Source: Ulota crispa
Lineage: Eukaryota > Streptophyta > Bryopsida > Orthotrichales > Orthotrichaceae
DNA: 64,000 bases
Assembly: GCA_963920765.1 (NCBI GenBank)
Contig: OY987249.1
Coordinates: forward strand, 8,618,817-8,682,816
Direction: 5' to 3'
A program made the position numbers and the translations under genes. How positions within the stretch are numbered: the stretch's first letter is position 1; each line of letters starts with the position of its first letter. Positions 1 through 64,000 of this stretch are shown piece by piece. Under the pieces are notes generated by a model. That model saw only the letters and a list, made by a program, of their open reading frames with translations. It was not told the origin of the DNA and searched no databases.

Positions 1-213
1 CCATGGCGACACTGCAACGTGACAAGAGTCTCAAACCAAAGCTTCAACGGCGACTGCCTGTGAGCTTTGATTCAAGGACGAAAGAATCAGCGATGGAACC
101 CTTGCTCGTGTGAGTTCCGAGGTTTGCGGTGACACAGACACGGATGCGGGACTGGTAGCGTAGGACGAAGGAAGAAGAAAATTGAGCCCTGTTGGGGAGG
201 AATTTTGCAAACA
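1..213 (+). promoter_or_regulatory. upstream region and 5' leader of the ARO-like gene
   Basis: This stretch lies immediately before the first ATG of the ARO-like gene and has no supported gene of its own. It is moderately GC-rich like the exons that follow, so it probably includes the 5' untranslated leader. No TATA box or other core promoter element could be assigned with confidence, and the transcription start is not visible. Confidence 0.4.
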
Positions 214-3079
214 ATGGAGGCGAGTATAGAAGCGTACTTGACGCACTACATGGACTTGAAGATAGAGGAGCTGTTAGCGTTCCCGCTACAGGTAGCGGAG
301 GTGGTGCGCAAGGGCGCGGAGGAAGCGGACTCGTTCCGGCAGGAATGCTCGCCGCTGAGCAACAAGGTGGAGAAACTAATTCAGCTGCTACGCAAGGCGG
401 CGCGGTTCTCGACGGCGAACGCCGTGGGGCTGTACGAACGACCCACGCGGCGCATCATGCTGGAGGTGCTCAAGGCGCTGGAGAAGGCGCTAGGGTTAGT
501 GAAGAAGTGCAGGCGCAGCGGGATGCTGCGCCGCGTCATGACCATCACCACCACCACGGACTTCCGCAAAGTAAACCTCTGGTTGGACAGTTCCATTGGG
601 GATGTCACGTGGCTGCTCAACATCTCCTCCAGTGGCGATGACCGGTCGGAGTTCGCCGGGTTGCCGCCCATTGCGAGTACGGACCCCGTGCTCGCGTTGG
701 TGTGGGAGCAGGTGTCCATTGTGCACGTCGGCACCGCCGTGGAGAAGGCCGACGGGGCGGAGTACCTTGGTAATCTCGCCAAAGGGAATGACCGCAACGT
801 CAAGATCATCATCGAAGAAGGCGGTTCCCCGCCATTGCTAAGGTACAGCAACACACAACTTTGCAGTACTAGATTCTAAAGCCAGCCTTCTTGTTGAATC
901 TGCTGCCATGCTCCTGATCTGTTGCAAACCAACACAACTTTGCAAGACCTAGTCTGTGAAACCAGCCGAATCTGCTGCCATGCTCCTGATCTCATGCGTT
1001 TCGGGTGCACCCATCGACAGGTTGTTGAAGGAGGGCACCATTCCGGGGCAAGAAGCCGCGGCCACGGCGTTAGGGCATCTTGCGAGAGACAAGGATCGAG
1101 TGCGCCAGCTGCGAAACGAGGGCGCCAGCAGCGTCTTCACTCACATTCTGGGAAGCCATTCCACCTCCATGAAAGTGCAGCTTCAAGTGGCGAGAGTTGT
1201 TGCGAAGTTCGCGTCGCTGGACGAAGAAGCACAAGGCGAGCTTGCGCAGCAGGTAATTCGAAATGGTCACCGTGCCACACCATGCTAGGGTTTCGTTCAC
1301 ACACCTGAATCACAAAACTTAGCTTTTCTAGATTGGCTCAGGAAGTGTTGTATACTCGTAAATCTTACCACCTAGGGTTTTAAGTTTTCATAGCTTTGAA
1401 TTCGTAGAAATGTTAGATTTTGATTGGAGTGGTATGAATGACAGGGTGCGATCCGGCTCTTAGTGGCGCTGCTGGCGCATCAGACGAACACGGTGGAGGG
1501 GAAAGAGGGGCCGGTATCGAGCATAGCGGCAATCGTGGCACGGTCGAATCTTACGCAATTGCGAAGTGCCACTGCGAGAGGGATGAGCAACAACATGCAC
1601 ATGAACGCGTCGGATGTGCGGGTGCAACCCGTGGCCATGGCGGCGTCGTCCGTGGTGGCGCGGATACGAAGCGCCAACCAGGATCCCACGTCCGGGAGGA
1701 TGATGATGGGCGCCATGCCGCCCATGCGAACCTCCAGCCGCGCGCACCGCGAGCTGGAGGACCCCGAGGTCAAGCTCGGGCTCAAGGTGGAGTCGGCGCA
1801 CGCGCTCTGGAAACTGGCCGCGGGGAACATCAAGAACTGCAAGCTCATCACCGACACGTGCGCACTCTTGTGCTTCGCGAAGCTGATGAAGCACAGTGGC
1901 GGCGAGCTCAAGTACAATTCCGTCATGGCTGTGATGGAAATCGCCGCCGCCGCGGAGAGCGACCCGGAGCTTCGCCGCGCGGCGTTCAAGACGAACTCGC
2001 CGTCCGCCAAAGCTGTCGTTGAGCAGCTCTTGCTTGAGCTCACCAGTGAGCACGGTGAACCCGAACTTCAGGTACTCTCTCTCCGTCTACCTCTACAAAT
2101 CCACGACTCATTGTGAAACCCTAGCTCTCTCTCTCTGTCTACCTCTACAAATCCATGACTCATTGCAAAGCCCTAGCTCTCTCCGTCTACCCGCCATGTC
2201 ATGACTCATTGTGAAACCCTAACTCTCTCCGTCTATTCTACAGATCCACGACTCATTGTGAAACCCTATCTCTCTCCAGATCCACGACTCATTGCGAAAC
2301 CCTAACTCTCTCTGTCTACCCTTCAGATTATTACTTATTGCGATATCCTAGCTCTCACCATCTATTCTACAAATCCACGACTCATTGCAAAACCCTAGCT
2401 CTCTCCGTCTACCCCTACAGATCATGACTCATTGCGAAACCCTAGCTCTCTCCGTCTACCCTACATATCCATGACTCATTGCCAAACCCTAGCTCTCTCC
2501 GTCTATTCTACAGATCCACGACTTATTGCGAAACCCTAGCACCTCGGAATCACGTTACTGACCTCGAATGCTCCCCTGCAGGTCGCCAGCTCCAAAGCCA
2601 TCGGAAGCTTAGCTCGGATCTTCCCGGCTCCCGCGGAAGGCCCGATCCGCGCTCTCACCTCGGCGTTGCAGAACCAGAACCCCGACGTGATCCAAGTCGC
2701 CACCGAGGCCGCCTCGGCGTTGTCCAAATTCGCCAGCGACGAGAACTACCTGCACTTGGAGCACTCCAAGAACATCATTCAGGAGGGCGCCGTGGACCAT
2801 CTGGTTCTGCTGGCGCTCAACTTCGGCTACTGCGAGTCCCAGCTCTCAGCGCTGGAGCTTCTGTGCTACCTCTCCCTCAACGTCCCCGACAGCGAAGCTC
2901 TCGCTCGTGCCAACATCATCCACGTTCTCAAGTCCACCATCCACGCCAACCAGCTCTCTCAAATGTTCTCGAAACACGAGACCGCTCGCCCTCTCATCCA
3001 CGACGCCATCGCCAAGCTGGAGGTTTATCAACTTCGTAGCTCCAGCTTCAGCATCGACATGGGCAACTCCTCGCCCTAA
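214..3079 (+). CDS. ARMADILLO REPEAT ONLY (ARO)-like protein
   Basis: Four coding exons fit GT-AG junctions and keep frame: 214-842, 1021-1252, 1445-2071 and 2582-3079, giving about 661 residues. The first in-frame ATG is at 214. The first ~200 residues match the plant ARO-specific N-terminal helical region, with recognisable pieces such as LYERPTRRI, VKKCRRSGMLRRV and LPPIASTDP. The rest is armadillo repeats, including ALWKLAAGN, ALLCFAKL, AVMEIAAAAE and AAFKTNSPSAKAVV. Family knowledge: ARO proteins are plant-specific armadillo scaffolds that help confine ROP GTPase signalling and actin at sites of polar (tip) growth. Length agrees with the family. The introns deserve note, since as far as I recall the Arabidopsis ARO genes have few or none. 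The family call is firm; the precise ARO paralogue is not assignable. Confidence 0.9.
2077..2542 (+). repeat. ten-unit ~47-bp minisatellite in ARO intron 3
   Basis: The third ARO intron consists almost entirely of about ten imperfect tandem units of 36-52 bp. Each unit runs roughly from CTCTCTCCGTCTAC through GACTCATTGCGAAACCCTAG. Every unit ends in AAACCCTA(G/A) or a close variant, which is a telobox/telomere-like motif. The array is pyrimidine-rich on the coding strand and stops just before the acceptor of exon 4. Confidence 0.9.
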
Positions 3080-3149
3080 TCTCTCCCACTCTCTCTCTCT
3101 GCTCTCTCCTCTCCAAATCCCAGCTGCCACGTCAGCATTGTAGCATACT

Positions 3150-3785
3150 ACTTCTCCCCCCTCCCCTTTTTCTTGTTTTTTTCCTTCACTCTTTGGGTCC
3201 TTTTGCTCTTGGACCGTGTATTACATTCCATTATTTTTATGTAGGGGCAGGATTAGACCCTACCCTTTCCTTATCGGTAAAGGGGAGAGTAAGCTTAGAT
3301 GGTGGGAATTGTCACAGAAAATGTATTTCCACTTTCATTGTGGCGTTTATAAATTCAGACTAACCCAATTTCGTTTCTTCTTTGGATGTGGTGCCGGCGC
3401 TGGAAACTGTGAGCTTTTGTACTTTATCTTCACTATATGTTGCATTTAGGTTGCCATACTAGGATTTTAGTTCTCCCCCCTCCCCCTTTTCTTATTTTGT
3501 TTCCTTCACTCTTTGGGTCCTTTTGCTCTTGGGCCGTGTATTACATTCCATAATTTTTATCTAGGGGCAGGATTAGATCTTAGTACGCTTTCCTCATCGG
3601 TAAAGGGGAGAGTAGATGGTGGGAATTGTCACAGAAAATGTGTTTCCACTTCCACTTGTGAAGTTTATAAATTCAGACTAACCCAATTTCGTTTCTTCTT
3701 TGGGTGTGGTGCCGGCGTTGGAAACTGTGAGCTTTCATACTTTACCTTCACTATATGTTGCATTTAGGTTGCCGTGAAAGTTAGG
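3150..3785 (+). repeat. tandem duplication (~318 bp x 2) in the ARO 3' flank
   Basis: Two adjacent copies, about 3150-3468 and 3470-3785, align with an offset near 318-320 bp. Shared landmarks are TTCCTTCACTCTTTGGGTCC (3181 and 3501) and TGTTGCATTTAGGTTGCC (about 3439 and 3757). They begin some 70 bp after the ARO stop codon, so they probably duplicate 3' UTR or poly(A)-region sequence. Several substitutions and small indels separate them. Confidence 0.85.
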
Positions 3786-4036
3786 TTGCCATACTGGGAT
3801 TTCACATGGTTTACGACTGTGAGGCCGCGAGTTTGTCTTTTGGTAGCGGCGGTGTTGTTGTTGTTGTTGGCAGGCCCTTTGAAATTTGTTTATTGCAGTA
3901 GTTATTATGGGAGTTACTACAGTATGAGTATGTAGTCTCAGTAAGTATTTGTATGATGTAAAATGTTTGAGAAATTAGTGTGGGGCAACCTAAATGCAAC
4001 CGAGAATGCAACATTTGGTGTAGTGGGTAACGTTAC

Positions 4037-4081
4037 TGCTGATTGTGTGCTTGCTGATTGTGTGCTTGCTGATTGTGTGCT
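4037..4081 (+). repeat. 15-bp tandem repeat, three copies
   Basis: The 15-mer TGCTGATTGTGTGCT recurs head to tail about three times with no visible change. Nothing coding is associated with it. Confidence 0.8.
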
Positions 4082-4138
4082 TGGAGAAAGTGAGTTTTTG
4101 TTAGTATGATTGTGCCTCGTGGATTACCACTTTGACTG

Positions 4139-4546
4139 CACTTAAGGTAGGGAGCTTGAATTGCGACTCTTCTCTTGTAAAGTGTCATGTAGGTAGTTCA
4201 AGGATGGATATGAGGTGGTTCTTGAATGGACCCTCTTTAGTCTTAGAAGAAATAATGTCTTTTATTGCTAGAGCCAATCATACTCCTTGATTTCACCTCA
4301 TCTCTTTATTTGTTGCACATAAATGATTTATGGGAGACTTAGAATCACAAATAGGTACCTACTATAGAAAACTTTGAAAATTCATCAACAATGCAATAAT
4401 GCTTCAAAAAATATGAAAAAAATTATATTACATTTGACTTCCATTTCTCTTTAACTGAAAATTAGACAAAAATCTTCTTGTATCAGAAAGCCCATGAAAA
4501 GCCAGATCAGCCCTTCAAGTGTAGGAAGCTACCTACCTTAGTTACT
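4139..4546. mobile_element. MITE-like repeat with ~18-bp inverted ends
   Basis: The ends ACTTAAGGTAGGGAGCTT (about 4141) and AAGCTACCTACCTTAGTT (about 4526) are near-perfect inverted repeats. The interior (4170-4515) is clearly related to 53100-53920, sharing for example ATAGCCAATCATATTC-like and ATCACAAATAGGT-like blocks in the same order. It has no coding capacity and is probably a non-autonomous DNA element. The superfamily is unassigned. Confidence 0.6.
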
Positions 4547-7062
4547 GGGCTCTTTGTGCGGTAGCCAAGCTCATTTTGGTAAACCGTAACTTTGCACTGG
4601 TTCTCGCATGAACAACTTCAAGCCTCCCACTGATTTGGTCATGCTGGATGCGAGACTGAATGTGCTCTATACATTCTTCAAATGGGATTATAGTGAACTA
4701 CTGGAGCCTCACGAACATGAAGGTGCGTAGTGAGTTTGCAACTTTGGGTCTTTTTTTTCATTCTTGAGCACTTCGGAAATCAGTGAATGAATGAATGTGT
4801 AAAACTTACCACATGAACATGAAAGCTTTCTTCAACACTTCTTATGCAAGTTCCAAAATCCATAGCTTAATCTTTTGAACCGGCTTAAATCAATCCAATT
4901 ATATAATGTAAACCACAATCTCAAAATAGTGGAACACTTTTCACAATGTTGAAAAATTTGAGTAAACTTTCGTAAATTTGGAAGACAAAGTTGGAGATGT
5001 GGTTTTGAGCTTTTATTTTAGCTCTTTTCAGTAGATTAAAAAATCTTACATATTGTGATATCAAATTTTAATTTTCAATGACTTCACAAGCTAATTGAAT
5101 TGATTGTAACTTCAAAGATTACGTTTTGTAAAAAATCGTGGTAGTTACAAACTGTATTAGAATAACTTAAATTTGTTTATTGCATGTAAAAATGAAGGCG
5201 AAATTCATTGCTTGAAATTCTTGTAGAATTTGTGATTTTTCAGTATAATTAGTATAGTGAGACAAGGAAATGCTAAATTGTGAGCAAAGATCCGTGAGCT
5301 CTAAAGATATGTTCACACTTGGTGCTAGGAGGAGTATTAGCAATATGAATGCAGTCTAAAGGTGTGTCTAAATGCACCTAATTTTTCTTTGCTACTACCC
5401 CTTTAACACAAAGTGTGAATGTACCCTAAGCCTTGAGCTTAGATTTTTTGTCAAAATAAAAATTTCCCCCATAATTGTATATGTAGGGCCCTCTAATTAT
5501 GCATTGTAAACTTTCATCTATTGAAAACTTGCTATTTTTTTGTTTTATTATTGATTATGAGTTCAAAAGTGATCCCCATTCATGTAATCTTGGCTAACCG
5601 CTCATGTGCTCACCATTTTCTGCTTACAATATAACATTGTCCTAGCTAGTGAGACAATTGACTATTCCACTTGAAGATTGTTACTATTAAAGTTTTACTA
5701 ATGGCACTACAAGACCAATTAATGTACATTGTGGTAGAATTTTGTGCAACCAAATATTCAGGAGAATACTTATCCACCAATATGTAAACACTAGATTCAA
5801 TACTAGATAGATTTCTTGGGGATGCCACAAGTCATCCACTTTGAACCGCAATCATATGTGTTTTGTTTAAATTTATTTAAATTTATAATTTTTATTTATT
5901 TGTTTTTATTTGGTTTCCTTGATCTTCAAGTTTGACGGTAAGGCATAAAGAGTTTGAAGTCACATAAAAGTCTTTGTATTTCACATGGTGCAAATAGGAA
6001 TGGGGAGTACACAAGTTCCAATTTTATTTACTAATTTGACTATAAGTTATTGTAGTCATTTAACCCCCCACTCCCCAAGCCCATTTTCCATGAAAAACAT
6101 TGAGATTACTGCCATTTTTAGTGATTTGTCCAAGGGACAATCTTTTTATTATTTCTATTAATCTAATCATAAGATCTAGCATCAAAAATATGCAAGAAGC
6201 CATGGTGAAAATTTCATGAAGTTTAATTGTACAGATTAAGAAATACAAGTGTGCCTTGCACGTGCTTTGCATGGCGTCCATTTGAGATCAGTAAAGGATA
6301 TATAGGCAAAGTTTATATATTACTAAAGAAGAACTTTTGTATATACAACATTTCTGGTGTATGTGCCCTAGTACCCAAGGATTTGACCACCACAAACTAA
6401 AACTCTTGTAGGTGGAAAGGATTTGCCGTGTGATAGTGCAACACAAAGTTGCCCATGTGAAAAGATAGGTGAAGGGAGGTAGATGCCTACATGTTGGAGG
6501 GTTTGGCCTTGCATGACTTTTCACAATTCCAAATGACTTTTTAAGTTTAATGACTTTTAATATTTCCAAATGACTTTTCACCCTCTCTATTAGAACTTGT
6601 GGTGTTAATAGAGAACTTATGGCATGACACGTCATTATATCATGAGACATTTTTAACATGAGACACATCAACCTTTATAATATAGACGAATATTTGGAGT
6701 TAGCACACATAGTTATTTTACCTCTACTCCAAATTTCTGAGAGGCACAATGGAGAGCTGGGATTGCCTCTCTTGCCAATCTACCCCAGAGTTTAATTTCT
6801 TGAAGAGTTTTTGCCTAAATCTTATCTTAGAAAGCTTGTGACTATTGGTAAACTAAGAAATTTGCACAAGAATCTGGATTAGATTGCCATATCCCACCTT
6901 GAGTAACAATTAGCTTAAAGTAGTAGGTATTTGGATGCACTTCCACATATCATTCATTCTTTCCAAATTTAACCAACTTTTCCTTACCTGCGTGCATTCA
7001 GGGGTGCGGGTCACTCTACCCTGGCAAACACAAAAATTAAGTTCAACCCTGGTCTTCCCCAA
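4547..7062. other. AT-rich intergenic region
   Basis: No exon-like reading frames, RNA genes or strong repeats were recognised across this stretch, apart from the small inverted-repeat element near 5307-5427. Base composition is strongly AT-biased, in sharp contrast to the GC-richer sequence that begins at about 7063 where the large inverted repeat starts. Confidence 0.6.
5307..5427. mobile_element. small MITE-like inverted-repeat element
   Basis: The sequence TGTTCACACTTGGTGCTAGG near 5310 is an imperfect inverted copy of the segment ending AACACAAAGTGTGAATGTAC near 5423, and the homology extends inward to AGTAGCAA-like ends. At about 120 bp and noncoding it resembles a short MITE. No target duplication was established. 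Confidence 0.45.
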
Positions 7063-8578
7063 TCCCCACCCAGTTCTTTTGCCCGATTTTGACGAAAGCG
7101 AAACCTCTCGAACCCGTGCAACGCCCGGACGGCACGCCGAGCTCGTCGTCGTCCGCGCTGCTCCTGCAACTATCGTCGTCGTCGTCAACGTCGACGTCGC
7201 TAGCTCGCTCGCTCCGTTCTTCCTTCGCCCGTCCCCGGGATCGACGATCCTGAGCGACAGCCTTCACCCTTCGTCGTCCTCCTAGAACTCCTCCGACGGC
7301 TCCCGGCCCCGCGGGAACGCGCTCGTGGTGTGTCTCTCACGGAGCGCTCTCCGCTGCTGCTGTGCTGCCCTCAGCGTGTCCCGGCTCACAGCAGGCTTAG
7401 AGGTAAGTTACGTGCGTCGCCCTTTGGATTGCTCGGATTTCCCCCATCCGGCACGGATTCCTGGCTGCTACCTTGGGCTTCTGGCGCCGTTGAGGTCCGC
7501 GCTCTGAATCGCTTAGCGCACTGTAATTGTTTGTGGTTAGGTCGAGGAGGAGGACACGATTTGGACGGAACGGCAGCGTGCGCGATTTCGTTGCGAAATT
7601 CTGCGTCGCCGACCTTGGCTTCCTTTGCACGTCAAGTTTTTGCCGTTGGAGGGAGCGTGGAGGACGCGGGCGTTTTGGTTCGAAGGCCTGCGTCTTCGGG
7701 CGTCGCTTGGATTGCATCTCTGCCTGTTTGCAACGCTCGTGTTTCGCACACGGATCGAGGACATCGAAGAGCGGATCCTGGTGAGCTCGCTCGTGAGAAA
7801 CTAGGCGTTGGTCGGGGTAATTCTGATGAATTTGCGGGACGGATTATTAGGTTTTCGTGTAGTCGCTTTGCTGTATCCATTTTCTTCTCCGACTTCTGGT
7901 TGCGCATCTGAATCGGCCTCGCTCCGCAGTGATGTCCGATTTGACCATTTTGTAGTCGGAGATGTTCGGAATTTCGTCTGCGAGTTGGGAGACTGCCCTA
8001 ACCGCTTTTTAGTTTTTTGATATTCCTGGTTCGATTCGCTCGGGATGGAATTGATTGCTGTGAACGCTGTGATTCTGCCTTGCTGTCGGTATAATCATGA
8101 AAGAAGAAGGAGGTGCAGAGAGACTTGCGGGACCGCAAGTGTTGCTCGATTGCATTTCTTCGCGTTCGGTCTTGGTCTGTCCGCCAGCTCTCCATCTGGC
8201 TGAGCAGGTAGTTTTAAGGTGGTGCGGGTAGCGCTGTAGCAAGTTTTACAATACATCGCATGTATTCGGATATTCCCTGACCCGGGCTCTGGCTTTTCGT
8301 GCCGTTTGACCTGCATACCCGAGGGCATGGTATTTTGATTGCTGGAGCAGGACTTGTTTGTGGAAACGAGGTGACGTGTGGTGTGGTGTCTCGAGCTTGG
8401 GATATGTACGGAACTTATTTTGAGGGCTCGAGAGGCAATGCGCTTGCTCAACACGTTTGTTGCATTGGGGAGATTGGATTCGCGTTGGTCACGCGAGAGT
8501 CTGATTTGTGACGGGCGGCTGTTTGACAGGGCCTGCCTTATTTTTGTCCGCGATCCCCTGCAAGTGGTGTCGAGCTCC
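7063..8578 (+). promoter_or_regulatory. 5' leader of the left BAG6-like gene, with a leader intron
   Basis: The region is GC-rich and noncoding by my reading. A consensus donor GAG|GTAAGT at 7402/7403 and an acceptor GACAG at 8525-8529 imply a 5'-UTR intron of about 1.1 kb (7403-8529). About 49 nt of leader then precede the ATG at 8579. Homology with the right copy begins at about 7063, so any promoter upstream of that point is not shared between the two copies. Confidence 0.6.
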
Positions 8579-11500
8579 ATGGAAGCAAAGCATGAAGGCA
8601 GCACGGATGCGAACCCGGAAGGCCGCAGCGGTTCAGGGACGCCGCCCGATGGAGAAGGTGGCGTAGGCGAAAGCATGGAGATAAAGATCAAAACCCTGGA
8701 TTCGCAGAGTTACACTCTGCGTGTGGAGAAGAATGTGAGTCTTGTGTGATAGTTGTACTAGACCGTTGGCTATTGTTGACGATTTGACGCGTGGTGGTGA
8801 TGGTAGATCCACATCGCTCGGATTGCGCCGGAGCGTGTGCTAGTTAATGTTTGTTGCGGAGGTGTGACGTTGATGGTTGTTGCGTTGCAGGTGTCGGTTC
8901 CTGCGCTGAAGGAACAACTGGTTGCGGTCGTCGGGGTACCCGTGGAGAATCAACGATTGATTTGCAGAGGAAAGGTCCTGAAGGACGACCAGTTGCTGTC
9001 CGCATACAGTATCCTTGTTGGTTTGCCATGAGGGTATTGATGTTGATGGAATGGTAGGTTTTTATGGAAGTGCTCGGGATTGTGAGGTGGTGGTCTTGGG
9101 GTTAGAGAGCGGTAGTGAGCCAACAGTTTGTGCGCACCCCTGGGGCGCGGTGTTTGGATTGATTGTGGAGGTTGAAAGCGTGTTTGGGGATGTTTCTTGA
9201 GCCAAACTTTCAGACGTTGAGGATGGACATACGCTGCATCTGGTGGCTAGGCAACCTCCATCGACCTCCGGAGTTGGACCGAGCAATGCGAACAGTGAAG
9301 GTGGGTGCATAGTGACCCTCTATATGCTGTAGTGATGTTTGGTAGGAATTTGTGGCTGCTCCATGTGGGGGGCTGACCAGTTGCTTTGGTGCTTGCTTCT
9401 TGGGAGGTGGGACGAAACGGTGGGGATTTGGAGTGGTATTGTATTGACACGGACTGACGAAAGTGACGATGGTCGTGCAGGTGGTCAGGCGGAATCAGGT
9501 TTGGCTCCACCAGGAAGCAGGTCCGGGCATGTGTCACACAGTCTGCTGATGGGAACCATCAATTTTCCAGATGGCGGTGAAGGGCAAATGCCGGATCTGA
9601 ATCGAGTAAGTGGTCAGCCGTGGTTGTGTACTCGTGTTTGTGTGGCCGATCAGTTGGCACGTTTTCCTGGTCACACTTTATGGCGCTTGTTTCGTGCATT
9701 GGTGAAGGGAGAGGACCTTATCTTAACGTCGGCCTTAGATTAGGAACTGACGTGTCATGGGAATCGAGTGGAAGCTGGAAATCTGGATGGAAGAGCTTAG
9801 TTTTGTATGGAAGTGGCGTGAAGCATGGTCTGGGACTGTGAGGCTGGCATGCGAGTGCTTGGGAAGCGTGTCCCTGGAATGGCACTTTCCTCAGAAGGCG
9901 CCGGTTTTGGGGTCGGTTGATTTAGGTTTAGGTACGAGTCAGGTGGCGGGCTTTCTCACCGAAAGTCGGGCACTCTAGTGGCTTCTGCGGAAACGTAGTG
10001 AGTAGGACTTCTGAAGTGTGGGACCGAGTCGTATGACATCGGAAAACTATGAGACCACTCGGGTTTGGTTACTCTGGAATGTGTTCCCTGCGAAAAGCAG
10101 GGCCACGGAAGAGAACGTCCGAATCAGAGATGGGAGCGTTCCTTGTTGTGCGACGATGGTACATGTATCTTGCAACATACCTGCAAAGCTTTCAGGAGCT
10201 GGAAGTCGCACGATCGTATCTCAGCCCATGGGTGCCGAACCTCCAAATCTGTTCATGAGGAGAGTGGAAAGATGGAGGAGCTGACAGATGTGGACGTGTG
10301 TTGCAGATCATAAACGCAGTGATCAGCTCAATGGGAATGCACGGCGTTTCTGTGCAAGGTGGGACGGGAAATCCCAACAACCCAGCGACAGTAAGTACCA
10401 TTGACGCGGCTATGCTACCATGGTCGTCCTTGACGCAGTCCAGTCTTGGCAGTTGTCAGTCGCTTGATGAGCGAATCCGTAGAAATCACTCGCTGCACCA
10501 ACTGTGGTTTGTTGTAAAACTCCGTGGGTACCCGTTCCGTTCACAGGTCTCAGATGATTTGATAAGAGTCAAGGATGGGGCATTCCCAGTTGCCAAGCTG
10601 AATTGTTTTGCTTGGTTTTGACGGGTGTAAGTGGTTCGGGGATTTGGTGCGTTCTCTTGAGAACCGAAGTGTCGTTTGTGCGCACATAAGGTCAACATGG
10701 AGATTTGAAGGTATTGACGAGGGCGAGAGGTGATGCTTTATTGGGCGTCGGGTTTTGGCAAGTGTTGGTGCAATGCTGATGCGGTTGTCATTGATTGCTG
10801 TAGGGAGTGTTACCCACACCTGGTGGAGTTGATGGTGATGGCAGAAATGGTGGGGGTGACCATGACACGGGTGTTCGTGAGCTGGAGCTACAGATCGATG
10901 CTTTGTATGGAATGCCCCCGTCGAGTGGTACGGAAAACAGAGGAACAGGTCCCATACGCGTCGTTCAGGCTCCGTTGGTGAGTTTTGTTCTTGCGTGCAC
11001 GTCTTGGAATGTGTCGGGGTTTGTGTCGACTTTGGATGCAGTTTGGGAACATTGTGGCGTGTGAGCGGTTGGTGTGCAGACGAGGTCGTGGTTGTGGGTC
11101 GATTGGGCTAGTGTGATGGGGTGCAGTGAATAATGTTGTATGTATTGTCACATCTAAACATGTATCCAGGTTGTTCCTGACGCTTTGACAACCATGTCCC
11201 AGTACTTGGACCGTTTGGAGCAGACGCTTGCTACAGAAGGTAATTTCGATTGTTGTTTATGAAGAATCTGGTGTAGAAACTGTGAGAAGATGTTGAGAAC
11301 GTGTCGTTGCTATGGCTGGGCGCAAGTCCTGCGGATCCCCGAGGAAGGCACAGCGAGGGCTTTTGAAGCTTTTGCTTTGTGGTCATGCGGCTTGGCAGTG
11401 TAGAATGTGTGTGCATTTTGGCAGGGACAGTTATTGAGAGTGCACTGGGTGTTATGCTTCTTAGCCGTAGAGGTTTGGGGATCGTAGTGTTTGGTTCTTC

Positions 11501-14500
11501 GTTGAGATGTGTTTTAGGAACAATCTGATGTTCCCGCAGAGTCAGCAAGATCGTCGAATTCTCAGGATGGCGGTCCCACGGAAGCGAGGGTGGGCGGCGA
11601 TGTCCGTCCTAGCGGGGGAGAAGTTCAGCGCGGAGCTTCTCCTGCTGCTTTGGGAGCCCTGGTGAATCGAGTGAACAATTTCCTGCGTGGGCAGGCGAGC
11701 TCTGCGCTTACTGTAAGTGACCGGGTGTCTTAAGCTACTGTATTTCCTGTGCGTATGAAAGTTTTGTCGCTCGGCGATTGCTTTCGATTGATGTGGGTTG
11801 CAGTGGGAGTTGCAATCTGTGTTTCTTGTGTCTCTTTGGACACCAGATTCAACGAGGCATGGATCTATTTATGTAGCGACCAGTGATGTGGGACTGTTGG
11901 AAGTGTGCGGGGATACTTACAGTCGGCGGTGTGGATTGTTCGTCCTTGGCAGCGGCTGGCGAGTGGATTGGAAAGTGAGGCGACGATGTTAAACGCCGGT
12001 GAGCGAGAGGATTTTCAGCGAACGGCATCTTACGATGGCAACGTGATGCAGCAGATAGGGGCTCTGCTTTTAGAGCTGGGGCGGGCGACATTGTCGCTCC
12101 GTATGGGTCAATCTCCCGTAAGCATTTCTGGGTCCTGCTGTACACTTCTTCAATCGGGCATCCCGTTTGTGTTGGACGTGCAGTGAGATGAGCAGTGAGA
12201 TGTAGGGCGGTACCCTCAGATTCCCCGGGAATCGTCCTTTACATTTGTGTGATTGTGTTGCAGAGCGAGTCCGTGGTGAATTCAGGGCCGGCGATCTTCG
12301 TTTCTCCTACGGGGCCGAACCCCATGATGGTTCAGGTGAGCGCTTGTACGGGTTGATGTTGGCGTTTGGGATGATGGGTCGGGTTGCGAACCTCACGTCC
12401 CCACAGGCGTTGGAGTGTGTTGGTTGCAGGAAGAATGTTTGTGTTTGTTTGGTGTGGTAATGCTGCGACATTTTCTGGTTGCGAACGGTGGTTGGTGTTG
12501 ACGTTGTAAGCGAGAGAGTGCTGGGAGAAGGGAAAGCGTACAGCATATCAATGTGATGAGTGTGATGGACAGTGGTGCGATGGAGATTTGGGATTGTTCG
12601 GGTTTCGGTGCCAGTAGTCATAGCTTTCCTTCGTGGATCGTGTCTGTTGTCAAGGACAGCGGGGCTTTACCTTGGCGAGTGTGGGGCACAACGTGTGGCA
12701 CACGACCCTTGGTGGACACCTGGTTGAGGGTGTCTTGTATCTGGGATGTTGGTTTGATCGGACCAGCGTGTTCATTTTGCAGGCTTTGCCACTACAGTCA
12801 GGAGCTGCTTTATCTTTTGGAACAGGCTTACCATCCGGTCCTGGTACGTGGGGTCGATCACCGGGTGCAGCTGGAGTGTGTGGGAGTATCCACGTTCATT
12901 TCTATAAAGTCTTTGTGGGTTTTTGTAGCTTCCGTGCATTGGCCATCCTTCTCGTTGTAGGCAATCCTGAGGGGAGGAAGTTGTTGGTATGGCAGCTGGC
13001 GGTGCGGGCTTTACCATGCGGCAGCTCCTAGAGCGGTCGGACCCCAGGTATGGTTCACATGGCAGTGCGGCAGCAGGCGATGCGGGCGGGGCTGGTCGTC
13101 CAAACCGTTCCAGGAACGAGGGCGCGGACGGGTCCAATCCAGTTCCCGGCAGCGTTCCGTCTGGTCCGAGCGGAATGCAAGGTGCGTTCATGACATTTGA
13201 CGAGAACGGAGCTGTCCGAGTGGTTCCAGTGCGTTCTCGCGGTGGCGGTCATCCTCTTTCTGGACCTCTTCCTGGCAGTCATGCGGATCTGGCTTCAAGG
13301 TTCCAACATCAGTTCGTGGTTCGACCGACTTCCAATGCCCCGAACGACGTACCCGTTGCCGCAGCCCCGAATCCAGCCCCGAATTCAGCGCCGTCGGCAC
13401 CCGCGGATATTACGAGGCAGATGGATCAGTCAAGTCGCGGTGCACCAGGTATGCGGGTCGTAGTGTGCGAAAGTGGTGACGGGCGAATCAAGGATTGAGC
13501 GGTGCTTCTGCGGATTCGATGTCAGTACTTAGGGCGTACAAGGAGGAGCGATCCGGCTCATGATTTTCGTAGTCTTGTTGTTCAGTGTGCTGCATTATAG
13601 TGATACGTCCGGGTAGACAGCAGTCAAGAACGAGGAAGGCTTTTGTGTCGATCATCGTATGTGTCCAGCCGTGCTTTGCTTCGTTCATCAAGGTCTCCAA
13701 GCCCGGAGCACATCTGGTAGTTGGAGGATGAGCATATTCAGAGTCTGGGTACCTGGTCCCCGCCACGTGGTGCACAGCAAGTCGTGGTGAACCTGATGGC
13801 ATATCGTGGTTTGAGCGGTGCTTTGCGGCATTGTTTTGGCGAACTCAGGAATAAGTCGGGCCGTTAGATCAAGCTTGCCCGGTCCCTTTTACTCGCTTGT
13901 TGAGAGAAGGAGCTTTGTGATGTTTGCGGTGGTCGTGGAAGCGAGAAAGTTGGGTAGAGTTTCTGATTGGTTGTTGTTGGGTGGCTGCAGGGGATGGAGG
14001 CGTGGGTGCAGATCTGATGAGTTCTTTGGCTCCGCTGTTGCAACATATAGCCGGTGCACTGCAGCAGTCGGGGGATCCAGCACCAGCTCAACAGCAGGTT
14101 CCCTTCGTACCCGAACGCAGAGTTAGAGGGTTGGTTGTTTGAGGAAGTGTTGTTTAGTGAAAGTTGTCAGCAACGTCGAAGTGATTGGCAATCCTTTGAG
14201 GCGAAGGAGGAGTATCGATCTGAGGCACCTGGGTACCAGGGTGGCGTGGTGATTCGTGGGTAGCCAGTAGTAATGATGGCACATGTGAGTGAAACGGGTG
14301 ACCCCCGAGGCTGTTTAGGGTAGGTGGGATTGAGGCTCAAAGTGTGGCGTGTTGTGTCAAGGACGTTGGCAGGCAGAGGGCCTGTCAGGTTTGGTGTCAT
14401 TTCTCAGACGCAGCAGCAACAGCAGCAGCAGTGTGTTGATTGACTGTAAAGGAGTCTTAGTAATTACATTAAGTGGGATTGCGCTGGAACGGAGTGATTG

Positions 14501-17352
14501 TTGTGGTCTGCTAGAACTTGAGAGATTTGCGTGAATGGAAGCATCCTATGGTCATGAGACGACGAGAGAGGAGAAGCGTGAATTGATGTTTGGTTTGGTT
14601 TTCTAGCAGTCCCATTCCGAACCCGAGCAGGCGCCAAGGACAAATACGGTTGAAAGGGAGTCAGAGGCGGAAGTGAGGTGTGCGCAAGACGGGCGGGGTA
14701 GTTCAGAGTTGAATAACGGGGGTTGTGGCGAGCCGTCTCCGGAAACCGGGGCTACGAGCATGGTGACAGATGGTGGGAGTGGGGGTTCTGAGAGACCGGG
14801 GTCGAGTGTTCAGCCCAGTTCTGAAGGACAGGCATCGCAAACGGGTGGGGGTGAAAACGTTAGTGGGAGAAGTGTGGACGCAAACGTGAGTGCACCTGCT
14901 GGACTTGGGCTCGGTGGGCTTCAGCCTCTTACAAGGGTGAGTGGTACATGTTTGTGGTGATTGACGTGGAGGTCGGTTGTTTTTCAGCTGGTTTGGAGTT
15001 GGGTAGCGGTCGTTGCTCCGAAAATGGAGGGGAGTGTAGGTGCATGGGCCAAGTGTGACTTTGGGGATGTGATACGGGATGACCTCGTGCCGTGGTTATT
15101 CGGGTGAAATACGTAGTGGATTCCGACGAGGCGATTCAGAGGCGGGTTAAGCGGAATGCGAATGCAGTTACGGGCAGCTTGGGAACTTTGCGACGGGGCA
15201 ATGAGTACGTTTTGGTAAAGTCGGTCGCGTGACGAAGCAGCATGTGGTGTGTTGCAGGTGAGAAGGCGGCGGCAGGTGTCACAACCCAGGCAAGATGAAC
15301 AGCGTCAAGCAGGGCAGGATGCTTTACAGAACCTACTAGCAGGGAGGGACCTGGTTGCAAACGGCAGAAACGGAGGTGCGAACACGCTTATGCCGGCCTT
15401 GGGCAATGTTGCAAGAGCGATGGGAGGTGGCGATGGGCAGCAGGGCGGGCCAGGTATCCTGGCGCAGCTGATGAGGAGCCCCGTGATGGAGAATCTGGTT
15501 CAGCAGGTGATGCAGGGCGTGGGTGACGTAGACGTAGGAGATGGAGGCCGTGGCGGAGCTCCGACGGGCGGGTTAGATTTGTCGGGCATGTTGCAACACA
15601 TGATGCCCGTGGTGACGCAGATGCTGGGTGGAGGATCTTCCGCGGCAGCGCCTGGCTCCACAGCGGGTACTAGTGCGAGAACATCAAGCGGTGGCGGAGC
15701 AAGGGCAAGCAGTCCTGGGGCTTCGGAGATGGAGAGATGGGAAGACGCTCTGACAGAGGTGAGTGAAAATGTGGGTGAGCAGGTGGTAGGACGGCAGGGT
15801 GTGAGCGGTTTGCGTGTTTGGGGGCTGTGAGCGTGAGTGGGTAGATGTGTTGAGAGGAGGCGCGTGTGGCATGGTGGTGAGGAGAGGGGAGAGTGGTTGT
15901 GAATGACGGTGGTTTCACGATAGGTGCTGTTGGCTGAGTGTTGGCATGGAACCGTAGGAGGAGGTAGCCGTGTGGAGCGAGACGATTGCGAACGACGAAG
16001 AGGTCCAACAGTCAATGCCACCTCAGCGTCCATTGAGCGACGTGTACCGGCGTGGCACACCCGCTGCAAAACGTCAGAAGGTTCGTGGCAACGGTGTTCG
16101 GAGCATGTTGTGATAGGTGACGATATGACGATTGTTGTTTGGTGTGTGTGTCATGTACGCCGTCGTGTCCGTTCCAGTACCGACGTGGTTGTACTTGACC
16201 TGGTTTTGGAAACCGAGTGGTGTGGTATGAGCCAGTGCCGATGGCAAGATGCTTTGCTTGTGACCGAATGGGATCCGTCACCAAAAGATAGCCGTGTGAC
16301 GGTGACGGTGACTGCAACGGGTTGGATTAGAAAGCTGTTTGTGACGTTTGACGTGGCGGTGTAGTAGACAGTGGGTGAGGTTTCGTGGGATAGTGCAGAA
16401 TTATGTGAGGTGCTGGACAGGGTGTGGAGTGATATTGTGACACGGTTGGGGATGCGTTGTGCAGACAGCCGTGGAGACGACGTCAGAGAAGCTGGAGGAT
16501 GGAGGACCGGCAGAGCTGGTTTTACGAGACCTGGCTGATGCCGCGAGTGCAGAGATTTCTGGCAACCACAGGAGTTCGAGCTTGGACGAGTCAGCTCCAC
16601 CGGCAGTTCGAGTGGAGGGACTGGCTGAGGTAAGTCGAGCTTTCGGGTCGATGAGGAATGATGGGGTGAGAGATGGAGCGGATGGTATGGATGCCAGCTT
16701 GTGTTGCAATTGTGGTGGTGTGTCCGAGCGGTGAGTGCTGGGTGGAGACTTCACTGGGTCTGTGGGATAGCGAAGTGGGAGGAGTCGGTCACGTGTTGCT
16801 TTGGAGGAATATGATGGTCCGGTATGCTTGACATGGACATGTGTTACTTGGGAATGGTTGGTGCGATGACTTGTTGGGTCGTGAGAAGGCGCATAGGCAG
16901 CCGTGCACGATTGGTCCGTTTTGGATGCGAAGAGTTGTGGGTATATTGGCCTATATCCGGACAGTAGTTTGAAGCCTTACAGGATTGTTATGCAAAGGAA
17001 ACGGGAGGAGGTATGGTGTTCATATGGGTTCGTGACGTGGGTGTTGTGTAGACGTTTGGAGGAAGCAGCATAAGAGGGGAGTTTGTGTGATTCGGCCCAA
17101 CATGTTGGAGTGAATGAAGTGGAGTGTAGATCCTGTTAATAGTAGTTGTACCTTGTCCGGTTATAGGCTCGTATACCCTAATGGATGGGTGCATCCTGCT
17201 GGTGGCAGGCCTATTTGGTTGTTCTGTTCAATGACATTGCTGCACGCGTGGCAGCAGACACGGATTTTGGCGACGGGTCCCGGTTCCCACATGCAGCCCG
17301 AATCTTCCACCACGAACCCTCGCAGACGGCAACGGAGCCAGATGGAGAGTGA
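8579..17352 (+). CDS. BAG6-like ubiquitin-domain protein, left copy
   Basis: About 19 coding exons give a protein near 1,047 residues: 8579-8734, 8891-9008, 9214-9300, 9481-9605, 10307-10390, 10804-10977, 11170-11239, 11540-11712, 11953-12117, 12264-12335, 12783-12843, ~12996-13448, 13991-14097, 14607-14936, 15258-15758, 15958-16080, 16465-16629, ~16975-17010 and 17209-17352. Residues 33-105 are a ubiquitin-like fold ending VEDGHTLHLVARQ, without the Gly-Gly tail. A middle block reads GALLLELGRATLSLRMGQSP. Near residue 917 lies PLSDVYRRGTPAAKRQK, matching the BAG6 NLS region. The last exon, from AYLVVLFNDIAARV to RFPHAARIF, matches the BAG6 C-terminal BAG-like segment. Family knowledge: BAG6 holds exposed hydrophobic clients for tail-anchored insertion or proteasomal disposal. 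Uncertain points are the starts of exons 12 and 18. Confidence 0.9.
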
Positions 17353-18149
17353 CCCGGACTGTACGTAACATCCTGGATGTAAGAGCATTGTCATCTTTTG
17401 GCTTGTAGACCACTTCCGCCAGGAACATGCTCGGTGGATATCAGTCTTTTGGCAAAATGAGGAAGCGCGTATAGTGCATTGGTAATTTACCGTGTGGTGG
17501 TGGAGGAGCTCAGCTGGTTTTTATATTGGAAGGCGGATGTAGTTTTTTTTTTGTTGAGTGTGTAGGAGGGCTGTGAGGGTGGGTATTTTTCTTGGAGCTC
17601 CATGTTGACGGTTTATGCAGTTTTGATATACTCTCCTCTGTTTTTAATGTGGTAGATGGTTTACGTCTATTGGGAAAAACTTGAACTGGAGGTATTGCTC
17701 TTTCAGTCTGTCGTCCTTTGGGGTGTTTTGGTTACATTTGCTCCCTTGAATGTTGGTTAGTGTACAATCATTGTTGCCGGATTTTCACTTGAAAGTCGGT
17801 CATGGTTGCCGCATCCTGAATTATGGGAGTTGGAGTTGGCGCACTCCTGTTTCAGATGGGCTTCTTTCCTTGCTAAATGTTACTGCTACCTTGTTTTGAA
17901 GTTTATGAAGCTGAATGTTAGTAGGCGCTTCTTTTGCTTAGCAACTCTGCTTTGCTGTATTGCTCAAGTATAATTTGAAGTTTTGATGTGGTGGCTTTTT
18001 GCTGTTCTTGAAAGGCTGTATATTTAGCCTGTAATGTATCGGGCACTCTATTCTATCTCGATGCTAAGTGCTTCTCCATCAGACCAATCATAAATTTTCA
18101 AGTGTATGGTCGTGAATTCCCACTTATATCCAAAATCTGGAGCTTGACG
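17353..18149 (+). other. 3' flank of the left BAG6-like gene
   Basis: Only the first 87 bp after the stop (to 17439) belong to the inverted repeat; beyond that the sequence is unique to the left side. It is T-rich with no gene-like frame, consistent with a 3' UTR and downstream DNA. It does not match the sequence after the right copy's stop, so the two copies should have different 3' ends. Confidence 0.5.
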
Positions 18150-18292
18150 TCACGTGTCCGCTTCACCTCCGACTGCCGGTTTGCCTCTTGCGGTGCTGCC
18201 TCCCACGGCACTGCCTTTTGCAGTGCTACCGCTCGCAACGCTGTTGTTTGCGGCGCTGGCGATTGCAGTGCTGCCCCGCGCGATGCAACCGC

Positions 18293-20048
18293 TCACGATG
18301 CTGCTGCTCGCGACGAGGTTGCAATCAACAAGGCCCCGCATATCGAGCTCGCTTGGGACGAGTCCGTAGCCTCTAGTCCCTTGAATACCTTCCTCTTTCG
18401 TTTATGTTGTGCTACCTCTGGTTTTGCTTGTTGGGGTGCGCCTGACTCATTGCTGCCCGAGTTCGTATCACTACTCCGTTCTTCCCCATCCTTCCCCTTT
18501 GAACTCGGATCTGCCATTGATTTTTCTTCCTTCCCTGGGTGGCTAGTGACCTTTCTAGTGCTGAAAGCTGGAGTGAGTTTTGAGTCGGTACCTTGTGTCT
18601 GCGTTGATGGCGGTTCTTTTCTCACCCACCGCATGCTGGATACCTCCTCTTTTTCTAAGGTTTCCTCTTTGTTTTTCAGTGTATTGAGGCCAAGCTGCAT
18701 TCCTCCGAATGTGCTGGATTTGCCATCTGTCCCCCTAGATGTGCCGCATACATCTTTGTGTACCCGTCTAGCTTATACAATAATGGCTTCCCGTTAGCCT
18801 CTGCATCCATTCTCTCTTTTGTGTAGGTAGATGTGTATGGCACTCTCAGGAAATTTTCCCCTAGCAAGGGCTTCTAGGGATTCTGTTTGTGTTAATCACC
18901 TTGACCCTGGAGTTGTACACCTTTTGGGATGCTAACCCCCTATTGTTCCATACTTCCATGGTTTCCTTACTACTTGGGACCTGGTTCCTTCTTGTTCAAT
19001 GCTGAATCATCCTTTTTTTCTGGCTTGCCACCGGCCATGGCTCCACCAACCCCCTTAACTTGCTCTGATCTGTTGGTTTATTGCCAGGAGGTTTTCCCCT
19101 TCCCGCAGTATGGCGTGTTCTCATTTTTCCGTGGCGGAGACGCTGCTTTATTGAGCGTTGCTAAGGGACAAGTTTGTACTTTGTGGCCGAAGTTTATGCA
19201 TCTATTACTCTAGTGTGGCATACCAAAATAATATATTGGTTGATCTATGTGCATTGCTTATGTTTGTCCTTTCGGTATAAAAGGGATGCTCAATGTTTCG
19301 GGAAGTTTTGAGCAATCCTTAACTGAAATGTTAATGATGGGGCTTGCTGTGCGTTTGCTGGCCATGGTCGGTGGCTCTACATAGTTTACCTCCCTTACCG
19401 TTCCGGCCATTGCTCGTAACATTTCAACAATATGAAGCTGGGGATTTAGATCTAGGAACTGAACACGGATCGCTATTCCTAGCTATTCTTCTAGGCATGC
19501 AATTTCAGCTGCAAATTTATCTAGCCATTTGAAGAACTGGGTAGACCTCTCTCTCCATTGTAGATACAATGAATTTAACCACCTTTGTGCTGCCTCTAGA
19601 ATTGAGAACTCCATACCAAAGGAACCTTTTGCAAGCAACTGAATTGACAAATATGCATCACACTCATTTTCCAAAAGGAACTTACATAGAGGTGTGAAAC
19701 CCGTGGCTATCATACCTAAAGTATGCCCCAACACCAGTCGGCTCATCTTTTCCGCATGTGTGTTTCTCATAGCCTCAAGTTGCTCCTACGGGATCTCAAA
19801 TGTGAATTTCCACTTGGTGTCAACAATTGTTCCCTTGTCTTTTCCTATTGTGCTTGTTACTGGCTCTTCTACGTCTGGGGCAAAGGCTTTGGGGTGACCC
19901 CTTCATCTTTGCTCAACGTTGGCAATTGCATCTATGGCAAAGGCTCCAGAGTGACACCCATCTCTTCACTCAACGTTGGCAGCGCATCCAGTGTGTCCAG
20001 TTCACGACCTCCATTCACCTGGGATTGAGAAACTTCCTCCATGTTCAT
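18293..20048 (-). pseudogene. decayed gag-like reading frame
   Basis: On the minus strand, open segments follow one another with stops and frame changes between them. The first starts at 20048 (MNMEEVSQSQ). A helical segment of 95 residues (19483-19770) contains MSRLVLGHTLGMIA and FKWLDKFAAEIA. A Cys/His stretch near 19180, CINFGHKVQTCP, resembles a damaged CCHC zinc knuckle. A lysine- and serine-rich tail (18293-18700) includes KRKRKVFKG. The order of helical domain, knuckle-like motif and basic tail resembles a retrotransposon gag. No reverse transcriptase or LTRs were seen. The exact family is not recognised, and a broken host gene is a live alternative. Confidence 0.45.
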
Positions 20049-20459
20049 TAGCTGCGCAAGTGATGACAATCAAGGTTTGTGATCACACTAGCTCGATTTT
20101 GGGTCTTTGTAGTTGTTCCTGCTGAGGCACGGCACCTGAACTTAGAGGTTACTGCTCCCGTTACTCTCTGAGACTCTCCAGTTGTGGCTGCAACTAATCT
20201 CTCCCTTTTGGCCGTAAATTATCCTTGGCTTGTGAGAAAAATCCGTAAAAATCTCAAAAAACTCTCAAAAACTTCTCAAATCCTGCTCGTTTCTACTACT
20301 CTTGCTAATACTCACGATGTGGTTAGGATTGTGCACTTTTCTCAATGAGAGAGTATGTGAAACGACATATAGAATTTTGAAAATCTTAGATCTAGAAAAA
20401 GCAAGGCCACTCCACCGTGCACATCGTAAAAACCAAACTACTACGTGGGCCATGGAATG

Positions 20460-20813
20460 AAAAAATGATGGTGGTAATTAGTTGCTATTTGATGATTCTT
20501 ACAAAATTCTATAAAAACTTGAATCATCTTAGTTTTGTGAGTAGCAAGGTTAGATGTGAATGCACACGCTTACAAATGTTTAAAGATTCTACTTCTTTAT
20601 GTGTCAAGTTATGGAGCTTCAAATTGCTATTGCACATCAAATTTGTTGAGACACTTGTACAACATTTGACTTGCTTTACCATTACTCCATTGACATAGAC
20701 AACTTGAATGCCTTCATAATTGTAGTTTATAGCAAGATCAAAAAATAAGATCCAATGCCTCAAACAAGCTTCAAAAATCATGCAAGGACACTTTTGGGGC
20801 ATTCAAGGGTTAA
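20460..20813 (+). mobile_element. truncated TTAA-type (piggyBac-like) element
   Basis: The interior matches the element at 62766-63548 in the same orientation, with shared blocks such as GTTGCTATTTGATGATT, AGATGTGAATGCACAC and GACAACTTGAATGCCTTCAT. The right end reads GGGGCATTCAAGGG followed by TTAA at 20810-20813. The left terminus expected at about 20.24 kb is missing, so this is a partial copy. Confidence 0.6.
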
Positions 20814-20879
20814 CGGACAAAAAGGAATTGCAAAGTTGCAAAAGATGCTCTGAGCTCATGAAAAATGCAAGATGGGCAA

Positions 20880-21140
20880 CATGTAACCTAATACAATGTC
20901 TCAATATTCTCACAATTTGGAGAACCTAAAAAAAATTTGTGTATATGCAATGAAGATGTATATTGCCTTTCATGATTGACCATATCATGATCACTTTTTT
21001 CAAAAACAAGATGAAAATCAGTATTTCTCCAGCCTACAAAGTGTTTTTCCAAAAGAAAAGCAAATGTTCTATTGCCCTCGTTGTTCAAGACTTTAAAGCA
21101 GGGTTTTTTTCTTTGGACCTTATGGTGCCACATTTAAAGT
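20880..21140. repeat. dispersed repeat shared with 46960-47140
   Basis: The minus-strand translations of this segment and of 46960-47140 share spaced similarities (SDH, NHE/HHGRQ, FLG, NCE/NYE), and the DNA carries matching blocks. I read this as a dispersed noncoding or decayed repeat. No termini were identified. Confidence 0.4.
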
Positions 21141-22252
21141 TGCCTGATTCGATTTCAGCCAATGCAACTGTCCATACCTGGGGGCACGCAGGCTCTTACT
21201 GACGATCTGGCCATGTGCAGTACCAAAAAAAACACTGGTTTAAGGGCTAACAAGCAGCTACGCTACAAGAGGTACTATCCATACAGCACTTCCGGTATCT
21301 TCTCTTGCAGTAAATCTTCCTCTTCTGTATTTCAGAGCCAAAAGAGCAACCGATGGCTCAACACCTCAACCAAAGCATCAATGTTGCATACATGCAATTT
21401 TACCACAACTGTGAAATAAAAGAAAAAACTTTTGTAGCATTTTAAAAGCGAAATGTCAGATAAATTGTTTGCTGAACTGAACCACACTTCCAACTTTGAT
21501 CATGTTCCGTCTCCATAATATGGTTAACCATTATTGGTCAAGCCGTCCAAAACAAGTCTCTGTTTACAAACCGACAGCAAAACAAACATACCCTAGTATA
21601 TACAATACCTATGCTAAACAAAAGGCTTCAGAGCTCAATGACATTGCAAATCTAGAAAGTCCAAAACCACTTAATGTCACTAGAACTTCAAAAATCCAAA
21701 ACAACAAGCTCGGAGCGTTTCACTGGACAAGAGCAAATCGAATAAACATGACAATGCGAATTCATAGCTGAGTGACTCCTCTAACAAAAATGGATGCTGC
21801 AAGTGGAAGGATAAGACACATCGTAAACAGCCACAAGAAATACAGGTCAATTAATAACCATTTCAATTAATCCAAAGCATATGAGTACTTGTATGTATGG
21901 TCGAAGTGGTCAAGGATCAAAAGTCAAATACCTCCTGACACAATTTAAAGGACCAACCTAAAGGGACGTCATTACAAAACAAAGAGGAAAATACAAGATG
22001 TCAAACAAGAACCAAAAGACGACTACAACCACAGATAAAGCAAAATTCAAAACACAAAAGCTTCGGCGGCAGAATACCCAAAAAAACAAAAAACGATAAC
22101 AACGAATCAGAAAATGAAAGACAACTCAGACAACACAAAGAGCCGCTTATAAGAAAAAAAGGTAAATCCACCGAGCATGTTCCTGGCGGAAGTGGTCTAC
22201 AAGCCAAAAGATGACAATGCTCTTACATCCAGGATGTTACGTACAGTCCGGG

Positions 22253-25200
22253 TCACTCTCCATCTGGCTCCGTTGCCGTCTGCGAGGGTTCGTGGTGGAA
22301 GATTCGGGCTGCATGTGGGAACCGGGACCCGTCGCCAAAATCCGTGTCTGCTGCCACGCGTGCAGCAATGTCATTGAACAGAACAACCAAATAGGCCTGC
22401 CACCAGCAGGATGCACCCATCCATTAGGGTATACGAGCCTATAACCGGACAAGGTACAACTACTATTAACAGGATCTACACTCCACTTCATTCACTCCAA
22501 CATGTTGGGCCGAATCACACAAACTCCCCTCTTATGCTGCTTCCTCCAAACGTCTACACAACACCCACGTCACGAACCCATATGAACACCATACCTCCTC
22601 CCGTTTCCTTTGCATAACAATCCTGTAAGGCTTCAAACTACTGTCCGGATATAGGCCAATATACCCACAACTCTTCGCATCCAAAACGGACCAATCGTGC
22701 ACGGCTGCCTATGCGCCTTCTCACGACCCAACAAGTCATCGCACCAACCATTCCCAAGTAACACATGTCCATGTCAAGCATACCGGACCATCATATTCCT
22801 CCAAAGCAACACGTGACCGACTCCTCCCACTTCGCTATCCCACAGACCCAGTGAAGTCTCCACCCAGCACTCACCGCTCGGACACACCACCACAATTGCA
22901 ACACAAGCTGGCATCCATACCATCCGCTCCATCTCTCACCCCATCATTCCTCATCGACCCGAAAGCTCGACTTACCTCAGCCAGTCCCTCCACTCGAACT
23001 GCCGGTGGAGCTGACTCGTCCAAGCTCGAACTCCTGTGGTTGCCAGAAATCTCTGCACTCGCGGCATCAGCCAGGTCTCGTAAAACCAGCTCTGCCGGTC
23101 CTCCATCCTCCAGCTTCTCTGACGTCGTCTCCACGGCTGTCTGCACAACGCATCCCCAACCGTGTCACAATATCACTCCACACCCTGTCCAGCACCTCAC
23201 ATAATTCTGCACTATCCCACGAAACCTCACCCACTGTCTACTACACCGCCACGTCAAACGTCACAAACAGCTTTCTAATCCAACCCGTTGCAGTCACCGT
23301 CACCGTCACACGGCTATCTTTTGGTGACGGATCCCATTCGGTCACAAGCAAAGCATCTTGCCATCGGCACTGGCTCATACCACACCACTCGGTTTCCAAA
23401 ACCAGGTCAAGTACAACCACGTCGGTACTGGAACGGACACGACGGCGTACATGACACACACACCAAACAACAATCGTCATATCGTCACCTATCACAACAT
23501 GCTCCGAACACCGTTGCCACGAACCTTCTGACGTTTTGCAGCGGGTGTGCCACGCCGGTACACGTCGCTCAATGGACGCTGAGGTGGCATTGACTGTTGG
23601 ACCTCTTCGTCGTTCGCAATCGTCTCGCTCCACACGGCTACCTCCTCCTACGGTTCCATGCCAACACTCAGCCAACAGCACCTATCGTGAAACCACCGTC
23701 ATTCACAACCACTCTCCCCTCTCCTCACCACCATGCCACACGCGCCTCCTCTCAACACATCTACCCACTCACGCTCACAGCCCCCAAACACGCAAACCGC
23801 TCACACCCTGCCGTCCTACCACCTGCTCACCCACATTTTCACTCACCTCTGTCAGAGCGTCTTCCCATCTCTCCATCTCCGAAGCCCCAGGACTGCTTGC
23901 CCTTGCTCCGCCACCGCTTGATGTTCTCGCACTAGTACCCGCTGTGGAGCCAGGCGCTGCCGCGGAAGATCCTCCACCCAGCATCTGCGTCACCACGGGC
24001 ATCATGTGTTGCAACATGCCCGACAAATCTAACCCGCCCGTCGGAGCTCCGCCACGGCCTCCATCTCCTACGTCTACGTCACCCACGCCCTGCATCACCT
24101 GCTGAACCAGATTCTCCATCACGGGGCTCCTCATCAGCTGCGCCAGGATACCTGGCCCGCCCTGCTGCCCATCGCCACCTCCCATCGCTCTTGCAACATT
24201 GCCCAAGGCCGGCATAAGCGTGTTCGCACCTCCGTTTCTGCCGTTTGCAACCAGGTCCCTCCCTGCTAGTAGGTTCTGTAAAGCATCCTGCCCTGCTTGA
24301 CGCTGTTCATCTTGCCTGGGTTGTGACACCTGCCGCCGCCTTCTCACCTGCAACACACCACATGCTGCTTCGTCACGCGACCGACTTTACCAAAACGTAC
24401 TCATTGCCCCGTCGCAAAGTTCCCAAGCTGCCCGTAACTGCATTCGCATTCCGCTTAACCCGCCTCTGAATCGCCTCGTCGGAATCCACTACGTATTTCA
24501 CCCGAATAACCACGGCACGAGGTCATCCCGTATCACATCCCCAAAGTCACACTTGGCCCATGCACCTACACTCCCCTCCATTTTCGGAGCAACGACCGCT
24601 ACCCAACTCCAAACCAGCTGAAAAACAACCGACCTCCACGTCAATCACCACAAACATGTACCACTCACCCTTGTAAGAGGCTGAAGCCCACCGAGCCCAA
24701 GTCCAGCAGGTGCACTCACGTTTGCGTCCACACTTCTCCCACTAACGTTTTCACCCCCACCCGTTTGCGATGCCTGTCCTTCAGAACTGGGCTGAACACT
24801 CGACCCCGGTCTCTCAGAACCCCCACTCCCACCATCTGTCACCATGCTCGTAGCCCCGGTTTCCGGAGACGGCTCGCCACAACCCCCGTTATTCAACTCT
24901 GAACTACCCCGCCCGTCTTGCGCACACCTCACTTCCGCCTCTGACTCCCTTTCAACCGTATTTGTCCTTGGCGCCTGCTCGGGTTCGGAATGGGACTGCT
25001 AGAAAACCAAACCAAACATCAATTCACGCTTCTCCTCTCTCGTCGTCTCATGACCATAGGATGCTTCCATTCACGCAAATCTCTCAAGTTCTAGCAGACC
25101 ACAACAATCACTCCGTTCCAGCGCAATCCCACTTAATGTAATTACTAAGACTCCTTTACAGTCAATCAACACACTGCTGCTGCTGTTGCTGCTGCGTCTG

Positions 25201-28200
25201 AGAAATGACACCAAACCTGACAGGCCCTCTGCCTGCCAACGTCCTTGACACAACACGCCACACTTTGAGCCTCAATCCCACCTACCCTAAACAGCCTCGG
25301 GGGTCACCCGTTTCACTCACATGTGCCATCATTACTACTGGCTACCCACGAATCACCACGCCACCCTGGTACCCAGGTGCCTCAGATCGATACTCCTCCT
25401 TCGCCTCAAAGGATTGCCAATCACTTCGACGTTGCTGACAACTTTCACTAAACAACACTTCCTCAAACAACCAACCCTCTAACTCTGCGTTCGGGTACGA
25501 AGGGAACCTGCTGTTGAGCTGGTGCTGGATCCCCCGACTGCTGCAGTGCACCGGCTATATGTTGCAACAGCGGAGCCAAAGAACTCATCAGATCTGCACC
25601 CACGCCTCCATCCCCTGCAGCCACCCAACAACAACCAATCAGAAACTCTACCCAACTTTCTCGCTTCCACGACCACCGCAAACATCACAAAGCTCCTTCT
25701 CTCAACAAGCGAGTAAAAGGGACCGGGCAAGCTTGATCTAACGGCCCGACTTATTCCTGAGTTCGCCAAAACAATGCCGCAAAGCACCGCTCAAACCACG
25801 ATATGCCATCAGGTTCACCACGACTTGCTGTGCACCACGTGGCGGGGACCAGGTACCCAGACTCTGAATATGCTCATCCTCCAACTACCAGATGTGCTCC
25901 GGGCTTGGAGACCTTGATGAACGAAGCAAAGCACGGCTGGACACATACGATGATCGACACAAAAGCCTTCCTCGTTCTTGACTGCTGTCTACCCGGACGT
26001 ATCACTATAATGCAGCACACTGAACAACAAGACTACGAAAATCATGAGCCGGATCGCTCCTCCTTGTACGCCCTAAGTACTGACATCGAATCCGCAGAAG
26101 CACCGCTCAATCCTTGATTCGCCCGTCACCACTTTCGCACACTACGACCCGCATACCTGGTGCACCGCGACTTGACTGATCCATCTGCCTCGTAATATCC
26201 GCGGGTGCCGACGGCGCTGAATTCGGGGCTGGATTCGGGGCTGCGGCAACGGGTACGTCGTTCGGGGCATTGGAAGTCGGTCGAACCACGAACTGATGTT
26301 GGAACCTTGAAGCCAGATCCGCATGACTGCCAGGAAGAGGTCCAGAAAGAGGATGACCGCCACCGCGAGAACGCACTGGAACCACTCGGACAGCTCCGTT
26401 CTCGTCAAATGTCATGAACGCACCTTGCATTCCGCTCGGACCAGACGGAACGCTGCCGGGAACTGGATTGGACCCGTCCGCGCCCTCGTTCCTGGAACGG
26501 TTTGGACGACCAGCCCCGCCCGCATCGCCTGCTGCCGCACTGCCATGTGAACCATACCTGGGGTCCGACCGCTCTAGGAGCTGCCGCATGGTAAAGCCCG
26601 CACCGCCAGCTGCCATACCAACAACTTCCTCCCCTCAGGATTGCCTACAACGAGAAGGATGGCCAATGCACGGAAGCTACAAAAACCCACAAAGACTTTA
26701 TAGAAATGAACGTGGATACTCCCACACACTCCAGCTGTACCCGGTGATCGACCCCACGTACCAGGACCGGATGGTAAGCCTGTTCCAAAAGATAAAGCAG
26801 CTCCTGACTGTAGTGGCAAAGCCTGCAAAATGAACACGCTGGTCCGATCAAACCAACATCCCAGATACAAGACACCCTCAACCAGGTGTCCACCAAGGGT
26901 CGTGTGCCACACGTTGTGCCCCACACTCGCCAAGGTAAAGCCCCGCTGTCCTTGACAACAGACACGATCCACGAAGGAAAGCTATGACTACTGGCACCGA
27001 AACCCGAACAATCCCAAATCTCCATCGCACCACTGTCCATCACACTCATCACATTGATATGCTGTACGCTTTCCCTTCTCCCAGCACTCTCTCGCTTACA
27101 ACGTCAACACCAACCACCGTTCGCAACCAGAAAATGTCGCAGCATTACCACACCAAACAAACACAAACATTCTTCCTGCAACCAACACACTCCAACGCCT
27201 GTGGGGACGTGAGGTTCGCAACCCGACCCATCATCCCAAACGCCAACATCAACCCGTACAAGCGCTCACCTGAACCATCATGGGGTTCGGCCCCGTAGGA
27301 GAAACGAAGATCGCCGGCCCTGAATTCACCACGGACTCGCTCTGCAACACAATCACACAAATGTAAAGGACGATTCCCGGGGAATCTGAGGGTACCGCCC
27401 TACATCTCACTGCTCATCTCACTGCACGTCCAACACAAACGGGATGCCCGATTGAAGAAGTGTACAGCAGGACCCAGAAATGCTTACGGGAGATTGACCC
27501 ATACGGAGCGACAATGTCGCCCGCCCCAGCTCTAAAAGCAGAGCCCCTATCTGCTGCATCACGTTGCCATCGTAAGATGCCGTTCGCTGAAAATCCTCTC
27601 GCTCACCGGCGTTTAACATCGTCGCCTCACTTTCCAATCCACTCGCCAGCCGCTGCCAAGGACGAACAATCCACACCGCCGACTGTAAGTATCCCCGCAC
27701 ACTTCCAACAGTCCCACATCACTGGTCGCTACATAAATAGATCCATGCCTCGTTGAATCTGGTGTCCAAAGAGACACAAGAAACACAGATTGCAACTCCC
27801 ACTGCAACCCACATCAATCGAAAGCAATCGCCGAGCGACAAAACTTTCATACGCACAGGAAATACAGTAGCTTAAGACACCCGGTCACTTACAGTAAGCG
27901 CAGAGCTCGCCTGCCCACGCAGGAAATTGTTCACTCGATTCACCAGGGCTCCCAAAGCAGCAGGAGAAGCTCCGCGCTGAACTTCTCCCCCGCTAGGACG
28001 GACATCGCCGCCCACCCTCGCTTCCGTGGGACCGCCATCCTGAGAATTCGACGATCTTGCTGACTCTGCGGGAACATCAGATTGTTCCTAAAACACATCT
28101 CAACGAAGAACCAAACACTACGATCCCCAAACCTCTACGGCTAAGAAGCATAACACCCAGTGCACTCTCAATAACTGTCCCTGCCAAAATGCACACACAT

Positions 28201-31026
28201 TCTACACTGCCAAGCCGCATGACCACAAAGCAAAAGCTTCAAAAGCCCTCGCTGTGCCTTCCTCGGGGATCCGCAGGACTTGCGCCCAGCCATAGCAACG
28301 ACACGTTCTCAACATCTTCTCACAGTTTCTACACCAGATTCTTCATAAACAACAATCGAAATTACCTTCTGTAGCAAGCGTCTGCTCCAAACGGTCCAAG
28401 TACTGGGACATGGTTGTCAAAGCGTCAGGAACAACCTGGATACATGTTTAGATGTGACAATACATACAACATTATTCACTGCACCCCATCACACTAGCCC
28501 AATCGACCCACAACCACGACCTCGTCTGCACACCAACCGCTCACACGCCACAATGTTCCCAAACTGCATCCAAAGTCGACACAAACCCCGACACATTCCA
28601 AGACGTGCACGCAAGAACAAAACTCACCAACGGAGCCTGAACGACGCGTATGGGACCTGTTCCTCTGTTTTCCGTACCACTCGACGGGGGCATTCCATAC
28701 AAAGCATCGATCTGTAGCTCCAGCTCACGAACACCCGTGTCATGGTCACCCCCACCATTTCTGCCATCACCATCAACTCCACCAGGTGTGGGTAACACTC
28801 CCTACAGCAATCAATGACAACCGCATCAGCATTGCACCAACACTTGCCAAAACCCGACGCCCAATAAAGCATCACCTCTCGCCCTCGTCAATACCTTCAA
28901 ATCTCCATGTTGACCTTATGTGCGCACAAACGACACTTCGGTTCTCAAGAGAACGCACCAAATCCCCGAACCACTTACACCCGTCAAAACCAAGCAAAAC
29001 AATTCAGCTTGGCAACTGGGAATGCCCCATCCTTGACTCTTATCAAATCATCTGAGACCTGTGAACGGAACGGGTACCCACGGAGTTTTACAACAAACCA
29101 CAGTTGGTGCAGCGAGTGATTTCTACGGATTCGCTCATCAAGCGACTGACAACTGCCAAGACTGGACTGCGTCAAGGACGACCATGGTAGCATAGCCGCG
29201 TCAATGGTACTTACTGTCGCTGGGTTGTTGGGATTTCCCGTCCCACCTTGCACAGAAACGCCGTGCATTCCCATTGAGCTGATCACTGCGTTTATGATCT
29301 GCAACACACGTCCACATCTGTCAGCTCCTCCATCTTTCCACTCTCCTCATGAACAGATTTGGAGGTTCGGCACCCATGGGCTGAGATACGATCGTGCGAC
29401 TTCCAGCTCCTGAAAGCTTTGCAGGTATGTTGCAAGATACATGTACCATCGTCGCACAACAAGGAACGCTCCCATCTCTGATTCGGACGTTCTCTTCCGT
29501 GGCCCTGCTTTTCGCAGGGAACACATTCCAGAGTAACCAAACCCGAGTGGTCTCATAGTTTTCCGATGTCATACGACTCGGTCCCACACTTCAGAAGTCC
29601 TACTCACTACGTTTCCGCAGAAGCCACTAGAGTGCCCGACTTTCGGTGAGAAAGCCCGCCACCTGACTCGTACCTAAACCTAAATCAACCGACCCCAAAA
29701 CCGGCGCCTTCTGAGGAAAGTGCCATTCCAGGGACACGCTTCCCAAGCACTCGCATGCCAGCCTCACAGTCCCAGACCATGCTTCACGCCACTTCCATAC
29801 AAAACTAAGCTCTTCCATCCAGATTTCCAGCTTCCACTCGATTCCCATGACACGTCAGTTCCTAATCTAAGGCCGACGTTAAGATAAGGTCCTCTCCCTT
29901 CACCAATGCACGAAACAAGCGCCATAAAGTGTGACCAGGAAAACGTGCCAACTGATCGGCCACACAAACACGAGTACACAACCACGGCTGACCACTTACT
30001 CGATTCAGATCCGGCATTTGCCCTTCACCGCCATCTGGAAAATTGATGGTTCCCATCAGCAGACTGTGTGACACATGCCCGGACCTGCTTCCTGGTGGAG
30101 CCAAACCTGATTCCGCCTGACCACCTGCACGACCATCGTCACTTTCGTCAGTCCGTGTCAATACAATACCACTCCAAATCCCCACCGTTTCGTCCCACCT
30201 CCCAAGAAGCAAGCACCAAAGCAACTGGTCAGCCCCCCACATGGAGCAGCCACAAATTCCTACCAAACATCACTACAGCATATAGAGGGTCACTATGCAC
30301 CCACCTTCACTGTTCGCATTGCTCGGTCCAACTCCGGAGGTCGATGGAGGTTGCCTAGCCACCAGATGCAGCGTATGTCCATCCTCAACGTCTGAAAGTT
30401 TGGCTCAAGAAACATCCCCAAACACGCTTTCAACCTCCACAATCAATCCAAACACCGCGCCCCAGGGGTGCGCACAAACTGTTGGCTCACTACCGCTCTC
30501 TAACCCCAAGACCACCACCTCACAATCCCGAGCACTTCCATAAAAACCTACCATTCCATCAACATCAATACCCTCATGGCAAACCAACAAGGATACTGTA
30601 TGCGGACAGCAACTGGTCGTCCTTCAGGACCTTTCCTCTGCAAATCAATCGTTGATTCTCCACGGGTACCCCGACGACCGCAACCAGTTGTTCCTTCAGC
30701 GCAGGAACCGACACCTGCAACGCAACAACCATCAACGTCACACCTCCGCAACAAACATTAACTAGCACACGCTCCGGCGCAATCCGAGCGATGTGGATCT
30801 ACCATCACCACCACGCGTCAAATCGTCAACAATAGCCAACGGTCTAGTACAACTATCACACAAGACTCACATTCTTCTCCACACGCAGAGTGTAACTCTG
30901 CGAATCCAGGGTTTTGATCTTTATCTCCATGCTTTCGCCTACGCCACCTTCTCCATCGGGCGGCGTCCCTGAACCGCTGCGGCCTTCCGGGTTCGCATCC
31001 GTGCTGCCTTCATGCTTTGCTTCCAT
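22253..31026 (-). CDS. BAG6-like ubiquitin-domain protein, right copy
   Basis: This gene is the mirror image of the left copy. Every exon coordinate is 39605 minus the left coordinate, giving ATG at 31026 and the stop at 22253. All exons read identically to the left copy as far as I could compare; the only inner difference (26738) is intronic, so the predicted proteins are the same. The copies are convergent, with tails facing the 4.7-kb spacer. Outside the CDS they differ: the leader-intron donor GTAAGT seen in the left copy is missing here (near 32202), and the 3' flank is unrelated beyond 87 bp. Both copies look intact, so this should be a functional duplicate unless its altered leader silences it. 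Confidence 0.88.
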
Positions 31027-32560
31027 GGAGCTCGACACCACTTGCAGGGGATCGCGGACAAAAATAAGGCAGGCCCTGTCAAACAGCCGCCCGTCACAAA
31101 TCAGACTCTCTCGTGATCGTCGCCAGTCTAATCACCCTAATGCAACAAACATGTCGAGCAAGCGCGTTGCTTCTGGAACCCTCAAAGTACGTTCCAATAT
31201 CCCAAAGCTCGAGACACCACACCACACGTCACCTCCGTTTCCACAAACAACAAGTCCTGCTCCAGCAATCAAAATGCCATGCCCTCGGGTATGCAGGTCA
31301 AACGGCACGAAAAGCCAGAGCCCGGGCCAGAGAATATCCGAATACATGCGATGTCTTGTAAAACTCGCTCCCGCGTTATCGACACCACCTTAATACTACC
31401 TGCTCAGCCAGATGGAGAGCTGGCGGACAAACCAAGACCGAACGCGAAGAAATGCAATCGAGCAACACTTTCAGCCCCGCAAGTCTCTCTGCACCTCCTT
31501 CTTCTTTCATGATTATACCGACAGCAAGGCAGAATCACAGCGTTCACAGCAATCAATTCCATCCCGAGCGAATCGAACCAGGAATATCAAAAAACTAAAA
31601 AGCGGTTAGGGCAGTCTCCCAACTCGCAGACGAAACTCCGAACATCTCCAACTACAAAATGGTCAAATCGGACATCACTGCGGAGCGAGGCCGATTCAGA
31701 TGCGCAACCAGAAGTCGGAGAAGAAAATGGATACAGCAAAGCGACTACACGAAAACCTAATAATCCGTCCCGCAAATTCATCAGAATTACCCCGACCAAC
31801 GCCTAGTTTCTCACGAGCGAGCTCACCAGGATCCGCTCTTCGATGTCCTCGATCCGTGTGCGAAACACGAGCGTTGCAAACAGGCAGAGATGCAATCCAA
31901 GCGACGCCCGAAGACGCAGGCCTTCGAACCAAAACGCCCGCGTCCTCCACGCTCCCTCCAACGGCAAAAACTTGACGTGCAAAGGAAGCCAAGGTCGGCG
32001 ACGCAGAATTTCGTAACGAAATCGCGCACGCTACCGTACGGTTCAAATCGTGTCCTCCTCCTCGACCTAACCACAAACAATTACAGTGCGCTGCGGGATT
32101 CAGAGCGCGGACCTCAACGGCGCCAGAAGCCCAAGGCGTGCAGCCAGGAATCCGTGCCGGTGGGGGAATCCAAAGGGTGACGGACGTAGCTCTAAGCTTG
32201 CTGTGAGCCGGGACTCGCAGAGGGCAGCACAGCAGCAGCAGCGGGGAGCGCTCCGTGAGAGACACACCACGAGCGCGTTCCCGCGGGGCCGGGAGCGAGC
32301 GTCGGAGGAGTTCTAGAAGGACGACGAAGGGCGAAGGCTGTCGCTCAGGATCGTCGATCCCGACGACGGGCGAAGGAAGAGCCGGAGCGGACGAGCGAGC
32401 TATCGACGTCGACGTTGACGACGACGACGACGGCAATTGCAGCAGCAGTGCGGACGACGTCGAGCTCGGCGTGCCGCCCGGGCGTTGCACGGGTGCGACA
32501 GGTTTCGGCGGTCGCAATCCGGGTTTTCGTCAAAATAGGGGCAAAGAACTGGGTGGGGGA
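31027..32560 (-). promoter_or_regulatory. 5' leader of the right BAG6-like gene, altered splice donor
   Basis: Homologous to 7063-8578 but diverged in patches. The acceptor corresponding to 8529 is kept at 31076. The donor is not: where the left copy has GAG|GTAAGTTACGTG, this copy reads GAGCTACGTCCGTC on its sense strand (about 32180-32205). The leader intron therefore either uses another donor or is retained. An open frame of 273 codons crosses this leader, but the matching stretch in the left copy changes frame, so I do not call it coding. Confidence 0.6.
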
Positions 32561-32950
32561 GACGGAGAGAGACGACCTCGCCCTTTTTTTTGGCCTCTTA
32601 AGGTAGTTAAGGTGAGCTCGCCCAAATGCCGGAGCCTAGCGCGCGCCCTTAGACTCACCTACTAAACCACTGCCAAGATTCCTCATTTTGAGGGTTGGGT
32701 TCTATCTTGCAATCCACAATTATTTGGGAAAATTTGCGTAATTGAGCATTGCGGATTCTTCATTCAAACTCTTCATTCTCGTTTTTGTTTTATTCAAATT
32801 TTCTACATCCTGCTAGCGGTTTACTTAGGGCAATGGCCTCTTGTCGTTGGAGATTGCAAGAAACAAATAGCCTCCTCGTTGAGCTCCGCCCTCCTTGTCT
32901 GCCGTTTATTTCCTGCAATCCCCTCCTCCTCGAGCATTGCCCTATACATA
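32561..32950. other. region beyond the right arm, likely right BAG6-like promoter
   Basis: The first ~100 bp are GC-rich, with a poly-T run on the plus strand and GCGCGCG near 32640, followed by AT-rich DNA. It shares nothing evident with the DNA upstream of the left arm, so it may supply a separate promoter for the minus-strand gene. No core motif was identified with confidence. Confidence 0.4.
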
Positions 32951-33480
32951 AGGGCATCTATAATGGTCATTGGGAAAACTCCCAACAAGGATCTCGATAC
33001 TTTAGTCTGGTTTTTTAATAGACAAGAAATTTGACCATAAATTTTTAATGATTTGAAGGGAATTGAAAACATTATTGTGAAAATGTAATAATATTTGGGT
33101 TTGGACATTGCATGATTTAGATATATCACATCAAATACTAGCTAACTTCCAAAAAACTTAAAGGCCTCTCCAAATCAAGCTAAAAAAAGGAAATTTTAGT
33201 AAAGTGGACGGCAAATGTACTAACCCCTTTACAAAAATTTCCTTATTTAGGCTTGATTTGGAGGGGCCTCTAAGTTTTTTGGAAGTTAGCTCACATTTGA
33301 TGGGATATATCTAAATCATGCAATGTCCAAACCCAAATATTAGTACATTTTCACAATAATATTCTCAATTCCCTTCAAACCATTAAAAACTTATGGTCAA
33401 ATTCCTTGTCTATTAAAAAACCAGGCAAAAGTATTGGGATCCTTGTTGGGAGTTTTCCTGGTGACTATTGCAGATGCCCT
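32951..33480. mobile_element. long-stem foldback MITE, copy 1 (530 bp)
   Basis: The two halves are inverted copies over nearly the whole length, from AGGGCATCTATAATGGTCAT at the left end to GACTATTGCAGATGCCCT at the right. The centre falls near 33210. The same family occurs at 47812-48325, with shared blocks such as TTGGACATTGCATGATTTAG, and less closely inside 63560-63900. It has no coding sequence; transcripts would form an almost complete hairpin. Confidence 0.85.
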
Positions 33481-33523
33481 AAGCCTTCCACTTTGTTGAA
33501 TTTTTAGTGATGGGTTAATATTT

Positions 33524-33790
33524 AGGGAAAGTTTCATGGATACCCTTGAAATTTGCAATATTTTCATAAATGTCTGTGCTTTTCAGAAATATCATAGATA
33601 TCCTTGGACCAAAGAATTTAGGCATTTGCGCACATTATTTCTTTCTTGTTTTACATGCGCACAAAGGATGAAGGGAAATGCCATGCACAACAAAACAAAC
33701 GTCTAATTTTCTTAGTCCAAGGGTACTTGTGATATTTCTGAAAAAGTAGGGAAATATTGCAAAATTAAGGGGCATTCATGAAATTTTTCC
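33524..33790. mobile_element. foldback MITE-like element (267 bp)
   Basis: The left half (AAGTTTCATGGATACCCTTG, TTGCAATATTTTC, CAGAAATATCA) is mirrored by the right half (CTTGTGATATTTCTG, AATATTGCAAAATTAAGG, CATTCATGAAATTTTTCC). A related single half occurs at about 35180-35315. It is noncoding and not assigned to a superfamily. Confidence 0.65.
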
Positions 33791-34409
33791 AAAATTACAT
33801 TGGGAGATATGTTTCAAGCACAGGTCTGTAGGATGGTTTTAATTCCTGTTATACGGTACATGATTTTTTATGTAAAATAATCTACATGTGTAAGTATTGA
33901 TGAAAATAAATCAAATCCAATGTCGTGCTTGCGTTTTTGAGATAGTAGTTGAACGCTCTTTAACGAGTTATTGAGTTTTTTGAAAAGTAGCTAGTCATTT
34001 TTGCGACTTTGTCAAAAAATTGTCTAATTCTTAGATCTTTTTGGTAAATTTATCATTTATCCATTTTGTCAATTTGTGGTTTGAAATTGCGAGTGTACGG
34101 ATGTGGGGGATTTTATCAATTTCAAAGTGTTCAGTTGTTGTTCTTCACAAGTCTAGCTAAGTTTGAGACAACTCAAGAGTATGTTGGGGGCAATGTACAT
34201 AAGATCATGGTTGTTAACGGTTGTTTATTATCATTGGTAACAAATTGTTTATCATGTTGTGAATATGGTGATTAAACTCGTTTGGCAATTATTTTGAAAA
34301 ATGAAAGGAAGAAATTGTATTTTAGCATGTAGTTCGTGAAGGAGGAAATTTGTTTGATGTTAGAGTCCAATTTTTTTTGCTTTACCTTGAAAGAATTTAC
34401 CCAAGTAAA
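33791..34409. other. AT-rich intergenic DNA
   Basis: No gene or clear repeat was recognised here. The 69-codon frame at 34066-34275 has no recognisable motif and looks like chance. Confidence 0.5.
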
Positions 34410-34419
34410 TTATATTTAG

Positions 34420-34815
34420 GGAATTACTACTGCGACACCTTAAATTGCTAACAGGACACCCCTTATGAGCTTGAAATGTGATTTTTAATGCTGTTTTTTA
34501 ATTTGGATCAAAAGATTTGTTTCACCTTTATCATTCTAAGGTTATACTAAAAAAAAGGTGTGCTTAAATTTGAAACTAAAAATATAGGACTTTTGAGTTA
34601 CTTAAAGCAAATATACATCAAAAAGTAGTATTGGTGCAATAATATTTCAACAAAAATTTGTATTTGTCATGGTTTCTTTCAAGGAGGTTGTAATGCCGTG
34701 ATTGAATGAATGATGGACAACTTGAATAAATCAAAAATAGCACTAAATGATCAAATTTCATGCTCACATGGGGTGATGTCTAGTTAGCAATTTAGGGTGT
34801 CACTGTAATAATTCC
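34420..34815. mobile_element. Mutator-type MITE with a 10-bp target duplication
   Basis: The inverted ends are GGAATTACTACTGCGACACC at the left and the inverse of GTGTCACTGTAATAATTCC at the right, continuing inward through TTAGCAATTTAGGGTGTC. The element is flanked by a perfect direct repeat, TTATATTTAG, at 34410-34419 and 34816-34825. A target duplication of 9-11 bp with long inverted ends is typical of Mutator-like elements. It is noncoding. Confidence 0.8.
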
Positions 34816-35179
34816 TTATATTTAGTGCATTATTAATCACAAATTGCCAAATCTATTTTATTTTTACTTACAATTGGGATCATTTAAATAGCATTAATGC
34901 ACAAGATTGGAGGCCTCATAGCGTGAACAATAAATATATCAACTGCTTAGTGTAGGAGCTCTATGAAACAAATGAAGTGCATGCAAGTATTGTTAAAAAA
35001 CTTATTTTGTTTGTTGATAAAAAACGTGGCTAGTTTGATTAATGGGTTTTTCATAGTTTTTGTGCAAGGTTTTGAATTGTTTCAAGGCAAAATGGAAGAA
35101 ACAACAAAGTGCAAAAGCAGAAATCATAGTTTTTAAATTTTCTCATAGTTCAATTTGTTTTTAACATAAGATCTACTTT

Positions 35180-35315
35180 CTTCACCATGACATGCATAAC
35201 AAAACAAAAGCCTAATTTTTTTGATTCAAGAGTATTTGTGATATTCAGTCTGAGAAAGCAGGGGTATCTATGAAAATATTGCAGACTTCAGGGGTATCCA
35301 TGAAATGTTCCCTAA
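35180..35315. repeat. half-copy related to the 33524-33790 foldback
   Basis: Blocks such as AACAAAACAAAAGCCTAATTT, AGTATTTGTGATATTC and GGGGTATCCATGAAATGTTCCC match the right half of the 33.5-kb foldback element. No opposite half is present. Confidence 0.55.
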
Positions 35316-35552
35316 CATCTTCATGTAAATAATCTCAAGATTTAAACTTAACAATGCATTGATCGGGTGAGTTTTCACCTTACACAAACCTATTAACTCA
35401 TACTCCTTACAAACATGCTAAGTGATGACATTCACCAAATTGTTATGGTCAAATCGAAGGTAGTACGCATCAATATTAGCAAAGTATATATTGCATACAT
35501 TGGATCTAGAGCTCTCATTCGTTTTGGCAACACCCTGGTTTACTGATACATA

Positions 35553-35654
35553 TGCCAGCATGTTACATCAGTAAGGTAGAAGCACCTGCCAGCATGTTAC
35601 AGCAGTCAGGTTGAAGCACCTGCCAGCATGTTACAGCAGTCAGGTAGAAGCACC
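35553..35654 (+). repeat. 34-bp tandem repeat, three copies
   Basis: Three adjacent 34-bp units start TGCCAGCATGTTACA and end GAAGCACC. The second and third units differ at one base; the first differs from them at a few. Confidence 0.9.
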
Positions 35655-35725
35655 TAAATCTGACACCATTCGAAATTAACCAGTATCTGATCCAGCAGAC
35701 ACCCAAATCAAACAAGCAGGTTAGC

Positions 35726-35974
35726 TTAACCCCTGAGCGCCCAGCCCATATTCATCAAAATTTAGACTCACTCACACTCAATCCAACCAAATTGTCATCA
35801 CAAACAAGATTCACAAAATCTAACCATATTGAATGGTAAGTGAGACAAGCTCCAAAGTATAGGGAAAAGGACAAATGGTTTGACTGTACCAATAGAAAAA
35901 TTATAACAAGTCAAACAAGAACTTTTTCATTTTTGAGCGCCCCATTTTGAGGTCTTGAGGCGCTTAGGGGTTAA
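35726..35974. mobile_element. TTAA-flanked piggyBac-like MITE (249 bp)
   Basis: The ends read TTAA CCCCTGAGCGCCCAGC and, from the other side, TTAA CCCCTAAGCGCCTCAAG, so short inverted repeats starting CCCCT sit directly inside TTAA on both sides. This matches piggyBac-type insertion (TTAA target, CCC start). It is noncoding. The interior differs from the longer copies elsewhere in the window. Confidence 0.7.
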
Positions 35975-36676
35975 GTTGTCACCATAATTGAGCATAGGAA
36001 CACAAATTGTGTAGGTGGCAATTTAGGATTGCATGTTACATGGTCTCTGTGTGGTCGTTTTTTCATTTTAATTCAACCATTTCTATGAGGGTCTAGTGTC
36101 CACAATAGGTGAGTCTAGAGAGGTACCTTCAACAATTTGTAGTTTATTCATACAATCTCAGAAAATTCCAAAAACAAGCTTTCAGCACTCTTTGCTGGTT
36201 TCCTAACCCTTCTACAATTTCAGAATTTCATAATCTTGATGCACACTCCTAGTGAATTTTTCAATCTCGGTGCACACTTGTAGTGAATTGATTTAACAAA
36301 AGTGTCACATTTAGGTGCTTCTACCTTATTAGGTTCCCAACCTTATGTTCTGTAGTGTGATGCTCCCAGCAAAATTGACAGGGTAATGTCTCCTGATTGT
36401 AATTGCTATAATACTAGTTGAAAAAGCAATATTGACGATACCAGAACAGCATCAACGTCTTCTAGTCTGCAAGATACTAAGGGTGGCTTTACATATGGGG
36501 GCCAAGCCAAGTGATTGCATCAAAGGGCACTAATCCTGTTTTTTGATTGGACAAAAAGCTAAAATCAGCCCCAACCCCCTTACATCTAATGGCAAGGCCA
36601 ATTTGGTGGAATGAATTTTTTATTCAACACAGACAAGATTTGACATGGCCCAAGCTCTCTGAATTGGGTGCACCAA
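35975..36676. other. intergenic DNA between two elements
   Basis: No gene was recognised. The 60-codon frame at 36547-36729 runs into the end of the CACTA element and is not supported. Confidence 0.5.
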
Positions 36677-36830
36677 CACTAGTAGAAAACTCTGTTCAAA
36701 ACAACAGAAAATCAACAGTTTCTTATTGATTTGGGTACTTGCCCATGCTAATTGACTAATTTAACAGAATTTTGTAAAAAACTAAATACATTTTGTTAAT
36801 TTGGACACCATTATATAAATCAACAGAAAT

Positions 36831-37345
36831 TTTGGAATCTCTGAGAATCTTTTGGAAATCCATGAGAATTCTTTTTGGAATCTTTAAGAATCTATAAGAA
36901 TCTTTTTGAAATCTTTGAGAATCTTTGAGAATCTTTGAGAATCTTTGAGAATCTTTGAGACTCTTTTTGGAATCTTTGAGAATCTTTTCAAAAAAACTAA
37001 GAATCTTTGAGAACCTTTGAGAATCTTGAATATCTTTGAGAATCTTTAAGAATCTTTGAGAATCCTTTTGGAATATTTTAGAATCTTTTTGGAATCTTTT
37101 TGGATTCTTTGAGACTCTTTGAAAATCTTTGAAAATCTTTTAGAATCTTTTTGGAATCTTCTTGGATTCCTTGAGAATCTCTAAGAACTGTTGAGAATCT
37201 TTGGGAATCTTTAAGAATCTTTGAACATCTTTGAGAATCTTTAAGAATCTTTTCATAATTTTTAAGAATCTTTGAGAACCTTTGAGAATCTCTGAGAATT
37301 TTCTTTGGAGTCTTTGAGAATCTATTTTGGAATCTTTGATAATCT
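36831..37345 (+). repeat. GAGAATCTTT minisatellite inside the CACTA element
   Basis: About 515 bp of degenerate tandem repeats based on GAGAATCTTT and GGAATCTTTTT, with unit lengths of 8-12 bp. It lies just inside the left subterminal region of the CACTA element. Confidence 0.9.
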
Positions 37346-39224
37346 TTTTGAAAATTTTATGTATGAAATTTGTTGAAAGACCTCAAAATCTTTATAAAAA
37401 TAGAATCTCTTAGACTCAATTAGTGTTGTTTTAGAATTTTTTTGTAATTCATTAAAATATTTTAAAATATTTTTTCATAAAAAACTATTAGAATAGTTTG
37501 GGTTGTTTTTGAAATCTTTCTAGAATATTTTTGGACTACATGAAAATGTTTTGAATTTTTGAAAAATAAAAGAAGTTTTCAAAAAAATTAGAATCTTTTA
37601 GAATTACTAGTGTGGCTTTTTTCTTCATTTTCCACAATTTGGTATAGTTTAACATTAGTAGCCTTTAAAGTCTATTAAAAACACTACCAAAACAACAAAA
37701 ACTCATTAGTTTTTTCTTAATTTGGACACTTTTGGACAGGACCAAACAACATAAAATCAACAAAAAACTGTTGATTTGGACACTTTAGGACACTTCATTA
37801 ATTCCACAAAATTTTATATAAAAAGAACAACACTTGTTGTTTTAAATACCAAAATTTCTTTATTAAAAAATATAAAAGATGCTCCTCAATTCTTTCAGAA
37901 AATCATATATGTCCCTCAAAGATCAAAAGTATAAAAAATACCCTTGGCTTTTTGCAAAAATATCAACAATGCCTCTAATCTACTAGGAAAATATTAAAAA
38001 TGCTCCTCAACTATTTTAAATTATCAAATAAATCCTTGTGTAATTTGAAAGAAAAAAAAAACCTATCTTTGCTTTTGTGTAAAAATGTCAATTAATCTAT
38101 ATTCTTAGATTTTGAAAATACTATAAATACCTCTAGTTTTTTTGTGCCTTTTTAGTGCAATTCTATTTTAAATAGTATATTAAAAATATAAATCACTATG
38201 TAGTTGATGCAATAGTTTTTGCAATAATAAATCTATATGCAGAAATCCTACAAAGAATTTGAACAACTTGACTATAAGATTGAGTTTGCAATTAACTTGC
38301 CTTTATTTTTAGTGATTTCCATTGTTGTTCTAGTAGTTACAAAAACTTACAATAAAAAAAGTGAATTATGGGAACTTGCAATAGCCTCAAAAATAACTAA
38401 GGGTACAGTTTAATTGATATTCTTACATAAAACAAAGGGAAATTTTTATATTTCAAATAACACAAGAGTATGTTTGCTAATTCAAAATAAAAGAGCATTT
38501 TTGATATTATCTCAAAATGATAGGGGTACAATTGACACTTTGACAAAAAACAAGAGTATTTTTGATATTTTAAATCATTGAGGGGTAAATTTCATGTTTG
38601 AAACAACCAAAGAGCATTTTTAATACTTCCCCTTATTTTATGAATTAGATCAACAAAAACAAAAAAATCTTATGAAATATTTTTGGAATTTTTAAAAAAG
38701 ATTCAAAAGGCTTCAAAATATTGTAGAATCTTTTTTAATCTTTTGGATATTTTAAAATTTTAATTGTATGATGACAACTTTTTAATTCCATAACTATTCA
38801 AAATTTGATGTTTTTTTAAGCTAGCAAACTACAGAAGCTACTTTTACATAATAAGAGTTTTGTTTACAAATTTTTTTTTTTAAAGAAATGAAGGCAACCC
38901 TCACTTGCAACAATTATTTTGAGATTTATGTATTTCAATCAAAAGTTATAAACAAAAATCAAAGGGGTGGAAATAAATAATTTTTTAAAATTTTTGAACC
39001 CCTTCTTTGGTTTTTGCTCATAAATTTTGATTAAAGATCTCAAATCTGAAAAAAATTGTTGGAGGTGAAAGTAGACTACATTAAAAAACTTTTTGTAATT
39101 TTAAACTTTTTGAAAAATAGTCTTCTACTAGGCCGAAATAGGCTTCAAAGTCTACTGACTTTGCAAAGTAATTGATTTCTAGTGTACAAATAGATTATTG
39201 GTATCTTTGTGTGCACACATTTGT

Positions 39225-39420
39225 GGGCATAGTCTAGTGGTATTTGGTGTGGAGATACGGCACTGGGAGGCCGGAGGTCTGGGGTTTGACCCTAGCCCCG
39301 GCACTTCCTGCCAGCGCCTTTGGGTGCGGCGCAGCCTCCCAGCTGCAACACTGGGTGGGATTGAAATTTTAATTATTTATTTTTTGTTTATAAAATAAAA
39401 AACAATAATTATGAAAAAAT
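39225..39420 (+). mobile_element. tRNA-derived SINE
   Basis: The head resembles a tRNA gene. It has a box A-like AGTCTAGTGG (39231-39240) and a box B-like GGTTTGACCCT (about 39283), spaced as in RNA polymerase III promoters. A short GC-rich body ending CACTGGGTGGGATTG follows, then an AT-rich tail. It sits inside the CACTA element, so it inserted later. Length and layout fit a plant SINE; target duplications were not resolved. Confidence 0.7.
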
Positions 39421-39681
39421 TATATATTGATAAAAAATAATATTTAACAACAAAAGCTAACAGAAAAATAAGCAAAAATTAACAAAAAATCAACACAAAA
39501 TAACAAAAAATCAACAAAAAAACAACAAACTCTTGTTGAAAAGTATCCAAATCAACTTGACTAAAGTCACATATAAAATCAACAGATTCAAGTTGAAATT
39601 TTGTTGATTTTCTATAAAATTTTCTACTAGTGCAAAAATGGGAGGCCAATTCTTGGCCTTGGGGCCAATGTCAAGTTTCAT

Positions 39682-39683
<2 letters not shown>

Positions 39684-39750
<67 letters not shown>

Positions 39751-39751
39751 T
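39684..39751 (+). repeat. (AT)n microsatellite
   Basis: About 68 bp of alternating AT, with one GT interruption near 39737, followed by a poly-T run. Confidence 0.97.
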
Positions 39752-39809
39752 ATAATTTTTTTTTTTTCTCCAATAGAATGGGTTATACTAGAAGCCGGGC
39801 CACGACAGA

Positions 39810-39985
39810 AGCCAAGGGGATGGGGGGAATGGGGGAATGGCCGGATGGGGGAATGGCCGGATGGCCGGATGGAGGGATGGCATGAGGGAGGTGGCTAGAT
39901 GGGAGGATGGCTAGATGGGGAGATGGCTAGATGGGGGGATGGCATGGGGGGATAGGGGGATGGCATGGGGGGCATGGGGCATTTA
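39810..39985 (+). repeat. GGATGG-based minisatellite
   Basis: G-rich tandem repeats built from GGATGGC, GGGGGAATGGCC and GGCTAGATGGG blocks. It is strongly purine-biased on the plus strand, in contrast to the AT-rich surroundings. Confidence 0.9.
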
Positions 39986-40035
39986 GCTTGCTAAATGGGT
40001 TTACTAATTACTTGTGTAGGCTTGCATATTTTGTA

Positions 40036-40455
40036 CTCCCTCCATCCCAATATAAAGCTCCAAATTAGGCATAGTTCTTGTCCCACTAAGAAGCTCCCTT
40101 TTGCTAATTTCAATTGTTGAGAAAGCGTTTGTCATGTCCAGTGATTTCATGGGGGCAAGTTAAGCAATTAAAGAGCATTCCTCTCCTAACAAGCTTGGCC
40201 TTGCCCATATGAGGTACCATTGTTGCTACTAATCTTTAAATCATCAATAATGAGGAACTGGCAGCATGTACAAATATGGTACTTTTTGCATGCAATTTGG
40301 GAGTCTAAACGGCAACATAAAAACTGGAGATTTTTCAAACATTTGGTAGGTGGTATATTGATTCTAAAATGCATTTGTCACTAGCATAATGACTAAAAAT
40401 ACAGTTAATCCCTCATGGAGAAGTTTTTTGGAGCTTTATAATAGGACAGAGGGAG
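40036..40455. mobile_element. Stowaway-like MITE (420 bp)
   Basis: The left end CTCCCTCCATCCCAATATAA and the right end TATAATAGGACAGAGGGAG form the CTCCCTC-type inverted ends typical of Stowaway (Tc1/mariner) MITEs, flanked by TA on both sides (40034-35 and 40456-57). The interior is closely related to 51672-52095, sharing for example AAGCTTGGCCTTGCCCATAT and GAGGTACCATTGTTGCTAC. Confidence 0.85.
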
Positions 40456-40457
40456 TA

Positions 40458-41918
40458 TCTATTTGCAAATTGTTTTTTTCCTTCTATGCTTCTCATGAAG
40501 TATTCAACCTTGCATATGCTGATATGTTGATTTCTTTTTCTATCATCCTTTATGCAAGATACTCTTGATGATCCATAACTCATAGTATATATTTTGCTAG
40601 ATATTATCTGCATAAAACTTGATTTATGGAAGAACAAATCAATATGAAAAAAATATTATAAATACTTTGTGGTTGATAAAAAGAAAATAATGAAGGCAAT
40701 TGGTATAATATACCTTGATAAGGTAAACAAAGAACTTAAGAGTTTGTTTCAAACTTCATGTTTAGGGTTCATGCACATTTTGGCAACGTCCCCCTCTGTC
40801 TAATTGGCTATTTTTTGGTGTCTATCATCATGTCATTGTTTCAAATTTAAAAATAAAATTTAAAAAAACTAATTAATTAAAAAAGAATTGTGGCATATTC
40901 TCACTTTACATTGCAACAAGAACCACTATCTCCAAAGGCTAGCTTTTTGAAAACAAGCCATGACCCATAAGAGATTTTTGTCACAACTTCTCACCTCTAG
41001 TGTAAAGATGACTTAACTTTATTGAATTGACCCAGCTCCTTGGCCTCAAGGCCTTTACATATGAGACAATTAACCCACACTATAATCTTATTTTAATTAG
41101 TAGTGGAGGCCGACCTTAAGCAAAATGTGGGCTGAAATTTGAGGCAATCGGCCCCTAGCCAAATTGGCCCGGCCCCCATATGTAAAGCGGCCCTGAGCTA
41201 CAACACTTAACGTATCACAAATATCAAGATGTAACGAAGTCCCTGTGCTTTCAAGGGAGACTATTCTAATTGAACATTTCATACTAATTCCAGAAAATAG
41301 GTATATCTTTACTACTACGAAAGCCATGCTTCCCGTGACACATCATAACCTTCAAAAGCTCAAATTTATTCGTTTGTCTAGAATTCCATTCTGATCCGTC
41401 TGAGTCTATTTTGGGGAGAATTGCCAATCTCCGCTGCTCTCTGCTTGCTCGTCAAACCATCGAATATTTCATTTAGAGATCTACCAACACCATGGCAATG
41501 CAACCAATCTGCTCGAAAATCTAAATAAGGTAAGCATTAGTAGACCAAAAATTGGCTGAAATCCAGAACATACCAGCCTGGGTTAATCTTCTCAGTAATC
41601 CAACCACGCCTAATCACTCAACTGTCAGCCCTAGTTCCAAAGCATCCAGTACCTGTAAGGTCTTCAAGAAACAAACACGTGTCTCTTCGATCTCCAGTAC
41701 AAAACTCTAGCAGCTGCACCTCAGGTAGTGCGCAACTCCTGTGCACTTGCTATTTCTTTTCTCTGCTCACACAATCGTCCAAAGTAAAGTTCATGGATTT
41801 AAGAGACTGTCAAAGACTTAACTCATCATCATTTGCAAGATCTGCTATGGCAGTTCCGTTGATTTGGACCAAGAATGGTGGATCAAAGAAGCAGAATCTG
41901 AGTTGAATGATTCGTATA
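40458..41918. other. intergenic region 3' of the EF-P-like gene
   Basis: No gene or clear element was recognised. Short frames here (including 41679-41906) show no domain or codon signature. The part next to 41918 should contain the EF-P-like gene's 3' UTR, since that gene is on the minus strand. Confidence 0.5.
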
Positions 41919-44900
41919 TCAGCACTTAGAAATTAACCTGTGTCCCCATGTATTTCATTTGACGCAAGGCAAGTACTCTACTAATACAAAGGGTATATTA
42001 GAGGTACTGAACTTGGACAAGAGTGCAGAAACGCACCTAGTAATGTAAGCATTTTCTGCTGTGTCAATGACCACCCTATCACCTGCAGTAATAAACGATG
42101 GTGCCTGCACATAATGCAAGTAGTTCAAAACTTCTATATTCTAAAGAATGTTATAATAATGAGCCAATAAACAAAACGAGGCTTTTCGAAAATTGCAAAC
42201 AATTTCCCAAAATCCATGTAAACGGTGAATAGAAAAACGGATCGAAATAGCTCAACTAACATCCAATCAAGTAGAGTTACTGCCACAGTTGATCCCATCG
42301 TAACAACTATGTCAGAGCCATTAGCATACAGAAAACCAATCAGAAACAAATTGTACAGCTGAAGGGATCATCACAATACAATCCCCTCTTCATTAAAGTC
42401 GCCAAACAATTACGCTTACCCAGGACTGAAAGTTTTAGAAGAGGGCTTCGGGTAGCTTACCAAAATAGTTTGACCATTCTCCAGTACGATACGCTTGTAC
42501 CTGAAACAATTGTAGTAGCCATTTAATTCTTTGAACCAGGGAAAGCACTCTCGTGGTGCGCTGAAAAGGGAAACCTACATTTTACTACTATTTTGTAAAC
42601 GCATCTCAGCATATATCAAACCATATTAAGAGTATTGGTAACAACATCCCTGAACAACATGATTGCATTTCATTGATCATGGGTATTTTATCAGAGAGGC
42701 AAGAACGTCATGTTGCAGTAATTCAAATCACTGTATCACATTACTCACGTCGGTGTTGCGGATTGGCCTTTGAAAAATGGTTCTGCTTCTGAGACAGTGC
42801 AGGTGACTTTCGGTGGAACAGTCGCAGAAAATGGCTGACCATTGTATTGCTGAACCATCACTTCCATACCATCTGCTCTGCACAACAGAGAATGATCAGA
42901 TGACCAAAATCGAAAGGAAACTCAAGATGACCCGTCCAGAAAAGTTGATTTATCCCAATCACCATCAGAATCCAGGATAAACAACGAGCCAGTTGAAATC
43001 ATTGAAAATATAGAGACACATGAAGAGACAGAAACCCATCAGGTCAGAGATTTTTTGTTTATTTTTCCATTGGTCGAAAGACATGCACCCTAGAATGCAC
43101 GCAGGTAAGAAAAAAATGATAGAATCGTTTATGCGTAAACATTCATCCGCAAATCAGCGAATATTGGTAACATTAATCCAATATCTGGCACACCTAATGT
43201 TTTATTTTGAAGGATTTGGCGATTTCATCCATTTTCACCCAAAATGTTTTAGCGTTACGGTAGCCAGTTTCAGAATGAGGTAAGATTCTGGCAAAAATTC
43301 ACCCAAAAATAGTTCGCCTACATCAGGTATCCGAATAATACCTGACAAGTAGGCCACTCCACTGCCTAGCATATCCTTCGACAGTTCTAGTTGCTCAAAA
43401 CTTTTTGGTCTGCGTATCACAACAAAGTCAGAATGATAGGAAGAGCAGCCATTCCTTTACTTTTACAAAGAATGACAACGATAAATAAGAATACAAGAGA
43501 ATAATGTTAAACGAAGAAAACTGGGGACAAATCCGATCAGACGAGAACCAGAGAAGAGTTCACATGGTTTTACGGCCCAAGCCATCCCAATCAAATCAGA
43601 AGAGCCATAGTAAACTCACTCCATCAAAACAACACTGGAATCTTCCATGTACAAGAAAGTGTAGAGTTTCTCGTCCACAAACACTCCTGCATCAAAGATG
43701 AAGTAAATAACCAACAAACGGAGACGAAGCTTGAAACTTCAATACAAGCGAACTACCATCGTGGATATAAAGCACAAGCTCACTAGTTCCAGGATTGTCA
43801 AACTCGCTAAATAACATAAAAACAACCGAAGCAGCTAACTTTTACCAAATCAAAAGGCTTACAAGAAATACTTGACTTCCTTGTCAACACCTCACCGTAA
43901 AAGCATGCTAAGGATCTTCAAGAAGTTTAGAATAACATACTTTCAATAGATTCAGATGTTCGAAATCTTTCAATTAATTTAAGCCCGCTCTGCACGTCCC
44001 GCAGCTCCACCTATTTGAAGACCACGTAATCGTAACGTTAACAAGTGGACTTGGCAGATTACGTGCTATACCCTTTAGAAGCATCAGGTAAACATCTTCT
44101 CCAATCAGGTAAAATACTTTCAACAAAAGTGCAAAGATAGTCGTGCAGTGCATATCAATGATTCTAAATGTGATTTCATAATTTGCTCAAGTGTCTAAAA
44201 CCGTTACTAGATATGCTAACGATTCTACTGTAGTGCTCACATACTTATTAGCTATAGAAAGATTGGTAGAAGATTTGCTGAAGTTAGCTGCATTGTGAAC
44301 ACTGGTGCATATATCACCTGAATAGTTGCTCCACCTCGACCTTGCTGAGTATGCTGTGTCTTCATTACCTGGTTAGAAGGACACACTTCTTAACCACTTT
44401 TCTATTCAATAGGCTGAAATCACTCTAAGCATGTAATATCGCAAACATAAGTTGCAGTTTGCTGATCTTCATATTGTCAAAAATAAAGACGAAAGACCAC
44501 AATTTAAAAAAAGTATCGGTCATCTAGAAGTTAGCATTACTGCTACAAAGCCAGGTGAGAAAAGGGCACCGTACCTGGTAAATGCGTCCTGCCAAGGTCA
44601 TCAAATACCATCAGGATCCGTTGATCAGCCTTGCTGAACTAGTCCAGAAACAACAGGAACTAGAGCATCACATGCATGCCGAAGCAATTTCAAGGCATCC
44701 CAGGGTTGCAACGCACGATGCGATACTTGAAAATTATCCCCGTTACACTCACAAATTCTTAATATTGATTAAGAGGCGTTGAATTCAAGTAGTCGTCATG
44801 TAAAGTCAATATTGAATCAATGTTAAGTTAATGTCAGAGTAACGCAAACGATGTTAGCTTTACATCACACTGTGATGTTAGTATCAATAAAATTGAGTTG

Positions 44901-46092
44901 GAAGTACATTAGCACATATTAAGTTCAAAACTGTCATTTGATTTGCATTTATTTAACACTAATTTAATATGGATCTAGTGTCCTGTTAGATCACCATTAT
45001 CTTACCATTCAATAACATTGTCAATATAATATAATAGAGAGAGACTCATTACGTTGCAAAACATTTCATTCCTGGAATCGCGAACATACGATCACCATCA
45101 AATAAACGGCCTCGTATGCTGTGGACCGAGCATTGTCAGTACCTAAACCCTAACTAAACCCTAACTAAACCCTAACTAAATCTTAAAAAACATATAATCC
45201 TTCCCTCTTAGATAACAAATTCATCATAACTTTTCGAACAAACGTGAATCAGCCACCGCATTGGAATACGAGCATGCTCACCTTTTCTCTCGACAACATT
45301 CCCTTGCTTAACCTGTACGCGCATCACAATTAATTTTCACTAAACCAAAAAAAAACCAGAATAACTTACAACAACTTCCAATTGAACGAGTTGCTGCTAC
45401 CAAACATAATTGCAACACAAGGCACGTCGTAGAAAGAACCAGGAACTCTAATTTGAATAACTTAAAGAAGAACAGGTAAATTCAAAAACGAAGAAAATCG
45501 AGAGAAGGTAAAAAAAACAACAGTTGAACGAGTTGCTACCAAAACGGAATTACAAAACGAGGCACGTCGTGGAAAGAAACAAACCGGGAAAAAAAAAATT
45601 GAATAAAGAAGAAGAGCAGGTAAATTTCAAAAACGAGAAAATCGAGAGAAGGTAAAAAAAACAACAGTTGAACGAGTTGCTACCAAACATAATTGCAAAA
45701 ACGAGGCACGCCGTGGAAAGAAAGAAACCAGGAAATTCTAATTTGAATAAAGAAGAAGAGCAGGTAAGTTAATTCAAAAACGAGAAATCGAGAGAGAAGG
45801 TATAATAAAAAAAGTAACAAAATGTATTGACCTCTGAACCATTGACTTTCGCATGTCGGACTTGTTGCATTCGAAGTCCGCCCGGGAATAGTAGTGCCTC
45901 ATTGTGGCTGATGATGAACTCCGGCAAAGCAGCAGCACCGAAGTGGATCTGTCTGTGAGGACTATGAAGTGTGCGCCATGAGCGCCAATGCGCATGGGAA
46001 ACGTCCGAAGGAGCAGGCGGAGAGAGTGTGTGTTGTTTTTGTTGGAGAGTGTTGTGGAGAGCGCGCAGTAGTGGTTTAGTGCGGTGCATCAT
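41919..46092 (-). CDS. organellar EF-P-like translation factor
   Basis: Eleven minus-strand exons keep frame through GT-AG junctions: 45832-46092, 45282-45312, 44575-44588, 44318-44368, 43941-44010, 43620-43686, 43342-43409, 42749-42875, 42461-42500, 42037-42104 and 41919-41937. They give about 271 residues. The first ~80 are Arg/Ser/His-rich without acidic residues near the start, as in a mitochondrial transit peptide. Then come EF-P landmarks: VKQGNVVERKGRIYQVMK, the tip loop QQGRGGATIQ, VELRDVQSG, RVFVDEKLYTFLYME, SVPPKVTCTVSEAEP-like domain III, and FITAGDRVVIDTAENAYITR. Family knowledge: EF-P binds the ribosome and relieves stalls at proline runs. The tip residue is Arg where many EF-Ps have a modified Lys. 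The last exon is tentative; 'MM' offers two start codons. Confidence 0.87.
45139..45180 (+). repeat. telomere-like AAACCCTAACT repeats in EF-P intron 2
   Basis: Three tandem 11-bp units AAACCCTAACT, plus a partial fourth, lie between exons 2 and 3 of the EF-P-like gene. The core AAACCCTA is the plant telobox. This is probably a small interstitial telomere-like array. Confidence 0.85.
45368..45795 (+). repeat. three ~143-bp tandem repeats in EF-P intron 1
   Basis: Units share TTGAACGAGTTGCT (45382, 45523, 45668), GAGGCACGTCGTGGAAAG, GAAGAAGAGCAGGTAA and AAATCGAGAGAAGGTA. Spacing is about 141 and 145 bp. They fill most of intron 1; copies 2 and 3 are the most alike. Confidence 0.88.
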
Positions 46093-46368
46093 CGTGGCGG
46101 CGCGATTGAATCGCGCATCCCTCGCAATCTCTTACAATCTCTTACAAACACTTCGCAGACAACGCCGGAGAGAATACAAGGGAAAGGGAACATACTGAAG
46201 CTCGCCTGCTGTTTGGGCTTGAGCAGTGCCCGGTTCTTTTAAGGGTTAAGTTAGAGCATCTGCAATGATTCCGGGGTAGAGGACTCCATCGGCACTGTAC
46301 CGGGTCCGGGAAATATTTGAGTTCTTTCGGTTGATTTCTGTCAAATCCCGTACTGAATCGGTTTATCA
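46093..46368 (-). promoter_or_regulatory. upstream region of the EF-P-like gene
   Basis: This is the DNA immediately 5' of the minus-strand EF-P-like gene. It is GC-richer up to about 46330. No promoter element can be assigned with confidence. A motif resembling the end of the foldback family (GAGCATCTGCAATGATTCC) occurs at about 46255 without a partner. Confidence 0.35.
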
Positions 46369-46483
46369 CACTACAAGAAAAACATGGTCAAATTTACAAA
46401 AAGTTGATAAAAATTGTGACCTATACTATAGATTAGGTCACAATTTTTGTTAAGTTTTTGTAGATTTGATCATGTAATGTCAA
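46369..46483. mobile_element. CACTA-type end with a short foldback
   Basis: Begins CACTACAAGAAAAAC, a typical CACTA terminus, then folds on itself: ATGGTCAAATTTACAAAAAG pairs with CTTTTTGTAGATTTGATCAT-like sequence and ATTGTGACCTA pairs with TAGGTCACAAT. The matching CTTGTAGTG end is absent on the right, so the copy is truncated or diverged. Confidence 0.55.
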
Positions 46484-46662
46484 GAAACTAGTTCGGTTAT
46501 TTCCTCTATTTCATATTATAAATATATACTTTTTAGATTTTTAACCGGTTCTTAGCTGAAGTTTGTAAATTCCAAATGGTTTTTTTCTCATTTCAACTGG
46601 CTAGTTTTGAATTAGAGGTTGGTTCTTCCCAGACCTTGACCGCAACCAGCTCGGCTACAGTG

Positions 46663-46905
46663 CACTAAATGTTCTATGGTGCATGACACTTATAACCAAC
46701 AACTCCTAATTCAAGTGGTCAACCTAAGGCTTTGTAAAAAAGAGTTATAAAAAATTCAAGTCCACCAAGATGAAGCCTAGCATTTGTCTCGCTTGGTGGG
46801 TGAGTTACTTTTGAGCTAATGAGTATATGTGTTGTGCTTTAGTATTTATTGTTTGGCCAATAGTTGTTGGTTATAAGTGTCATGCACTATATAGTGATAT
46901 TTAAT
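46663..46905. mobile_element. MITE-like element with a 26-bp perfect inverted repeat
   Basis: A perfect inverted pair lies at 46679-46704 (starting GTGCATGACACTTATAACC) and 46861-46886. Imperfect homology continues outward into GCACTAAATG- and CATTTAGTGC-like sequence. The interior is noncoding. Superfamily and target duplication are unresolved. Confidence 0.7.
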
Positions 46906-47811
46906 GCTCTCATTGGTGTGGCAAGTGCCCAAGAAGCAGCAAAAGTGAACAGTGCATGCTGATCGCATGAAATTTTCAAGAAGGGCAGCTTGAGACCTAA
47001 GACCATGTGTGTGAATTTTCTCATAGTTTAGGTTACCTAGAAATATGAGTATACTATGTGAAGTTTTTTGTTGTCTTCCATGATGCACCATGTATGTATG
47101 ATCACTTGTAAAAAAATTCAAATGGAATTCAACTATTTTCAACCTTCAAAGTTTATGACCAGCGGATGATTTTCATCCGCCTCATCGTTTAAGGTAGGAG
47201 CACCTATAAGCATCCGTTTAAGGGATTTGAACATGATGAGTATCAATAAACAGCTAGCAAATTATAGGATCCTATCAGGAACAGAAAAATAATAATTTTG
47301 CACTTTCAAATGTATTATTTGGATATTGTGAGAATAAATTGTGAATTTTCAAAAAGCAAACTATCATTGTACCCATAACCAATACTAAGGTTTCATATTC
47401 ACATGTTGTACATCCATGTCATTACATCTATTCATTTCCATAGATTTTCCAAGATTTCAGAGGTGATGGTTATGGGGACACTAACGCCTATGGGTGTTCC
47501 TACCTTAAGGATTAGAGGCAACTGCATTTCTATAGTCTTGGCTAGCAAAGGGGTCAAACTGGTAAGTTTCATCAATTTGCTTGACCCTCTAAGAGTCTTG
47601 TTACTTTTGCCACGACCTTATAAAAATCCTTTCCAAGCTTCCACGTTCCAAGCTTCCACATGTTAGATAATGATTGATCAAGTTTTCGTATGGAGAGTAG
47701 TATACTGGCCGTGCATTGGAGTGTTGGTGACAGAAATAAAATGGACACCTAAAGGGTCTTGTAAAACATCTCGTTGTTTACCGATAAAGGGCTTGTTCAT
47801 AGGGTGATGCC
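46906..47811. other. AT-rich intergenic DNA
   Basis: Contains the repeat shared with 20880-21140 (about 46960-47140) and otherwise nothing I can identify. Short frames at 46846-47142 and 47403-47666 have no recognisable domain. Confidence 0.45.
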
Positions 47812-48325
47812 CTTAGGTCATCTTTAATCCTTCCGGCATAAAGGCCTAGTATATTAATCTTGATTTATTAATAGAAGATAATTCATCACACAAAAATTAT
47901 ATGATTTGAAGGGCATGAAAATTTCTATTTTAAATATGTAATAAAATTTTGGTTTGGACATTGTATGATTTAGATATATCACATCAAAAGTTAGCTAACT
48001 TCCAAAAAACTTAAAGGCCTCTCTAAATCAAGCCTAAATAAGGAAACTCTAGTGAAGGGGACAGCAATTGTACCAACTCCTTTACTAAAATTTTCTTATT
48101 TAAGCTTGATTGGGAGAGGCCTCTAAGTTTTTTGGAAGTTAGCTAACATTAGATGCAATATATCTAAATCATGCAATGTCCAAAACAAAATATCAATACT
48201 TTGTTATAATGAAAATTTTCATGCCCTTCAAATCATTTAGTTTTTGTGTGAGTATCAATTTGCTATTAATAGATCAGGATTGGTATACTGGGCCTTTATG
48301 CCAGGTGGATTGAGGATGCCCTAAG
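47812..48325. mobile_element. long-stem foldback MITE, copy 2 (514 bp)
   Basis: The left half starts CTTAGGTCATCTTTAATCC and the right half ends GGATTGAGGATGCCCTAAG. The arms pair over most of their length, with both containing GGCATAAAGGCC-type and ACTTCCAAAAAACTTAAAGG-type blocks in inverse. It belongs to the same family as 32951-33480 and is noncoding. Confidence 0.85.
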
Positions 48326-48331
48326 TTATTA

Positions 48332-48685
48332 CTCCCTCTGTCCCAAAATGATCTTCCTGTTACACAAAATGTTATAGATTAAGCTCAAAAGGAACCATTT
48401 TTCAAAAAAAAAAAACTTGTGAATAGAGTTTGATTTCCTCCTATTGTTCTGAAATTTTGAGTTTCAAATTAGTTTTCAAAATGTGGTTTCAAAATGCTTG
48501 AAAATTGAAATTTTGAGGCATTTTTGAAGAGCACCGATGGCCACTCACTTGTTGACATGGGATTGGTTTGCATGCCCATGCTTTTGGACTATGCGCAAGT
48601 GTCCTCAGCTCCCTTCTACAACAAGAAGATCATTTTAGGACACTAAATAAAGGTCAACAGGAAGATCATTTTGGGACTGAGGGAG
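48332..48685. mobile_element. Stowaway-like MITE (354 bp)
   Basis: The left end CTCCCTCTGTCCCAAAATGA (extending to ATCTTCCTGTT) is the near-perfect inverse of the right end (AACAGGAAGATC continuing to TTTTGGGACTGAGGGAG). TA dinucleotides flank both sides (48330-31 and 48686-87). It abuts the foldback element to its left. It is noncoding. Confidence 0.9.
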
Positions 48686-48837
48686 TAATAAACAGGCTTT
48701 TTACTTGTTACAAGACACGGCAAAAGGACCCACGGTAAAGGGTCCCCCACGGTAAGAGAGCACTTTGAGGTTTAGGTGTTCCAAAAGGAGACAACAAGTG
48801 CAGTCGACGCAGAAGCTCGTGCCATGGCTGATTAGAT

Positions 48838-48856
48838 TTAGGGTTTAGGGTTTAAG
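48838..48856 (+). promoter_or_regulatory. telobox pair upstream of the LRR gene
   Basis: TTTAGGGTTTAGGGTTTAAG contains two copies of the telobox (AAACCCTA on the other strand) about 40 bp before the ATG at 48894. In plants teloboxes are frequent in promoters and leaders of growth- and translation-related genes. Function here is inferred from position only. Confidence 0.5.
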
Positions 48857-48893
48857 GCGCGCAAGAGCGGAATTGTCTCGACCATCGGAAATA

Positions 48894-51800
48894 ATGGTGC
48901 GCCTCACAGCTGCGTTGATTTCTGCACTCAACGATGGTTGCGATCTGGCCACCATCGATACACTCTCCGTCCCCAAACGCTACTTTCACGAGGTCAAACT
49001 CTTCTTTTTTTCCCAACTCAACTCTCTCTTCTCTTCTCTCTCTTCCAGAGCTTTGCTTTCTTGCGAATATTTTCTTCTTCTCAATATCACGATTGAATCC
49101 AGAAAGCTCAAAAATTGTCATCGTTACAGATATCAGGCATTGATGTATGCGTGAAGCTATCGCGATTGGATATCTCTGGCAACAGCATCACCAATCTTGA
49201 GGTAAAAAAGCAATGTTTTTCTTGTTTCAGTTTTTTTCCGTCTTTCTTTTGCTCTCCATAAATTGCACTCAGGTTTAGTTTCAATAGTTTGAAGGTTTTT
49301 CAAGTTTCGTGTGTGCTTACAACTTATGAAAAAAGTAGAGTTAACCCTTAAACGGCGAAGGAGACGATTTTTGTCCCCTGGCCATAAAAAAAAATCACTC
49401 TGTGGGCAGAAAATAGCAGTTTTTTGTCTAATTTTTTTTAGAGGTGATCATAAACACATGGTCCATCATACAAGTTAAAAAATTATCTCATGAATTGCAC
49501 TCACATTTTTCAGCAACCCAAATTGGGAGAAATTTCAGAGTCACGGTGTTAGGTCCCAAGCTGTAGTTTTCATGAGGGCACCATGCACTATTGACTTTTG
49601 CAACTTTTAAAAGTAATATTTTAATGTGTGGGCACCACTGTAGAGATCACTGCCACCTTTGAACACTGTACAGGCAGGCACGGTGACCACCCTCGGCGTT
49701 TAAGGGTTAAACACAGAATTGACCTTAAAAAAACTGCAGTCCAAGGTTAAGATATACAGAAGAGTTTTGTTTTATTCTAATACAGGTTTTACTAGTAGTA
49801 TTGGTGGTATTAGGTTTCTGATATGATGTGCACATGGCTGGAGATGATGCAGAGTATATCTATGTGCACCAATTTGAAGTGGTTGTCAGTTGCAGGGAAT
49901 GGTCTAACCAGCTTGAAGGGAGTTGAAACCCTACCAAAACTTACAGTGAGTTCGTTTTCTCTGCTCCCTTTGTCTTTTGTTTTCTTCGAATTTGCTTTAC
50001 CATACTGGTCTCTCTCTTTCTCAAACAGGAGCAAGATTCGTAGCATGATGATTTTTTATGTAAAGTTTGCAAATCTGAGGATAACGTTGCGTGTACTGAT
50101 GATTGGGTGCAGGTGCTGAACGCCAGCCGTAACGCTATTACTTCAGTCTCTGAGATATCTAGCCTTGTAGAACTGCGAGCTCTTATCCTCAATAGTGAGT
50201 TCCTTTACTTTGTAACATTTCCAGGTCATGGCTGTTCATCAAGTTAGAGAATGAACAATGTGGAATGTGCGAATTAGGGTTAGTAGGATATGATCTTTTT
50301 ACACGAGTCTTGTCCTTGAATGAGGGAATTAGGGGAAGTAAGATATTTGGTTTTTTACACTAGTTTCGTGCTTGATTATTTGATATCGTAATTCTATTCC
50401 TTGCGAGTTGGATCCTGATCTTGAACAAGATTTACATTCTACTTTAAAAAAAATTGATTCATTATGTTTGAGCTTCAGATTTACTACCAAAGTTTCTGAA
50501 TATCGTCGTGTTTCTGATGCAGACAACGAGATCACACGTGTCACTCGTTTTGATAACCTTGTAAAATTGAATACCTTAGGTGAATGCACTTTTTTTTTTC
50601 TTGTTTGTATTTATGTTGACCAGTTTATGATGATCACTTTCTTTTCTAAAACTGTTTATTTTGACTAAATCATATGGATGTGGAGTTTGTTTGGCGAAGA
50701 GGTATACAAATGCTGCATAATAGCTGACGAGTTGCATTCCATATTGACAGTGTTTTCACATAACCCAATCAGGGAGCTGGGGAAATCGTTAAACAAGCAA
50801 TTAGAGCTTACGAAGGTATGTTTAATCCATTGCATTCTTCCATACGGTACATCACACCACTCCTTTACGAGATTGCTTGCTTTTCCCTTTCCTGGCAAGG
50901 ATCTCCTGATCCTGTATGTTTTGTCACGTATGCAATTAGTAATGATCTGCATTAATTAAATGCATGTTTAGTGAGCTATTTTTTTATGGTTTAAAGGTAG
51001 CTGGCGTTTCTGTTTTCAGCTTTCAGTTTCTCATTGTCGAATTCAAATGCTGGGAGCGTCATTGAAGCGTTGTGTAGCGTTGGAAGAACTACGGCTAGCT
51101 CACAATCAATTATCGGTATTTTTTTCTTTTACCATTTTCTAAGCATTTCGAGATGAGCATTTCTTTATGCCGAATCTGGAGCCATATCTGATAGTGTGTT
51201 TGTTTTTTTTTTACCAGGACTTGCCAAAGGAGTTAGAAAGGAACGGAAGGCTTCGTATTGTTGACCTTGGCAGCAATAACTTGCAAAGTTGGCAAAGCTT
51301 TCAGGTACTTTAATTTTGTTCCTAGACTAGTCCACGTCGTTTATGACTGAACCCGACTTCTGTTTACTTTGACTGATTACTAGGATTTTAGTATGAGCTC
51401 TTTGCATACTTTTTGTTACCTTTTTGACTACCATATGGTTTAAAATTTTGACCCACATGTGGAAACAGGTGCTCAAATCTTTGCACAGTCTATGCAACCT
51501 CAACCTCCGCGGCAGTCCCATCTGCTCAACACCAAATTTTGAGCAAGAGGTAAGAAAACCGATCTGGATCTTTTCAGGTTTTTTTCTTGTTCCTTTGTAA
51601 TGGAACTTATTTACAGTTCTTTACAACCTCCTCCCAGACAGCTCGGCAATGAAGAACTTCCAGATGATATACCCCCTTTTGTCCCTCTAAAAAGCTCTAA
51701 ATCAGACACATTTCTTGTACCACTAAAAAGCTCCCTTCCCTTTTGCTGATTTCAAACTCCGAGAAAGCGTTTGCCATGTTCAATGATCTCATGGGGGCAA

Positions 51801-52659
51801 GTTAAGCAATTAGAGAGCATTCCTCTCCTTGCAAGCTTGGCCTTGCCCATATGAGGTACCATTGTTGCTACTAATCTTAAAAACATCAATAACGATGAGT
51901 TGGCAACATGCACAAATATGGTACTTTTTGCATAGGTGCCCAAACGGCAACATCAAAGCTGGAGATTTTGCATACATTTGGTAGATGGTATATTGATTCT
52001 AGAATGCATGTGTCACTAGCCAGCACAATGACTAAAAAACATAGTTAATCTTTTGCAAGGAAACTTTTTGGATGTTTTTAGAGGGATAGAGAGAGTAGCT
52101 TTTTGTCTGTTTGTGTATCTGAGCTTCTTCTGTTCTAGAAACTGATTATTTTTAATCAACGCAGGTGAGGAATCTTGTTCCAACTCTGCAGATACTAGAT
52201 GGGCATCCTCTGGTCCCTGGCAAAGTGAAACGTAAGTACGACGGAAAGAAAGTGTTCTCAAAGGAGAGAACTACTGAGACCGTTGTGGAGGATGAACATG
52301 ATCAAGCAAAGAAAAAGTTCAAAACTACTGTAGACAAAATTAGTGAACAAGGGATTAAGGACGATGATGCACCTGAGAAACCTTTTGTTGAGTTGATCAA
52401 GGCCCAGCCTGTATTGATTAACAGACCGTTGGATGTTCGTCAAGACTCTGGCGTGGTTGCTGTAATTGATGTGAAGAAAGCAGCGGTTGGAGTGTGGAGG
52501 AAGAAACAAGGGATTGAGGCATTGACTGCATTGACGGAGCCAGAAATTGGAACAGGAGGTCCATCAAGTTGGGATACTCCTAGTTTTGTGAATGATGCTG
52601 CTGCTGCCGCCAAGCAGCCTTCCACTACTTACTCTAGATGGGCATTGAAAAAAAAATAG
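48894..52659 (+). CDS. SDS22-type leucine-rich-repeat protein with a lysine-rich tail
   Basis: Ten exons join in frame: 48894-48992, 49130-49201, 49853-49945, 50113-50194, 50523-50579, 50751-50815, 51020-51115, 51218-51304, 51469-51549 and 52165-52659, giving about 408 residues. From residue ~37 to ~245 there is a run of 22-23-residue LRRs of SDS22 type, for example LSRLDISGNSITNLE, LKWLSVAGNGLTSLKGVETL, LRALILNNNEITRV and LRIVDLGSNNLQSW. Exons tend to hold about one repeat. The last repeat passes into a cap-like LQILDGHPL, then a charged, Lys-rich tail of ~150 residues ending SRWALKKK. Such LRR domains bind partner proteins; no catalytic domain is visible. A telobox pair precedes the gene. 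Introns 2 and 9 host MITEs. Function unknown. Confidence 0.88.
49341..49710. mobile_element. TTAA-flanked piggyBac-like MITE in LRR intron 2 (370 bp)
   Basis: The left side reads TTAA CCCTTAAACGGCGAAGG and the right side, inverted, TTAA CCCTTAAACGCCGAGGG. These near-identical inverted ends start CCC directly inside TTAA. It lies wholly in the intron between 49202 and 49852 and is noncoding. Confidence 0.8.
51672..52095. mobile_element. Stowaway-like MITE in LRR intron 9
   Basis: A relative of 40036-40455 across its whole length, with ends CCCCCTTTTGTCCCTCTAAA and TAGAGGGATAGAGAGAG flanked by TA. The interior retains CAAGCTTGGCCTTGCCCATA and GAGGTACCATTGTTGCTAC. It occupies most of the intron between exons 9 and 10. 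Confidence 0.82.
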
Positions 52660-52948
52660 CACATTTTTACCCTTCATTGCGGAATCGTAAAATACGGTTG
52701 ATATTGCAACTGGTAAAAAGAGCACATTCACTATCAAGGTTGGTCTGGTAAGGTAGTAAGGTAGGAGACTCATGAATGGAGCATGTAAGGGCTGAAACTG
52801 AATTTTGGGGAGATAAAACTTCTTGAAATGCTTTTCAGTAAATTTTCCTTGAAAAACAAGCGGAATTGGCATCAAACCCAAGTTGTTTCATGTTTTTTTG
52901 GAGCTTTGTGGAATTAGTCATGAAATTTTGAAGTGGAAAGGTCGTAAG

Positions 52949-53069
52949 GCTCTAAAATGGTGCACCTTCTCAAATGTACATGGCTTGTACATTATTGAAA
53001 GTATTGAAAGGCTATGAAAAATAACATGTACAAAAGGAGTACATTTGAGGAGGCGCATCATTTTAGAGC
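52949..53069. mobile_element. small foldback (121 bp)
   Basis: GCTCTAAAATGGTGCACC at the left is mirrored by GGCGCATCATTTTAGAGC at the right, with about 31 bp of imperfect inverted repeat around a short loop. It lies some 290 bp after the LRR stop and is noncoding. Confidence 0.6.
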
Positions 53070-53099
53070 TTGCACGCTTTTAGAACCTCCTACCTTATG

Positions 53100-53924
53100 C
53101 TCTAATTGTGACCCTTTCATGTAAAGTGTGCCATAGGTAGCATAAGAATGGATTTGAAGTGGATCTTGAATGGACCTTGAATGGACCCCTCTAAAAAGAA
53201 AATGTGTATTTTATTACAATAGCCAATCATATTCCATAATTTCTCCTCATCTCTTCACAAGTTTGCAAGGCAATGGTTTATGGAAAACCTAGAGTCACAA
53301 ATAGGTGTCTACTTTAGAAAACTTTGAAAGTTCATCAACAATTCATAAACCCTTCAACAACCGGTCGACCACTTTGTGGTCAATCCGGCCTCTTTTTCAT
53401 GTATAGGAAGAGAATGGCAATGAATTTGGAGATTAGCCAAAGAGGATGTGTCTGAGGAATTGGGAAGTGAAGAGTATAGGACAATCACTAGCCCAATTTG
53501 AGGTGGCATGTGGCCAGAGGGTTGAAAAAATAAAAAGAGTACCGGCTGAAAATACACCAATGGATACAAAAAGATGGTCATAACAACTAAAGAGTGAGCA
53601 TAATTCATGATGCATAACACTAAGCCCTGCAAGATACTTCCATTTGTACAGTCAGATCTGTGGTAGACATCTGTATTCAATAGTTTTAAAATTTCCCCCA
53701 AATGGCCATACAAAGGATAGCCCACCCCAAAATTGACCACAGTTGTCAAAGGGTTAACACCTTAAAAATATGAAAAAGTTGTGTTACATTTTAACATCCA
53801 TGCATTTCTCTTTGTCTTAAAGCTAAAGATTTCTTTTTGTCTTAAAGCTAAAGATTTCTCTTTGTCTTAAACCTAAAAAAAATCTTTCATGTCTTGAAAA
53901 GCCCATGAAAAGGCAGACTAACCC
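53100..53924. mobile_element. relative of the 4139-4546 element, interrupted by another insertion
   Basis: Segments 53110-53345 and 53760-53920 match 4170-4520 in order and orientation. Between them lies about 400 bp absent from the 4-kb copy, whose ends (CCCTTCAACAAC at about 53350 and, inverted, TTAACCCTTTGACAAC at 53757) resemble the TTAA/CCC element class. A 26-bp tandem repeat (three copies of a CTAAAGATTTCTCTTTGTC unit) lies at 53806-53872. Confidence 0.6.
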
Positions 53925-54527
53925 TTAACCCCTAAATGCCCAAGGCACCACATTTTGGTGCCAACAATATTCTAAAGTTTTATAAAACCTAGCTAAGCTG
54001 CTATTTTTAGTGCTTAGTATATTAGAATTATTCTCTTTGATGTCTAGTTTTAGCATCAAAAACCGGATTTTGAAAAATACTGAATGTGAATTAGTGTTGA
54101 GAACTCACAAAATGAGCCTCAAATACACTAGATCTTGGAGAAAGATTCACACTAGAAACTCATTTTAAAAAATTGTAAAAGAGATTTTGAAAAACCATAA
54201 ATGGATTGGAGTTATGTAAGTGATGTCCTTTAACCTCATATTTGTTTGGTGACAGCATTTTAGATTTCACATTTGAAAAGAGGATTGAAAGACTTGAACT
54301 CATTTTTGCAATTTTAACACCCTCTTGATCAAACATTATAATTTTTCAATCCATAAGTGATATTATTGTATTTTCTTTTCCTATGTGATATCTAACATGT
54401 CTAGTTTGGGTTTGTATGGTTACAATTTTAAGAAAAATTGATTCAACTTATCAAAAGATTGACTTTTTATTTAGTTTAGAGCAAATTCCTAGAAGCTCAA
54501 AAAAGGCCTTGGGCATTTAGGGGTTAA
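53925..54527. mobile_element. TTAA-flanked piggyBac-like MITE with perfect ends (603 bp)
   Basis: The first 22 bp (TTAACCCCTAAATGCCCAAG onward, 53925-53946) are the exact inverse of the last 22 bp (54506-54527). TTAA forms the outermost 4 bp on both sides and the 18-bp inverted repeat inside it starts CCCC. The interior is AT-rich and noncoding. This is the best-preserved member of the class in the window. Confidence 0.85.
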
Positions 54528-54847
54528 GGTGACGGTTTTAGAGCATATTATTACCAAAGATGTTAGTTTTTTTCTCAATTTTAAGTTATGCTCTTTTCCT
54601 TCAGATTAGATTTGAAACTTGGGGTTTCTAAAACCTGCACAAGTGTATTAAAGTTCAGGAAATAGATCCTCTTCAACCTTGGTTGTTAGTGACTTTTGGT
54701 AATCGCGTTGAAGCTTGTGCTGTGGTGATCTGAATTCACCAGTAGGAATCGATTTAGTACTCGTTTGTGTTTTTTAATGAAAAGTAGAGACAATCAGAGA
54801 ATATTTACTATAGTTTTCCAGCATTTTACAGCTACTGAGGGTTGCGC
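54528..54847. other. upstream of the initiator tRNA gene
   Basis: AT-rich DNA without a recognised gene or element. Confidence 0.45.
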
Positions 54848-54919
54848 ATCAGAGTGGCGCAGCGGAAGCGTGGTGGGCCCATAACCCACAGGTCCGAGGA
54901 TCGAAACCTCGCTCTGATA
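54848..54919 (+). tRNA. initiator tRNA-Met (CAU)
   Basis: The 72-nt cloverleaf folds well. The acceptor stem AUCAGAG pairs with CUCUGAU and ends in discriminator A. The D stem is GCGC/GCGU and the anticodon arm GUGGG-CCCAUAA-CCCAC has anticodon CAU. The T arm is CGAGG-AUCGAAA-CCUCG. The A1:U72 pair, the CCCAUAA loop with its GGG/CCC stem and the AUCGAAA loop in place of TΨC mark a eukaryotic initiator rather than elongator tRNA-Met. Compared with the common plant sequence as I recall it, pair 50:64 is switched from C:G to G:C. No intron and no genome-encoded CCA are present. A T-run lies about 35 bp downstream. Confidence 0.95.
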
Positions 54920-55052
54920 GCACAGAGATACAGGCTTCATCCCCTGGTAGCACTTTTCATTTTCCATCCTCGTTCAACTTTCCCAGGGCTTTTTTTGCTA
55001 GCAACAATTCCCTAGATTCTTCTTCCAGTGTATGGCCCAAAAAAAGTCCTAA

Positions 55053-55418
55053 AGGGAGTTGATATATGCACCGGGAGGGGGAGTAAATTGTAGATATTTA
55101 CGCGATTATTTACAAAATCTGAATTCAGGTTTGGAGTTAGATACTGAAATACCTTAGCTTTTTTTTATAAACAAGGATGAAAGTAGTATTTTGCTTCCTA
55201 TCTAATATTTTTCACTAAGTGTTGTTCGATTGTAGTCTCTTTGGTGATTCTAGACTAAATCAAGATCTCTAAATCCAAATCTGAATTCAAAATTTTGTTT
55301 CTAATACTAAACAAATTTAAGATCTCCAAATCTAAATTTGAATTAAAATGTTCCAAATCCAACTTGTTGAAGATAAATATCTCAAATTTACCCCCGGATG
55401 TGCATATATCAATTCCCT
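55053..55418. mobile_element. MITE-like foldback (366 bp)
   Basis: The left end GGGAGTTGATATATGCACC is the near inverse of the right end TGCATATATCAATTCCCT, with further pairing through GGGGGAGTAAATT and AATTTACCCCC-like sequence. It is noncoding and unassigned. Confidence 0.65.
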
Positions 55419-55765
55419 AAAAAAAACCATAGTAATTTGAAACTGATGACCATAACTTCCAGCAAGTCAAACTACCGCTACAAAGTTAAATAAACCCTTT
55501 TCTTGTGGTTTTATTGCATAAATAAAAAAATTAGCATCGAATGTTGATTTTGTTAAGAATGAAACTGTTGTTATATTTCTGAAATCAAATTATGACTGCA
55601 GTATGAAATCAGTTATACTTTGCAAGAATATCCAAAACAAATTCAGAAAAGTTGAAATTTGAGATTTAAATTATTCCATGTTATAAAGAGTGGATTGTTT
55701 GTCTGACTTGTGATATTATTTTACACCAATATCACAGTTTCTATGAGAGAGGGAGGAAGGGAGAG

Positions 55766-55881
55766 AAAAGGCACCCAATTGGAGGGTGATGAGTCATTGG
55801 AATTTTTTGAATTCTATTTCCTTTTGTAAGATTGAAATTTTCTATTATAAAATATTGAGAGTCAAGCATTGGGTGCCTTTT
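55766..55881. mobile_element. short element with 14-bp perfect inverted ends
   Basis: AAAAGGCACCCAAT (55766-55779) and ATTGGGTGCCTTTT (55868-55881) are exact inverse copies bounding 116 bp of AT-rich DNA. Target duplication is unclear. Confidence 0.5.
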
Positions 55882-56041
55882 AGTCATCTAGAATTTAAAA
55901 TTCAAAGGATACATTACAAACGCATGGTTCAACTAGAGGGTGTAGTATAAAATTTAATACGATTAGAAAGATACTTAGTTAGTGAAGAGCAATTAGACAT
56001 TGCATAATTCACTCTATAGAACTAACATTTTCCTGTTTTCA

Positions 56042-56280
56042 TTAACCCTTGAGCGCCCGATCAACATTATATTGTCAATGGGCCCACAAGCTTTATCTCA
56101 TGTTTTTTTCTCAATCTGTATGGTGAAAACAATCATGGTTGGTCCCCAGTAGCAAAGAAGGTAGTCCTTTTTCAAATCCTACAATCACTTTTTCTGGATG
56201 TAGTTTTCCAAGCTGTGGTGGCCATTAACCCTCCCATTTTCTCCTAAACCCTAAAATAGCTCTGGGCGCTAAGGGGTTAA
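56042..56280. mobile_element. TTAA-flanked piggyBac-like MITE (239 bp)
   Basis: Ends read TTAA CCCTTGAGCGCCCGA and, inverted from the right, TTAA CCCCTTAGCGCCCAGA. The GAGCGCCC motif is shared with the copies at 35726 and 62766. It is noncoding. Confidence 0.75.
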
Positions 56281-56803
56281 ATTGCATATTGTGTGAAAGA
56301 TAATATATCACAAAAGGATCTGCCACCAAGATGTTGCTTAAGAAGCAAGGCAAACACACCCATTTCCAAGCGCAATTCCACACCCTGGAATTGGAGGTTT
56401 TATCATACACTATTGAATCCAAAGTGGAGCAATGAACGTTGCTTGCACAAGCTAATCATATCATATGTCAATTGCAAAGTTGGCTTGAGAGGGTTGAGAT
56501 TGGAATTGTCAAGTGCCATTGTAGGAACACATCCATGCAGTTTCAAGGTTAGTCAAGAGTTCCTTTTAGGGACCCTGTGAGCTGTAACTTTGCCCTTTAA
56601 TATAAAATATCCTACAAGTCTTTTTTCCACAAAAATGACAATTTGTGACAGCTTGTTGAAATGCTAACCCTATAGATTTTTTTCCTAATTTTTTTGAAAC
56701 CTTATGATATCCTAAACCCTTAATTCTTGAGCACCCTAGCAACAAGAGTAACCCTATAGAATTTTTTCTTGAGTTTTTTGAAAACTTGTGATACCCAAAA
56801 CCC

Positions 56804-57702
56804 TTAACTCCAAGCGCCCTAACAACAAGATCTTGATGCTGCATAGTTTCAAAGGCTTGTTTGAGGTACTACATCTAATTTTTTGATCTTGTTATAAGTT
56901 GCAATTATGAAGGCATTCAAGTTGTCCATGCCAATGGAGTAATGGCGATGAAAGCCAAATTTTGTACAAGTGCTACAAGAGATTTAAATGGGTGAAACAC
57001 CATATGGGGTGTGGTGGCAAGCAAAGTGTCAAAGGCTGCAACTAGTCAATATCCCTTGCAAGCTTCTATGTATGTGCTTTGTAATAGTGGGAGATTTGTT
57101 GGCAAGGATTCAAGCATGTTCTAAACCCTTATTATGGTAACCCTCACCAACTATGCTGGTCATTATTTTCCATGCAATAGCAATTTGAAGTCCTAAAAAT
57201 TGACATAAAAACTACACATAACATTGTTCACTAGGTTATATTCCTCCCCCCAACTGTGGAGGGATATTCCCCCTATATACTAGTAGGCTGATTGGTGAGG
57301 TCAACAACTACCGAATAGCATTTGCTAGAGGATCCTCATCTTGGGGAAGCAAAAGGAGACCCCCCACTAAAGGTTAACAATGTTATGACAATCTCCAATA
57401 ATTTACAAGTGTGTGATTACATTCACATCTAATCTTATTGCTCACAGAATTCAAAAAGAACCAAGGACTTAAACTTTTTTGTAAAAAACATTAAATAGCA
57501 ACCACCTACCAAATAAGAGGATTTTGTCATCACATGTTGTTTGACCAATCATTTTAATCTTCCCACAATTAATTGTTCCCAAGATCTGCAAGCCATGTAC
57601 TAAGTAGGTCCTCCCTATTTTCAATGATCACTTGTTGTGAATCATCCGATCGACTGAGATACTATAGTTTCGGTGAAAATGGCCTGGGTGCTCAGGGGTT
57701 AA
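56804..57702 (-). mobile_element. piggyBac-like MITE, inverse relative of 62766-63548
   Basis: The right end GGCCTGGGTGCTCAGGGG followed by TTAA (57699-57702) matches the inverted left end of the 62.8-kb copy. The interior (56850-57560) matches that copy in inverse orientation, for example AAGGCATTCAAGTTGTCCAT and CCATATGGGGTGTGGTGGCA. The left end TTAA CTCCAAGCGCCC is degenerate, and a similar CTTGAGCACCC motif is repeated just outside it. Confidence 0.7.
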
Positions 57703-58584
57703 ACGCTCGGAAATGTAAACCCTTGAACGCCCTTGAACGCTCGGGAATGGGTATGTCTGCCTAAACCCCTACTCAGAGAACAGAAGCAAGAGGCCAAACT
57801 CATCTAAGAACAGAAGCAAGAAGCATTTCACATTTTCATACTAATTATGCCAAAACTCATCTAAAGTGAAAAAGCCTCGCCCTATCCAGAGTCGTGCATT
57901 AATTGAAGTAACCCAACCCAATTGAAAGCCTAAGTATACAACTGTGCAGTGCAGATCAATGAATGTGATGTACACATCTGTAAGATCCAATTCTAGTTCG
58001 TGTTTACCCAACCAAGTTCAAAACTGCAATCCGCTCGTGTTTTATAATTACAGTCCTTGGACCTAAGTGGGCAATGCAATTCATATGTTTCCACGCAGGA
58101 AGAGCAATTCTAATAGAACAGCGAATACTTGTCCTGGTGACAACAGCACTAGGAAGTAATCTATTCAGTATCGACCAGCTCTGCTCGCAAAGCAAAACCT
58201 GAGTGAAAGATCATCACAAATTGAGACTTTAGAATCACGCACACGAGAAACATAGAATCTGCAGAAAGATACCAGTAATCGTAACCCAAATAGTTTGATT
58301 CGGGAGAGAGCGAGGGAAAAATATTACTAGTTCCAGATCATGAATGTTCAACGTCAAAATCTGGAAGAGAAAATACTGCAGAAGTTAGCAAAATGGTCAC
58401 AAAACAGCACTGCTATAAGGCATACCAACAGACAAACAGAATATCATTCCTAGAGAAGTCAAGCCGATATGCTACACAAGTAGTCTTTGGTGCATCCATA
58501 CGCTCGCACCTGTAGCTACACAACAAATTCAAACCATCCTCTTGCTCTCATTCAGGAGAGATTAATGCGACTTTCAGTGCATGA
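57703..58584 (-). other. 3' flank of the RING gene
   Basis: Probably includes the 3' UTR of the minus-strand RING gene next to 58584. Short frames here have no support. Short repeats of TTGAACGC occur near 57720-57745. Confidence 0.45.
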
Positions 58585-61500
58585 TTAAACTCGTACCCAA
58601 ACCGAGGAAGAGCGTGACAACTGGACTGCCAGGTCAGTATCGTAGGCCTTCCTACAGCCTGGGCAACGCCCGTCGTCTGATGAGATTCTGTGGTAGCAGA
58701 ACAGACACAATTGAAAGCCACAGGTGCAAGGCAAATATGACGAGTCTGTCATATCAAGCTCCTCCGTGCATATAGGGCAGTAAGATGGTGATGCAGGTTG
58801 TTGATTCTCCCACATGTTTCCGTGAATGTTACCCCAACCTTGGTGGTTGTTATTGCTCGAGTGGTTGGAGTACGCATGCTGCACCCTAAGCCTCGGCAAT
58901 GTTGGAGGTCGAGATACGTCATCAGAGCGCCAAGCCCTTCCACCATTTCCTCTCCTGCCTCCGAAACCAGAGTTCCTGTATCTATACTCAGGTTTCAATT
59001 TAGCAATCTGAACATCAGGGTGGTGGTGATAATGTTGATAGTGGTGATGATGGTGATGATGAGCGCCGTTCTGCTTTTTATCGTGCAGCTCTCTGGCATC
59101 ACTGTGGAGAGCACGATCAGAACTAAGACCCTTGTGTGCCCCTTCAGATTGACGCGAGGAGCTCTGTATATGCAATGCATCAAAAGCAGATTCCCAGTCA
59201 TCCTCCGCGTCGTGAGACTCGTCATTGCCTTCAGAGTCACTCCCTGTATAGCTGCTACTCGCACAAGAGCTATTTGACCTCGGTTTGCTTGCATCGCTAC
59301 TTGAACGCCCATTAGTAGCCAAATCCTGTCGACGCTCACTTTCTCCATGCAGCTCTTCTTCATCCCTAAAATACCTGGGTGCCCTGGAAGCAACAACCTG
59401 CCTTCTCCCTGGAGCCTCCTTTTTTGTATTCTTCACATCATTGCTCGTGCCACTGCCTGAGAAGCGACGGTATATAGCAGGTGAACCTACAGGTGTTCGC
59501 TCACTCATAGACCCACTTGAACTCGAACCTTGACTTCGAGAGTGTCCTGATGAACCTGTCCTTTCCTGCGCCATGCACTCCCCACCCTCAGCCTTGTAAT
59601 GATGTTCACAATTCCACTGACGTGGCTCAACACTTAATTGCTCCTGTTCTGCTTTCCCTTCCTTTCCTGAATAACGAGCAGGAAAAAACAAGTCATAATC
59701 TTGTAAAGCAGAAGATTAAAGAACAAATTGCTAGCTTTCGTATTTGCAGCAAACATGATATTCTTCGAGACAGCACTTCATATTTCTGGTGGTCATAAAC
59801 TACAAATGCTATAAGTTGTTGATCCTACCATTAGAAACTGACATATCCGCATGCATAAAGAATTGTCCAAAAGATAATTTATTACGTCTATTATTTTCCT
59901 TCTGCTTCAAAAGATAGAGCAGAGAATACGGGTTATCTCCTAGAACTGACATGTTACACCAACCACCAATGCTATATACATAATTGGAAAGGCAAACATA
60001 CAGAAAACCTCTTACTGAAGTAAAGGCAGCTTTTAACTTAAGCATACTAATCACCAGGGAGGCAGGGCTTCCAGGTAATAATAAAAGACATGATTCACAC
60101 GCAAATGACTCTAAACTTAGGAAGAAAAAAAAAGACCTATCACTCGAAACAACACATGAGATCAAGCTGGATCCTAACCTGTCATTACTCTCTTCTCGGT
60201 TCTTAACTGTTGTCTTCCAAAGCTCTACATGTAAGAATCTCTACCTTGTGAACCTTGTGACAACCACTGTTCTCTGCGAGCGTCCAGCTTATACTGCTTC
60301 ATTTCAGCAGACCGGTTCACCTGATCACATGTATCATATCTCTCAGTACTGTTTTAATACTAGATGGTCTTTGAAGAGAACCTTCTCATCACATCATTCC
60401 ATCAACGTTCAAATACCTCTACAAACCTGCTTCCACACCTGGTATGTCGGCAACTACCGAAGTGGAAACATTCAAGAATATAGTCCTACTAAAATTTCAC
60501 TCCTTCCAATAACAAGACAATATCTGAAATCCTCTAGCCTACTTGCAATTTCTGGAGAATAGCAAACTACAGAATGAACACACCAATATACAAAAATACG
60601 AAGATAAATATGAAAGAAACCACTTCAATCAATCAAACATGCCACCACAATCCATTCAAGCGCAAAACAGACAGAAATTAAGATAAAATTAAGGAACAAG
60701 GTTGAGTACCAAGAATGCAAATGGCACGCCAATTCTACGGATAGCTTCTAAACACCTAAGCAACCCTACAACACTCGTATCTCAGAGTCAACAAAAAAAC
60801 TTAGCACTGAACTTAAAACCTCACTGCAATGCCTACCTCTACCTGAAACTCCAAAAAAATGAGACAGCCCTCAACTAGGGCTTAAGCAGACATAAGCGGA
60901 CTGCGCAAGACCTAAACCTCCTCACACCCGAACCGTGCATTCAATTTGCGTCTCCATGCTTGCGCATGTATTCTAACAAAGCCTAGTTCATTACAAAATG
61001 CTAGCCTAGAGACAAGGTTATACCACAAACTGCTGCAAGTACGCATCTTGTCTTCCAAGAGAACAATCTCCAGAGTAAAAATCAATTCGACTTATGTATG
61101 AAAGCCACGAGGGTTAAAAGATCTGCAGCAGGTGCTACAAAATAAGCTCGCAGAATGCAAAATTTCAGGCAATCAAATTGTCAATGTGCAGCACGTACCT
61201 TGGAGAATGAATCAAATTATGGAATTCTTGCGAAGGATCCACAAGTATCACAACCCAGTAAAAACCCCCTTAAAAATAAATCATGCATATAGAGGTGCAT
61301 GTTACCAGTATCTAGACAACCACTCTATCCGATATCTCTATTTGCAAAATATGGGAGGAAATGAAGAAAATTCAAGCTGATGGTAATGCATAAACAAATT
61401 CAACATTCGAAACAGAAATTGCATTAACAAATGCAGAGATAAACACACATGGTAAATAAACTCAGCCCCATTCCCCTGCCGACACTTTAAAAAGGGGTAC

Positions 61501-62327
61501 TTTATCATGGAAATGTCAATCCTACAAAATTCTTGCGACGCTCCACAATTTGCAGGAAGATGAAGGGAAAATTTATAGGTGGTAGATCTACACACACTTC
61601 GAAGTTCGAACCTATCCAATTCACACTCGGATCAGCCACCGACTGAGCAAAACTCGTGAACTTTCGAAAACCAGCAAATCGAATCAATACCGACAGAAAT
61701 TGCATCAACAGCAACACACACGGATGCAGATACAATTGTATACACTAAACAATTGCCGACACTTTACAAAGAGTTACCTCCTCTTCCAGCATGACACGTG
61801 TCGGCATCGCAAATCCAGAAACACTCCATACATTTCCGACGATGAGTGAAAAAATTAGAGGTTTTCAGATCTACAGACATTTCAAACCCCTACTATTCGG
61901 ACGCATCTAATAAGAAGAACTAGCGCGCGCCCGTCGACACAGAAAATTTCCAAAAAAGAGATCAAAGAGGCCATATCCAAATAGATCCTTAAATATCATT
62001 GCATGAAAAGAAGTTTCAAATCACGGATCGGGCAAAATATCGTACCCTCTTTCGACGACTGGCGCTTAAGAATTCCGCCCTGAACTGCTGGTTATCCTCG
62101 CAGTTGTTGTTGCCGTTAATGCACACCGTGTCATCCTCACGAGCCACCGACTGCAAAGGCAACATCGCGCGGTTTCCGTTCTGACCTGAAGCTCTACCAT
62201 CGCTGCTGGTGCTGCTTCTGCTGCTGCTGCTTAGCCCTTGCGCGGTGGAAAGCGAGTTGGAAGCGGCCATATTGGAACCACATTCCACCACCATACTCGA
62301 TCGACTCCGGAACTTCTTCTGCTCCAC
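58585..62327 (-). CDS. plant RING-finger (C4C4-type) protein
   Basis: The last exon, 58585-59699, starts in phase at an acceptor preceded by a long pyrimidine tract and encodes ~370 residues. Near its end CPIC, PCTC, CLFC and CPGC supply eight cysteines with spacing like the NOT4-type RING (CPICTEELDMTDSSYLPCTC, then GFQLCLFCYHRIS and GRCPGCRKAYD), implying E3 ubiquitin-ligase activity. Upstream motifs DDWESAFDAL and RAWRSDDVSRPPTLPRL fit a plant family of such proteins. A His-rich run (seven consecutive His) and Ser-rich tracts are low-complexity. The proposed first exon, 62046-62327, has ATG at 62327 and a GTACG donor but ends in phase 0, whereas the last exon needs phase 1. At least one middle exon is therefore unplaced, or the first exon is wrong. 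Telobox AAACCCTA occurs at 62548. Confidence 0.75.
59700..62045 (-). other. large intron region of the RING gene, unresolved exons
   Basis: About 2.3 kb separates the two exons I can support. Possible donors on the minus strand lie near 61195 (CAAG|GTACGT) and 61775 (GAGGAG|GTAACT). No translated stretch next to them has recognisable motifs, so no middle exon is called. Confidence 0.45.
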
Positions 62328-62727
62328 GCTGTTCGAACCCCTGAATGCGTTCTCCGTCGTTTGTATGTGGCTTGGAATCAGAGCAGGAAATAAGAAGGAT
62401 TAAGTTACTGGAAGTGATGAGGAGTGCGACGATCGGGGGCAGGTTGACCAGAAAGTCGGCAACTCGATGAGCAGAAAGAACGGAGCAGGAGCACCATGGA
62501 AATGAAACGAGGGAGAAAGCTCACGGACACATGGCGTTCGTCGAAACCCTAAATACGTGCGGGCCCTGCTGCTGAAGAAGATGAAGTCACTGCCGGCTGC
62601 CGAGCCAACCCCCGAAGCTCGCCCCGTGCCTGAGAGATTATCGCCTCGGCTGCTGTGCCCACGGCTTCATTTGAAAATCAGTGTTCGGGGAGAACCGGTT
62701 GGACCGGCAGTTAGTCTATTTACTCTA
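62328..62727 (-). promoter_or_regulatory. upstream region and likely leader of the RING gene
   Basis: GC-rich DNA between the proposed ATG (62327) and the foldback element. It carries a telobox, AAACCCTA, at 62548-62555. A short plus-strand frame at 62557-62745 lacks support. Confidence 0.4.
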
Positions 62728-63908
62728 TGGGGAAATTACAAATAGGGGCACGAAAACAAAAAATATTAACCCCTGAGCGCCCAGGCCGTATCCACCAAAA
62801 TCAGGGTTTTTGGAGACCGACAACTTTGATGCATCGTATCTCGGTCAATCGAATGATCCTCAAAAAGTGACTATTGAAAATAATAGAACACCTACTTAGA
62901 AAATGGTTTGCAAACTTTGGGAACAATTCACCGCGGGAGATGGGAGATTATAACATTTGATCAAACAACATGTGATGACAAAATCTCAATTTTTGGTAGG
63001 TAGTTGCTATTTGATGATTTTTACAAAATTCTATAAGTCCTGGATTCATCTCAAATTTTGTGAGTAGCAAAATTAGATGTGAATGCACACACTTATAAAT
63101 TATTGAAGATTGCAATTCTTTTTATGTCAAGTTTTAGGGCTTCAAACGGCTATTGCATGGAAAACAATGACCGGCATAGTCGGTGACGGCTGCCATAATA
63201 AGGGTCTAGAACATGCTTGAACCCTTGCCAACAACTTTCCCACTACCACAAAGGACACACAAGGAAGCTTACAAGGGATATTGACTGGTTACAACCTGTA
63301 AACTACTGCTTGCCACCATACCCCATACGATGCAACCACGCCCCATATGGTGTTTACACCCAATCAAACCTCTTGTAACACTTGTACAACATTTGGCTTT
63401 CCTCGCCATTACTCCCTTGGCATGGACAACTTGAATGCCTTCATAATTGTAATTTATAGCAAGATTTAAAAATTAGATCTAGTGCCACAAACACTGTTTT
63501 AAAATCTAGAGCAACCAAAATCTAGCTGCTGGGGCACCTAGGGGTTAAGAGTTTTAAAATAATTATAAGTAGGGGCACAATTTCAAAATACTTTTTTTAA
63601 ACTTTTTTAAAATATTTTTGGTTTGGACATTGAATGATTTAGATACATCACATTAAATGTAAGCAAGCTTCCAAATAATTTAGAGACCTTTCCAAAAATT
63701 GTCATCCCCTCTACTAAGATTTCTTATTTAGGCTTGATTTGGAAAGGCCTTTAAGTTTTTCAAAAGTTAGCTAACACTTAATGTGATGTATCTAAATCAA
63801 CCAATGTCCAAACCAAACAAAATTGGAAAAATTTACAAATTAGTTTGGAATTGTGCCCTTATCTGTAATATATTTTTTGTTTTCATGCCCCTATTTGTAA
63901 ATTCCCCT
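62728..63908. mobile_element. foldback element interrupted by a TTAA-type MITE
   Basis: The left end (GGGGAAATTACAAATAGGGG, CACGAAAACAAAAAATAT) is the inverse of the right end (ATATTTTTTGTTTTCATGCCC, CTATTTGTAAATTCCCC). The inner arms (63560-63690 and 63720-63840) contain TTGGACATTG and AGGCCT blocks related to the foldback family at 33.0 and 47.8 kb. The left arm is broken exactly at TTAA by the MITE at 62766-63548. Confidence 0.75.
62766..63548 (+). mobile_element. TTAA-flanked piggyBac-like MITE (783 bp) nested in a foldback element
   Basis: Left end TTAA CCCCTGAGCGCCCAGG; right end, inverted, TTAA CCCCTAGGTGCCCCAGC. The interior is shared with 56804-57702 (inverse) and 20460-20813 (direct). 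The flanking foldback arm is continuous once this insertion and one TTAA are removed, as judged from the opposite arm. It has no transposase. Confidence 0.8.
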
Positions 63909-64000
63909 TACTCTATTGTTAGCCAGTTGAAATTGCAAAGATATCCAGTTGAAATGGCAAAAACATCCGGTTAAAATTGCAAAATTATATAGTTGAAATT

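Follow-up and report, generated by a model that had tools for sequence, protein, structure and literature searches.

Which enzyme moved the small TTAA-bounded elements found in a plant genome? The question is raised by a 64,000-nt stretch of contig OY987249.1 of Ulota crispa (own genome 274.8 Mb), referred to below as the window, in which five elements with C-rich inverted ends are bordered by TTAA on either side, exactly where the original prediction had placed them. These elements, with three partial or diverged copies, are as follows.

35726..35974, no strand assigned: TTAA-bounded MITE, 241 bp between the TTAAs; ends CCCCTGAGCGCCC and CCCCTAAGCGCCT, 11 of 12 letters matching
49341..49710, no strand assigned: TTAA-bounded MITE, family C; ends CCCTTAAACGGCG and CCCTTAAACGCCG, 13 of 14 letters matching
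53925..54527, no strand assigned: TTAA-bounded MITE, family A; 18 bp perfect inverted end CCCCTAAATGCCCAAGGC, 18 of 18 letters matching
56042..56280, no strand assigned: TTAA-bounded MITE; ends CCCTTGAGCGCCC and CCCCTTAGCGCCC, 11 of 13 letters matching
62766..63548, no strand assigned: MITE of family B bounded by TTAA, 783 bp when both TTAA are counted; ends CCCCTGAGCGCCC and CCCCTAGGTGCCC, 10 of 13 letters matching
56804..57702, minus strand: diverged relative of family B, lying in the opposite orientation to 62766-63548
20472..20813, plus strand: shortened relative of family B that keeps its right end TTAACCCTTGAATGCCCC but lacks the left
53350..53757, no strand assigned: repeat that has a clear TTAA end on the right, the left end being degenerate in the window

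When the window was scanned for TTAA-CCC pairs separated by 120-1200 bp and matching at 10 or more of 13 end letters, the same five elements and no others were returned, and the same scan of 500 first-order Markov windows returned 0 pairs in total. Single ends of the form TTAACCCYTDR occur 14 times in the window; across 100 Markov windows the average was 0.55, and no single one had more than 3. Genome-wide, the end pattern TTAACCCYTDRNNG has 47,965 exact matches versus 973 for the reversed pattern, and three further end patterns give 6,295 versus 0, 8,154 versus 0, and 29,415 versus 12. As a rough copy number, the element load is perhaps tens of thousands.

Further copies exist for all five elements, three by way of own-genome searches and two within the fetched loci. 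The genome-wide copy search that the original prediction called for yielded at least 40 matches for each of families A, B and C, with the own copy counted: at least 41 for family A (one short piece included), at least 40 at 86% identity or more for family B, and at least 43 for family C, some of which represent the same place. The majority length of family A is 654 bp, the window copy being internally deleted. In 40 of the 43 matches listed for family D, the 928-base query is covered from base 1-3 to base 927-928. Full-length copies of 35726-35974 occur in fetched loci L069 (91%), L005 (77%) and L070 (68%), and 56042-56280 has one in L010 (85%).

When the majority sequences of A, B, C and B' (a family B variant described below) were translated, stops appeared in all six frames and no open frame of note was seen. 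The elements are non-coding MITEs of several families, with inverted ends of 12-18 bp; as expected of MITEs, they are short, have a high copy number and are homogeneous in length. When single copies of A, B, C, D, 35726 and 56042 were compared (E 1e-3), the only similarities were 36 terminal bases between B and 35726 and 19 between 35726 and 56042. Similar short ends are therefore carried by families whose interiors are mostly unrelated, which bears out the proposal of several subfamilies. That the ends are similar across families, rather than identical, is evident from a strict 17-letter end, which fits 14 of 16 A ends, 22 of 60 B ends and 0 of 60 C ends. Of the inverted ends of the five window elements, one pair is perfect and the other four have 1 to 3 mismatches each. 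The opening letters are CCCC in families A, B and D, with CCCCTAAA in A and D, and CCCCTGAGCG or CCCTTAAACG in families other than A and D. Some families end TTAACCCCTAAAGGACC.

The three remaining copies had been put forward as degenerate or partial, and two of them proved to be relatives of family B. The copy at 56804-57702 matches 62766-63548 at 82% over 376 bp and 77% over 284 bp, with an end at 87% over 31 bp. The copy at 20472-20813, originally placed at 20460-20813, lacks the middle of the element: it matches family B at 83% over two stretches, of 164 and 144 bp, and carries a TTAA end on the right only. As for 53350-53757, four matches in the fetched loci (80-83% over 318-395 bp) establish it as a real repeat, and the match in L005 starts at 2479, just inside a TTAAC at 2475; in the window itself it has one clear TTAA end, on the right.

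TTAA stands at both edges of 7 of 8 family A copies, 17 of 30 family C matches and 13 of 30 family B matches. Fifteen of the 17 remaining family B matches belong to variant B', the match stopping before the element's own end, and in 11 of these 15 a TTAA-CCC right end lies ~780 bp from the left end. The raw count of TTAA edges preceded by GGGG is 9 of 104. Insertion may favor sites next to the end of another element. For three insertions, paralogous sites were found that are empty and contain a single TTAA, and three such sites lie within the window.

40055..40284, minus strand: empty counterpart, with a single TTAA, of the family B insertion L011:1501-2283; 87.2% over 235 columns
51682..51926, minus strand: second empty counterpart of that L011:1501-2283 insertion, also with a single TTAA; 86.8% over 250 columns
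56105..56280, plus strand: empty counterpart, with a single TTAA, of the B' insertion L031:1458-2240; 89.2% over 176 columns

The first of these sits within a MITE at 40034-40457 that we take to be Stowaway-like, a copy of which in L011 is the target of the family B insertion, and the second sits within a repeat at 51667-52097. Stowaway MITEs have a TA target and CTCCCTCC-type ends; the Stowaway-like copy is another small inverted-repeat element of the same window, but one whose target and ends differ from those of the CCC elements. The B' insertion point is also where the 56042-family copy in L031 is split, and L010 provides another empty counterpart with a single TTAA. The third insertion, in L036, has its empty single-TTAA counterpart in L069. 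Because the TTAA is single at the paralogous empty sites of all three insertions, insertion duplicates TTAA, and the target named in the original prediction holds; these paralogues, being other copies of a repeat, are evidence of insertion rather than of excision.

Duplication of TTAA, seen both in the edges at different sites and in the empty sites, is a feature of piggyBac, whose inverted ends are 12-19 bp long and start CC[C/T]T (PMC2872659, PMC10175614). The five window elements, with ends of 12-18 bp, fall within that length range; of their ten ends, three start CCCT and seven CCCC, and one coral piggyBac-like MITE family likewise starts CCCC (PMC2872659). The elements are, in our judgment, quite probably non-autonomous piggyBac-type DNA transposons (MITEs) mobilised in trans, an assignment made solely from ends and target. 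A transposase supplied in trans would recognise the short inverted end (CCCYTDRNNG...), excise the element and reinsert it at a TTAA, such that TTAA would end up on both sides. In this scheme we infer the cut-and-paste chemistry, the mobilisation in trans and the piggyBac-superfamily enzyme. The differing divergence of the families suggests more than one wave of transposition.

The original prediction regarded TTAA targets with CCC-starting ends as diagnostic of piggyBac, which is too strong, since Kolobok elements duplicate TTAA too and seven of the ten ends start CCCC rather than CC[C/T]T. Kolobok-type MITEs are on record in green and red algae (PMC9587614), and a Kolobok origin would account for the duplicated target equally well, but Kolobok ends are 5'-RR and YY-3' (PMC9587614, PMC6004289) whereas each of the five window elements has 5'-CCC at the start of both its ends; this origin was rejected as very improbable. 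It is scarcely conceivable that the ends are telomere-like sequence instead of transposon termini. The plant telomere repeat is CCCTAAA, and the CCCCTAAA start of families A and D is reminiscent of it, but the other families start differently, and the occurrence of the ends in inverted, TTAA-bounded pairs, together with the empty sites, rules out such repeats.

A TTAA-specific transposase of another kind with C-rich ends, either Sola3 or an undescribed plant enzyme, deserves more weight, although we consider it unlikely. Sola3 targets TTAA, and TTAA duplication alone does not settle the superfamily. The fetched loci contain 471 ORFs of at least 70 aa, 116 of them of at least 100 aa. A Pfam scan of 82 ORFs of at least 101 aa from these loci, which cover little of the genome, found 11 families, with no transposase domain among them (E 0.01). 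Reading by eye also covered five places where ends ~3-11 kb apart face in opposite directions (L069-L074), chosen among the first 100 entries listed in two pattern searches; these stretches contain further repeats and assorted ORFs, with no recognisable transposase, and the Pfam scan took in ten ORFs from L069-L072 and L074 and none from L073. Against a different enzyme, the 12-18 bp CCC-starting ends closely match the published piggyBac rule. The original proposal of piggyBac-type transposition in a plant is partly supported: the analysis bears out mobile elements that target and duplicate TTAA, their several families, a very high copy number and flanking host genes that look plant-type. Against the piggyBac assignment count the lack of a transposase domain among the 82 ORFs, the CCCC start of families A, B and D, and the uneven fit of the strict 17-letter end across families.

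More tentatively, and with slightly less than even confidence, we propose that CCC-ended TTAA elements form a dominant class among the small transposons here (tens of thousands, possibly several percent of the genome), sustained through repeated waves by a resident, undescribed plant TTAA transposase, be it of a plant piggyBac lineage or a different enzyme with the same target and ends. PiggyBac is widespread in eukaryotes, especially metazoans (PMC10175614), and has domesticated forms in ciliates (PMC9942856). Elements of the same target and similar ends, present in such numbers in a plant genome, would mean that such chemistry ran at scale in plants, and the load would indicate where to seek a plant-adapted TTAA transposase, with footprint-free genome engineering as a possible use. 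Such TTAA elements form a class that may be overlooked in plants; MITEs of all kinds make up 0.06-10% of four plant genomes according to a 2025 plant-MITE review, from whose main text the words piggyBac and TTAA are absent by word search (PMC12595863).

The statement that piggyBac elements are rarely described in land plants needs care, as PiggyBac is one of the seven MITE superfamilies that a review gives for angiosperms (PMC10004981), and 1,230 PiggyBac entries appear in a table for a fern genome (PMC6890710). The angiosperm PiggyBac MITEs are likewise plant MITEs assigned to piggyBac, a likeness drawn from their listing alone (PMC10004981); since they are already listed, the kind of element is known, and it is the load, not the kind, that stands out in Ulota. 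Xenopus Kolobok T2-MITEs share the TTAA target and the presence of several subfamilies, but their ends are AGGRR, not CCC (PMC6004289). Wuneng and Microuli are also small elements generating TTAA duplications, alike by description only (PMC2872659). In the coral CMITEs and AmiPB elements, the TTAA duplication and the empty-allele evidence are paralleled, as are C-starting ends, of 13-14 bp, including CCCCTCAGTGTCCG, CCCTTTAAGCCCTA and CCCTTTAACGCCC (PMC2872659). The last of these, the left end of the coral piggyBac transposon AmiPB2 (with a 543-aa protein), fits CCCYTDRNNGNCC at every specified position, which the other four left ends in the table that includes AmiPB2 do not (PMC2872659). The CMITEs are ~100 bp long, with an interior common between families (PMC2872659), whereas the Ulota elements, found without an autonomous partner, are ~240-930 bp long, have mostly unrelated interiors and reside in a plant host.

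The original prediction described five elements bounded by TTAA, with inverted ends that start CCC just inside it, at 35726-35974, 49341-49710, 53925-54527, 56042-56280 and 62766-63548, and all are confirmed. Direct reading of the sequence found TTAA edges and C-rich inverted ends in five of five, with the ends matching over 12-18 bp and seven of the ten starting with CCCC. When the whole window was scanned without bias for paired TTAA-CCC ends, allowing spacings of 120-1200 bp and requiring 10 or more of 13 end letters to match, the same five were recovered and no others; applied to 500 first-order Markov windows, the scan returned 0 pairs. The window contains 14 single ends of the form TTAACCCYTDR where 0.55 are expected on average, and the flanks of fetched copies (193,700 bases) contain 90 where 2.35 are expected.

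The insertion target is TTAA. Among copies of the 53925-54527 element (family A), homology ends at TTAA and the flanks are dissimilar, and homology likewise ends at TTAA at the edges of family B (62766-63548). Both edges carry TTAA in 7 of the 8 A copies, in 13 of the 30 B rows and, for family C (49341-49710), in 17 of 30 rows. Fifteen of the B rows belong to a variant, B', whose own terminus lies beyond the end of the query match; in 11 of these 15, a TTAA-CCC right end lies ~780 bp from the left end. Empty sites are a stronger test than edges. Flanks of 154 candidate pairs were joined around one TTAA and compared with the window and the fetched loci, giving 29 rows. Some are tandem or element-beside-element matches; others are weak, and their junction departs from TTAA by a letter, for example locus L005 paired with L015 and with L021, and a number of L036 rows of lower identity. 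For three insertions there are clear empty paralogues, each with just one TTAA, listed here with identity over alignment columns:

L011:1501-2283, insertion; empty paralogues at window 51682-51926 and 40055-40284; ~87% over 235-250
L036:1446-2226, insertion; empty paralogue in L069; 84% over 245
L031:1458-2240, insertion; empty paralogues at window 56105-56280 and L010:2700-2525; 87-89% over 176

The host of the L011 insertion is a copy of a repeat seen at window 40034-40457 and 51667-52097, which has ends TACTCCCTCC and which, by these ends, we take to be Stowaway-like. The L031 insertion interrupts a copy of the 56042 element. Neighbouring elements often adjoin, with one TTAA common to both (L033, L030, L014, L027 and others), and GGGG precedes TTAA at 9 of 104 TTAA edges. 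Such arrangements could be due to preferential landing beside existing ends, or to composite elements.

The genome around the window comprises 274,817,297 bases in 157 contigs, and TTAA-CCC elements extend far outside the window. When further copies were sought, as the original prediction had proposed, relatives of all five elements were found, for three of them by genome-wide search and for two within fetched loci. The DNA searches score the best 40 candidates (of 5,078 at first look for A, 2,128 for B, 3,454 for C and 3,908 for D), so the counts that follow are lower bounds. Counting the query's own copy, family A has at least 41 rows (others at 79-84%, one a short piece), family B at least 40 (86-91%) and family C at least 43 (78-86%, except one 72% piece). 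Loci fetched for other purposes contain three full-length copies of the 35726 element and, for the 56042 element, one copy that is full-length and one that is interrupted. A further family, D (~928 bp, ends CCCCTAAAGGACC), was encountered in a fetched locus; 40 of its 43 listed rows match end-to-end or nearly so, namely the query, a copy identical to it and 38 others at 92-93%.

The identical D copy lies on the opposite strand ~6 kb from the query (the pair spans G000:C1:906911-914722) and probably reflects a local inverted duplication rather than a recent jump. Midway between the two, around 587-1061 of L071 (C1:910000-919900), ORFs are mirrored about a run of N. The window itself carries a near-perfect inverted duplication at 7099-17439 and 22166-32507, with arms of ~10.36 kb that are 98.98% identical and ~4.7 kb apart, which could be either a genuine palindrome or an artefact of assembly. 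Together, the L071 mirror and the window palindrome suggest inverted duplications in this assembly. A smaller self-palindrome occupies 32951-33480 (530 bp, 88% identical).

A, B, B' and C lack coding capacity: each of the six frames of their majority sequences is interrupted by stops. Mean divergence from the family's own majority sequence, in samples of best hits that are biased young, is 5.8% for A (8 copies), 7.7% for B (15), 5.5% for B' (15) and 11.9% for C (30 copies, range 5-18%), a spread consistent with more than one wave. At E 1e-3 the interiors of six elements (A, B, C, D, 35726 and 56042) show no relationship to one another, beyond 36 terminal bases common to B and 35726 and 19 common to 35726 and 56042. 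The end sequences are similar across families. Genome-wide, TTAACCCYTDRNNG has 47,965 exact matches versus 973 for the backwards pattern, the stricter TTAACCCYTDRNNGNCC 29,415 versus 12, TTAACCCCTRARYGCCC 6,295 versus 0, and TTAACCCCTAAAGGACC 8,154 versus 0. Where the fetched A, B and C matches have TTAA at an edge, the 14-letter form fits 66 of the 104 ends. If that fraction is general, there would be, to an order of magnitude, ~74,000 ends and ~37,000 elements, or ~8% of the genome at a mean of ~600 bp; this estimate draws on copies sampled as best hits, includes solo and truncated ends, and takes its mean length as a guess from few families.

Flanking ORFs support a plant host: among them are a protein of xyloglucan endotransglycosylase type (closest PDB entry 1umz, E 4e-28) and LURP-one-related and xylanase-inhibitor-type domains. 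A tRNA gene lies at window 54848-54919 (Rfam RF00005, 54.1 bits), with the family A element ~320 bp away, and an ORF at L003:1-435 is composed of a tandem DEYAWAL repeat.

PiggyBac is one of the seven MITE superfamilies that a review records from angiosperms (PMC10004981), it accounts for 1,230 entries in a table for a fern genome (PMC6890710), a brown-alga table includes the superfamily (PMC12477816), and one abstract gives insects, fungi and plants as sources of piggyBac (PMC10813416). The literature matches listed, which covered few subscription papers, included no plant genome with TTAA-CCC elements this abundant. Kolobok elements, as described (PMC9587614; PMC6004289), also use TTAA, with 5'-RR and YY-3' ends, a rule that the present elements break. 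No transposase was recognised in indirect checks that drew on fetched loci totalling 273 kb, ~0.1% of the genome, and so small a sample says little. The elements are best explained as piggyBac-type MITEs, a superfamily assignment short of proof. By the published rules, piggyBac elements duplicate TTAA, have inverted ends of 12-19 bp and start with CC[C/T]T (PMC2872659; PMC10175614); the window elements match in target and end length but differ in their prevalent CCCC start. The printed left end of the coral transposon AmiPB2, CCCTTTAACGCCC, agrees with CCCYTDRNNGNCC at every specified position, a short-sequence resemblance and not proof of kinship, whereas the other four left ends in the AmiPB2 table do not agree (PMC2872659). 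One coral piggyBac-like MITE family in the same source, CCCCTCAGTGTCCG, likewise starts with CCCC.
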